From: Sipunculus nudus
Taxonomy: Eukaryota > Annelida > Sipuncula > Golfingiida > Sipunculidae
Direction: 5' to 3'
DNA length: 64,000 nt
Assembly (NCBI GenBank): GCA_026874595.1
Contig: CM049310.1
Coordinates: 4,030,001 to 4,094,000, forward strand
Below the pieces are notes generated by a model. That model was not told where the DNA came from and ran no database searches. It saw only the letters and a program-made list of their open reading frames with translations. The position numbers and the translations under genes were made by a program. Shown one piece after another: positions 1 to 64,000 of this stretch (its first letter is position 1; every line of letters begins with the position of its first letter).

Positions 1-1469
1 TGGCAAAATGTGTAGTGGTACAGATATTTCCGGGTCAAGTGTAGGTCATGAATTAAATCTTGCAGAGCAGAAATTTCTTTTGTCTTAAGATGACCCACTG
101 GCAGGTTGGATCTGACAAATCCAGATCCTATAAGCTTCTGTATTATAGAAAATACATAATCATATAGAAATCTTACTTAAAAAAATGAGAATTTTTTATT
201 ATTTTGGCACAGAACACATGGATACATTGGTAACCACCTGAAACATCATTAACCTCATTCACAAATGAATTGGGCTCATGTGTATTGAGTTGTATTGATA
301 AGTATGATATTTGAAGTATAAAGTGTATGCACACCTTGTTTATATTGTCAGAAAAACAGAGTAATGTTAAATTTATTGGCACCGTCAAGAGTATCTTAAA
401 AACAGATCAAATGCCTTAAATTGCAAGCTGGTGTTAGGGCTTAGACTCTGTATTTTGGACTCAAGTAAAAGCTTATAATAACCTGTCATGCTGGAGTAAG
501 AGAGTACTGCTTTCAGCACTTGTAAAATGATATCTAGTCATGTTTGACCACTCTGTAAATGACATTGTACACACCTTGTACAGCTGCAGCTGAGATATAT
601 ATGAGTCTGGAGATAGAACGGTGCACTTACACTCCTAGACCGTACAGATTTCAAAAACCAGTGATGATGTTTGGATGGTGTGTACCTGGGTTCAGTAATA
701 TTCAGGTATAAAGTGCCAGCTTTTCTTCATGTTAAGCTAGAATATCAGTTATCATGTGGGATGATGCAGTCCATATGTGTATGATGGATGAAGGAGGCAG
801 CGTGAACAGCACCATATGTACAGGTTTAACCCGATAACATGAAAACAGGTACTAGTAGAAACCAGGTAGCCTCCTTGTACATCAGCAAACCTGGTTCACC
901 GTGGTTTAACATAACATCATCATCACCAGAGCTGTCAGTATCAGGAAGAGGCTCTGGCTAGTGACATTACAGTGTGGGTCCGTTAATCCTGCAGCCTGCT
1001 TGGTTCATACTGTGTCTTGACCTGATTTCCCTCCCCCCTACTGATTTACGTTTTTATTCCGTCCAATAATTGTGTCAGGCACCACCATGCAAGAAGACAT
1101 GAAAATGTGGTATAATGTAATATAATATAGTATAGTGTAGTATATTATAATGTATTATAATATAATTAAACATAAAATAGTATGATATAATATTATGTAA
1201 TGTAATATGATGTAATAACTGTAATGTGATATGTTGTACAAGACATGATATAGTATAATTAATAATTTTAAATAACAAGCTTTAATTTTTTCACTCATAC
1301 TCTGTTATGAATGATTTTTTATTAACTATTTGATAAACTTCACTTTGATAGACAAGATTCTCTTTACATTTATTGTATTGAATAGAGCAACAAAGCAGAG
1401 AAATAGTAGTGTGTAGTATACTATAGAAAAATGTACAATTCAGTGCAGTAAAAGATTATATATATAATG

Positions 1470-1788
1470 TAGTAGAGTCATAGTATAGTATAGTATATAA
1501 ATAGTATACTGTAGTATAGTTTAGTATAGTATAGTATAGTATAGTATAGAATAGTTTAGTAGAGTACAGTATAGTATAGTATAGAATAGTTTAGTAGAGT
1601 ACAGTATAGTATAGTATAGAATAGTTTAGTAGAGTAGAGTATATAGTATAGTATAGAATATTAGAGTAGAGCAGATTATAGTAAAGTATAGTATAGTATA
1701 GTTTAGTAGAGTATAGTATAGCATAGTATAGTATAGTTTAGGAAAGTTTAGTAGAGTAGAGTGGAGTATAGTATAGTATAGTATAGTA
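1470..1788. repeat. TAGTA pentanucleotide microsatellite
   Basis: Imperfect tandem TATAG/TAGTA units run for about 300 bases, with TTTAGTAGAG variants that themselves recur (near 1550, 1588 and 1622), so the array has grown partly by duplication of longer blocks. A related AT-rich run of TAATA-type units lies just upstream at about 1110-1240. Confidence 0.8.
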
Positions 1789-3290
1789 TCAGGGTTGGAG
1801 CTGCAGTTTCAGGTAGTTTTATCCAAGTTTTCTATTCTTAATTACCCAAAATTATTATGTGTTGAATTTATTGTGTGTATGTTTGAGATTGTATGAGATC
1901 GGCAGAAAAAATTGCTGTAAAACATGAACAGAAAAAAAAGTATCTCAAGTGTTAAGCAAAATCTACTCTTTATCTCCCCAAAAAAGGTTTGTCCACAAAG
2001 AAGTTTAGAGAACCTTGTACTTTAGATAGAGAGAAGAAAAAAGGAAAATCTTATCTTAACGTTCACTAAATGCCACTAATCTGCAGGGGAAGCAGGTTGT
2101 GTTAAATGTGAGGTAGTTGTTTTTATTTTCTCACTCTGCAGAGTGAAGGCTTACGGCAAACACAGATCACAAGCCTCTGTACATTGAGGTTACTTGTTTT
2201 TTGCAATCCCTACCCAATGGAGGTCAGCATTGACTGTTCAGTGCTGATAACATTACTAGTTTTTGCCAGTGTAAATGTTTGGTTGGTAGTTGAGCTCTTT
2301 CACAGTAGTTTCTGTTGTTTGTGTAATACTGTCTTAGTAGCATGTATTGGTAATCTTTTGATCTTTTCCTCACTATTATAAGTTTTAAGTGTAATAAGTA
2401 CTGTTGGTCGTACTGTTTTGTGGTGTTTTCCTTTATGAGGACATTGTTTGAAGAAATTTTGTGAAATTTCATGTTTTTGTTATCAAGAGCGTTTTATTTT
2501 CTATGCTTAACTTTTTCATGTGGTTTTTCATTTGATTTTAGTCATTGGGATAGCATGTATTTAAAAAGGATAAAACATGTTATTCAAACTGTAAAGTCAA
2601 GTAATAAGCTATGTTGGCGTTTAACTTTAATAAAAAAAATATAATAATTTTGTTCTTATTATTTTTTAGTGTGATAATACCTACAATTCCATAAAGTTGA
2701 ATACCACAAATAATCTTTTTTTATTTATATTTATATTATACACACTAACTCATCCTTTGTTTCTTCTTTGTATTTGTACATGCACCTATACATGTTTGTG
2801 AGAGTGTGTGTGTGTGTGGATCTGATGTTGTGTGTTTTCTTTTCATTAATTTCTTGATCACCAGCCACCTCAGCCAGGCCTCAGCAGGTGCCCCTGTGTC
2901 TGCTGTCCATCACAGGCTTGTCCAGGTTATGAGTGCTGGCTTGCTGTTTTATGATTGACAGCTGACAGTCACTGGCCACCTGTATCCAGTGACCAGACTG
3001 CAGGTGCCCTCTGGATTTGGACTTGCTCTTTATGTTACCCATTTAAAGCTTTGCATACCAGGTCTGCTTAGCTGTAGATATTGCCCTTTGTTGTGATGTG
3101 TCAGAATCAGTGGTTAAAGAGAAACTACAGCAGTTTGAAGTTTGGTGATTAGAGAATTTAAAGTCCAACCAGAATTTTGCTTGAGACACTTGTGTATTAT
3201 AAATTACCTGGATAAAATGATCTTAAAATTTCATTGTTCCTGGTCTCTTAAATGTGCACTAGTTTCTTAACTACACCCAGTTCATTCTTA

Positions 3291-3473
3291 GTACAATGAA
3301 ACCTGTGTAATAAGACCAACCATAGGACCAGCCAAAAGTGGTCTTAATTCACAGGTGGTCTTATTAGCTGGGTCAGTTATAACCAATGTGCATTTGGGTT
3401 CACTCATGGGTGGTCTTAAAAGAAAGGTGCTCTTATTAGAGAGGTGGTCTTTCAGACAGGCTCCACTCTATTT
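3291..3473. repeat. Degraded dispersed repeat with GTGGTCTTA motifs
   Basis: The left edge carries AATGAAACCTGTGTAA and the right edge AGACAGGCTCCACT, which are roughly inverted to each other. The interior repeats GTGGTCTTA three times. This matches the style of the common invertebrate short inverted-repeat sequences that start with a GAAACCTGT-like end (family recalled, not searched). The ends are mutated, so it is probably an old inactive copy. Confidence 0.45.
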
Positions 3474-6400
3474 CTGTATATTGTAAATTTTAAATATAAA
3501 GGCTCAGTTATGAAGATGTATTCATATTCTTATGGAGCTATATGAATCTATGTTTAATAAGTCATACCAACAACAGGCTTTTGACCTGTCCATAAAGAAC
3601 AATAACTAAGGCAAATGTGTTATGTATTTTTTTTTAATGAGATACTTGATCGCTTGAACACTTGTATAGATGAGATGTTTATTCAGGAGGTTTTCTTTTT
3701 ACTTTGTCTCTCTTGTCTACTCATTTAGAGTACAATAGACACCCAGGTTTAACTGTTTCTTGGTTTAATTACTCCCTTAAAAGCACAGACCAAGATGGTA
3801 TCTCCTGCATAATGGTATATCAGACAAAGACATATGCAGATGTAACAAGTTTACAGCTATTACTAAGTTATCTGGAGGAAGATCATAATGTCCCCCCTGT
3901 CACTTTTTGTTGATGGGTTGTTTAAGTTAAGGGGCAGCCTGGGTCAAATGCTGGATGATCCAGTTATGTGTCCATCTTTGAAAGTTTCCTTGATAATGCA
4001 TAAAATATAGTGTAGTTGGAGAAGGTAGAGTCTAATACAAATAGGTGGGGGGGCTGATCCAGATCCAGTTATAAGATGAAAATTTAGGTTGTTGGACAAA
4101 GCCCCACCTGAACAAAACTCCTATTGAACAAACCTAAAAAAGACTAAAACAGCCCACTCCTACTGCCTTCTGTACATGCAGGGTGTGATTTTGTCAAGGT
4201 GAGGGTTTGTACATCAGCTCAGATTGTGTTGACCAGTGATGGGAGGAGGGATACATTCTCTCAGCACTCTGGTTCTTTGTATAAGACACAGATAACTGAG
4301 CAACAACTAAGGACAATGATAATTAAGCTATGGTTTTGGTCCTCCAGTACAGGTAACTTACAGCATTTGCTGACTTATAAACAGCTTTTACTTTGGCTTT
4401 GCTGATGATACAGCCTTAGTGCAGCCATCAGCAACTTCCCCATGCTGTCAGTCATAGGGGCTGCTGCTGCCAGTCATCAGGCAGGGGCTGTCAGCTGCTG
4501 GGGCAAGCCTAAGTTATGTAAGATGTGATCATAAAACAGCTGGCCTCTGGTGGAGGCCCCAGGGTCATTATGGCTGTGTTTTGATTCCCCTTGATCCCAC
4601 CAGGGGTCATCGTGTCAGCTATGTCTGTGTTTTAATCTTTGTTGATAGGTACTTGATAGGTTTGGATAATCACTCAACACTAACAGAGGTACCGAAATTG
4701 TCTGAAGGCAACCATGATGGGTACAGAACAAAAGCCCTTCTCCTGACCACAGGCCTATCCCTGTCTTCTTGTAAATACCCTACCACTTGAGGGGACAATA
4801 AAGAGGACAAAATCCCAACATCCCCATCCCAAACTATTATAGGTTACTTGAATCCCCAGTTTCATAGTTTGTTTCTTTGTTTTATCAAAGTTACACTGGC
4901 AAAGGTTTCAGAATAGTATTGTGTTTAAATCAACCCTTCTGGTATTTGTTACAGGAACAAAACAGACATCAAGCAGGGTAAAATCAAAAGCCATATCCAA
5001 CATCAAATGTTTGGTTGGATGGGTTTAGATATTGAGCAGATCTGGATGTTGATCCAGGTGATACCACTGGCAGAGGTATTTGCTCATTGAGTGTTTTCTA
5101 GTTTTGTAATGTAGCATGAAGCTCACACCTATAAATCCACCAGCATGGAACATCTGACCAGAATCTTACATTTGGCATTTCTGATTGAAGGTGTGGCTGT
5201 ATATTATGGCCTTTAAAGTGCTCAGGGACACTGGGAAAGTTACATTGAGAGGAGGAGGATCAAAGATACCTGTGTAGAACCCAGGGGAAGATACAAAGGA
5301 AAACGTGTGAGAGGGCTCCTCCTGGCCATCCATTAGTGGGGTTAGTGTGTCCAGTGACCAGGCGCCACAGCAAGTGACCATTCCCCAGGCTACCATCTGT
5401 GGTTAATGGACACCTCTTATGGATACTGCATGGTATCTTCATATCATACACATGTACAGGTGTACAAGACTTTTGTATTGTGCGATGCTGAAAGTTCAGA
5501 GTACTGCTGTTTTTGCCATCAGCTCTTTTTCTGCCTCCATCAAAGACTTGATATTCCTGTTACAGCAACACAGGGCTTTGATTTTACCAGAATCGCAGTG
5601 ACTTTGATGTCAGTGGTTGGTGGTTTAGGCTGATGAGATAACCCCTAGCAGTTCTTGTGCACAATCCCATGGCTAATATGTTAAACAATGCCACTGATCA
5701 ACACAGAGAAGTTTTGAGAACTACACTTCTGCTAGATCAATATTCGATATTGTTATCTTATCATGCAGTTTTCCACAATTTCTTGTTTATTTTTACATCT
5801 GCTTCTTTCTATTTGTTACTACTAAGAACTTCAAAAGATGACCAACCTTTTCCATTGTTGTTCTTCCTTTTTGTGGTGACTCCTTGTGCTCTCTGTCCCT
5901 CTTTCTCCCTCTCTCTCTCTCATCTCCTCCCTTTTCCTTCCCCTGCACTCCTCTCCCCTCCCCAACCCCTCCATTTATTACTTTAGTGAATAACAAATCG
6001 TTTTGCCCATCATCAGTACTATATAACTTCTCTCACTTTTCTATATTTTGTTCGCATTTCTACTCACATATCATTTCATCTTTAACAAATATCAATATCA
6101 TATTTAAAAATCCTCTCCATCTTCTAATTTTTGCCTTCCATTTCAGTTTTAAACCCCACCCTCCTCTGTCTTATAGTTTTCTGTGATATTTGAACTCTTT
6201 TTCCCGTCTTCTGATTGTGGCTTTTTGGGTCATAAGGGAGCTTATTTCACTGTGCTATTCCTCTTTTCATCTATTTAACATCTACATGCAATGATGTAGT
6301 TCTCCTTTCTTTTGTATTCCCAGGGACTTGTTTCCCTTCAACATTACCCAATTAAGTTTCTTTTACATTCCTTTAACATTCCTGTTTGCATTTGCACATG

Positions 6401-9400
6401 TTATCGGTTATATCACCAGTGTGATAATTTTATGATAATTCAAATCATTATATTTTACCAATTTTCATTAGATATTATAAGGTGATCACTCCTATGGAAT
6501 GAAACAGGTATTTAGTAGACTTCTGTGCAGGATAACTTTCTAATTATAATTCAGTTTATTATTTAACTGACAGCCCTTTGATAAGTGTTCACAGAAAATT
6601 CATTAATAAGCACATTCATACATTTGACTGGGTTTACTCTTAAAGTGACAGGCACAGATAAACTAATTAATTAACAGTTTAGACTTAGGTGTTCACAGGA
6701 GGGCAAGAAAAGTGTTGAATGTATTACACAATATGTCTTGTATTATGCTGTAAGAAATTCCTTAATTGCAATTATTATTTTGGACAAATGCATAAATAGA
6801 GATACTTGTTACTGAACCAGACAGTGAAGGTCAGAGCTAAAGAGAAGGAGAGTCGAAAAGTTAGAGAACTAGGAAAGAGAGAAGAGACAGGAATAAGAAC
6901 AGAAGTTAATACAGAGAGAGAGACAGAGACAGAGAGAACAGAATCAGTTAAGTGGAAAATAGGGAAAATTATCAGAATACATATTTTGGACATTTGTTAT
7001 TGTTAACTTTGATTGAATAAACTTGGAAGTTAATTACATCTGGACCAAAGAATTCTTCTATCTGAGAAAATCAGCAACCTGTGAACAAAAAGACGTAAAC
7101 AACTGGATGGTGATAGTTATGATCATGTTGATGTGGTTAAAGCTCTTGTTATGATGACATCAAACTATTTACTTTTAAACACCATAATAAATCTGAAACA
7201 AATCTAACACAACAAACGAAAAATGGAGGTGTTCTTATTTGAATATTCTACTAACTTCTCATATAAGCATTTTAGATCAATCCAGTACAGCAGAAGTTTG
7301 AAAGCACTCTCTAATCACCATATGTCATCATAAGTAGCTGTTTACTTTACAATATGTGAACATTAAAGAGCAGGGCTTCATACTTTGTTTAAATGTAAGT
7401 CCCTGGTGAGGATTGTGTTTCACTCCCCACAGCATGGGTGGGATAGCAGAGGGAGATAACACCCTGCAGAATGACCAGTCCATCCCAGAGCTTGCAGGGT
7501 AGGGGTGGGAAGAAATGCCCTTTTCTTTGTTCCCTGTTGTGTGGTCCTTCTGTGTGCCTTATGCCTGCTGCAGTCAGGCCCAGCATGGAGCCAGTGCTGT
7601 TAATTAGTGCCCTCCTGTACCTTACATAACGCTGGGCAGGGTCTGATGTTCCTCATTGAAGGAATACAGATGGTCATTTAGTGGTCAGCACTGCACACCT
7701 GTTGAGTCCATCTATCACAATATTGTTACACCTGTGCTTCAAATGCTTGTCAAATGTACAAAGCTTTTAGAGGATGTTTTGGTCTCCAGGTGTATGTTAG
7801 TTTTACATACATGTGATGCAGCAGACTCCTAACATCAGTTATTTCAAAAAGAAGGAAAATGAGTGGCAAATATGTGTGACTGCCTGGAGATTATGTCCTG
7901 TGATCTACATCGCTTGTTTTGATTGGCTGAACTAGTAATTCGATTTGTTGACCAAGGGCAGCATATAATGATTTTCAACGTTATTATTAAAAACTTTAAT
8001 ATAATCTTTTTTTATTGAATCCAAAATTAATCAGAATTTTTGACAATTTAATGGAACCTATGGTACCTGTGTATGGTTGTGCTAAACATTAAATAAATTT
8101 ATAGTAAATTCTGTTTTACTGCTCCATATTATGTAGACTGTTTGTACATGTATATAACACTAATTTACCTACATCAGTTAAGGATGCAAGAAAAGGGGTA
8201 CTAAAAAAAAGGTAGCTCTTTCATACCTAACATTGTTTTGGTGTGTTAGTTGATCGGTGGCTGAATTGGCCATGCTGTGTTCAATATTTTTTTTCTGAAA
8301 AAAATAAATGCAAGGTGAGAATACATATCTTACATATATATCCGCCTTCCCTCCGGTATGCACACAAAGTAACATTATAATCAGTACCTTCAAAATTATT
8401 AACACTTGGTCTTTAAAAAAAACATATCCTTTGAATTTTATCCTTGTTCACATACAGAGTTTTTTGATTAAGTAGTTCCATTGGCCAATTAAGGTAACAT
8501 TACATGTAGACCTGGGTGTTGGTTTGTCTTTTGATAACCACACATTTCACTTAGACTAAGCTACATAGTCTTTCAAGTTTAGCTTAATGAAATTACAGTG
8601 ACACACTAGGTAAACTTGATTGGTAATTTGAGTGATGCATAGACTGATGAAGCCATATGTCTCGCAATTGTTCATTAGAGTTCACTTAATTCTTTAACAC
8701 AAGAAGTGACAGTACTAAGAACACTATGGTTTTCATACTGTACACAGAAGACACCCACTTTGATGCCATTGTAACTGGTACTATACAAGTACAGTTTTTA
8801 AAGTATGCTGATTACCAGAATATCTAGATACAAAATTATAAAAGGCTGGAATTAATTTTAACCCACCCTCCTCGTAATACACTGTTGAGGTGTAAATTAT
8901 TTTACACAAATTGTTAGCTTTTGATTTGGTTTTGAAATTCCTAGCAAAGTTAATGTGGAAGCTCTGAAAAGAAAAGAGCTGTTTAAGCTGAGTTGTCCAT
9001 ATCAAACATTTTGTCCCATCTTCCCTGGGAGACATACAGGTACAGGCTAACAGGTTGCTGCTAGTATTGATTGGCAATTTCCCCGAGAGTACTTTAAACA
9101 ATGCAAACAATACTTATCCTGTGTTGATGTGGTTTTATGTGTTCAGGTCAGTATTGTCTAAGTTTATATTACAAAGTAAACGAACACACCTGTGGTTTGA
9201 GGCCTGACTAAGGTACAGGTAATACAGGTATGTCTATCGCTCATCGTTAGTCAGCACCTGTTGGCAGAGACAGAGGTAGTCATTGATCATGACACTTGGT
9301 GATGCGGTACGAGCAAGGTTACAGATCTTGTGTGATAATCCCTCCGCTAAATCAATGTCTGTTACCGTGGGATGGTCGGAAAAAAATCCCTAGACATGTG

Positions 9401-9617
9401 GGGACCCAGGAGAAGTCAGTTTATCAAATGACGCAAGCAGATGATGGACACCTTGCCTTTTTTTCGCCTCCAGTGATGTGTGTAAGGTGCTTGTAATTAG
9501 CAGAGGAATTCCGTGCCTCATACATGAGAGTAAGACACAGAATTCCCGCTCAGATTGCTCTGCCTCCCTTATTGTGATCCAAGTCCTGTATCAGCATGTG
9601 TGTGATCTTCTTACAAC

Positions 9618-10320
9618 ATATGCTTGTGTTCTCAGTGGTATTAACAACTATTTAAAGTTCATATTGAGTTTTTATATGTGAGTAGGTAACACACACTATG
9701 TTACTCATCCAGATATTAATGTTGCAGTTGATTTGAGTGATACAAAACACCATATGCTTGTGTTCTCAGTGGTATTAAAAAGTATTTATATGTGAGTAGG
9801 TAACACACACTATGTTACTCATCCAGATATTAATGTTGCAGTTGATTTGAGTGATACAAAACACCATATGCTTGTGTTCTCAGTGGTATTAACAAGTATT
9901 TATATGTGAGTAGGTAACACACACTATGTTACTCATCCAGATATTAATGTTGCAGTTGATTTGAGTGATACAAAACACTATATGCTTGTGTTCTCAGTGG
10001 TATTAACAAGTATTTATATGTGAGTAGGTAACACACACTATGTTACTCATCCAGATATTAATGTTGCAGTTGATTTGAGTGATACAAAACACCATATGCT
10101 TGTGTTCTCAGTGGTATTAACAAGTATTTATATGTGAGTAGGTAACACACACTATGTTACTCATCCAGATATTAATGTTGCAGTTGAGTTGAGTGATGCA
10201 AAACACCATATGCTTGTGTTCTCAGTGGTATTAAAAAGTATTTATATGTGAGTAGGTAACACACACTATGTTACTCATCCAGATATTAATGTTGCAGTTG
10301 ATTTGAGTGATACAATACAC
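9618..10320. repeat. 114-bp tandem array, about six copies
   Basis: Units beginning CATATGCTTGTG start at 9618, 9751, 9865, 9979, 10093 and 10207. Spacing is exactly 114 bp from the second copy onward; the first is 133 bp and retains a 19-bp segment missing from the rest. Copies differ by single bases only, so expansion is recent. No unit is a plausible coding sequence. Confidence 0.9.
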
Positions 10321-10598
10321 ATTTCTTGGTGTGTCAGACACTATTTAGGTTTTGTAAATGGAGGATCATGTACTCTTGGTTACTTGATGATGGGCCTGTG
10401 GTTGTTGTGGTATATTGGCTTCACTGAAATTGTAAAGAAGTCAGCAAAAAGCGCATCTTTTACATATCCATTTCACTTTGATGTACATTTTTTCTCTTAA
10501 ACTATAACTTTTTAGTTATTATATCATATTTATGTTCTTGGGGACAATTTGATTGGGAAACAATTTGATAAAAACTTGAAAAAAACATAATTAATTTG

Positions 10599-10734
10599 AA
10601 AGTTAACAGTTATTAGTTGGTTCTTTGAGTAGTTCCAAGGATTACCTGTAGGTGTCACTGAACATCAAAGTTAACAGTTATTAGTTGGTTCTTTGAGTAG
10701 TTCCAAGGATTACCTGTAGGTGTCACTGAACATC
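10599..10734. repeat. Perfect 68-bp tandem duplication
   Basis: The 68-bp block starting AAAGTTAACAG at 10599 is repeated immediately at 10667, nearly base for base. No coding content is seen. Confidence 0.9.
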
Positions 10735-12236
10735 AGAGTCACCTCACTGTACCTGCTTCCTCCTGTTATCCCCTGATGGTTAGTACTTTATTTAAAGCAT
10801 TGTCAACTTCAGTGAAGGTAATACTTATACATATTGATCCTTTTGTATAGATGGAAATCATATTCCTGTTGGAGAGTTATTCTCTTGCAGAGAAACAGGT
10901 CATGATTATTGATATAAAAACATATGTAGTGCTATTTTGCAGTCACAGAACATTTGTATCCTGTTAACTTTAAAAAGATTATGATAAGGTTTTTTGTTTT
11001 GATGCTTTTGATACTGTAGGTAGTGAGTCTGTAATAGATATTTATACTGAGAGGTAGATGTTCTGCTGGTACTTACAAGTGAACAAATATTTTATTATAA
11101 TCATTCCATGGTTCTTTGAATCTGGTCAGTTAGGGAAAAAAATCTTATCTACACAGCTTCCAGCAGAAAGAAAAATTGGATTCCAGGATGCTGAGATCAA
11201 AATTTTGGAATGTAATATGGTATTTTGGAGTCTCAAGGGGAAGAGATCTGTGTCAGGTTATGAATTGCTGTGTAAAAATTAATCAATATGTTTAGCATTT
11301 TACATCTTTATTATTTCAGGATAATGTCATATATTGTGTCAAATTATTATCTGATTACAGTGAAATGTATCAGTTGTCAGTTAAGATTTTGGCTGTTTTC
11401 CTTGGTTGTGCAATGGTCATGCTACTACAAGAGCCAGCTATGATCCTCTTAATCATACACCCAAAAAATTGTATGTCCAATGGGACGCTTGAACACTTAG
11501 AACAGAGAGTTCACAGGGAACTTTGAGAGTCTATGAAGTGTTACTGAAATTCCTGTATTTTATTCTGACTGTCATATAGAGTATAAATTGTGCTTTTTGT
11601 AAGGTGTGGATTAAACTCATTTCTTACTGTGGAATTTTATTATTAAAATATTAATTAAAATTGTGATATCTGAGTTGGGGATAATATCAGGTCATGACAT
11701 CCCTAACAGTTTACAGTCAGAATATAAAATAGTGAGACATTTACTAAAGACGAGATAAGCTCAGTGGGAAACTGGATAGCTCAGTGGAGCCCCCTGTTGA
11801 GAACATGTGTAATTAAGTGAGCAAGTGGTTATGCTCTCTAAAATGTCTGTCTCTTCATATTACGTATCAGCCTGGCTAATAACCATTAGAATATAAAATC
11901 AAATTACAGCACAGCTGTTGTTATAGCATTATCTGTAGAAGGGCACCTATGAACATGGTTATTGATATTTACAGTAAAACCACTTCAAATTGTCAGTGCA
12001 ATCAAGTAATCAAACTTACTGGTTTGATGTTTAATATATCTCACATTTTGATGAAATGGCAGCTGGAATCATATTTATTCATTGCAGTGAATATTTCTGT
12101 TCACTTTTCTCTTTACTTTTGCAATCCATTCTTTTTCGTGTGAGGATACACACTAGGGTTGTAATTACACATTATTTCATGATAAGATACTTATCGAGAT
12201 ATCATTTACTATTGTTGTTTCTTGCTGTCTTTTAAG

Positions 12237-12417
12237 GGAGTCTCTGTGGGATCAGCCACTGCTGCAGCACCACCCCCGCCCCCTGCCGGAGGGGCACCAC
12301 CCCCACCCCCTCCTCCAGCTGTGGTTCCTCCTGAACCAGCCCCAGCTGCTGATGGCACAGACGCTGGTAAAGCTGCGTTGTTTGCTGACCTGAACAAGGG
12401 TTCAGATGTCACCAAAG
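12237..12417 (+). CDS. CAP exon: poly-proline and start of WH2
   Basis: The acceptor is TTTTAAG at 12231-12236 and the donor is GTAACT at 12418. Phase in is 0 and phase out is 1 (60 codons plus one base). The exon encodes GVSVGS, then proline runs of five and seven (profilin/SH3-type ligands in the CAP family), then [13 protein letters not shown], the front half of the WH2 segment. The open frame extends a few codons into the intron upstream, but the acceptor fixes the exon start. Two decayed copies of its [11 protein letters not shown] segment lie downstream in the intron. Confidence 0.93.
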
Positions 12418-15400
12418 GTAACTACACTCTCTGCTAGATAGCACCACAGTATAATTGTGAATTAGCCTGAATGGCAGCACAGTAGTCTGTCAGCAGTATT
12501 TTATCCCTTGCTTGAATTATGGTACCTTATTAGCTGGGAAAGCTCTGCTGTTTACTTACCTGAACATATGACAGATCTCTCTCTCTCTGATGGCAGGACT
12601 GTATACTTTTGAATTAGTCCAGATGGCACCACAGTATTCTTTTGAATTTGTCCAGATGGCAGTGCAGTAGGATGCCAACTGAATTATTTCATTTGCCAGA
12701 ATTGTGGCACCGTTATAAAAACTGTGCTGTTTGCTGATCTGAGAGAATTTTTGTTTTGCCAGAGAATTGACAGTATAATCATGAGCCACTATCTGCTGAA
12801 TGATCTTGCTTACTGACCCAAAGGAATTACTGGCTTTCTTGAGATCTCGGCCCACTAGAAGTCGGACCACTTAGTACAATCTTGGACCACCCCGTCGATG
12901 ATCTCAGACCACATTCCATACCATCTTGGACCACTATATCGGACCTGTTCTGACCTCGATCAGACTGATGATGTCGTTGTCAAATGTGTATGTTCCACCT
13001 TCAAACGATGTTAAAGCTAATTATTAAAACATTATTACTCCACGCATAACTGTTGCCTCTCTCTCTTTATCATTCTCTCCATCATTAATCATTCGCTATA
13101 TATCGTCTTAATACTAATTTATAAATAATTCTAAAGTTTGATTTTGTATTAAAGTATACGAGTGTGTGTGATAAAGAATGAAAAAAAGACAGAATGAATG
13201 TAAGATTAAATAAATGAAAGAATGAATGAAAGATTGAATGAGAGAAAGATTGAATGAATGAATGAATGAATGAATGAATGAATGAATGAATGAATGAATG
13301 AATGAATGAATGAATGAATGAAAGAAAGAATGAACGAAAAAATAATTAAATGAAAGAAAGATTGAATGAATGAATGAATGAATCAATCAATCAATCAGTG
13401 AAAGAATTGATGATAGACAGACAGAATAAATGAAAGATTGAATGAAGGAAGGAAAGAATGAATGAAAGAAAGATTAACTAAAAAAATTATGAAAGAAAGA
13501 TTGAAGGAATGAAGGAAGGAAAGAATGAATGATAGACTGATTGAATGAAAGAAAGATTGAATGATAGACAAAATGAATGAAAGTGTGAATGAGACTAAAT
13601 GAATAAATGAATGAAAGAAAGAAAGAATGAATGAAAAAAGTTATAATGAATGAAGGATTGAATGAATTAATGAAAGAAATATTGAATGATAGACAGACAA
13701 AATTAGTAAAAGATTGAATGAAGGAAGGAAAGAACAAATAAAAGTAAGAAAGGTTGAATGATAGACAGTTTGAATGAAAAAAAATTGAATGATAGATAGA
13801 CAAAATGAATGAAAGATTGAATCAGAGAAAGATTGAATCTCGTTTTTATATTGTATATATACAAAATTCTAATAAACTTTTTCAGCTCTTTCAGTTTAAA
13901 TATAGTGTTAATTCCCACTTTTGAATTTCTGTTTTATGTATATATCTAAATTACAACTGTTTTCACTCTTTAATATACGCTCTTCACACAGTGCTTTAAC
14001 TATAGGCCTACTGCCTATATTAAAATCAGTAGCTTCTTTAGAAGCGTAAGATTTCCGCTGCTTGGGAGTGTATCTTTAATATTATCTAGTACAGTAGTTG
14101 AATTGTAGATATGTAACAGCGATACACCAGTTCTGATTCTTTGATTCACACATGCTCACTTGTTCATTTTTGGTTTACGTAGTTTATCACAAATTTCATA
14201 TTTCGGTTTTCATACCTCTTTTAATATTGTTTATATTAAATAAATTTTAATAAACTTTGTCATTTCCCTTTGAGTAAGAATATGGTGCCATGCGTTTAAG
14301 TGTAAGAGTGTTGCTTGTGTGTGTCAAATGTTTTCTGAGTGGATATACCTACTGAGCTATGTCGTAGGCCTAACTTGTTCAAATGGAATTTTTAATATAT
14401 GAATCATGCACAGACGAAATAATATTGTGTATTATAAACGTAACATCGGTTATTTCATAAGAGTTTAGTTGGCCAGGACATGTATGTTACTTTGGTCCGA
14501 GATCGTAGTTGCCCGATTGCAAAGTGGTCCGAGATCATAGTGGCCAGATACAAAGTGGTCTGAGATCGTCAGCCCAGTGGTCCAAGATTGTAATGGTCTG
14601 ATCTGAAGTGGTCCGACTTCATGTGGGCCGAGATGTAAAAGGTCGGAGATCTCCAGGTACCATTTACTGACATAAAGAAGGTAGCATAATTCTCTCTCTG
14701 TGCAGATGGCTTTAATACATAAATTGTTAATGTAGCAGACTCCACCTGACTGTTGGACCATAGTTCCTTTGTTCTGAGCCCCAGAAGCTTAGAACCAATG
14801 AACTATAGACCAACATTCAAATGGAGCCTGCAACATTTTTCTTGTTTACAATGATGGCAGCACAAACTTGTTATAAGTGAGCACAAACCTGTAATTAGTG
14901 TTTCATGTGCTTGCTAGATGGCAGCACTGACATATTTACTGGCTTGTACTTCACATGCACAAAGATTTCTATGTCCATGTATATGAATTATTGTCATGTT
15001 AAGACATTTGAAGGACACTTAACAGCATCATAGTATCAAAAGAACAGCACTGTTCAAATAGTTCTGCAAAATGAAATTAGAATATGAGATTAGGTGAACT
15101 AAAAGTATAATTAAATTATGGTATTTTAACCAAAGATCCACCCATAAAAAAATGAGATATCTCTGTTTGTGTTACTGCAGTAATGAAACGGCTTTATTTT
15201 TATTATTCCTTCAAGCTTGTTATCATCAACATATTTACAGTCATTACCACATATATGCAGTTCACAGTGGAATAGTCATTGTCTTTATGGGATATAAAAA
15301 TGTGTGACAGGTCTGAAGAAAGTGACAGATGATATGAAAACCCACAAGAACCCGGCGCTGAGGAAAACATCACCAATCACCTCAGGTCCGACACCTTACA

Positions 15401-15697
15401 AGAAACCTACACCAAGCCCTAAACCGGTGAGGTTTGGTGGCAATGCAGCCCCAGCAGCCAAGCCGCCACGATTTGAACTTGATGGAAAGAAGTGGTTTGT
15501 GGTAAGTATCTTATGTCCGTCAGAATCAAATGACATGCATTTGTAATACTCTGTCCACAGATTTTAGGTATGTTTATTTAAAGATTGCTTGACTAACATT
15601 CTTTATGACTATATATCTATGAAATACTTGTTCCGTATATAATTTTTGTAGGGTCCAAAAATAACATAGAGAATCAGTTTTTATATATGTGTGTGTG

Positions 15698-15768
<71 letters not shown>

Positions 15769-18700
15769 GATAGATAGATAGATATATAGATAGATAGATA
15801 GATAGAAGGACTAATTTATTCATTTTGAAAAGTCTGAACATTTAAGATCTGATTCATTTATTGATTTATGGTAAGTACATAAACTGATTTACTCATGATG
15901 GTAAGTATGAATACAAGGACCAATCAGTGTTGTGATGATAAGTATGAACATATAATGACCTGGCTCTAACAATTCTTGTGTTACAGGAGCACCAGGTAGG
16001 CAACAAGAATGTTGTGATCAGTGAGACCAACATCAAACAGACGGTGTACATCTACAAGTGTCAGGACACCACGGTCCAGGTCAAGGGCAAAGTCAACAGC
16101 ATTGTCGTTGGTAAGAAAAACTTTATATATTAAAGTCTAGTGTATAATCTGTTTTTGGATTGGGACAGTAAGATAGGGTTTTGATAGACCCTGTGTGAAG
16201 TTTCCCAAATAATGTCAGATTCCTCATTATTCAGGGGAGTATATATCCCCCCTTAGGACACACTTCAAGGCCAAAAACTGGCATTTCCATGAAGACCACA
16301 GAGGACTAACCACCGTCAACCACAGTAATTTATCATCTTTCACTTAAAGGTGCCCATTCACCTATCTTTTGAAAAAGAATTAAAATAATTTCTGGCTTCC
16401 TCTGTGTATATATTAATGATCTACAATAATTCTGGGTTTGTAAACTTCTTATAATGCCTATGTAAAGAATGTATGAACTTGTTTATCAACAACATGTTTG
16501 TAAACACAGCAATGTTGACAAATGGGAAAACATGTAATCTAAAGCGATAGGTTGCATATATGTATATAGGTAGAAAGGTCACTCATCGCAAAACGCCATT
16601 TGCAAAGCTCTTGCTGATCAGACTTGCCACCAGATGCCTTTGTTGAATTTGTTTTATTTTGGCCGGCCCCCACATATTATAAACATGTTGATATAAACAA
16701 GAAAAGCAGCCTGTGTGTGGGGTTATTCACTTTTTCTGGCATATTTAATTCAAGGGATTACCTTTAGTTTATAAAGGTCAGCTAAGTGATTAGGCCCCTT
16801 TAACTGGTAATATGTATTGCGATACCTCAAAAACCATTCCTTAGGTACATTTAAGGTTAGATGCTGGATGTATCTGTGGAGAATCCACATAGTGTAAATG
16901 AGTACCAGCCATGATGGTATTTACAGATCATAGTGTAAATGAGTACCAGCCATGATGGTATTTACAGATCATAGTGTAAATGAGTACCACCCATGATGGT
17001 ATTTACAGATCATAGTGTAAATGAGTACCAGCCATGAAGGTATTTACATGATCATAGTGTAAATGAGTACCAGCCATGATGGTATTTACAGATCATAGTG
17101 TAAATGAGTACCAGCCATGATGGTATTTACAGATCATAGTGTAAATGAGTACCACCCATGATGGTATTTACAGATCATAGTGTAAATGAGTACCAGCCAT
17201 GAAGGTATTTACATGATCATAGTGTAAATGAGTACCAGGCATGAAGGTATTTACATGATCATAGTGTAAATGAGTACCAGCCATGATGGTATTTACAGAT
17301 CATAGTGTAAATGAGTACCAGCCATGATGGTATTTACAGATCATAGTGTAAATGAGTACCACCCATGATGGTATTTACAGATCATAGTGTAAATGAGTAC
17401 CAGCCATGAAGGTATTTACATGATCATAGTGTAAATGAGTACCAGCCATGATGGTATTTACAGATCATAGTGTAAATGAGTACCAGCCATGATGGTATTT
17501 ACAGATCATAGTGTAAATGAGTACCACCCATGATGGTATTTACAGATCATAGTGTAAATGAGTACCAGCCATGAAGGTATTTACATGATCATAGTGTAAA
17601 CGAGTACCAGCCATGAAGGTATTTACATGATCATAGTGTAAATGAGTACCAGCCATGATGGTATTTACATGATTAAATACTTAATTCCTTGTTGTGGAAA
17701 ATGTTATTAGTCTGAACCCTAAATGCATCAACAAATACATCAAGTAAAATTCAGTGAACCTGAAATGTTTTTAGCTCAGCTGACTATAAGTCATCTGAGC
17801 TATAGTCGTGGTCCATTGTCCGTCGTCCGTCCGTCTGTCCGTCCGTCCGTCCGTAGATGTGGCACGTTTTGAAACCGTAAGACCTAGGAATCCAAAATTC
17901 AGCATAATGTTAGATGTCCCCAAGATCTCCTACCAAGCCGAAAACTGGGTCTTTGCGACTTCGTTCCTTTGAGAAATTAAGGAAAAACCTCAATTTTTTA
18001 TTAAAATCCTATTTTCACACTTCAGGACTGCCTAATATCAAAACCACTCATCTGTTTTTCCTCATATTTACCATAAATATTCTTCCATATAGTTCCTATG
18101 TACATGCCAGAAATTAAGTCTGTTAAGTATAAATTCTTTAAGTTATGGGCCCAAACATAATGGACTTTGTAAAAAATCAGGAAAAATATTTACTCACTTA
18201 ACATGAAAAATTTTGAAACTAGAGTCTATTTTCCTAAGTATATAACTATGTTTAATTAAGATTCAATTGCTTACCAAAAATTAAATCTGAATTTTGTAAA
18301 TTTTTTAAGTAATTAGCATAAAAATAAAATCAGTACCTTAAATTTTGCCCAACTTTGACCATGGCACGTTTTTTTCCTGTAAGTACCATTGATTTAATTT
18401 TCACAGCATGTAAACATAAATATTTAATTTGTTTAAATCTGAAATTTGGAAATAAAAGCTTGAAAATTAAGCTAGTTATTGATTTTTTTCTTGAGGCTCT
18501 ATTGTAGTCATTTGCTTTGATTAGAGGTTACAGATGCAGGGTCCCACTCCAGGTCACTGGAAGTCAGCTATGCCAGGGTTTCTGATTTGTTACAGTCACT
18601 GGGGGAGATCCCCTGCTGTGACAGGTGTACAGTTATTCTCATATCACCACCCCCAATATCACCCCCCCCCCCCCCCCCCCGCAAACCCAACCCACCAAGT

Positions 18701-21700
18701 GTTATGCAGTATTGTTATTGTTTTCACTGTATCTCCTTAATTGTATTGCTGTTTCCACTCTAATATGCAAAAACTTTCCATGAAAAAGTAATTCAAAGTG
18801 TTATCCAGAAGATGCAATGTTGTGTAATGTAGCATTTTTAAAGAAATCATTTTTCTTTTAAATCATTTTACCAATCATAATGGAACCCATCAGTATGCTT
18901 AAATTATGATAAAATATGAAGCACATTATGGATAAATAAAGACACAATTAAAAATTGTGAAATCTTAATCAAGTATTTTTTTAGATCTTTATTGTTTTGC
19001 AGATTTAAAAGATATATTTTTGTGGTAAAAAATAAATAAACATTTGTATGCATGATGTGGTGTTATCTGACAAGATTGAGATTTATGATGATGCAATTGA
19101 GAATTATGAATCAACTTTTATATTCAGATATATATGTTATATTGAAAATGTATAGATATATAAACTTAAATTTAAAAAAAAAATTGATGTGATAAAAAAA
19201 TGAGGATTTATTACAAACATTTGTTCATTATTTTCCTGCATCAGCAGAATTTGAGATCAGGCTTTGTTTGCCATGTTTTATGTTGTTAATTAGTTATATT
19301 TCAACTGTATACATTTCATAAAAAAAAACATATATTTAATAATATATATTATACAAAAAAAAGATTCCATTGAACAAATGTTTAAACTACTGAAATGTCA
19401 ACAGTTAATCGAAAAGCCAACTAATGATCATGGTAATTGTACAGATCATTTGTTCACAAACTGCTCACATGCTTCAGTTTCAACATTAGGAAACACATGG
19501 TCAGGTCACAAAATATTATTTGCAACAATTTCTTGCTCATCAATACAAACCAATCATATAAACCAACCATGGCCTTTATTACCTCTTCCTCTTACACTTT
19601 ATCTCCATTTGATTTTATTTTAGATTTTTACCTTCAAGGTTAACGTCAGCTGAGCACAGTGACCCATAGGTCCCTTGTTCAGTTCAATTTTAATGATAAA
19701 GAAGTAAATCATATCATTCATTACTAATCATTAGGGATCATATGAAGGAAATTAATGATAGACAAAGATGCAGTTGATAATATTAATCTAGATTCCTACT
19801 GTGTCTAGTGTGTACATTGATGTGAAATTAGTCCAAAATGAATTTATTACAGTTATTTTTTAATATAAATAAAAGCCATAAAACCAGGTACTTATGATCA
19901 TTATATTATTTAAATGTGTGAATTTTGTATATTCTGGATTCTCAACATCATTGTTTGGTGAAAACTGAATAAACACCAGACATGGTGCGAATACTTTGTA
20001 ATTGTATTTAAATACGAATATGATTATGTACTCCATTATAAAATTTCTTGCATAAAGAATGGGAATTCAGGTAAAAATGAAAGTATATGAATACCAGTGC
20101 AAATACTTTCAAAATGTATTCATGAATGCATTCATGAATATATTCTTTAATATTATTTTAATAATCATTTCAGTTATATTTCATTTTAAAAAATCATATG
20201 ATTCTCTTATTATTTTTAATAAAAATTATATTTGGGGCAATATTTGTAATTTTTTTAATTGGTAGTTAAACCCTTATATTATATATTCTGCTCTTAAGTT
20301 ATATGGCCAAGTCAGAATCTGTGTGACAGTAGTACTCCATTTGTTAATAAAATAAATGAAATCAATCCTCTTCCCTGTCTCCAAAGGTACTATCAAAATC
20401 ATACATAATCTAAACAACAACAACTCATAATACAGCTTATATTTATTACCACACAAAACCAGCATGTGCCTCATTTCTAAATAATATTTTTTTATCATAT
20501 ATAACAGCTGAGCGTCGTGACCCATAGGTCCCTTGTTATGCTTTGAACTAGATGTGCCAACTCATGTATTGTTATTCCAAATTTCTAATGATACATGCAT
20601 ATTCACAAACAGACCCAAACCTTTGTACCTAAGTGCAGTTGATTTTAATGACATCTAATATTCCTCTTTTGTCACATTTGTTTGAGTTACCATTTAAATG
20701 GTCAATAATTGCCTTAAATTGTCACATTCTCCACTGTATCATGCTAATTATTTTGTTCAGAAAATCCTTTGAAATGTCCTGGAATTTTGTCAGCTTTTAT
20801 GTTTATGGACCCTGTATTTCAGTTATACACTAAAACTTTCTTGTCCAACAGTTCAAAATGATCATGTCTTCTCCCTTCTTGTTTGAGATGATGAAATTGT
20901 CACTCAGGCGTAATAATCACTCATGTGCATTAGTGTTTGTTTTAAGAAGTAATTGTCACTGACAAGTCATATTTTGTAAACCCAAGTTTTTAGCTCAGCT
21001 GACTATAAGTCATCTGAGCTAAAGTCGTGGTCCATTGTCCGTCGTCCGTCCGTCTGGCCGTCCGTCTGTCCGTTCTTCCGTCTGTCCGGATGTCTGTCCG
21101 TAAGACTGGCATGTTTCGACACCATTGGACCTACGAATCTGAAATTCGCCATACAGTTAGATGTTCCCAAAATCTCCTACCATGCCGTAAATTGGGTCAA
21201 TAGGACTTCGTTCCTTTGAGATATTAAGGAAAAACCTCAATTTTTTATTAGAAATCTATTTTCACACTTCAGGACTGCCTAATATCAAAACCACTCATCT
21301 GGTTTTCTTCATATTTACCATAAATATTCCTCTATATAGTTCCTATGTACATGCCAGAAATTAAGTCAGTATTATTTAATTTTAAAAAGTTATGGGCCCA
21401 AACATAATGGACTTTGTAAAAAAATCAGGAAAGATATTTGGTCACTTAAGACCAAAAGTGTTAAAGGTAGGGACTTTTTTTCAGTAATGCAACTTTAATT
21501 GATCAAAATTTAATTGTATATCAAAAATTAGATCAAAATCTGTTAAATTTTTTTAAATATTGGCAAAAATATAAAATTGGTACCTTAAATTTTGCCCAAG
21601 TTTGACCATGGCACATTTTTTTCCTGTAAGTACTGTGGATTTAATTTTCACAGCATGTTTTTGTTAGCATTTTGTCTGTTAACACCAAAAATTTGAAACC

Positions 21701-24700
21701 AGTTGATCAAAAACTGTAGATTTTATTCAAGTTTTCAAGCACCATGTCACATCAAGTTTACATCAAGCTAGTGTTATGCAGTTTGCTAGAACTCAGCTTC
21801 CCAGCTTCAGCTCTAAGTTCCTTAAATTTAGCATACAGTTAGATGTCTCCAAAATCCCCTACCATGCCAAGAATTAGATCACTAGGACTTAATTCCTTCG
21901 AAATATTAATGAAAAACTTCATTTTTCCATTAAATATTCCATTGTTCCACTGTAAGACTGCCTTATATCAAAACCACTGATCTGACTTTGATCATATATA
22001 ATATACATATTTTTCTATACATTCCCTATGCACATGGCAGAAATGATGTCAGTATTGCGTAATTGTTTTAAGTTATGGGCCCAAACATAATGCACTTTTT
22101 AAAAAATCAAGAAATATATTTACTCCCTGAACAAGAGGATTGCTGAAGCTAGAGATTTTTTGTCAGGGATGTAACATTTTTTAATCAAGATTCAATTGAA
22201 TACCAAAAATTAGTGCTGAATTTTTCAAATTTTATAAGTTATTAGTATAAATATAAAATTAGTACCTTAAATTTTGCCCAACTTTGACCATGGCACGTTT
22301 GTTTCCTGAGAGCACTGTTGATATAATTTTCATATTATGCACACATAAGGATTTCATCTTTGTAGTTTAGAAAGCTGAAAGAAATTGGTCAAATATTGTA
22401 GCTTTTATTAATGTTTTTATGAGACCATGCCAGACCCAGGCTTAATCCAGCCCCTCTTCAGTCACCTGTATGTTGACCTTGTTGACCTTTCATCAGATTA
22501 TGCATGCTTGAGCGAAGCATACACTGGGGCAGCCAGGCAGCTAATGCCCAGCCACAGTTGATCCAGGTTTCCAACCCAACTCATCTAGTAGTTGTTTTGA
22601 AAAACAACATAACAATAAACAATAAATTAATAATTTTGTATTGTTTTTTTTTTTTATAACAAATTAAAGAAAAATTTATAGAAAAGGAATTTGTTATTTG
22701 ATGAGTAACAGAAAATTAACTTGCAGCTACTGATGATGTAAGAATCTTGTATGGATGGATACAATGTCATTGTCAATGTTATTCAAAATAACACCATGCA
22801 GTCACCTATGGTATTTTTCAGTGAAATTTTAATGATAAAAAAATAAATCATATTATCCATTACTAATCATTAGGGATCATATGAAGGAAATTAATGATAG
22901 ACAAAGATGCAGTTGATAATACTAATCTAGATTCCTACTGTGTCTAGAGTGTAGATTGATGTGAAAGTAGTCCAAAGTGAAAATATATTACATTTATATT
23001 TTTAACATAAATAAAAGCCATAAAACCAGGTATTTCTGATCATTATTGTATCCCCAGACAAAGTGGGGTGATACTATGTTTTCATACCGGTCCCGCCGCC
23101 GCCGCATATAAATCTTGTTGGCGCGATAACTCAAAAAATATTTCACGGATCTTAACCAAACTTGGTATATGTTGGATATTGGTGAGAGGACGACGCCTAT
23201 TTAAAATGAGGTCATGACCTTGACTAGGAGAGTGTCCTTGACCTTGAATAGGACCAATTTTGGGGAAAATCACACAAATTCTTAAATATCTCAAGAAATC
23301 TTGCATGGATTGATCCCAAAATCAAGTTGATGGAAGATCATGGATAGGGTTGTCATGTTCCAGAAACTGGTGGCGCCACCTATTATACTTTACTTGTTTT
23401 TGTGCCGTTTAATACCCCCAAAATTGCTACTTGACAGTACTGTGAGCATTATAAGTCAAAAACTAAAGGACAGATTTCTTTTATATTATGCATATACATT
23501 GAAATGGGTTAGGGGATGATGTATATTGAAATTGGGGTCATGACCTTTTCCATGAGAGTGACCTTTTCTATGAGTGTGATCTGATGTTAATTTTTGCTGA
23601 AGATTGGGGGCCTATTCTTAAAGGGGGGGGGGATTAATTGTCTGGGGATACTATGGCACCTGCGGTGCCAAGAAATATCTAGTTTAAATTTGTGAATTTT
23701 GTATATTCTGGATTCTCAACATCATTGTTTGGCTAAAACTGAATAAATACTAGACATGGTGCAAATGCTTTGCAAATGTATTTGAATACGAATATGAATA
23801 TGTACTGCATTAAAAATTTTATTGCATAAGAATGGGAATTCAGGTAAAAATGAAAGTATTTGAATACCAGTGCAGATACTTTCAAAATGTATTCATGAAT
23901 GCATTCATGAATATATTCTATAATATTATTTCAATAATCATTTCAGTTATATTTTATTTAAAAAATCATATGATTTTCTTATTATTTTTTTTAATAAAAA
24001 TTATATTGGCACAATATTTGTTATTAAATCTTAATAAATAGTTAAACTCTTTTATTATATGTGCTGCTTATAAGTTATATGGCCAAGTCAAAATCTGTGT
24101 GACAATAGCACTCCATTTGTTAATAAAATAAATAAAATCAATCCTCTTCCCTGTCTCCAAAGATACTATCAAAATCATACATATGCTAAACACCAACAAC
24201 TCATAATAAAGCTTATATTTATTACCACACAAAACAAGCATGTGCCTCTTTCCCAAATCATATTTTTTATCATATATAACAGCTGAGCGGTCCCTTGTTT
24301 ATTCTCACAGATGGCTGCAAGAAAACTGCCCTTGTGTTTGAGAATGTTGTGGCTGCCGTGGAGTTTGTGAACTGCCAGAGCGTCCAAGCACAGGTCTATT
24401 GTTACAAATTTAACATATCATTTCTTAAAGAAATATAAATGAGCACAGGTTAGGCCAAAAAAAATTAAAGGTATGGTTCTCAGGCACCGCTCGCATCAAT
24501 TTTAAACCCCCGCATCAAAAATTTTTATTTTGATTTTCAAAAAAAACTTTCCAAATTTGAGCTGCTGTCGCTCAGACATTTCTTTCAAGAAGATAAAACC
24601 ATACAATTTCCTTTGTTTTGTAGTGCTTTTACTTATTTAGCAAAATAAAACTGTTATTTTCATGATATTCCCTTTTCATTTGACATTTTTATCGAAACAT

Positions 24701-27700
24701 ACCAAAAAATTTAAAATAAAAAAAGCGCCCGCCCGCATTGATTTCTGAAAAAAAGTGCCTGAGAACCATGTTTTTTTTTTATTTTGGCTTTAGCTTTCAT
24801 TGTTGTTTTAGTTTTAATGTATCCCTTTCTTCAACAGTATTTTAATATTTTAGAGGAAATATGAATGATCACAAGCATATTCAGATCATAGAAGGTCTTT
24901 TTCCTTCATTGTTATGTGGTATGATACCTTTTCAAAAGAAAAAAAAGGTTAAGTCATACTATACACTTGTTATGATGTAAGTTTTATACTCTTTGAATAG
25001 TTGACAGACTCAAGAAAATTAACACAGTTGTTATTATTAATATGACTCAAAGTTCAGAGTATGCAAGATCTTTAAAAAATGTTAGAAATGGGTATTTCAA
25101 AATGGAAGGAATTTTTTTTTCACAGTATCATCCAGTGTTCATACTACAGACCATAACAGCTCAGAGGGGGATGGTCATACTCTCAAATTCTTTCATGTAT
25201 CCCCCTGTGAGGATGTGGTGACATATAAATTACTGAATATACAACAAGATATTATAAAAAGTGTACGCCCACCTGATAAACCCCCCCCCCACCTCCTTTC
25301 ACCTGATCCCCCTTATCAAGCTTTCCTGGGTTCCTGCACAGTCCTGCTTCAGTAACATGGAATTCACCTGGAAAGATGCTTTACAATGGCTTGCTCTAAT
25401 AGCTATGAATGGAGCAACGTCCCTGTGGAAAAAGAAATCGCCCTGTGTCTCCATGGTATAAAAGGCTGGCCCCAATAGCTATGAATGGAACAGCGTCCCT
25501 GTGGAAAAAGGAATCACCCTGTGTCACCATGGTATATAAGGATGCCCCCATTAGCTATGAATGGAGCAGTCTCTCTGTAGAAAAAGGAATCACCCTGTGT
25601 CACCATGGTATATAAGGATGCCCCCATTAGCTATGAATGGAACAGCGTCCCTGTGGAAAAAGGAATCACCCTGTGTCACCATGGTATATAAGGATGCCCC
25701 CATTAGCTATGAATGGAGCAGTCTCTCTGTAGAAAAAGGAATCACCCTGTGTCACCATGGTATATAAGGATGCCCCCATTAGCTATGAATGGAGCAGTCT
25801 CTCTGTAGAAAAAAGAATCACCCTGTGTCACCATGGTATATAAGGATGCCCCCATTAGCTATGAATGGAGCAGTCTCTCTGTAGAAAAAAGGAATCACCC
25901 TGTGTCACCATGGTATATAAGGATGCCCCCATTAGCTATGAATGGAGCAGTCTCTCTGTAGAAAAAAGGAATCACCCTGTGTCACCATGGTATATAAGGA
26001 TGCCCCCATTAGCTATGAATGGAGCAGTCTCTCTGTAGAAAAAGGAATCGCCCTGTGTCACCATGGTATATAAGGATGCCCCTATTAGCTATGAATGGAG
26101 CAGACTCTCTGTAGAAAAAGGAATCACCCTGTGTCACCATGGTATATAAGGATGCCCCCATTAGCTATGAATGGAGCAGTCTCTCTGTAGAAAAAGGAAT
26201 CACCCTGTGTCACCATGGTATATAAGGATGCCCCCATTAGCTATGAATGGAGCAGTCTCTCTGTAGAAAAAGGAATCGCCCTGTGTCACCATGGTATATA
26301 AGGATGCCCCCATTAGCTATGAATGGAGCAGTCTCTCTGTAGAAAAAGGAATCGCCCTGTGTCACCATGGTATATAAGGATGCCCCCATTAGCTATGAAT
26401 GGAGCAGTCTCTCTGTAGAAAAAGGAATCACCCTGTGTCACCATGGTATATAAGGATGCCCCCATTAGCTATGAATGGAGCAGTCTCTCTGTAGAAAAAG
26501 GAATCACCCTGTGTCACCATGGTATATAAGGATGCCCCCATTAGCTATGAATGGAGCAGTCTCTGTGTAGAAAAAGGAATCACCCTGTGTCACCATGGTA
26601 TATAAGGATGCCCCCATTAGCTATGAATGGAGCAGTCTCTCTGTAGAAAAAGGAATCGCCCTGTGTCACCATGGTATATAAGGATGCCCCCATTAGCTAT
26701 GAATGGAGCAGTCTCTCTGTAGAAAAAAGGAATCACCCTGTGTCACCATGGTATATAAGGATGCCCCCATTAGCTATGAATGGAGCAGTCTCTCTGTAGA
26801 AAAAGGAATCACCCTGTGTCACCATGGTATATAAGGATGCCCCCATTAGCTATGAATGGAGCAGTCTCTCTGTAGAAAAAAGGAATCACCCTGTGTCACC
26901 ATGGTATATAAGGATGCCCCCATTAGCTATGAATGGAGCAGTCTCTCTGTAGAAAAAGGAATCGCCCTGTGTCACCATGGTATATAAGGATGCCCCCATT
27001 AGCTATGAATGGAGCAGTCTCTCTGTAGAAAAAGGAATCGCCCTGTGTCACCATGGTATATAAGGATGCCCCCATTAACTATGAATGGAGCAGTCTCTCT
27101 GTAGAAAAAGGAATCACCCTGTGTCACCATGGTATATAAGGATGCCCCCATTAGCTATGAATGGAGCAGTCTCTCTGTAGAAAAAAGGAATCACCCTGTG
27201 TCACCATGGTATATAAGGATGCCCCCATTAGCTATGAATGGAGCAGTCTCTCTGTAGAAAAAGGAATCGCCCTGTGTCACCATGGTATATAAGGATGCCC
27301 CTATTAGCTATGAATGGAGCAGTCTCTCTGTAGAAAAAGGAATCACCCTGTGTCACCATGGTATATAAGGATGCCCCCATTAGCTATGAATGGAGCAGTC
27401 TCTCTGTAGAAAAAGGAATCACCCTGTGTCACCATGGTATATAAGGATGCCCCCATTAGCTATGAATGGAGCAGTCTCTCTGTAGAAAAAGGAATCGCCC
27501 TGTGTCACCATGGTATATAAGGATGCCCCCATTAGCTATGAATGGAGCAGTCTCTCTGTAGAAAAAGGAATCGCCCTGTGTCACCATGGTATATAAGGAT
27601 GCCCCCATTAGCTATGAATGGAGCAGTCTCTCTGTAGAAAAAGGAATCGCCCTATGTCACCATGGTTATATAATGGTTTGAAGTATAAATTTTTTTATGG

Positions 27701-28929
27701 TGATCTAGAATACCTCTGGAATTTAACAGATTGTGTGTTAAGTGTTACCCAGTTCTCCACAAAATTATATAAAAATGTGTTCATAAGTGTTCGTTTTAAT
27801 GTCTCTTACAGACAAACCATCAAACCAAAAATGATAAAGCACCTCTTTATTGTTAATAAGATCAACTTAGGCAAAATTGGTTCACAAAGGAACCCTTTGA
27901 ACCCTGGGTGATGCTGACAAGCAAATGAGGTGTTAATGTTATAATAATATTCAGATTTAAAAGTACCTCGATGATTTAATTTAAAAGTACCTTACTGTAA
28001 AAATTAAAGCACATGTACATGTCAGTTTTAATTTTAATATTAATATCTGTATGTCTGCTTTAAGGCGCTGGGAAGTGTGCCTACAGTTTCCATTGACAAG
28101 ACTGATGGCTGCATGGTTTACCTGAGCAAGGACTGCATAAATGCTGATATCGTCACGGCCAAATCCTCTGAGATGAACATTCTTATTCCCCAGGACTCCG
28201 GAGATTTTGTAAGTTTCTTCTTTTTTTTCCATAAAATTCTTTTTTTTTTTTCCAAAATGCTTACCACTCAGGAATTATCAATATATCCACTGTTGGCAAC
28301 AGCATGTGTAAGTGAGTGCCATACAGGCCCAAACCCAAAATCAGTGCTCTGCATACCCCCCCCTCCCCCCCCCCCCCCAAAGTGAGTGCTCTTCAGGCCC
28401 AATTGGAAGATTGTACTCAACAGCTGTTTTTTCACTCACAAACAAGTGTGCCTGCCAGGGGATCCTCAGGCTCTGTACAGTAGGAGAGCAAGTCTTCAGA
28501 TCATGACCAGGACCTGCTAGACCATTATTAATTATATTTTTCACTAAAATGTGTAAAATATGTGATATGATTTTCTCTCTTAGCATGGCAAACCATATGA
28601 CTAATTAACTGGCTTAGAAATATTACATAAAGCATGTTGACTTGGCCAGTCGTGTCACAGTCATGCCGGTAACTGGCAGCATTGTGTCCCTCTTAGATAT
28701 CATGTCAGTTACATGCGATACTTTTTCTTTTGGTATAGAATTTTAATAGTAACATGTCATTTGAATTTCCTCAAATATATATATTTTTATAAGTATTTTT
28801 ATTAGTATGGCCCATGTACACTGAATGTTCTGTTTTGTTTCTGTTTTACAGAAGGAATTTGCACTGCCTGAACAATATAAAACCAAGTTTGATGGGAAGA
28901 CCATGAAGACCGTCCCTACAGACATATAA
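12237..28929 (+). CDS. Adenylyl cyclase-associated protein (CAP), 3' six exons
   Basis: CAP binds and recycles actin monomers with cofilin in the cytoplasm; its C-terminal half carries WH2 and the CARP beta-helix and promotes ADP-to-ATP exchange on G-actin (family knowledge). Six exons (12237-12417, 15311-15501, 15987-16110, 24311-24393, 28065-28208, 28852-28929) all have AG/GT borders and join without a frame break into 801 bases, 266 residues plus stop. Residues about 9-35 are poly-proline, 48-75 the WH2 region ([12 protein letters not shown]), and about 112-266 the CARP domain with DKTDGC and SAKSSEMN signatures. Animal CAPs are about 470 residues, so the N-terminal half (helical folded domain) is missing from the window's recognisable sequence. 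Introns are 2.9, 0.5, 8.2, 3.7 and 0.6 kb, and the larger ones are filled with repeats. Confidence 0.95.
12425..12790 (+). pseudogene. Two decayed copies of part of the CAP exon
   Basis: Just 3' of the 12237-12417 exon the intron contains segments that still translate like the exon's [11 protein letters not shown]: 12533-12565 reads [11 protein letters not shown], and about 12707-12744 reads [12 protein letters not shown]. Flanking sequence (CCAGATGGCACCACAGTAT-type) also recurs between them, giving a roughly 170-190-bp tandem unit that includes the exon end. Neither copy has an intact splice pair or open frame, so they are relics. Confidence 0.65.
12841..14653. mobile_element. Foldback-type element with GTGGTCC-repeat inverted ends
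   Basis: The left arm (12841-12940) and right arm (about 14494-14653) are inverted copies, each made of several units of the form GTGGTCCGAGATC. Both outer edges carry the palindrome GAGATCTC (12841-12848 and 14646-14653). Arms match through ATCTCGGCCCAC, GAAGTCGGACCACTT and CAATCTTGGACCAC. No transposase frame is seen between them; the middle is largely a GAAT microsatellite. It is a non-autonomous insertion in CAP intron 1. No clear target-site duplication was found. Confidence 0.75.
13180..13830. repeat. GAAT/GAAA tetranucleotide array
   Basis: GAAT units are near-perfect at 13250-13320 and decay on both sides into mixed GAAA, GATT and GACA units up to about 13830. Frames through it on the minus strand read SFIHSFIH-type peptides and are spurious. 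It lies inside the foldback element. Confidence 0.9.
15311..15501 (+). CDS. CAP exon: WH2 end and second proline linker
   Basis: The acceptor is GTGTGACAG ending at 15310 and the donor GTAAGT at 15502. Phase in is 1 and phase out is 0. It encodes [19 protein letters not shown], the conserved CAP WH2 core, then a Pro/Lys-rich linker and [10 protein letters not shown], the first strand of the CARP domain. The split glycine codon joins G from 12417 with GT here. Confidence 0.95.
15690..15805. repeat. TA / TAGA microsatellite
   Basis: A GT run leads into a long (TA)n and then (TAGA)n, inside the short CAP intron between 15501 and 15987. Confidence 0.9.
15987..16110 (+). CDS. CAP exon: CARP domain strands
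   Basis: The acceptor is TGTTACAG ending at 15986 and the donor GTAAGA at 16111. Phase in is 0 and phase out is 1. It encodes [20 protein letters not shown], a diagnostic stretch of the CARP beta-helix (VYIYKC...T.Q.KGK.NSI). The following intron is 8.2 kb and contains the 41-bp array and the hairpin-ended elements. Confidence 0.96.
16888..17673. repeat. 41-bp satellite, 19 units with higher-order pattern
   Basis: Units starting CATAGTGTAAATGAG repeat every 41 bp (42-43 in the CATGAT variant). Three variants are distinguishable: A (ACCAGCC...GATGG...CAGAT), B (ACCACCC...GATGG) and C (GAAGG...CATGAT). In order the 19 units read AABC AABCC AABC AABCC A, so a nine-unit block of about 375 bp is itself duplicated. 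Within each unit TAAAT..GTACC and GGTATTTA can pair imperfectly. Confidence 0.92.
17773..19679. mobile_element. Hairpin-ended element, AGCTCAGCTGA family, subfamily A
   Basis: It starts with a hairpin (AGCTCAGCTGACT ATA AGTCATCTGAGCT, one mismatch), followed by GTCCATTGTCCGTCG and a TCCG/TCTG microsatellite. It ends in TCAGCTGAGC then GACCCATAGGTCCCTTGTT. The 3' TCAGCTGAGC is the inverse of the 5' AGCTCAGCTGA. A C-homopolymer lies at 18661-18680, at the same place as in the 38032-44818 copy. No long open frame is present, so it is non-autonomous. The architecture recalls bivalve pearl-type/Helentron-associated elements (inference). Confidence 0.75.
19684..20537. mobile_element. 3' fragment of AGCTCAGCTGA family, subfamily B
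   Basis: From TTTTAATGATAAAG to AGCTGAGC...GGTCCCTTGTT it matches 22822-24299 (minus an insertion) at high identity but lacks the 5' hairpin. It sits directly after the subfamily A copy. It includes local palindromes such as ATTCATGAATGCATTCATGAAT near 20120. Confidence 0.7.
20992..24299. mobile_element. AGCTCAGCTGA family element, subfamily B, interrupted
   Basis: It begins with the same hairpin and TCCG/TCTG run as the 17773 copy. Its body contains a diverged internal duplication (about 21120-21760 and 21790-22400, each with TTAGATGT.CCCAAAAT..CCTACCATGCC). It ends CAGCTGAGCGGTCCCTTGTT, with 13 bases missing from the usual GTGACCCATAG segment. It is split by the 23049-23682 insertion. The 3' end lies 11 bases before a CAP exon. 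Confidence 0.75.
23049..23682. mobile_element. Helitron-like element with GTATCCCCAGAC inverted ends
   Basis: Compared with the uninterrupted copy at 19684-20537, about 634 bases are inserted here. The insertion starts TATCCCCAGAC with a CCCC..GGGG hairpin. It has GTCTGGGGATAC (exact inverse) at 23640-23651, then a hairpin GGCACC TGC GGTGCC at 23654-23668, and ends ATATCTAG before a T. A hairpin about ten bases before CTAG|T is the classical Helitron 3' end (established knowledge). No Rep/helicase frame is present. Confidence 0.7.
24311..24393 (+). CDS. CAP exon: CARP domain, short exon
   Basis: The acceptor is TTCTCACAG ending at 24310; a GT donor at 24394 (GTCTAT) is weaker than the others. 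Phase in is 1 and phase out is 0. It encodes [20 protein letters not shown], matching the D.CKK..LVF..VV segment of CAPs. The exon lies 11 bases after the TCCCTTGTT end of a mobile element (20992-24299), so that end forms most of the pyrimidine tract. Confidence 0.95.
25395..27668. repeat. 76-bp minisatellite, about 30 copies, in CAP intron
   Basis: Units containing TTAGCTATGAATGGAGCAG repeat every 76 bp (77 where an A-run is longer) from about 25399 to 27608 plus flank. Copies are nearly identical, with a few recurring variants (GAATCGCC or GAATCACC; AAAAAGG or AAAAAAGG). The first two or three units are more diverged. Each unit contains CCATGGTATATAAGG, a TATA-box-like string. Frames of about 68 codons across three units are spurious. 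Confidence 0.95.
28065..28208 (+). CDS. CAP exon: CARP domain, DKTDGC segment
   Basis: The acceptor is TGCTTTAAG ending at 28064 and the donor GTAAGT at 28209. It is 48 codons, phase 0 at both ends. It encodes [14 protein letters not shown], then YLSKDC and [12 protein letters not shown], the most conserved part of the CAP C-terminus. Confidence 0.96.
28852..28929 (+). CDS. CAP terminal coding exon
   Basis: The acceptor is CTGTTTTACAG ending at 28851. The exon encodes [20 protein letters not shown] and ends with the TAA stop at 28927-28929. The pattern EF.(L/V)PEQ(Y/F)KT is the usual end of CAP proteins, so the C-terminus is complete. Confidence 0.95.
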   Translation, partial: KEFALPEQYKTKFDGKTMKTVPTDI

Positions 28930-31450
28930 CCCAGCCATCTGTAATGTTTTCATAGCCACAGTATGTAAGCTGACGTGTAGGCTCAATTAATATAGCAAAA
29001 ATAGTGACGGTATAACATTTATATGTAATCACTTAATACTAGGGAAATACAGGTCCAATGTGAAACAAAAATCAATTTCTAAAATCAGACAAATTTAACA
29101 AACTAAGTAAATATGTAAACCTTTATTCCCCCTGAAGACCTGTTTCTCACAGAAATGTCTTCTGATTGATGTCCAGATGCTGTAAATATTTGTGGAACTT
29201 TTTTTTATATAAATAGCTGGAATTTGATAGGGTCATATGAAATATTCCATGTTTCAAACATTTTTATCAGGGAAAACTTGTGCACCCATTGTAGATTAAG
29301 AGTTTTCATTAGAGAAGTATGCATTTTTATTGAAACAAGTATGTTGCCATGACATTGGCCCCTCAGAGGGAAGGTTATTTGAAGGTTGGAATACATGCAG
29401 CTGATGTGTTTTTTTTAAAATATTTTCTCTTGGTGCTGATTTTTTAAGTGTCGTTCAGTGCATTTCTAATTCCTTTACTACTATCCTATGTAGAGCTTTA
29501 AGTAAGACTGTATAGTATAACAGTGTTAAATATGGGTATGCATTAACGTTCATTCACTTATGACTCATACATACACCTGTCACCATGACAATATCCTGAA
29601 ATTACAGCATGTTCAAACACAAATACTAGTCTCAGTGCTCCATATACCTTACCCATTAAAATGGATAAGAAACACCATTTGTGCACAATTTTCTTGCTTC
29701 ATATAGATTGATTCCCTGCTCACGAGGATACCACTCTTTGAGACTTTGGTGTTCCCTGCAGACTTGTACTCTGTTCACATTTCAAACAAATACATTTCAT
29801 ATCTGTAGGAGGGTGTCTTGAGTTTAAGATCAGGTGTTTAAGCCCAAAAATTCTCTCCCAAGATCAAAACGAGCTCTGTATTATTTGTATATTTGGTTTT
29901 CATTAACATTTTTCTGATGTGAGTGTCAAATAACTGGGAAATTAGGTAAAGCAGAGGATTATGAATAGTGTACAGAATAACCAGACGAGACTGAATAATC
30001 AAGATGCACACAAGACCAACTCTGTGGCAGCAAGGTTTATACTTCTGTGTCCTCTGTGGTCCATGTTTTTATAGGTCAGTAGAGCATACCATGTCTAAGT
30101 TTAAATCACTAGTACTGGACATATCAGGTGGGGGGCACGAGTCATCAGGAGTATAAGGACTCATAAATCATTCATGGATCGGTATCAATTGTCCTGCCAT
30201 GTTCATTCAGCCAGATATTTTAGGGATTTCATCAACTGTGAAAAAAAAACCCTTATGTTTTAGCCAAAAAAAGTATTGATAGAGTTATTTTGTTAAGAAA
30301 AGACATGCAAGCAGAGAATTCTTATGCTTTTCCAGGGATATGTGATGCTTTATGTCAAATGAAAATGAGCAAATATGATTATCCAAGCTGATTAAAATAA
30401 GATTATTATATTAACTGAATTTCATGTGATCATTAGTCTAAAAATAATTTTAAGGAAGCAGGTGCCAGTCTATGTAACTAGTGGGAGTTGGATTTTACTA
30501 TTTTGTGTATATACAAGTGACTTTTTTCATGTACTTAAAAATCACAAACACCTTACAGAAGCAGCCTGACTTCTATCTGTTTATATAAAGAATGCATGTT
30601 ATAGGTATGTTGTGAACCGACCAAAGACAACTCCATATTATCCTGAAGAATGTTATGATGAGGTGTTATGTAATCATGGAGCTTGTGTTTTAACAACAAA
30701 TATCAATGAAGTTATCTGTGACATTGTATTGTGGGCCAATAAACAATTAATTAGTGATGGATGCAAATCTGAATCCGGTGACAAATCAAGTAACTTCATA
30801 CTTGCTACCAGTTCAACTTGGTCATTTGACCAGAGCCATCTGTTGGCCAGAAATACTATTAAACAAGATAAGCAGGAATTTGTGAAGACATGCAGAGTTT
30901 GCTGATGGGCCATATAAAGAATCTTCAGTCTCGGCGCAGGGTTGGGGCCTTTTTGATGCTCTCATGTTTTACTTTCTGTCTCTAAAGACAGCTGTGTAGC
31001 TGGGTGATACATGTATGAAACTTCACTGGGAACATCATATGTCTGAGTTTGATTGGATTGCACAATGTAAATTATAATTTGCAACAGCACTTAAAGGAAT
31101 TGTGTGATTGATATATGGTCATACAGCAGGAGATGTAACAAGGCACATGTTATATGTATATTTGGGAATAAATGATCTAGAAGGTCTTCCATCATAATCA
31201 TGCCTAAAAGTTTTATGTATATATGTGCTATGGTGATGTTAATAGCTAATTAAAACATGGTACTAAACTTGTCTCATCATGGATTAAGCTGGGTGAAACA
31301 TGTATACACTCTGAATGACATACAGTTCCATGTTGACCTGTATCTCACCTGTCAATTATGATTTAGTAGCCTTTGGTGACAACACAAGCTGATGTCTTCA
31401 CACTAGAACAAGTCTTTGTTATATTTTCAATAAAAATAATTTCAAACAGT
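28930..31450 (+). other. Probable CAP 3' UTR and flank
   Basis: After the stop there is 2.5 kb of AT-rich sequence without transposon ends or recognisable exons. AATAAA hexamers occur at 31167-31172 and 31429-31434; the second is followed by a T-rich stretch and is the better cleavage candidate. A 97-codon open frame at 30612-30905 lacks an ATG at its start and any family signature, so it is treated as chance. The exact UTR length is unknown. Confidence 0.45.
31429..31434 (+). terminator. Candidate polyadenylation signal (AATAAA)
   Basis: An AATAAA hexamer is followed by TTTCAAACAG and a run of T-rich sequence. It could end the CAP transcript. AATAAA at 31167 is an alternative. Confidence 0.35.
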
Positions 31451-31740
31451 TTTTATCATCTTTTAGTTTATGCACCAAGAGTTGTTTCATTTATCACATT
31501 TGCAAGTTCACTCTGATAAAAAAATGTAGAAGACGACTTTACAATGTACGACCGCCCGAGAGTTATCACAGGTGATTTTTCTGCACGAAATCCCTGAACT
31601 GTCTTGTTAAATTCAAAGTAATTATGCGGAATAAGAATATAGTAAGTGCATTTTTACACATAAATGCACATGGAAACGCAGCTTCAAATTAATAATAGTT
31701 TCCACTAATGAAGCATTAAATTTAAACATCAGATTTATTT

Positions 31741-31956
31741 AGCTCGGCTGACTGAAAGTCAACCGAGGTAAAGGTATAACGCTTTGTCGTTGTCCGTCTA
31801 TCCATCCGTTAGCAGGGCACAAATCGTAACTGCTGACCCTAAAAACCTGTAACTTAATATCCAAGGAGGTCAACAAATCTCAGAAAACTTAAATAAGGTC
31901 ACTGCGACCTTTATCCTCCGAGCTATAGGGCTTGTAAGTACCCCCTCCCAGAATAA
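31741..31956. mobile_element. Hairpin-ended repeat fragment (AGCTCGGCTGACT)
   Basis: A hairpin AGCTCGGCTGACT GAA AGTCAACCGAGGT is followed by TTGTCCGTCTATCCATCCG, the same layout as the AGCTCAGCTGA family but a different sequence. It is cut at 31956 by the TTAA-flanked element. Possible continuation lies after 37699, where GTCCATCCGTCTATCTGTC and a CATCTAG|T end (near 37770) occur. Confidence 0.55.
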
Positions 31957-32429
31957 TTAAAGGACATGACCAGCGAAATATACCCCATTTGTGTAGAGTG
32001 CATCTTACCCCTATTAAAGTGACATACCGCTGGTGACCTGTGCTGACTGAGCTTGATTAATGAGCAATTAGGCAAATATGTGGCTACTCGCCTCGGGGTC
32101 AGTGCTACAGAGCCGCTCGGGTTCTCAAGTGCAGGCACAGGTAGCCATGACAACATGACACTCAGGCCTTCGGAAAAAAAACTGATAGGGCCTGGAGTCA
32201 TGATGGCAGTCACAACAGAACGCCCATTCTAAGGGTCGGATCAAAATATTTGCTGTCTGGTATTATTTGGCATCACAGGCTTATATAGTCGTATTATATG
32301 TGCTAAATATCGAAGAAAAAATGTTGTTACACAAAAATAATAACAATTATTACCTCCTTTCATCACTGTGGCACCGATTCACGTGAAGCGGTACTTCTCA
32401 TTCAAAACTAAATGTGTCATGGCGCGGTC

Positions 32430-34070
32430 GTGTATGTAAACTTGGAAGTCGGAAGCCGGAGGCCGGAAACCAACGAATGCAGTTTAAAGCATATACAAAA
32501 TGCTAACGTTTCAATACCGTTTTGTTTTTTCCCCCGATAGAATAAGATTTTTTTTTTATCATTCTGTTTAGAATAATAGTTATCCATTGTTTAATCTGAA
32601 CGTTATGGAATATTTTGTGCTCGGAAGCCATCTCGGAAGTCAGTCAGAAGTGCTTGGATGTTATCCAATGTGTACAACTCGGAAGTCACAGAGACGCACT
32701 GTGCCCAAAATGCAGTTTCATTATAATTATAGTTGCATGCATATATTAAAATTGCTTATGCATGATTCTGCTTTTAATGTGTGTATAATGCAATACATGA
32801 TACTTAATCGGAAAACTATAAGTTCTAATTTTTTTATTTGTAAATTTAATATATATCTATATATATATATCGTCGGTGTTATTATCGAGTAAAGTGTGAT
32901 AACGGAAATACTTCCTCTCTCATTATACTAGTATATACTTGGATGCTCTCTCAGTGGAGTAAATCATCAATTTATGAATTGGAAAGTAATAAATATGTTA
33001 ATGAAATTGCTAGGGAATAAAAAAAGTAATCTGGAAAAGAAATGAAAATTAAGAGATATTACGTCTGAACGGGCTTGCGCCCTCTATGGAGTTATAAATT
33101 ACGATGTCATTCAAAATAAAATATATTGTAATATATTTTCCATACGTTGAACAAATATGAAAATTAAATATATCCCAGAAGATCATCGCTGGAACAAACA
33201 TACATGTATCATATGCAAAACGAAATGTCTTTCAATATGTTAGAGTTCAACGATATTTTAAAAAAATGTTACATTTATATCTTAGAAAAGGGATACAACA
33301 TTCCAGATAATATATATCATGTATTATTATAAAATCTGATCGATTTACGAATTTAAGCAAATATTTCTAAGAGATTCATAATCCTGATGAATTTTTTTTT
33401 GGTCAATGGAAGAGGAAAATGTTTTTCAATTTATACATAAAAAAAATAAAATATTTTGTTCGAAACAACTTGTAAAAATATTAACTGGACGGTTTTTTGG
33501 TTCTGTCAAATTTTCTGTTTAAGTCTTTATTATATTATCAGGGTGATTTTTAAAGGGGCACATGTATAAAATATTATCAAAACCTTTATTTTTTTCATGT
33601 TTCCATCAACATAAAATGCGATAACAGCGTAAAATATTGATTAGTTAAAATAATCTTGTTTTACAAAATGAAATAAAATATCAATATAATATATTATTTA
33701 AAAAAACAGCATCATGAATGTTACAAAACAGATTGAGTTTATGAAAAATACATGATACTGAAGAAACTGAAAATGCTTGACACGTTTGCTGACGATATGA
33801 TGACCAGTGCATATGCCATTACTGGCTTCCGAGTTTTACACATTTGGACCATATCCGGGCATTTCCGAGCAAAAAATAGTCATTAACTTCGGATGGATAA
33901 CTTTGATTATTTAACATGATGAAAGAAAAGACCTTATTCTATCAATAAAAATAAAAAGGTTCTTTCCATTGATGTAGTAGCATTTTAATTATGCTTCGAC
34001 CATTGCTTTAAAAAAAGTCCTTGCTTCCGACCTCGGACTTCCGAGTTTTACACATAGCCGTTTGGAAATC
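32430..34070. mobile_element. Foldback element with ~260-bp inverted arms
   Basis: The left arm (about 32430-32690) and right arm (about 33815-34070) are diverged inverted copies. Shared landmarks include GTGTA.AACTCGGAAGTC.GA, GATAGAATAAG, AGTTATCCAT and TTTTGCTCGGAA. Arms are rich in CGGAAGTC repeats. The 1.1-kb centre is AT-rich with no gene. It lies inside the larger TTAA-flanked element. Confidence 0.65.
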
Positions 34071-34411
34071 CCCTACCGGAAGTTATGATTCTCCCGCTGA
34101 CAGACGTGGAGATGAATTTTTCGAGTAAAACCAGCCTCGGAATTAAAAACTGCTGCACGTTTACACGTAAGTCAACCGTGGATGTAATAATTATTATTTT
34201 CCCCTACAGAATAACGTTACTTTTTGTCTTAACTCAGGAAAATGACAGTTCGAGAAGTGGATGAAAATGAAAAAGTAGTGTCAGAAATGGCGTGCACATC
34301 TGCACATACTAGAATTGATGCGAACCCATTAGCTTGTACTGTCACCCCATCGTCTTCAGTTCATCGAAAATCGACGTTTGGGGTGACAAGCTGTCGCTAA
34401 GGCACAGGCTG

Positions 34412-34429
34412 TGACGTCAGCTCAGGAAC
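34412..34429 (+). promoter_or_regulatory. CRE-like palindrome, also present inverted at 37475-37492
   Basis: TGACGTCAGCTCAGGAAC occurs here, 40 bases upstream of the exon-like ATG at 34469, and in exact inverse at 37475-37492. TGACGTCA is the consensus site bound by CREB/ATF factors (established knowledge). A promoter role is inferred only from position. Confidence 0.3.
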
Positions 34430-34468
34430 TGCAGGCTTACTATACGGCAGTCACCCTGTGTATACACA

Positions 34469-34581
34469 ATGGCCACTGGTTTTTGTAACGATGTCCTTTC
34501 TGAAAGTTTCGAATCCATCACGGATCCAACAGTCGATTTTGCCTCTTCAAGCTACGACAACTTTAGTGATCATTCATGCAG
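34469..34581 (+). CDS. Putative first coding exon inside a mobile element
   Basis: The ATG at 34469 has an optimal Kozak context (A at -3, G at +4). It opens 37 codons rich in Ser/Asp (MATGFCNDVLSESFESITD at the start) ending at a strong donor, GTAAAG at 34582. Phase out is 2. The family is not recognised. A possible acceptor is CATTTAACCAG ending at about 34979, but the continuation hits a stop after about 13 codons. It could be a captured host gene start, a remnant of the element's own gene, or chance. Confidence 0.35.
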
Positions 34582-35261
34582 GTAAAGATACAAGGATACC
34601 GGGGAGCTAAAATGTACAGCCGTACATGTTTGAGCCGGCCCATGATGACAATTCGAGTGACGAGTCAATAATATACAATCACCGTAACGAATCGGGAACA
34701 AAGAATGGTTATTTTATAAGATGTTTTTATTCCAAATAGACATGTAAAATAGGTGAACGTTCTGTAAATTAATTGCACATATTATGTGATAAATGCACAG
34801 CAATTTTTAGTACATGTCAGCTGTGAATGATAAAATCTCCACGTTAATATCGTCCCGCGTGAGAGAAAGGTGTGCAAGTCCTTTAAAATAATGCGAATGA
34901 CTAACAGACGGGTATCCTTATCTTATTAATATAATGCTTGATAATTTAATTTGCATAATATGCGATACATTTAACCAGGTCAGGGCTGACCGCAGTTTTA
35001 AGACGTCCTTCAATTTAGGTATACGTATACTTCAAAGGAAGGACGGTCGTCCTTCGAAGTACGAAACCCACAGCCTTCGTGTTGCCAACTTGCGATTACT
35101 TTATCGGTATTTTCTCCATATTAAGTCAATGTTTATTGGTCAGTTTTTAGCTCAGAGCCACTGCCAATGAATCGGGCTACTTGATTGGATGCCAGATGAC
35201 AAGAACGCATTTTGCCCAAAGTGGCGGACACGAGACGATCTTTGACGAGGTTCTTTGCACA

Positions 35262-37250
35262 CAACGTTTAAATCGAGCTATTATGAGCGTATTATCAAAC
35301 GGGCAACATAAACTTTATGTTAGTATGAAGAATTAATTACTATTTTAACGGAATTCGGATAGTTAATTAAGATTCTATCGTCGATTTTAAAGCAATCTAC
35401 TGTTATCCATGCATTGTTTGTAAGTTGTGTATATTCGCGTACTTAAATCGACTGCGCAAGCATGCCGTGAAAAACGATTAAAAATATGTAAAAATATAAA
35501 TAAAGATATAGCTGTCAGATATTTTGTGGAAATTATTTATTTTGTTTATTTAATAAACTTAATAATATTAGAAGTATATGATGTTGATATGTTACATGTA
35601 GGCCTACACCGGTGCATGCGCCATGGTGCAGTGTTTATGCACAAGAGGCCCGTGTGTGTTTGCAAAATGTCAGTTAAATATTCTGTTTGCTTATTCAATT
35701 TAGTTATAAATGATATATTGTAAAAAAAAACTTGTATATTTAAAAAATAAAACTGTACATATGAATTAATGTACCCACGCAGGAAATTTGTATACTTAAA
35801 ATACATTTATTTTCTACATCTGTTAAAAGTCGAAATACATGCCATCACAATGTCCATGGTGGACATAAATATATTTATATACTTTTTTATTTGTAATGGG
35901 TTATATTTATCCTGCAGGAACAGATGATAACAGCTATTTATCTTCACAGCTGTGGTCGCGGCAGCAAACCTTGGTGTGCAATTGTGCATGCCTCCGGGCT
36001 TCCGATGAACTCCAGTTAACACTTCAGATCTTTTAAATCACGTTCATTCATTATACATTAAATCCATTTGTGTTGTGTTTTTCATATTTTTATGTTTCTG
36101 ATAATAAAATAAAACATCATTGTGAAGAGGTTCAATTGATTTTTATTCAACATTTCAGGTGTTTATATATCACATGATTGAAAAATTAAACAAGATGTGT
36201 CATCATTTGGCTTTATTAGTTCTGGAATAAAATCTGCAAACAAAGAGACATATATGAATAATGACTTTTATGAATTTATTTTTATAATTTTAGGTCTTCT
36301 ATGAATGAACATTGCAAAAAAAAAACAAATGTTGCCAATTTTAATCATGTGTTAATTCATTACACAGAAGTCTAGTAAATTACCGTATATTTTAAAATAT
36401 ACATAAAAATCGCTCTAAGAAAGAATTTAAGAAAGCCTTTTTTCCGGTTTAATCTGCCGTGGAGCCTTTGTGCATCACATGATGTTGTCATTTTCAGCGG
36501 AACTTGTATAAATACAATGAACTAATCCTTTTATTCATGCAGAATTGAACACAAAGACACGTTTTGTAAAGAAATTGCTATGTCAATTCTTGGTATAGTC
36601 ATACTTGAATTATTTTATAGGCGCACTTCAAAATGAAATATATCCAGATATTAATTCGTTTAATTATGACACGAATGATTCCTATATGAAATCCATATGT
36701 TAATATCAGTGCCTGGGGATTTCCTTTCACTGTTATTGGAAGGAAGACATACTTTTGGTAAGTTATCTAGAGGCGTACTTCGATTTTAGCACGCGACTAT
36801 ATACAACTTACAAGCAATGGAGAAACAGTGGATTGCTTAAAGTCGGCAAAAAACGCTGTACATCACCGGTAGGCCTACATATCAAAGTTATATTTTTATA
36901 ATATTATTGGATTTATTAAATACACAACAAAGCAATTTCCCAAAAATATACCTGGCAGCCAGATCTTAATTTATATATATTTTAACATAATTTGTACGAG
37001 GGGCTTCAATTTTTATTGTTTTTTAAGGCATGCTTGCATGATGTTATAGAGGTGTACTTATGTGTTAGGTACGCGACTAAATACAACTAACAAGCTATGG
37101 GAAACAGTGGATTGCTTTTAAATTGGCGATATAATTTTAATTAACTATCCGAATTTCGTTAAGATAGTAATCAATTCTTCATTCTAATATAAAGTTGATG
37201 TTGCCTGTGTTATAATACGCTGACAATTAATGGCTCGATTGTAACGTAGT
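35262..37250. repeat. Large imperfect inverted repeat
   Basis: The segment 35262-35460 matches 37055-37250 in inverse, with shared landmarks GAAGAATT.ATTACTAT, TTCGGATAGTTAATTAA and AAAGCAATC.ACTGTT. A further inverted copy covers about 36770-36890 against 35388-35620 (GTAGGCCTAC with CCGGTG). The right side therefore carries a partial local duplication. A 47-codon ATG frame (35196-35336) overlaps the left arm and is not recognised. Confidence 0.65.
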
Positions 37251-38264
37251 GTGAAGGCTAAGCACAAAACGGAACGAGCTAATGGCCCCTCCCAGCTTGC
37301 TCGCCTCACGCAAACAAAGTTGACACATTTCTTCAAACGTTCTGGCTGGCTCAAAGGAAACCTGTGTAAACTCACACCATCGTTATTTTAACTATTAACG
37401 ATCGGACGCAATACAGGAAAAGGTAAACCTATTGTCATGAATTCTCACATGTGGCTTTGTTATGACCGACTGCCGTTCCTGAGCTGACGTCATTCCGAAT
37501 ATTAATGAGGCACGGAACCGATCATTGCCGAACGCGGACAGGGTAATACCAAGCATCTTAGAGCTCTTATTAGACGCGTTTTTAATTACTTTAGACCAGT
37601 AGTAACGACTACACTCAGAGCCAAAAGTTACAAAAACAATTCATTTACGGGATAATATGATCAAATTGCGGTTTTATTTACGCTGGTCATGTCCTTTAAA
37701 ACATTGATACAAAACCTCCAGTATCTTTATGACAGCAATCATGTCCGTTTCTCAGCTGTGATTTCATCTAGTGTCCCAAAACCTGATTTGTTCATTGATC
37801 GGAAACTTATGCCCTATAGTAATCACCCAGTCCATCCGTCTATCTGTCGACACAAATTTGTATCGTGATGATAACGCCTGGTTGGATTGACATGGATTTC
37901 AAACTTGACTTCTGTATGGACGAGAACAAAAGCAAGAATCCATATGATTTTTGGGTCATGTAGTCAAAGGTAAAGGTCGCAGGACCCCCTAATTTGAAAG
38001 AAGATTATGGCTGCATTTTAAGCCAGTTTTTAGCTCAGCTGACTATAAGTCATCTGAGCTATAGTCGAGGTCCATTGTCCGTTGTCCGTTGTCCGTCCGT
38101 CTGTCCGTCCGTCCGTAGATGTGGCACGTTTTGAAACCGTAAGACCTCGGAATCCAAAATTCAGCATAGTGTTAGATGTCCCCAAGATCTCCTACCAAGC
38201 CAAAAACTGGGTCTTTGTGACTTCGTTCCTTTGAGAAATTAAGGAAAAACCTCAATTTTTTATT

Positions 38265-41200
38265 AGCTCAGCTGAGCTATAGTCGTGGTCCATTGTCCGT
38301 CGTCTGTCCGTCTGTCTGTCCGTCCGTCCGTCTGTCCGTCCGTCTGTCCGTCTGGAGGTCCGTCCGTAAGACACGCACGTTTCGACACCGTTGGACCTAC
38401 GAATCTGAAATTGGGCATACAGTTAGATGTCCCTAAAATCTCCTACCATGCCGAAAATCGGGTCAATATAGGACTTCGTTCCTTTGAGATATTAAGGAAA
38501 AACCTCAATTTTTTATTAGAAATCTATTTTCACACTTCAGGACTGCCTTATATCAAAACCACTCATCATATTTACCATAAATATTCCTCTATATAGTTTC
38601 TATGTACATGCCAGATATTAAGTCAGTATTATATAATTTAAAAAAGTTATGGGCCCAAACATAATGGACATAATCAGGAAGATATTTGGTCACTTTAGAC
38701 CAAAAGTGTTAAAGGTAGGGACTTTTTTCCAGTAATACAACTTTAATTAATCGAAATTAAATTGTATACCAAAAATTAGATCAAAATCTGGTAAATTTTT
38801 TTAAATATTGGCAAAAATATAAAATTGGTACCTTAAATTGTGCCCAACTTTGGCCACATCACGTTTTTTTCCTGTAAGTACTGTGGATTTAATTTTCACA
38901 GCATGTATACATAAGGAATTAATCTGTTAAAATCCGAAATTTGAAAATAAAAGCTGCAAAATTAGGCTAGTTATTGAATATTTTTGGAGGCTCTTGTTGT
39001 ATTCCCTTACATTGTCAAGCAGTCCACTTTGATGACTGTAGGTCATTCAGTGCACATCTCTATGCTCCCCAGGCTGTTGGCATAATTTTAGATGTCCCCA
39101 AAATCTCCTACCATACCAAACATTTGGTCATTAGGACTTCGTTCCTTCGAGATATTAAGGAAAAAAACTGTTTTCCATAAATAAAAGCCATTGTTACACT
39201 TCAAGGCTGCCTAATCTCAAAACCACTGATCTGTTTTTGATTGTATTAAGTATTCACTTTCTTTCATACATTTTCTACGAACATACCAAAATTAGGTCAG
39301 TATTGGGTATTATTTTGAAGTTATGGGGCAAAACATAATGCAATTTTAAAAAAAATCAGGAAATATATTTACTCACCTAACATGAGAATTGCTGAACCTA
39401 GAGACTTTTTTTCAGGAATATAACTTTATTTAATCAAGATTCAAGTGTTTACCCAATATTAGATCTGAATTTTGCAAATTTTTCAAGTTATTAGCATAAA
39501 TAAAAAATCAATACCTTAAATTTTTGTCCAACTTTGGCACTGTTGATTTAATTTTCACAGCATATATACATAAGGATTTAATCTTTTAAAATCTGAAATT
39601 TCAAAGAAATTGATTTGAAAGAATAGCTTTTATTCATGTTTTCATACACCATGTCAAGTGTTGTTTACATCTAGCCCACCTAGTAGTTCAGCCTTCACTT
39701 GCATTATGTAACCCACCCCAGGCAGCTTGCCTTGGGTCAGCTTGGCCACTACCAGCAGGCTTCCCCTCTGCCTTGCACCCCACCCACCCCCAGCAGGTGC
39801 ATAAACTAGATGAATGTTATTATTTTCTGTATTTGATTCATTCTTATTCTAGGCTATGCTACATTTTAGATTTTGTATTTTACCACCAGGGTTACAGTGA
39901 TTAAAGTGTACATTTAATTGTGTCCACAAAGTGGTGTATTGCTATGAAAGTGTGGATGTTCATGAGATAAGTAATTCCTTACTTCAGAGGAGTAAAAACT
40001 TCACCAGGTGTGAAATTGAGTATTAATTCCAGTAATAAATTAAAACTGGGATAGTAATTAGCACAATGATATTGTTTGTCCCTCATTCAACCAACAGTGT
40101 GTTTACTTTATTTGAAAAGATGTTTTATTTTATCAAATTTACTGAATCTTTTATTTTATTTTGGTGAATAAAATTAAGCATGTACTGAAAACTCCAATGT
40201 GCAAAACTTTTTAATAGTGATTCAAGGAATATTCTTGTAGATGCCATGTTGTGGCATTATTTTCTTTTAAATTCAGTTTAAACATTTATGATTTAAAAAT
40301 AATAAAATATATGTGTATGCATAATATGACCCAATATGAGCTACACTCTGGATATATGATGATTGCAACTTTTGCAACAATTCTAATATTTTAACTTATA
40401 GTTTCAGTTTTTTACTCTGTATATATAATGATTGCAACTATTGTAACAATTCTAATATTTTAACTTAAATTTCAGGTTTTTTTATTAAAAATTTATAAAA
40501 CCTGTAAATAAAAGAATGATTCAGATATAAACTTCTTAATGGAAAAAGTGGATATGCTTAAAAAAATAGGATTATATATAAACTTAAATGCATTATTCCC
40601 TTGAAAGTGAAATAAAGGTATTAGTCCATTCTGTCAACTTGCCTGTCCATCTGTAAATTTTCATATGCATCACAGTATCTCAAAACATTTACTGTTTTTC
40701 TTCATGACAGTCTTGTCAGAGTATTAATTGCAATCATATATTTAGAACTTATGCATCACAGTATCTCAAAACATTTACTGTTTTTCTTCATGACAGTCTT
40801 GTCAGAGTATTAATTGCAATCATATGTTTAGAACTTTACTGTAACCAAGTAGGAGGGCCCCTTTCCTCTTAGCTTTTCATATTCTTATATAAATGAAAAA
40901 CATTTACAATAGAATATTTCTACATCCACCTTCGTGCTGCCCTCACTTTTCCCTTCTCCGAACCCCATCCTAAAGTCAGCCTCAGTAAGCAAGAATAAGA
41001 TGAATCAGATATATTCATACTTTAATATTTTGTATAACTATTCGTCCATAGGTACCTGTGTACATGCCAGAAATTATGTCAGTATTGTGTAATATGTAGA
41101 CATAGTGGGCATCACAATAATGTACCTTGTCAAGACTAAAGAGATATTGTGTCATACAGTCACAAATTCATGAATCACTTCATCAGCATAGTTAATTATA

Positions 41201-41573
41201 ACATCATATCTGTCAAATTGAAAGCTTGCAGACTACCATACACTTTAGATCCTTCAACAAATAGCCTTATCATCATTCTACTACTGCTTATTACTGCTGT
41301 CATTGCATTCACATTTGCTCAAATATTTCACAATTTTCAACCCCTCCTAAATAAATAAAAAATAAACCACTATATTTGACTCTATTAATCCATCAGTCAG
41401 GTAATTTCATTTATCATTTACTCACATATTACATTAAATTCCTTTATAATAGCCCAACATGTCCATGATATTCATAAGCTTTATCGACTTGATATACATG
41501 TAGTATCACAGTGGAGAAACATTTATAGTCCAATCATGATCAGCTGAGCGCCGTGACCCATGGGTCCCTTGTT
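38265..41573. mobile_element. Second copy of the same family nested inside the first
   Basis: The insertion starts with a perfect AGCTCAGCTGAGCT palindrome (a shortened form of the usual hairpin), then the TCCG/TCTG run, and ends CAGCTGAGCGCCGTGACCC then GGTCCCTTGTT. It sits between ATTTTTTATTA and AAAACCTATTTTC, which are adjacent in the 17773 copy. TTA on both sides may be a short target duplication. It has an internal duplicated half like the 20992 copy. Confidence 0.78.
40320..40840. repeat. Two local tandem duplications
   Basis: A diverged duplication at about 40355-40490 repeats GATTGCAAC then CAATTCTAATATTTTAACTTA. A nearly perfect 86-bp duplication starts ATGCATCACAG at 40665 and again at 40751. 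Both lie within the inner nested element. Confidence 0.8.
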
Positions 41574-42390
41574 AAAACCTATTTTCACACTTCAGGATTG
41601 CCTAATATCAAAACCACTCATCTGTTTTTCCTCATATTTACCATATATATTCCTCTATATAGTTCCTATGTACATGCCAGAAATTAAGTCTGTTAAGTAT
41701 AAATTCTTTAAGTTATGGGCCCGAACATAATGGACTTTGTAAAAAATCAGGAAAAATATTTACTCACTGAACATGAAAAATTTTGAAACCAGAGTCTATT
41801 TTCCCCAAGTATTTAACTATGTTTAATTAAGATTTAATTGTTTACCCAAAATTAGATCTGAATTTTGTAAATTTTTTAAGTTATTAGCATAAAAATAAAA
41901 TCAGTACCTTAAATTTAGCCTAACTTTGACCATGGCACGTTTTTTTTCTGTAAGTACCATTGATTTAATTTTCACAGCATGTAAACATAAATATTTAATT
42001 TGTTTAAATCTGAAATTTGAAAAAAAGCTTGAAAATTAGGCTAGTTATTGATTTTATTTCTTGAGGCTATATTGTAGTCATTTGCTTTGATTACAGATTA
42101 CAGATGCAGGGTCCATCTCCATATCACCATCCCAATCCCCCCCCCCCCCCCCCCCCCGGCAAGCCCAACCCACCAAGTGTTATGCAGTAATGGTTATTGT
42201 TTTCAATGTATTTCCTTAATTGTAACGCTGTTTCTACTTCAATATACAAAAACTTTCCTTGAAAAAATAATTCAAGTGTAATCCAGAAGATGCCATGTTG
42301 TTATGCCCCCGCCACAAAGTGGCCGGGGCATATAGTTTTACCCATGTCCGTCATTCCATCATTCCGTCATTCCGTCATTCCGAAATCAAA

Positions 42391-42945
42391 CAGTTGTACG
42401 GATTTTTTTTCGCAATGCCTGCAGATATTGGCCTGATTTTTGGTGTGTGGGCAGATAATGACCAGTTACAGATCGAGTTCGCGTTTCGTCCCGGTTGACC
42501 TACTTTTGAGCGTTTTACGGCTCCTAAACTTAGAAAATTTCATGAAAAATAGAAATTTTCATGACAAATACACATGTACGGACTTTTTTTCGCAATGCCT
42601 GTAGATATTGGCCTGATTTTTGGTGTGTGGGCAGATAATGACCAGTTACAGATCGAGTTCGCGTTTCGTCCCGGTTGACCTACTTTTGACCGTTTTACGG
42701 CTCCTAAACTTAGAAAAATTCATGAAAAATAGAAATTTTCATGACAAATACACATGTACGGATTTTTTTTCGCAGCGCCTGCAGATATTGACCTGATTTT
42801 TGGTGTGTGGACAGATAATGACCAGTTACGGATCGAGTTCGCGTTTCGTCCCGGTTGACCTACTTTTGACCTTTTTACGGCTCCTAAACTTAGAAAAATT
42901 CATGAAAAATAGAAATTTTCATGACAAATACACATGTACAGTTGT
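42391..42945. repeat. 180-bp tandem units
   Basis: Units starting near ..CATGTACGGA at 42391, 42571, 42751 and 42931 have a period of exactly 180 bp and differ at few positions. Two more diverged units resume after the insertion, at about 43622-43970. They form the core of the TTATGCCCCC element. Confidence 0.9.
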
Positions 42946-42949
42946 TTTT

Positions 42950-43621
42950 AGCCCTCAGCTCATAGGCTGATGGGCTATTGTCGTCACCCAAGGTGTCCGT
43001 CTGTCCATCTGTCTGTCCGGTGTATGTCCGTCCGTCCGTCCGTTCCGTGTCTGTTAACTTTTACATTGTGAGCGGGATATCTCTAAAAGGATTCACCGTT
43101 GGAATTTTTTTTCATCAGTGAAGATGTATATCGATAAAATCTCGGTCAAGTTCGAAGATGGGTGACCTTGACCCATTTTTCTACATTTTAGAGCTGATTA
43201 TAGAAAAACACTCAGAAGTTTATATCTCAGGAATCATTGTGTGGATTTTCACAAAACTTACTATGATCATTGGGACTGATGGTCTGTATGTGCTGCACAA
43301 TTTTGGTGGCGCCACCTGCAATTTCTGATTTTTAATGAAATTTTATCTGATTTTTCAATTTTGGCCTTTTGTGCAGAATATCTTCAAAGGTATTCAACAC
43401 AGGAACTTCATTTCTTCAGTGTTATTGCATTATATTTACAAAATCTTGGTCAAGTTCAAGATGGGTGATCTTGACCTACTTTTCAAGCTCACAGAGCTTT
43501 GTATAGAAAAAAACTTAGGAGCTTATTTCTCAGGAAGCATTTGGTGGATTGTTATGAAACATGGTATATACCTCTCCAATTTAAATTTATAAATGATTAT
43601 CAACTTTTGCTAATATTCTAG
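42950..43621. mobile_element. Third-level insertion, AGCCCTCAGC hairpin element
   Basis: It starts with the hairpin AGCCCTCAGC TCATAG GCTGATGGGCT, then GTCCGTCTGTCC-type microsatellite, and ends ATATTCTAG. It interrupts the T-run of a 180-bp unit (host sequence resumes TTTCGCAATGC). It contains the phrase TTGGTGGCGCCACCT also seen at 23370 and 47364 in other elements. Confidence 0.7.
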
Positions 43622-45200
43622 TTTCGCAATGCAATGCTTACAGATACTGGCCTAATGTTTGGTCTGTGGGCGCATAATGACCACTTACAGATCGAGTTCG
43701 CGTTTCGTCCCAGTTAACCCTTTTTTTCACCATATGACAGATCCTGAACATAGAAAATTTCAGAGAAGACAGAAATTTTCATGAAAAATGCACATATATG
43801 GACTTTTTTCTTCACAATGCCTGCAGATACTGGCCTGATTTTTGGTGTGTTGCTTGATAATGACCCTTTACAGATCAAGTTTGCATTTTGCCCTTGTTGA
43901 CCTACTTTTAACCATACAACACTTCCTGAACTTAAAAAAAATTACAAAATTTAACAAATGTTTCTAATTTGCCCCAGGTGGGGGCATTCGTGTCGTTCCG
44001 ACACATCTAGTGTTAATGTAGCATTTTTAAAGAAATCAGTTTTCTTTTAAATGATTTTAACAAATAAAATTGAACCCATCAATATGCTTAAATTTATAAA
44101 ATATGAAGCACATTATGGATAAATGAAGACACAATTAAAAATTGTGAAATCTAAATCAAGTATTATTTTTAGATATTTATTGTTTTGCAGATTTAAAAGA
44201 GATATTTTTGTGGTAAAAAATAAATAAATAAACATTTGTATGCATGATGTGGTGTTATCTGACAAGATTGAGATTTATGATGATGCAGTTGAGAATTATG
44301 AATCAACTTTTATATTCAGATATATCTGTTATATTGGAAATGTACAGAAATATAAACTGAAATAAAAAAAAATTATGTGATAAAATAAAACAAACATTTG
44401 TTCATTATTTTCCTGCCTCAGCAGAATTTGAGATCAGGCTTTGTTTGCCCTGTTTTATGTTGTTAATTTGTTATATCTCAACTGTATACATTATAAAAAA
44501 ATGCATATATATTTAATAATATATATTATACAAAAAAATAGATTCAATTGAACAAATTTGTAAACTACTGAAATGTCAACAGTTAATCAAAAAGCCAACT
44601 AATGATCATGCTTCAGTTTCAACATTAGGAAACACTTGGTCAGGTCACAAAATATTATTTTCAACAATTTCTTGCTCATCAATACAAACCAATCATATAA
44701 ACCAACCATGGCCTGTATTACCTCTTCCTATTACACTTTATCTCCATTTGATATTATTTTAGATTTTTACCTTCAAGGTCAACTTCAGCTGAGCCCAGTG
44801 ACCCATGGGTCCCTTGTTTTTTCACCCCAACATATCTGTAGATCTTTCATTGTTAATCTAATTATCCATTAAATTATAGAGACATTGATCAGACGTCTAA
44901 TTATAATGCCCAGAAGGCCTATATCTGTCATGGTATTCTGCATGTTTTTCATTATTTACCAAAATATTAAAAATGTAGGCTCACTTCATGTCCTTTTCTC
45001 CAAATTCCTATGTACTGTATATGGATATTTATATTTCATTCACAGCTGATGCTGTTGGATGTTTAAATGTTATTGTCAAGTAGATGGAAACTCCATTGTA
45101 ATACCATTACACTCTTCCATAAGCTTTAGATTTAATATATATAATATATTTAAAATATATATATCATTATGAACAATGTGCGCTGCCTAGACCACAGCAG

Positions 45201-45226
45201 CCGGTAAAATATAATTATTTTACCGG
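45201..45226. repeat. Perfect hairpin CCGGTAAAAT / ATTTTACCGG
   Basis: A 10-bp perfect stem with a six-base AT loop lies about 180 bases upstream of the DIRS-like relic. Its relation to that element is unknown. Confidence 0.7.
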
Positions 45227-45406
45227 GAGTTTGGACCAGTAGGCCTTTGTAGCTCTTAAGCAGTATGACGTATTCGAAAAGTTATATTTTTATACCTGAA
45301 TAAGGTAGTTGACTCTTGCCAGAGTATTGTTTTCTTGGGTATCAATATACTAGTAGACTATGTTAAATGCAGGTAAGAATTACGCAAGTGCATTTCACTA
45401 GCTTGG

Positions 45407-45860
45407 CTATCAAAGCGGCAACTTCAAACACTTATTGGCAAATTAAATTGGATTGCGTCAGTGATCCGGGGTGGACGAATAGCCTATATCATCGACGGCT
45501 CATCTATATGCGTGCAACGCTATGAAGCACTAATCCAATAGGCATGAAGGATGACCTAATGTGGTGGTACATTTGTAGCACACTGTTCAATGGGATTGCA
45601 GTGATACTTGGCCCCGTACCTGTAACGGGGGTCGACACAGATGCTTGTGTGGATGGGGCAGGGGCCGTGTTAGGGCGCGATAAGTTGTGTTGTAACTGGA
45701 AACAAGACTTGCCATCGGCTGCAGGCTTGCATATAAATACCAACGAAACTTTAGCGGTTATATTTGCAGCACACAGGTGGACACTTCTTTGAGGAACAAG
45801 AGGATTGTTATTATGACTGATAATAAGTTTCTAACATCACAACAAGGGCAAAGCTAAGAA
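45407..45860 (+). pseudogene. DIRS/Ngaro-like reverse transcriptase end and RNase H, broken
   Basis: The frame at 45407-45541 reads KRQLQTLIGKLNWIASVIRG, the typical conserved block at the end of the DIRS-type reverse transcriptase. The frame at 45544-45792 carries DDLMWW, VDTDAC, NWKQDLPSAAGLHIN and NETLAV, the RNase H segment with its Asp and Glu. A third frame (45792-45857) gives NKRIVIMTDNK, the next catalytic Asp. Three frames and several stops are needed, so it is inactive. The upstream RT core was not found. Confidence 0.75.
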
Positions 45861-46326
45861 AAAGCTGGTTATGGCAGGGTTGAAGGGCATGTTCTGGTAT
45901 CAGTAATTTACATTTTCCATAAAATGTTCCCCACCTCCAAGTTCATATTTTTTCAGGTGACCTTGAACGAAGGGATGGCTTTTTGCGTCGACTAGACGAT
46001 AAGGTGCGAGCATACAGGCGGCAGCATTCGCCGATAACACCTTGCATCACACATCTCAAGAAATATTGGTTCCTATCAGTACAAAACATATCCTGTGCTA
46101 AATAGTTCATTTAACCAGCACATTAAGTTTTAGTTTAATTTAACACTATTTAAACAATTGGAGCCTACTCCACGAGTTAACCGGGTAAGATAATCACCTC
46201 AAAGACAACTTACAAATATCACTCCTAATACGAGGTGTTCGCAGGACTGTTGGGTCCTTCACTTGTTCATAACTCCCAATAACAGGCCCCATCCTTTGGG
46301 ATAATTTTTCAGACGCTGAATCGTTC

Positions 46327-46878
46327 ATCTAAGATATGTTTGTGGGCTGTGTTTAACGGCCTTTTACGGTTTCATGAGGAAATCACATTTATCAACTGAT
46401 TCTGTTACGGAGGTTACGGAAGGTACAGTTTTGAATAGAAATAATACATTCTTGCCAGATAGAGTACTTATTAATTTTAAGTTGAACTGGTCTAAGATCA
46501 TTCAGTTTCGAGACAGGGTTTTAGATCGGAGTTCCTGTACCTTGCATTCACGTTTCTCCGATGTGTCCTGCACAAGACCTGTTTTTGGATTTATCTGTTT
46601 CACCTGCATATGGTCTTCTTCCGTCATTCTACCAGTTTTCATAGGGAAAAGGTACAAAATTGATGATCTTTAGTAGGTTCATGTCCAGACTGAGGACTGC
46701 GCTAAATTTGTGTGGATTGAAACCGAATAAATACGGTAGGCTTAGCTCCCGCAGGGATGGAGCAACTCTTGCGTTCAAATGCAATGTCAAAGTTGATCTA
46801 ATAAAGAGACGTGGAGATTGGCGCAGTAATGAGTACGAAAAATATATAAAACCTGATTTGTCAAGAGGTCTGAGGTAA
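46327..46878 (+). pseudogene. DIRS/Ngaro-like tyrosine recombinase, broken
   Basis: LWAVFNGLLRF and FMRKSHL (about 46340-46400, in two frames) resemble the FLRKSN region, followed by NWSKIIQFRDRV and, in another frame (46660-46878), RLRTALNLCGLKPNKYG and RRDGATLAF ending GDWRSNEYEKYI. This is the catalytic end of the tyrosine recombinases of DIRS/Ngaro elements. The usual HSFRR histidine is replaced (RLSSRR), and frameshifts separate the parts. Together with the RNase H relic it is one dead element. Confidence 0.72.
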
Positions 46879-47264
46879 GGTATACAAGAATCTCCTAGGT
46901 GGGTTTGGGTTGCCTTTTGGGTTTCATATAAATTTTGAATCACGTGTTATCATAGTATGTGCAGCTTGGTGGACACATAATTTATTATTACTATGGACCA
47001 TATATATTAGTTTTTAATGATGCGACTACCAATAATGCAATTAATTGCGTATTGTATTCTGTGCATTTATATATTTCTTATTGCAATAAAGTCCTCTACA
47101 CCCAAACCCAGACTTTCTACTGATATTAACCTTATAGCCTAGTCATAGTCATTAGTCAACGGCACTTGTTCTTTTGAAAGAATAACATAAAAGTCAGTAA
47201 TGATATGACACCAGTGTTGTTATATTATTAAAGAATGCTACAATGCGTTTTAACACATTTAATT

Positions 47265-47430
47265 TATTAGAGAAGACAAAGCTTATTTAAAATGGGGTCA
47301 TGACCTTCACGGCGAGACTGACTTTGAATGGCAATGTTTGTTTCGTCTAGTACGGGTGACTAGTGGCGCCACCTTGAATCCTTTTCTCGTTATCGCGCCT
47401 TTTAATACTCGCATCATTGAAACCTGACAT
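47265..47430. repeat. Fragment of the TATCCCC-type element
   Basis: TATTTAAAATGGGGTCATGACC, GTGGCGCCACCT and GCC.TTTAATAC occur in the same order as in the 23049-23682 element (near 23198, 23370 and 23403). It is a truncated relative without ends. Confidence 0.55.
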
Positions 47431-47511
47431 CTGGCTGGTGAGAAAAGTTGAGGTGAAGAGCGGGAGCAGTATATTCAGTGTAGATGTCTCTGCAAAAAAT
47501 AACAGCAGACG

Positions 47512-48034
47512 TACTGCCTATACGGAGAGTTACTGCCTATACGGAGAGTTACTGCCAATACGGAGAGTTACTGCCTATACGGAGAGTTACTGCCTATTCG
47601 GAGAGTTACTGCGTATACAGAGAGTTACTGCGTATACGGAGAGTTACTGCCTATACGGAGAGTTACTGCGTATACGGAGAGTTACTGCCTATACGGAGAG
47701 TTACTGCCTATTCGGAGAGTTACTGCCTATTCGGAGAGTTACTGCCTATACGGAGAGTTACTGCGTATACGGAGAGTTACTGCGTATACGGAGAGTTACT
47801 GCCTATACGGAGAGTTACTGCCTATTCGGAGAGTTACTGCCTATTCGGAGAGTTACTGCCTATACGGAGAGTTACTGCCTATACGGAGAGTTACTGCCTA
47901 TAAGGGAGTTACTGCCTATACGGAGAGTTACAGCCTATACGGAGAGTTACTGCCTATACGGAGAGTTACTGCCTATACGGAGAGTTACTGCCTATACGGA
48001 GAGTTACTGCCTATACGGAGAATTACTGCCTATA
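47512..48034. repeat. 19-bp minisatellite, about 27 copies
   Basis: The unit TACTGCCTATACGGAGAGT repeats every 19 bp with variants (GTATACGG, CTATTCGG, CCAATACGG) and one shortened unit near 47895. Since 19 is not a multiple of three, one frame cycles through all three phases of the unit; none contains a stop, giving a 210-codon frame (47417-48049) with a 19-residue protein period. No family, splice or Kozak support exists for a real protein. Confidence 0.92.
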
Positions 48035-49400
48035 CTGGTTTCATTATAAAGACCAATAATTCAACCAGAAATATACGAAGATAACAATGTCAAGTTAGAT
48101 AAAGTACTAGGCACTAACGACAAGCGCGACATTAAATACTTTATCGTCTCTTAGACAGGCTTGGAATTCCTACTGTAATTTCAACAGTTATTCCTTCAGT
48201 TAAAATACTTCGGTTTGTGAAAATTTACAGAACAAGTATAAACATTAGTATTCTACTTCTTGAGTAATAAATTAACCTTTTGTCTTAAAGTTATGATTTC
48301 GAAAGATATTGTGAAAGGTCCTAGCTAAACATAGGAAAATAACAGTAAACATACTGCCTGCAGGGAGAGTCGGCGCTGGTCTGAATCTTCTTGACATTTC
48401 GTCCTGAGCATTCGCGGTGACCACAACTTTCCGCTCTATTACACTTGTTCATCACGACAGTTAATGAAAATCAAAATCAGTCCTGAGGCGTAAAACTGGT
48501 TTACAACCAATAACGACCAGTGAGATAGCGAAATGGCCAGCGAAATGGCCATTGTAATTAGTTTGATCGGCCTTCACCTGCTGTCATCCGGTAAACGTTG
48601 TCCCTTACCGATGCCCTTTAGGAAAAAAAAAAAAAAGGCTGCCCTTACCAAGTGACGCACCGGGTTGCCTTTGATAACACACGTAACACCGGGATGTAAC
48701 ACTGTCCTGTATTCATGGAGCTTCTATAATCCTCAATCTCTCTCTGTTCATACACGTTTCACAGTCCCCCAGTCTCTCACAGCTGATGTCTTCTGATGGT
48801 ACCAGAATAAGCTTCTACACAGCAATATCCTGTATCTCTACGGTAAAGTACATATAAAGTCCACGGTTTGTTCCTAGAATCGCATACAACAAGTATCAAC
48901 ACGCCAGATTACCAGTCCGTCGGCAAAATGCGTTACTAGCTCTGAGGTTCTTTTCAGAGAAATCACTTGTGGCCTTCACCAGACGTCGTCTAACTTCACT
49001 TGTAGAAACACATCTCAGCTGTCTCCACTGTAACAAAAGCAGAATTGCTTTAGGTATCGTCAGTCTACAACTCACCGGTAAGCTGAAACGGGCCCTTCTC
49101 CCGAAAAAGTCCCACTTAACTCCTTATAAATGCCTTCTTACGTCACAACTCCCGATTGTCCTCCGGCCAATCATTACTCCAAATTACTCCGAATATTAGA
49201 TATAAAGAATAAAGAAAACGCCTCTAACAACAGAGTGTGAGAAAACCTAACTTACACAGGTGCACTTTCTTTGAAATCTACTACACACACTAGTGATCAA
49301 AAAAATGGTGGCTCCGTCTAAATTAAGCTGTACTGAAATAACATCTGACGAGACACGTGTTTCCTTTAACCAACTATCTGTGTTTGATTATGTGGACTAT
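48035..49400. other. No gene recognised
   Basis: About 1.3 kb of unique-looking sequence. It has an A14 run near 48618 and a CT-rich stretch near 48740. On the minus strand ATTGGCC and TTTATAAGG occur near 49130-49180, a CCAAT/TATA-like layout, but no transcript or repeat end can be shown. A short frame starts at 49293 and runs into the TA microsatellite. Confidence 0.4.
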
Positions 49401-49410
49401 TGTGATCATC

Positions 49411-49415
49411 GATAT

Positions 49416-49492
<77 letters not shown>
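49411..49492. repeat. (TA)n(TG)n microsatellite
   Basis: A long TA run is followed by TGTGTGTGTG. The ORF crossing it is spurious. Confidence 0.95.
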
Positions 49493-50387
49493 GAACGCCT
49501 CTTCAGAGAAATATAATTGTATTTTAATATATTTTATTGTTTTGTTTACTCATGTCTTTTTCATCTTTTTGAGTGTTTGTGAGATATCAGGTTTGATTTA
49601 CCATTTAAAAAACCTGGACGTCCATTCCTTAAAGGGTCAGACAACCAGAACGGGTTTATCAGACCAACAAGAGCGCATGTGTTACGTTTCGGCTGGATGT
49701 ATATTCCAATACCCAGTCCGGACTCGATGGCACATACAATCCATGTGAATATCATTGTTGAAAACAGTTTCCAGCTGATGATTCCAGTTTACTCGCTCGA
49801 TCGTGCTGGTCAAAATATTCTGTTTTTGAAATGTATATTCATTGCTCGTGTGTTGCATTGATTCTCGTGTGTCACTCAGCTTAGGTGTCACTTTTAGAAC
49901 AAGCTATTAATGTGTGATGAAATGTAATCGCAATTCATATTTGATGCAATCATTCGGTCAATGATTTAAGTAATGTACAGTATATAGCAGTAAATTCTCA
50001 TTTTTGTAGACCAAGAGCATAAAAAGCAGACTTAGGAAATGGTGAAATTTTGTAACTATGCCTCTTTCTGTCGTTATGGACTTGAACCCTAGTGTTACAA
50101 TGGAAGTTTCCCACCATTCTAACTCAAAATGCCAGCGACGACTGATAATGAATTTTCGGTTCTGTTTTATGTTGACGAAATTAATCCTAATTTAGGTTTC
50201 GAAATATAAATGTAATTTTTAATTTATAATTGATATTACAGTGATGAATCTTATAATAAATGTAAAACAACTACCTTTTCCCCTCAATTCGAGGACACCC
50301 GCAAAATTTAGTTTTAGGACACAATGCCCAGACACGTACGTTCCTCACGCAGCGGTTATACACTGCAGTTGTCCCAGTTATCATTTA

Positions 50388-50696
50388 GTGTAACCACTCT
50401 TTGATATGACAAGGTTCTCTGGGCAGGAACAACAGGGTGCTTGCGGAAAGCATGGAATTGCATTGTGCATCCACCATTTAAATATGCGACACCCGCTCTC
50501 GTTGGTTTGATTACTGGGGAACACAAGCTCTCATTGGTCTGATTTTTTGGTCTATACCAGAACGAGAGTTGGTGTCGCATGTTTAATATACGGGCTGGAT
50601 GTACAATGCGATACCACGCTTTCAATTGTCTAGTTGAAATTCTGCACACTGGTGTTCCTGCCCAGATAACCTTGCCATGCCAAGCAGCGGTTACAC
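50388..50696. repeat. Imperfect palindrome with ~115-130-bp arms
   Basis: The left arm 50388-50501 and right arm 50563-50696 are inverted copies, sharing AAGGTT.TCTGGGCAGGAAC, GCATTGT.CATCCA and ATGCGACACC. The centre is about 60 bp and contains two direct copies of a CTCTC.TTGGT.TGATT motif. A diverged relative of one arm (CGCATGT..CGGCTGGATGTA) lies at about 49672-49715. It may be a MITE-like or inverted SINE-like insertion. Confidence 0.7.
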
Positions 50697-50747
50697 GAAA
50701 CGATATAACTCAAAGAAATCGACCATCTTGTCTAGCCTATCTTGCAG

Positions 50748-50886
50748 GGGATTCGAAATGCATGGTTTCTATCAAGGTTGCCAGCGAATATGAAGCGAGG
50801 ACGAACGCTGGCGTTTACGAGAGGCTGTACCGGCAGTGTCACAAAGGCCTGGACAAATCTTGGCATAAAGATTTCGAAAGGACCTC
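50748..50886 (+). CDS. PLAT-domain exon (first part)
   Basis: A pyrimidine-rich acceptor (CTAGCCTATCTTGCAG ends 50747) and a consensus donor (GTAAGT at 50887) bound 139 open bases, phase 1 in and phase 2 out. The translation includes CMVSIKVASEYEARTNAGVY, ERLYRQ and a final FERTS, matching the PLAT/LH2 layout V.V.TG....GT.A.V...LYG ... FERG. PLAT domains mediate lipid or protein contacts in lipoxygenases, LOXHD1 and polycystin-1-like proteins. Which gene this is cannot be told. No earlier exon was recognised upstream; the palindrome lies 51 bp away. Confidence 0.55.
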
Positions 50887-51333
50887 GTAAGTTCATGATT
50901 ATTCATTCGCAAAATATTCCCTTTCCCAAGATATTTATTCGGTAGTAAACGCCAAAGCGCATAAGTAAATGAGTAAGCCGGTATCAACCTATGTTTAGAA
51001 AGGCATGTAACATGTAATTAAGTATTACAACATGAGTTCTGTAGGGTTCCAATTTACTTAATGTTTGTTTGATGCTGTTTATTTTTTAAGTTCCGTCTAA
51101 ATGCCTTATTACTTCATAATTAAGTTAAATTCATCTAACGGACCTGCAGCGGGCAAACTGACGTTATTGATGGTATTACCGCGAAACTGTCGCATGTTTC
51201 TCCCCCGAATGTAAAATTTCCAATTCCAGCTTTACTCTAAGGCTATTGGGAATAAAACTAGAGATAGATACAGTCAGTTTTATATATATTACCTTCATAT
51301 CAGTTGGTTGAAGATGACATCTTCTGTAAACAG

Positions 51334-51439
51334 CTATGAGACGTACGACTTAAACTGCGCCTCAGACCTTAGTAATCTGTCACGCTTGCAAATAGGCCAC
51401 AGCAGAGGAGGCTTATTGGATGACTGGATGGTGACTTAT
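51334..51439 (+). CDS. PLAT-domain exon (second part)
   Basis: The acceptor CTTCTGTAAACAG ends at 51333. The first base completes the serine codon left open by the 50748-50886 exon, then YETYDLNCASDLSNLSRLQI, GHSRGGLLDDW and MVTY follow, matching the PLAT second half (DLG.L.K..IGHD..G....W.L..V). A GTACGT donor at 51440 is assumed; the frame reaches a stop at 51452 without it. A terminal exon might begin after CCGTTACAG near 51767, giving about ten codons, but this is weak. Confidence 0.55.
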
Positions 51440-53326
51440 GTACGTACATCACACTAGATATTCTCACTAGTGATCCCCTTGAACGCCACAAAATGTAATC
51501 AAAATCCGCCAACAGAGAAAATCCAAAAGTGAAACAGATGGAGTGGACCTGTCTGAGGCGCTTTTAGTAAAACATAACATTTGTTGGGATTCGCCCAGAG
51601 GATCAGACGTAAAATTATCCTATCAGATTGACGATGATTTTGTATATGGCCGATTATTTTATATACGGTGGAATCTCATTGAAAGGTAATGAAGCAGACT
51701 GTTAGCTTAAATTGAACAAGAACACGGTACAAGTCTATCAAATCTGGACGTCACTTCCGTTACAGGTCTATGAGCAAGACCCGCAAAGCAGTAAATAAGG
51801 TTTGCCGGCGATTTCAGGCTGAGAAAAGGAAACGCTTATGTACAGAGACCTCTTTCGGAGAGGTTTGTCAACCTTATTCAGTGTCAAAGCCATCTTTTCC
51901 TAACAGTTTGTAACCACTATATAGCACCTGTTATTTCACTTCCTTTTACATCTTATAAAGTCACACATTTTTTATATAAAAAATCATTATACACTTTTTT
52001 TTGTTTTTCTATATAACCTCCTATTGAGAACACACAATTCAAGTTTTTAACACCGAGGGATTTAATTTCAATCAAGGACCGAAGTATTAAGAAATATAAT
52101 GATATTACGGCTTTCATTTGATAAGAATGTAAAATTAATATGACTGGTTAATCCACAATGAAAATTCCCAATAGCCGTAGTATTTACTGTAAATTGTACA
52201 GATAAAGGTTCAGTATTGTGGGATTACTGTACACCTACCAATGATTTAGAATATAGAAGATGATTATTGAAGCAAACACTGTTCTATAATGTATACACAG
52301 CTTCATAGCCAGAGAAGAGCAAATTACTATAATAGTTTATCAAAAGGAATCTAAAGTAATACTATCCTTTTCAGGTATAAAAAACCGCGCATTGTTCTTT
52401 AAACAGAGACGGGCCTAAATTTATAAACAGCCCCTATTCTAGTTCACTTAGTACACGCACTAAATAAAAGAAATGAAACCTAGGCATTTTTAAAGCTGTT
52501 ACTATGTTTCTATTTAATAGATCGCTTATTTAGCAGAATTTTACAACCTAAGCCCCTTAAATATTTACTGATGCTAAAAAACCAGAATTAACTCAAAATA
52601 AGTAATTTATTTACCAGAATTCGTCTCCTAGCTGTTAGTAACAACCGATGACACGCTCGCCAGATGTAGCTGCTTATTTATTATGGGAGGAAATTGGGCT
52701 TGGGCAACATGCACTCGCACAATTTAAAGAGATAAAATAACATTTTTTTACTGGAATAAAATTTAGAGCCTAAACCTTCAAATTATCAGGACTGCATATT
52801 ATTATCTAAGCTTATAAATGAAACAGAGAGATACCAGACTAGATAAAAGGACTGCTCTTTGGAAGTGGGTGGCTCTTCACCTGGGTAGCCGACACTGTCG
52901 TTAAACCAACCCCAAGGTGAAAAAGAAGCCATATATACCCACTGCCTGCCACAGAGGGCAGGCATAGGGGTCCTCTCCTCGATGATCCAAGAAAGAGGTG
53001 AGTTGGTGAGTTTTTCTCCCTTTAATACAGGCTACTGAAGGCAGGGTAGAAACCCTGCATTGTGATTGGTTATGGGGCATCTCAATGTTGACTGTCAATC
53101 AGTGCTTGTGCCCCACCCCCGGACAACTGAGGTCCAGGTCAAAGGGCAAGAATGTTACATACTCATATACATGTTTATTTGATTAGATATAGAACAAATT
53201 TTTGCACATCGGCTTTTGATCTATTATTATGTAATGTAAAAACTAAACAATAAGAGTATGGAATTTCCGTTTCGTGTAATAAATAAACCCTCTTGGTTTG
53301 ATTAGAATCCACTCACGTCGGAAGTT
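51440..53326. other. No further exon confirmed
   Basis: An open frame near 51719-51910 (KAVNKVCRRFQAEKRKR then a stop) follows a possible acceptor but has no family match. The rest, including 52860-53160, shows only short inverted words (GCCTGCC...GGCAGGC near 52945). A few promoter-like or polyadenylation-like words occur by chance. Confidence 0.4.
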
Positions 53327-53799
53327 ATGGGGCTGTCCCACTTAGGCGACTCTACAGGCGACTACAGGCGACCAAGACGCGCGACCTCGAAGCTGTCGCC
53401 TCTGTATTTTCAACATGTTCAAAATTCTCAGGCGAGAGCTTTTTTGTCGCCAGTGAGCGTAAGCCTGTCTTCTACTGGCTTGGGTGCTGTCGCAGGTTGT
53501 CGCAAGGTGACGCGGGTTGTCGTAGGTCCTGTCGTAGGCTGTCGCCAGGTGACGCGGGTTGTCGTGTGTGTTGTCGCGGGCTGTTGTTACTTGAAACCAG
53601 GCCCATCCTTGTATCCGGCTCCTCACAGAGCACATGGTAAAGAATCGTCGAAGCTTGTCGCGGGTGGACGTAGCAAGAATTCTGGTGTCGTAGGTTGTCG
53701 CCAGTGTGGTCGTAGGTTGTCGTAGATGTTGTCGTAGGTTGTCGTAGGTGATTGTCCTTTGTCGCGCCGACTGTGTCGCCGGTTGTTGGGACAGCCCCA
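53327..53799. mobile_element. 473-bp element with perfect 13-bp inverted ends
   Basis: TGGGGCTGTCCCA (53327-53339) and TGGGACAGCCCCA (53787-53799) are exact inverses. The interior is built from irregular GTCGTAGGTTGTCGC-type repeats on the right two-thirds and GGCGACTACAGGCGAC on the left, so the two halves can pair. Frames of 130-150 codons on both strands are products of the repeats. It is a non-autonomous DNA element. A clear target duplication was not identified. Confidence 0.75.
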
Positions 53800-56689
53800 T
53801 TTGGCCGAAGGTGCACCAACCCGGAACTAATGCAGTGGTAGTGGCGGACCAGGATTTTGCTATGGAGGGCGGACAACTACTTCAAGGTGTAATTTTTATG
53901 TTCTTCGCTCAGCATCTTCATAGAACAGGAGCATCCAATGTTTGATACAAAACGACAAGGCCAAATGTCCAGTCTCATTTGTGAACGAAAACAGTGGCAT
54001 TTGGGAACGAAATTTCTACGATAAATGGACATTTAAATATTAAATAATTTAGTGAATTCTAAATAGCTTTTATTAAACTCACTATTTCTCACTCAGCAGC
54101 ATATTTGAAACTTAATACATGGCTTTTAGGGATTTGAGATCCTACATATAGAAATGTTATTAAGACAACTAAACATTGTGGTCATAAATATTTAGCGGCA
54201 ATGACATCAGATATGGATCCTTGAAACATCTGAATTATAATAACTAATGCACTGAAAGAAATATTAAACATATTAACACCTGAATTTACATGACATTCCT
54301 CCTATCTCATAATGATCTGACAATAAATATGTTTAAGAAATATGAACACAAAACTCAATTTAAATTATAGTCACAGTTTCAAAAATCTTCACAAATTCGA
54401 CAAATATAATTTAAGCATTTAGGAACTTCTGTATTCTTACTGATTTTTGGGTTTTTTTTTTCTAATGTATTAATTCTCATTGCTCGTTAATGATGTAATA
54501 TATTCGAGCAATTTCGAGACACATTTACCCCTATGTCTACTCTTGCCAAAATCGTGTCACTCTTTAGGATAAATGGATCAACAACGTTAACCCCTTTTCA
54601 TTACTGCCGTGGTATCAACCGAACTTCTTGGCAACAATATGGTCTGGATGCATTTTATTCTCTAAATTTACGCGCGCGTGCGCTTCTTCGGAGCCCGTCC
54701 ATGTCCTTCCTCTGGGCCTTCTCCTGTCATCCGCTGAATTGTCTCAGCAGCAGGTTCGACGCACACAGACCTCGGAATCCCTCGACCTGCTCTATCCACG
54801 GATCTTCACTTTTTCACCAAGCCTGTCCCAGTTCATTTTCTTGGGTCATTAGATGTTCATTAGATTTGGCATTTGCAGAACGACGAATTTCATAATCTGA
54901 TCCAAATGACTGATACAAAACAAACTTTCCTAAATCTTAGTTCACATGCATGACTCACTGAATAACCAACGCTGTTCACGCGTTAACAAGTCTTGAACCG
55001 CTCAGTGAACAATCCTTACAATAAAAAAAAAACCTACTGCCATTCCCTTTAAATATTAGAATATACAATTAAAGTAAAATCATTAAATAAAACTCGCGTC
55101 CAGTCTTCATCAGGTACTTATAAAGATAATTTGGTCAACTTTTGTCCTCAATGTTCTCCGAAACCGCGTTGTGTTTGACTCTGTGTTATACCTCATTTTA
55201 AAGGTTATTTTTCTCGCAGTGACCTCGCCGATATGAGAATAATAATTTTAATGTACACATAATTTGTACACATATTTTTTTATTGCGTGAGTGTTACCAT
55301 CGAAAACAGCAGAACTGCCTTCGGCAAAGATCGGAATGCCTGCGTGCTCCAGCGCAGGATTAATCTCTTTTGTGCATATGAATAATCCCTGCTGTCAGTG
55401 ACGGATTTAAGCATGTTCGACCTGACATTTGACTATGCCACTGACCCACTTGTAGGCTCAGTAAATGTGAACAACATGTGACTCTCGATCTCTTGGCACT
55501 CATGTCTTATGTCAGCATGCAATAATGGATAATCCACCTATTCATCCACGTAATTCTTTAGCATAATGTTGAAATTACCACAAAAACTGTCGCTGCGCGA
55601 TCAACTTGCATTTACATCTTCAACAATTTTTGAAACAGTTGTATCACGTATCCAAGGAAGCACGTGCATAAGAATCTGTTTATGTTTACATTATCGCATC
55701 AAGGATATTACACCGCAGCTTGGACCCACATGTTTTTCAATTTATGAAGTATGTTTCAAGGACAAATAACTTTTGTTGGTTATATTTAGCACGGATGTCG
55801 ATGCATACATTATATTTGCATTACTTACTCTTTGTTTATAGTTTTCAGGTGAGATATGCATATTCCCGTGTCTTTCTTTTGGAGCAGCCGTCTTGCCTCA
55901 AACATATATTTAATTCATCTTTCAAATATACTTCTTACAATAATGATATGTGTAACAAGATCTTCGAAAATCTGAATGCCCCCGCGTCCCATTCAGGTTC
56001 GCAAATGTGAACGTCACTGACCAGGTCTTCAAGGCAAACAGACGATGTATGAATTTCCTGCCACAAGCACAGTGCCACAAAATAAATGTAAAAATATTTG
56101 TACAAATCTTATTAAGAGTGTTTCCTACTGACAAAAAAATTAACTTTAGGAATTCAGGAAAAAAAATTAAGCCAACAATCCTCATCTCATTCAACACATC
56201 CCCCAACCCCGATAAATAGTCCGGTTACCGTGTTTATCTGCTATATTACCTTTTGACAATTTATAACAGTGTTAGCACACTGTCGACCTATTTCCATACC
56301 ACTGACATGCGTGTCACAGAGTGACCGGTATTTATATGGTATGTTTTTATTGAATCTATAATGGCAACTATTTTCCCTATTTCTGCATGTAACAGATATT
56401 AATAAAGTCATCTGCCAATCCCGACACACTGGTTCACTCCGGCCAGGTGGTTGCACCCCCCTTCCACTTTCTAAAGTCATCTTTTCGCTCTCGTTTGTGT
56501 ACGTGTGGTGGCTTGGGTTAAAAAGTGAGCTATTTCATGACTGAAAATGACTGATGCTGTTTGAATCTTCCATTTTCATAATTTCATTATTTTCATGACA
56601 AATGCAGTTCTTGTGATTAAAATTAAAAAAGTATAATTCGGAATCTGCAGTAAATGTTATTAAAAAAAGGGATTTTTTTAAAAATAAAT
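53800..56689. other. No gene recognised
   Basis: This stretch is mostly AT-rich with a GC-richer island at 54610-54850. It has a GGCGGACCAGGATTTTGC word (about 53842) that recurs near 60573, probably a repeat remnant. Several 60-120-codon frames (54533-54895; 56007-56219) lack family signatures. A 26-residue protein-like stretch on the minus strand near 55305-55385 could not be placed. Confidence 0.4.
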
Positions 56690-59513
56690 GTTCTCCCCCA
56701 CTTTGCTAGAATAATCAAAAAGGAAATTCGTGGAATTAATGTCCCCCACTTTGCGATCTTGTTGTTTTTCATTCTTGATAAAGGACGGTCAGACAGAGTG
56801 ACAGACAGACAGAAGCCAGACACTCCAAAAAAATCCCAACCAGGGTATGCATGAGAGCAATCGCTGACCAAAATTTTAATGAAATCGGATAATATTTAGG
56901 AAAGTTATCCCACAGAAACAAAAACCTGACAGAGTGACAGACAGACCGACGAACATAAGCCAGACACTTCATGACAAATCCAAACCAAGGTAAGCATGAG
57001 AGCAATCACTGACCAAAATTTGAATGACATCGGATAATATTTAAGAAAGTTATAGCAGGGAAACGGAAACCTGACAGACGGATAGACAAAGTGACAGACA
57101 GACAGGGAAAAGCCAGACACTCCAAAACTGATCCAAACCAAGGTTTGCATGAGAGCAATCACTGACCAAAATTTGAATGAAATCGGATAAAATATAGGAT
57201 AATTATCGCACGGAAATGAAAATCTGACGGATTGACAAACAGGGTGACAGACAGACAGACAGACAGACAGATGCCAGACACTCCAAAACTAATCCCAACC
57301 ATAGTAAGCATGAGATCGATCACTGACCAAAATTTGAATGAAATCAGATAATATTTAGGAAAGTTATCGCAGGGAAACGAAAACCTGACAGACAGACAGA
57401 CAGACAAAGTGACTCACAGACAGACAGAAGCCAGACACTCCAAAACTAATCCCAACCATAGTAAGCATGAGATTGATCACTGACCAAAATTTGAATGAAA
57501 TCGGATAATATTTAGGAAAGTAATTGCACAGACACGAAAACCTGACAGACGGACAGACAGAGTGACAGACAGACAGACAGACAGAAGCCAGACACTGCAA
57601 AACCAATCCAAACCAAGGTAAGCATGAGAGCAATCACTGACCCAAATTTGAATGAAATCGGATAATATTTAGGAAAGTTATCGCACGGAAACGAAAACCT
57701 GACAGACGGACAGACAGAGTGTCAGCCAGACAGACAGCAGCCAGACATTCCCGAACTAATCCCAACCAAGGTAAGCATAAGAGCAATGACTGACCAAAAT
57801 TTGAATGAAATCGGATAATATATAGGAAAGTTATCGCATGGAAATGAAAACCTGACAGACAGATAGACAAAGTGACAGACATACTGACAGACAGACAGAA
57901 GCCAGACAATGCAAAACCATCCCAACCAAGGTAAGCATGAGAGCAATCACTGACCCAAATTTGAATGAAATCGGATAATATTTAGGAAAGTTATCGCAGG
58001 GAAACGAAAACCTGACAGACAGACAGACAGACAAAGTGACTCACAGACAGACAGAAGCCAGACACTCCAAAACTAATCCCAACCATAGTAAGCATGAGAT
58101 TGATCACTGACCAAAATTTGAATGAAATCGGATAATATTTAGGAAAGTAATTGCACAGACACGAAAACCTGACAGACGGACAGACAGAGTGACAGACAGA
58201 CAGACAGACAGAAGCCAGACACTGCAAAACCAATCCAAACCAAGGTAAGCAGGAGAGCAATCACTGACCCAAATTTGAATGAAATCGGATAATATTTAGG
58301 AAAGTTATCGCACGGAAACGAAAACCTGACAGACACACAGACAAAGTGACAGACAGAAAGACAGACAGAAGCCAGACACTCCAAAACTAATCCCAACCAT
58401 AGTAAGCATGAAATTGATCACTGATTAAAATTTAAATGAAATCGGATAATATTTAGGAAAGTAATTGCACAGACACGAAAACCTGACAGACGGACAGACA
58501 GAGTGACAGACAGACAGACAGACAGAAGCCAGGCACTGCAAAATCAATCCAAACCAAGGTAAGTATGAGAGCAATCACTGAACAAAATTTGAATGAAATT
58601 GGATAATATATAGGATAATTATCGCACCGAAGTGAAAATCTGACTGATTGACAAACAGGGTGACAGACAGACAGACAGACAAACAGAGTGATGCCAGACA
58701 CTCCAAAACCAAAACCAACCATAGTAAGCATGAGATCGATCACTGACCCAAATTTGAATGAAATCGGATAATATTTAGGAAAGTTATCGCACGGAAACGA
58801 AAACATGACAGACAGACAGACAAAGTGACAGACAGACAGACAGACAGAAGCCAGACACTCCAAAACTAATCCCAACCATAGTAAGCATGAGATTGATCAC
58901 TGACCAAAATTTGAATGAAATCGGATAATATTTAGGAAAATTATCGCACGGAAACGAAAACCTGACAGACAGACAGACATGTGACTCACAGACAGACACA
59001 AGCCAGACACTGCAAAGCCAATCCCAACCAAGGTAAGAATGAGAACAATCGTTGACCCAAATTTGAATGTAATCGGATAATATTTAGGAAAGTTATAGCA
59101 CGGAAACGAAAACCTGACAGACAGACAAAGTGACAGACAGAAAGACAGACAGAAGCCAGACACTCCAAAACTAATCCCAACCATAGTAAGCATGAGATTG
59201 AACACTGACCAAAATTTGAATGAAATCGGATAATATTTAGGAAAGTAATTGCACAGACACGAAAACCTGACAGACGGACAGACATAGTGACAGACAGACA
59301 GACAGAAGCCAGACACTCCAAAACAAATCCCGACCAAGGTAAGAATGAGAGCAATCGCTGACCCAAATTTGAATGAAATCGGATAATATATAGGAAAGTT
59401 ATCGCACGGAAACGAAACCTGACGGACGGACAGAGAGACAGACAGACAGAAGGACAGACAGACAGACAAACCCAAAACAATGTTCCCCCGCATCCGCGGA
59501 CCGGGGAACAAAA
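56690..59513. repeat. Array of ~155-bp units with (CAGA)n and a hairpin end
   Basis: About 17 units repeat GCCAGACACTCCAAAACTAAT, TGACCAAAATTTGAATGAAATC and GGATAATATTTAGGAAAGTT, each ending in a (CAGA)n run. A 627-bp higher-order step makes about 57350-57706 and 57977-58333 nearly identical. The right end is a hairpin, GTTCCCCCGCATCCGCG..GGGGAAC (59492-59513). On the minus strand it reads as hairpin plus TCTG microsatellite, as in the other hairpin-ended families. The left edge has TTCTCCCCCACTTT. Minus-strand frames are spurious. Confidence 0.88.
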
Positions 59514-60680
59514 ATGGAGATATTACAAATCGTACAAGGTATACATTATTCGAGTAAAAGGTCAAGATAATTAGCGATATTAATAGTCAGATTAGTACAA
59601 AGAATTGTCATACTAAATAAGACAGGTATAATCTAACATTTGTAAATGTGCTTCAGATTAAATAATCTAAATTTTCCCTACTGCTGAAAGTTAATAATAT
59701 TAGTGTGTATACCAGACTAATATATAACTAAAATTCTGCATTTAGCCTAAATCAACCTTTTGACCCTCAAGAGGTAACAGACCGCTCCGAGCCATTGTTC
59801 AAACTTCTGTTTGGATACATTTATGTACTCCTGTAGTCTTGACTAGTTTTTTTTTTACTGACTTCTGTTTCACATTGTGTCGGGAAGTTCAAACGTGCGT
59901 GTCATTTCAAACACCGTCACCACTAACGAGAACAGCGCCCTATTTATATAATGTGGTTGACGTATAAGAACAGTGGCTACCTGCCAAAGTATGTTTAAAG
60001 CTGGTCCAGGTGTTTGTTTGTTTACCACAACATGCTGACGAATATCCCATTTGTCATGTAAGTAGATCACGGGGTGCTGCCGTCGTTGGAAAAAAAAAAA
60101 ATTGTTACAAGTATGAAATTAATATTCAGATTTTCTGCGACTTTCTGCGACTTCCAAGTATTAGAAATATTTGCATTCTGTTGCACTCTGTCTAGCCTTT
60201 AATTAAGATAAACTTAGGCCAAGCCTCAGATAAATATAAACACAGTGTAACCAGAAGGTGGGGACGGAAACAGAACAGGTAAGAATGTTTGTTTTTAAGG
60301 TTGCCTCTCTCTAATTACATGCCAGGGCCAATTCCTTGTCTACGGATAAAGAAAAATATGTAATTTCAACCGCTGCTGCAGATGTTCTATCCATTAAGTT
60401 AATTTTAAATCATTTAATTTGTCTCGAATTGAATCTGATTTAAACATGCATATGAAAAAGGATAACATTTTAGTCACGTTGACTGTATGCCTGATGGGCT
60501 TACAAGACCAATTCTTTTTTATCATCAAGGCAATTAAACCAATCAAGGGACTCGCGTGACCACCCTCAGGGACGGATCCAGGATTTTGCAAGGGGGGAGG
60601 CTAGTAGATACTTTGCATAAGACACTTGCCATAGACATTTATCTTATTATCTATCTATCAATATATATACATAAATAAAA

Positions 60681-60732
<52 letters not shown>

Positions 60733-61060
60733 ATATTACAGTTTAAACTACTGATGTTCAAAAGGTTATAATAAGTGAAATGTTGGATACGTTAAATGAA
60801 TTTAAGTCACTATTTACCTATAAAAAACATTCTTTGCCGTTTAAAAAAAAAACCCCGAAAAACTGCCCTTTTTTCTTTCTTGAACTTCAGAATTATGATT
60901 TTACAAAAACATCAACTGTTATGGATGATTGAGAGAAAGAGATATTAGATAGCCAGTACCACATTAAATCTCTTGTAAACATTGTTACGGAACCTAATAT
61001 AAACAGATCACGTATGAGTGATGAACACAAATTCTGTAACGGAGAAAAAAAATCATATTC
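59514..61060. other. No gene recognised; TA microsatellite at 60681-60730
   Basis: Unique-looking AT-rich sequence. A CAGGGACGGATCCAGGATTTTGC word at about 60568-60590, followed by a G-run, resembles a common dispersed repeat end. No exon was seen. Confidence 0.4.
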
Positions 61061-61744
61061 TGTAACACTAGGCAGCGTGAAATGTCTAGGGGAATGAATT
61101 AAGAAGTCAGTGGTTTTTTGTTAACAAATAACTATAATTTATTCTTAAAACAACCCTAACAATACAATACACTAAATCAATACAATTATACAGTAAAACA
61201 GCGGTATAGAAACAAATCAATACAATCACATAGAAAATACTGTGCACAGTACCTGGATACCAACACCGCCACAACGATAAATTCTTTAAATGTATACTCT
61301 CGGAGAATGACAGTCCAGTAAAGCTCTTGTAACGATCCAGAAAGTAAACTGAAGTCCAAATGCATAAAATCCAGGAGAAAGTCTTAGAAAATCTATAATT
61401 GCCGCATTCGTCGGATAAGGCCCTAGAAACTGACACACGCTTCTGCGTCCGCTCGAATCTGCTCTGCTCTCTCTCTGGTTCTAAAACACAGCCCCTTTAT
61501 ATACCTTCACACCTCAAGCCGAGAATTTTTCACTTCTCGAACAGTCTTAAGGATCCTACATAGCACAGTAAACACGCGTTTCATGAATTCTCTAAAAAAC
61601 ATCGCTGTGCATACCTCCACATACCAGGGCCATCACGTGACCTCAGCCAGGCGTGAAAACTCCCAGCCAGCATGACAACGAGAGTTCAACCAGTACGGAT
61701 TAAACACAAAGTGCAACAACAACATGAGTTACGCCCATGTCACA
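61061..61744 (-). mobile_element. Probable solo LTR, minus strand
   Basis: Read on the minus strand the segment begins TGTGACATGGGCGTAACTC and ends CCTAGTGTTACA, i.e. TG...CA with short inverted ends. It contains TATATAAAG (plus 61495-61503) followed by a GC-richer transcribed-like segment, and an AATAAA (plus 61138-61143) about 80 bp from the 3' end. This order of promoter, polyadenylation signal and termini is the LTR layout. No second LTR, primer-binding site, polymerase or matching target duplication was seen. Confidence 0.45.
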
Positions 61745-62779
61745 CAATAAAAGGAGCACCTATAACAACATGTAGTCTTAGTTTCAGTTTAACAACTGCA
61801 GAATATACAAACTAACAAATCATGACTCCACGGATATGGATATCAAAATACACCTTTTGCATTTTCCACAACATATACGATCTGACAATTTGTAAAATGT
61901 GAATTTGTATAAACGGGTACAGATGTGCAATTTATTATATTTTTTACCGAGACATAGTTTACAGCTAGAAATTCATGAACAAAACTGAGAAAAAACGTAA
62001 ATGCAGACATTGAAGTCAGACTATTCATATTATGTGTATTTTATGTATTTACAGTTTGTAGCGCGATGATTATATTTATTCATGAGGAATGTGCACATAT
62101 GACAAGTTCACCAACTCGATTGTGTATACCTGGTCTGCTCGCCTCTTTTGGAAATTTATATTCAATTATAGATTCCCCTAAAACCAAAAAATAAAGACGG
62201 TCTTTTGATCGCCTTTTTTCCACAACAGTTAAGCATCTTTAAATAAAAATATTATTGTTATCCAGGTAAACTCTAAATTATTTTGGATTTTTTTTTCTTG
62301 ATCTCCTCATTAGTCCGTCTATAACTGTTGAGTACAGCTGCTAACAAACGAATCAACCAACGTCTATAATTACGTGATAAACCTTGCTTCGCAGAGGATT
62401 CATTTACTCAGCAAATAAAGACTCTTATGGAGCAAGCAGTAAGAAAAGAATAAATGATTTGGACATTACTTTTTTCTATCAACCGATTTAAAATAAAAAG
62501 AAGACTTGGGTATATTAATAATCTCTTTTTTAGTTGTCGTATAGATATGAACATGAGATGTGAGCATAAGTGCCCAACGATGTAAACATTCCATTCATTA
62601 TTTAATCTCAAATAATTGATCAGTCATAAAATAAAGACACAACTACATGTGCATATAAACATTAAAGTGCATTAAACATCATTGAAAAAGGCAAACGAGT
62701 AACTCATGATTAAATATCATTCTCTAGCTATTTTTTAAGATATTACTCACCAGCGTTCATTTTGATTCCAAAATCTCAA

Positions 62780-64000
62780 ATGGGACAAAGTCTCGGTGAA
62801 AAGCTGGCCAAAGACTGCTTCATACTGGCATCATTCATCTGTGATGCTCCAGCAGAAGAGCTGTCCAGTATTTTCACTACGAGCAAATCTAGCGGCACTG
62901 TTATAATTGAAACCTGCGGTAAACCCTCTGATCATCCTCGTGTTCCTTTTTGACAGTTGTAGCAGCCTGGCTGATACAGCTGCTCTTCACGCTGTGAAAC
63001 TGGAAGAAATTCAGTCAGAGTGTGCAAATTTTAAACAGTTGATCTCTGATACTTTGTCTGAATTAAAACAAGAAATCACAGATAAAGATGGTGAAATAAG
63101 TCGATGTAATGAAGAAATTGAGGGCTTACGTTTTTCTATTCAAAGCTTGAATGACGTGAAGGATGACGTTGCTAAACAATCAGTTGTATTGTCTCAGTTA
63201 AGAGTAGAGATGGTAGACATGAAAAATGATATTAAAATGATCTTTGATGAACTTGGCATGATGCGCTCTACCTTCGAAATTTCTGTGAGAGGTGTAAAGG
63301 ATGATTTAGCAAAACATTCCAGTTTAATCAATAATGTGAAGAGACGTGCAGAAGAAATGACAAATGAGGCTGTAACTGATCGTTTGAAGATTGGAAATGA
63401 CATCAGATTGTCTTATGGAAGGCTCCGGTCTGTAGAAAATGACATCCAAGACTGTGCCCATAAGGCAGAATCCGCAATAACATCACTGGAATTTTTGCGT
63501 GCAAAAATTGCGGAAATAGAATCACGCTTTTTCACACCAGAAAGCAGACCGTATGCGGATGCCCTTCAACATGGACGCCAGATATCAGGACGGCAGTCTG
63601 ATACTAGATCGAGTGTGCAGCAGTCAAACAGTCATTTGAATTCATCTGATACTGCGCAGAATGGGATGGCAACTTCACGGGCACCTCTAAACAAGGATGA
63701 CACTTACCACACACGCACGTATAACAATAGGAATACTGGTACAATAGAAGGCTCGTTCACTGGTGTCTCGCTGAGACGGGGCGGAGACCGAGACAGACAT
63801 ATAGTGGACTATTACGTCGGTAAAATAGAAAACTGTGTTTCATATGATGATTTGATATCTTACATCAAAAGGAGAAATGTAGAGTTGATAGATTTGCGTA
63901 TGTATCCTGGTAAAATCCCTGGATATGTCTGTGCCAAGGTCAGAGTTTGGGACACGTCTTGTGATCAGATAGAGTCTGGTACTTTTTGGCCTAAGGGCGC
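62780..64000 (+). CDS. Coiled-coil ORF1-like retroelement protein, partial, +1 shifted
   Basis: An ATG at 62780 opens MGQSLGEKLAKDCFILASFI and stops at TGA 62951-62953. The next frame is open from 62907 to the window end (over 1 kb) and continues the protein naturally from DSCSSLADTA at 62952. The long frame has a heptad-rich coiled coil (about 62980-63540), a Ser/Gln/Arg-rich linker, and a compact C-terminal domain (HIVDYYVGKIENCVSYDDLI ... VCAKVRVWD ... GTFWPKG). The last pattern resembles the C-terminal domain of ORF1 proteins of invertebrate non-LTR retrotransposons (inference). A reverse transcriptase would be expected beyond the window. Alternatives are a host gene derived from such an element, or a frameshifted pseudogene. 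Confidence 0.6.

Follow-up and report, generated by a model that had tools for sequence, protein, structure and literature searches.

Most of the repeats in the window, that is, in the whole 64-kb stretch of Sipunculus nudus DNA analysed here, look like non-autonomous Helentrons (HINEs), which are rolling-circle elements of the Helitron superfamily. Their layout follows the published HINE one, with a 5' subTIR with a hairpin, a pyrimidine microsatellite in part of them, a tandem core, a 3' inverted repeat and a 3' stem-loop, with insertion at a T. We consider it very probable that this account holds as a whole, namely that the repeats are HINEs, that F1, the window's most abundant family, is moved by a large Helentron of which we found two sister copies (HC and HD), that F2 and F6 are moved by other Reps, and that F3 rides in F2.

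Three lineages, F1 (AGCTCAGCTGACT), F2 (TATGCCCCC) and F6 (TGTATCCCC), are well supported. The genome (1.43 Gb in 153 contigs) was scanned by pattern search, which gave 41,515 5' ends of F1 with no more than 2 mismatches. With 3 mismatches allowed, the counts were 4,548 for F2, 2,499 for F6 and 3,604 for F3 (AGCCCTCAGC). The backward patterns of these four, used as a control, gave zero matches. The first-pass annotation had described at least five families unrelated in body sequence. What it observed is for the most part real, yet the number of families falls to these three lineages, the rest being a relative of F1, an internal segment of F2 and an unproven array. The relative looks to be F5 (AGCTCGGCTGACT), whose 5' hairpin (31740..31770, plus strand) agrees with that of F1 at 25 of 31 bases, contrary to the view that the families are unrelated. 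The hairpin of F5 is followed by only a degenerate GTC run, and no 3' end of F5 was found in the window. The array is F4 (56706..59510, minus strand), composed of a GTTCCCC hairpin, a GTCT microsatellite and a 157-bp unit repeated 16 times, and this unit contains the microsatellite. F4 is unproven as a repeat family: with 3 mismatches allowed, its hairpin has 2 matches in 1.43 Gb, and the window itself accounts for one of them. Its tentative 3' end is CTAG followed by C. F6 was missing from the earlier list of families, despite having the cleanest 3' end. The ends of F1, F2 and F6 gave 0 exact-pattern matches in the viral contigs scanned, and a literature search with the terminal letters of the families returned no related publication among the matches listed.

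The copies of F1, F2 and F6 in the window all lie on the plus strand. F1 copy a (17772..19677) has the 5' hairpin and subTIR, a GTCY microsatellite (17818-17854), the body, the 3' subTIR and a short 3' stem-loop, and it terminates with CTTG before T. Directly behind it, a second element of the F1 type is represented by its 3' half (19678..20535), of which the 3' end is present (CTTG before T at 20535) and the own 5' end is absent; this half matches copy b at 22814-23046 and 23675-24289. Copy b (20991..24297), whose 3' stem-loop is partly deleted, is interrupted by a full-length F6 of 636 bp (23047..23682). The outer copy c (38031..44816) is interrupted by an inner F1 copy with a shortened 5' hairpin (38264..41571) and by a full-length F2 (42302..44010), which consists of a hairpin, a TCCGTCAT microsatellite (42347-42382), 180-bp repeats, a 3' subTIR, a stem-loop and CTAG before T. 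The positions given previously for the 5' motifs (17773, 20992 and 38032; 31741; 42950; 42302; 59509 on the minus strand) were right. No stop-to-stop frame longer than 364 aa occurs in the 64-kb window, indicating that no intact autonomous copy is located there, and ten window ORFs examined against Pfam gave nothing above the curated cut-off.

The F3 segment (42949..43621, plus strand) has a AGCCCTCAGC hairpin, a GTCY microsatellite, a body and a TTCTAG terminus before T, and it is embedded in the F2 repeats. It had been regarded as a separate mobile family, which is not supported, since all 25 placed copies of the 35 listed sit in F2. That is, among the exact F3 5' ends listed for C1:1-34.1 Mb (n = 35), 22 were located 269-1722 bp downstream of an exact F2 5' end on the same strand, and none was downstream of an opposite-strand F2 end. 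The random expectation was a mean of 0.15, with a maximum of 2 in 1000 trials. Three of the remaining 13 ends were fetched, and all three were in F2 repeats. Moreover, the F3/F2 junctions are common to different copies. Judging from these sequence relationships, F3 is an old insert within F2. It would be a once-independent element that landed one time in the F2 core and is now carried along by F2.

As for the 5' ends, none of 500 shuffles folded as well as the 5' hairpin of F1, F2, F5 or the common form of F6; the hairpin of the F6 copy in the window is weak, and 35 of 500 shuffles folded as well. The 5' ends of F3 and F4 also fold, with geometries that differ from those of F1, F2 and F6. In F1, F2 and common F6, the hairpin comprises an outer stem of 8 bp, a position-9 mismatch, an inner stem of 3-5 bp and a triloop. 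This shared geometry is a sharper feature than the hairpin point made earlier. As read by eye, all 100 listed rows of F2 have C or T opposite position 9, and the listed matches of F1 have T, once A. In the local F1 copies this base was T in 7 of 8 and A in the other one, which is F5.

The hairpin was said to be followed at once by a microsatellite. The order is as described, but the microsatellite begins about 12-22 nt past the hairpin. A GTCY microsatellite is present behind the 5' ends of F1, F3 and F4, and F6 has only (CCG)n. There is no exact (TTCCG)2; the repeat of F2 is the 8-mer TCCGTCAT, and at least three TTCC/TTCT units occur in 19 of 30 F2 loci. A scan for a hairpin followed by a GTCY microsatellite gave four matches in the window, which were three F1 copies and position 59510 on the minus strand, and it gave 0 matches in 30 dinucleotide-preserving shuffles; under its rules F2, F3, F5, F6 and the inner F1 copy were missed.

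At the 3' side, the statement that three families end in CTAG before T was correct for F2 (44010), F6 (23682) and the F3 segment (43621). The terminus of F1 is CTTG before T, with a CTAG variant in HD. We also applied a sequence-blind rule for complete elements, in which a 3' stem-loop is followed by CTWG before T and an upstream repeat matches a 5' hairpin arm. In its strict form the rule found F6 alone in the window, and in a form relaxed only after the F1 and F2 ends had been seen it found six ends (four F1, one F2 and one F6); reversed sequence gave 0 with both forms. The 3' stem-loops of F2 and F6 have stems of 6 bp and 7 bp, respectively. A 3' stem-loop was found at 4 of 5 F1 ends, but its stem measures only 4-5 bp, and at 2 of the 4 another fold has the lowest energy; F3 has none.

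Each 3' subTIR was then compared with the complement of the 5' arm of its own family, as matches out of 16 bases and against 2000 shuffles. The agreement was highest in F6 (14/16, 12 bp of it perfect; 0 shuffles as good), followed by F1 copy a (12/16; 3 shuffles), F4, whose end is tentative (11/16; 2 shuffles), F1 copy c (11/16; 34 shuffles) and the inner F1 copy (11/16; 43 shuffles), and it was modest in F2 (10/16; 58 shuffles). F1 copy b (9/16; 808 shuffles), the second end behind copy a (9/16; 829 shuffles) and F3 (8/16; 1260 shuffles) were no better than chance.

Target duplications had been named as a finding that would speak against the proposal. By eye, none was seen beyond one extra T at all four empty sites, which are the F2 site in copy a (about 18822), the site of the inner F1 copy in copies a and b, the F6 site in a duplicate within the window, and, for the F2 in HD, the corresponding site in HC. 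Near the junction, three of the four (F2 of the window, F6, and F2 in HD) show further length differences, all small. In the 5' flanks of F2, taken from the first 30 exact matches in the C1 listing, T directly preceded TATGCC at 30 of 30 loci and TTTT did so at 25 of 30. These results bear on the idea that the repeats are MITEs of a TIR (DDE) transposon, which would agree with inverted repeats at both ends, and DINE-1 itself has been argued to be a MITE in the available part of PMC2374699. However, the 3' repeat sits about 20-40 nt inside the element end, a 3' stem-loop is present, and no empty site has a duplication longer than the single T, so that we regard a MITE origin as extremely improbable.

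Derivation from canonical Helitrons (Helitron1) is hardly more probable. The stem-loop followed by CTAG in F2 and F6 fits CTRR, and one Rep locus of the genome, L002, has the L of Helitrons in its motif. In contrast, the 5' TC is absent, the target is T-T and not A-T, subTIRs are present, and CTRR is fitted only by the CTAG of F2, F6 and the F3 segment, the terminus of F1 being CTTG. Furthermore, among 30 Rep loci examined, 27 had the motif, and 26 of these have the S of the Helentron type, as defined in the part of PMC4067079 consulted. The genome contains at least 143 places that match PF14214, where one element may give two places, and several Rep lineages coexist. The Helentron reading of the repeats is the one we prefer.

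It had been suggested to look for an autonomous Helentron with matching ends. For F1 this check succeeded, with a unit of about 28.9 kb located elsewhere in the genome; no partner turned up for F2 or F6. The 5' end of the unit, at HD 524, agrees with that of F1 (36 aligned bases of a 39-base query, all identical), and so does its 3' end (33 bp at 97%; 34/34 bp in the sister copy). The first 672 aligned bp of the unit are 92.7% identical to positions 20987-21653 of the window, and the F1 body matches the 3' region of HC at 77% over 174 bp only. Because it carries both the 5' and 3' ends of F1, this Helentron is likely the enzyme source of F1. HC and HD have about 25 kb in common at about 97% identity, which stops at the F1 3' end. 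The Rep, helicase and endonuclease parts are spread over the two copies, neither of which is complete. HC has DUF6570, Helitron_like_N and PIF1 domains and an open frame of 1658 aa, and it has no 5' hairpin in the sequence fetched. HD has an Exo_endo_phos domain and Helitron_like_N too (L028); it possesses both F1 ends, but its frames are broken and it contains an F2 insertion. Two other Helentrons, HA and HB, have long frames (2250 and 2235 aa), with OTU and endonuclease domains in HA, and none of the families' ends was found within the approximately 5-6 kb fetched on either side of them.

The F1 5' end at HD 524 might be an artefact of nesting, that is, it might come from an outer F1 element while the Helentron's own 5' end differs. 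A second 3' end of the F1 type lies in HD at 29547-29580, 178 bp past the first one, which means that the 5' end at HD 524 could belong to such an outer element, and the HC/HD identity starts not at the hairpin but at HC 1694 and HD 1722, 1.2 kb inside the hairpin of HD. However, within the 34.5-kb stretch, no other F1-like 5' hairpin of the coding strand (at most 3 mismatches in the arm) retains a near-full stem; HD 524 has 13/14 pairs and also agrees with the 3' subTIR. In addition, no terminus-like sequence was seen at HD 1722, and F1-type sequence is also found upstream of the shared body in HC. We think that nesting is an unlikely explanation, and that the end at HD 524 is probably the Helentron's own.

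The first-pass annotation further suggested a common mobilising machinery that reads a hairpin plus a pyrimidine repeat instead of a sequence. A shared type of machinery, Helentron-like and rolling-circle, agrees with our results, but a single structure-reading machinery is not supported, because the 3' repeats of F1, F2 and F6 resemble the complement of their own family's 5' arm, the large element bears the ends of F1, F6 is without a GTCY microsatellite, and no partner of F2 or F6 was found. A related possibility is that one shared Rep recognises the hairpin geometry across all families, whatever the sequence. The likeness of F1, F2 and common F6 in the 8-bp outer stem, position-9 mismatch, inner stem and triloop, and their common insertion at T and CTWG terminus before T, would fit it. 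The family-specific 3' repeats, the F1 ends of the large element and the coexistence of multiple Rep lineages speak against it, and we consider it unlikely.

We rather suppose that separate Helentron Reps act on the families. The Rep of the large Helentron would nick at the T beside the F1 5' hairpin, then displace one strand and halt at the 3' stem-loop and CTWG, and the ends would be joined into a new T site; F1 copies would thus be moved in trans. F2 and F6 would be mobilised by other Helentron Reps of the genome. It is also conceivable, though we put it forward only tentatively and with low expectation, that the position-9 mismatch, together with a 5' arm whose complementarity to the 3' subTIR extends through position 9, has a function common to the families, as a switch or as a landmark for the Rep. 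As a switch, it would let the single-stranded 5' arm alternate between two states, folded into its own hairpin or paired with the 3' subTIR at the opposite end. As a landmark, the mismatch would be read by the HUH Rep, and Helentron Reps would take geometry first and sequence second. TnpA of IS608 reads a bulged hairpin. If geometry were read first, one Rep could serve several families.

The end layout is already published for DINE-1 and Cg_HINE. According to the parts of PMC2374699 and PMC4067079 consulted, DINE-1 (INE-1) of Drosophila likewise has 13-bp subTIRs, a partial inverted repeat beside the 5' subTIR, a GTCY-rich microsatellite, as in F1, F3 and F4 here, variable central repeats, a 3' stem-loop, TT insertion and no coding capacity, and autonomous Helentron partners are reported in Drosophila. 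The sequences differ, several lineages occur together in the window studied here, and the Helentron matched to F1 is about 28.9 kb long. Similarly, by the layout description in the available part of PMC7492417, Cg_HINE of Crassostrea gigas and Pearl have a subTIR with an inverted repeat, GTCY/GTCC/GTCK microsatellites, satellite-like central repeats, a 3' palindrome and TT insertion, with related and unrelated families and double arrays in one genome. None of the 10 autonomous Helentrons of C. gigas could be related to its HINEs in that account, whereas F1 has a Helentron counterpart in the present genome. The large element resembles Helentrons (Rep/helicase with AP endonuclease) in having Rep, PIF1 and endonuclease over the two sister copies and a Helentron-type Rep motif, but it exceeds their typical size of 6-7 kb, while staying under the maximum of 39 kb reported for maize Helitrons (PMC6431247, in part). 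Helitron2 (FoHeli) of Fusarium also has asymmetric terminal inverted repeats with hairpins and T at the target, but, in the portion of PMC5148889 consulted, it is without an endonuclease and its terminal nucleotides differ.

The position-9 mismatch offers a precise, testable hypothesis on recognition by the Rep. Some invertebrate genomes contain HINEs in great abundance, often with an unclear source of the enzyme; for the oyster families this point was left open in the available part of PMC7492417. Here, a family with more than 41,000 5' ends shares both of its termini with a single, very large Helentron. Some 20 kb of that element are upstream of the Rep frame, and this may explain why partners of HINEs are overlooked.

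The first-pass annotation had given positions for five 5' motifs in the window (G000:C5:4030001-4094000, in a genome of 1.43 Gb), and all five were found there. It had also proposed that at least five unrelated families share one design of their ends. Our results show that this shared design is real, that it is of an already known kind, and that the number of families is smaller than claimed. DINE-1 is described as inserting at TT and as having subterminal inverted repeats (subTIRs) of 13 bp, with a partial inverted repeat next to the 5' one; further features are a microsatellite rich in GTCY, repeats in the central part and a stem-loop on the 3' side (PMC2374699). The repeats studied here have the same architecture as DINE-1 and as the oyster Cg_HINE elements (PMC7492417). 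Thus, the common end design has already been published.

The F1 family is represented by copy a (17772-19677), copy b (20991-24297), which is interrupted by F6 (23047-23682), and the outer copy c (38031-44816), which is interrupted by an inner F1 copy (38264-41571) and F2 (42302-44010). The 5' hairpin of the inner copy (38264-38283) is shortened (AGCTCAGCTGAGCT) and lacks the inner stem and loop. In 17772-20535, two 3' ends of F1 type (19677, and 20535 of an additional 3' half) come after a single F1 5' end, as if the 3' half of a second element had been joined on or one end had been bypassed.

A scan for a hairpin plus GTCY microsatellite gave 4 matches in the window and 0 in 30 dinucleotide shuffles; the matches were F4 and those three copies of F1 whose hairpin is full, and everything else was missed. 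Whole elements were also sought by a rule without family sequence, namely a 3' stem-loop, CTWG followed by T, and an upstream repeat matching the 5' hairpin arm. Its strict form found only F6 in the window, and its relaxed form, loosened only after the F1 and F2 ends were already known, found 6 ends (4 F1, 1 F2 and 1 F6); reversed sequence gave 0 matches with either form.

For the subTIRs, the best match to the complement of the 5' arm near the 3' end was scored over 16 positions and compared with 2000 shuffles. The match was 14/16 in F6 (shuffles as good, 0), 12/16 in F1 copy a (3), 11/16 in F4, whose 3' end is tentative (2), 11/16 in F1 copy c (34), 11/16 in the inner F1 (43) and 10/16 in F2 (58). 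The values of F1 copy b (9/16, equalled by 808 shuffles), the second 3' end behind copy a (9/16, 829) and F3 (8/16, 1260) were not above chance.

The 5' hairpins of F1, F2 and the commonest F6 form (among the F6 places listed with sequence) have an 8-bp stem, a single mismatch at position 9, an inner stem and a triloop. The mismatch is C.T in F1, C.C in F2 and A.G in the common F6, and the inner stem is 5, 5 and 3 bp long, respectively. F5 has the same geometry plus a second mismatch, the F6 copy of the window has three mismatches and folds poorly, and F3 and F4 fold with different geometries. Judged by eye, the 5' arm pairs with the 3' subTIR through position 9 over 11 nt in F1 copy a, 12 nt in F6, and 11 nt in each of the four F2 loci that were read at their 3' end; the window F2 copy has one change in this complementarity. 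We hypothesize that the position-9 design may have a functional role. The literature found by targeted searches, in the parts available, contained no report of such a fixed mismatch.

Since the F1 copies are similar to one another, empty sites were available for the F6, F2 and inner F1 insertions; a fourth was the F2 insertion within HD, one copy of a large Helentron, compared with its sister HC. In all four pairs, by eye, the filled site has one additional T at the junction and no further duplication. Small extra length differences lie near the junction in three pairs (window F2, F6 and HD F2), which fall in T or A runs or, for F6, are an additional ATTAT in the empty copy. Among the first 30 exact F2 places listed on contig C1, T precedes TATGCC in all 30, and TTTT in 25.

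Genome-wide, 41,515 5' ends of F1 (up to 2 mismatches) were counted, with 4,548 of F2, 3,604 of F3 and 2,499 of F6 (up to 3 mismatches each); backward patterns gave 0 in all four cases. The F5 hairpin is identical to that of F1 at 25 of 31 bases; a compensatory stem change from A-T to G-C accounts for part of the difference, and another change disrupts the pair at position 3. The F4 hairpin was found only at its own place and, with 3 mismatches, at one other, so F4 is only a putative dispersed family. F4 (56706-59510, minus strand) holds a 157-bp unit repeated 16 times; this unit includes the GTCT microsatellite, which was thus amplified along with the core.

The most likely reading of F3 is that of a segment inside F2. 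The 100 exact F2 places listed all lie in C1:1-34.1 Mb, and only the 35 F3 places listed in that range were counted. A same-strand F2 end lies 269-1722 bp upstream of 22 of these 35, at distances in steps close to the 180-bp F2 repeat, and an opposite-strand end in none; random placement gave a mean of 0.15 and a maximum of 2 pairs in 1000 trials. Three of the 13 remaining places were fetched; each of them lies within F2 repeats, and their 5' junctions are much alike. The 3' junction, AATATTCTAG followed by TTT, is common to the window, six other loci and locus L076 (up to 5 mismatches). The F3 hairpin was seen in 11 of 33 F2 copies within the stretch available, just 1,531 bp for 30 of them. 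The position in F2 and the common junctions point to a single old nested insertion of F3, which would since have multiplied inside F2.

The window also contains tandem arrays with units of 114 bp (9667-10320), 41 bp (16888-17669), 76 bp (25400-27673) and 19 bp (47512-48035). Their 120-bp flanks, inspected by eye, showed no obvious HINE ends except F1 copy a, which begins about 100 bp past the 41-bp array. A 364-aa open frame (62907-63998) continues beyond the window edge; Pfam gave no family above the curated cut-off for it, only sub-threshold matches to coiled-coil families.

The Helitron_like_N profile (PF14214) matched at least 143 places in the genome. The Rep motif was present in 27 of 30 loci, with the Helentron S in 26 and the Helitron L in one; this residue separates Helentrons from Helitrons (PMC4067079). 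The single locus, L002 (G000:C11:5901141-5904578), has the sole canonical Helitron form (RGLPH) among the 27, and the genome may hold Helitrons as well as Helentrons. Three Rep loci, L015, L016 and L017 (G000:C7:48.52-48.59 Mb), are identical or nearly so in the compared Rep stretch and lie about 30-32 kb apart, suggesting a large Helentron in tandem array. The Helentron of L007, L031 and L032 (G000:C8:80130500-80148500) has a 2250-aa open frame with OTU, Rep, PIF1 and endonuclease; its ends were looked for and not found.

HC (contig C7) and HD (contig C3), two loci of the L028/L030 lineage fetched piecewise, have about 25 kb in common at about 97% identity, which starts 1.2 kb inside the hairpin and ends at the F1 3' end. 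The final 34 bp of HC are those of window 41540-41573, and the 33-bp 3' end of HD is 97% identical to F1; another F1-type 3' end lies 178 bp past it. An F1 5' end occurs at HD position 524 (36 of 39 query bases aligned, all identical), which gives a unit of about 28.9 kb including the F2 insertion, roughly C3:10551023-10579900. The first 672 aligned bp of this unit are 92.7% identical to F1 copy b. Upstream of the common body, HC has about 1.8 kb of F1-type sequence (93%) without the 5' hairpin. HC encodes DUF6570, Helitron_like_N and PIF1 (PIF1 tested in HC only), and HD encodes Exo_endo_phos and Helitron_like_N (endonuclease tested in HD only); neither is a whole copy.

Matching bivalve HINEs to an autonomous Helentron was attempted without success, according to PMC7492417, and the available parts of the literature found by targeted searches pair no bivalve HINE with its own autonomous Helentron. 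For F1, the probable source of the enzyme is the Helentron of HC and HD. The shared end design, in turn, offers one structural regularity that is open to testing.
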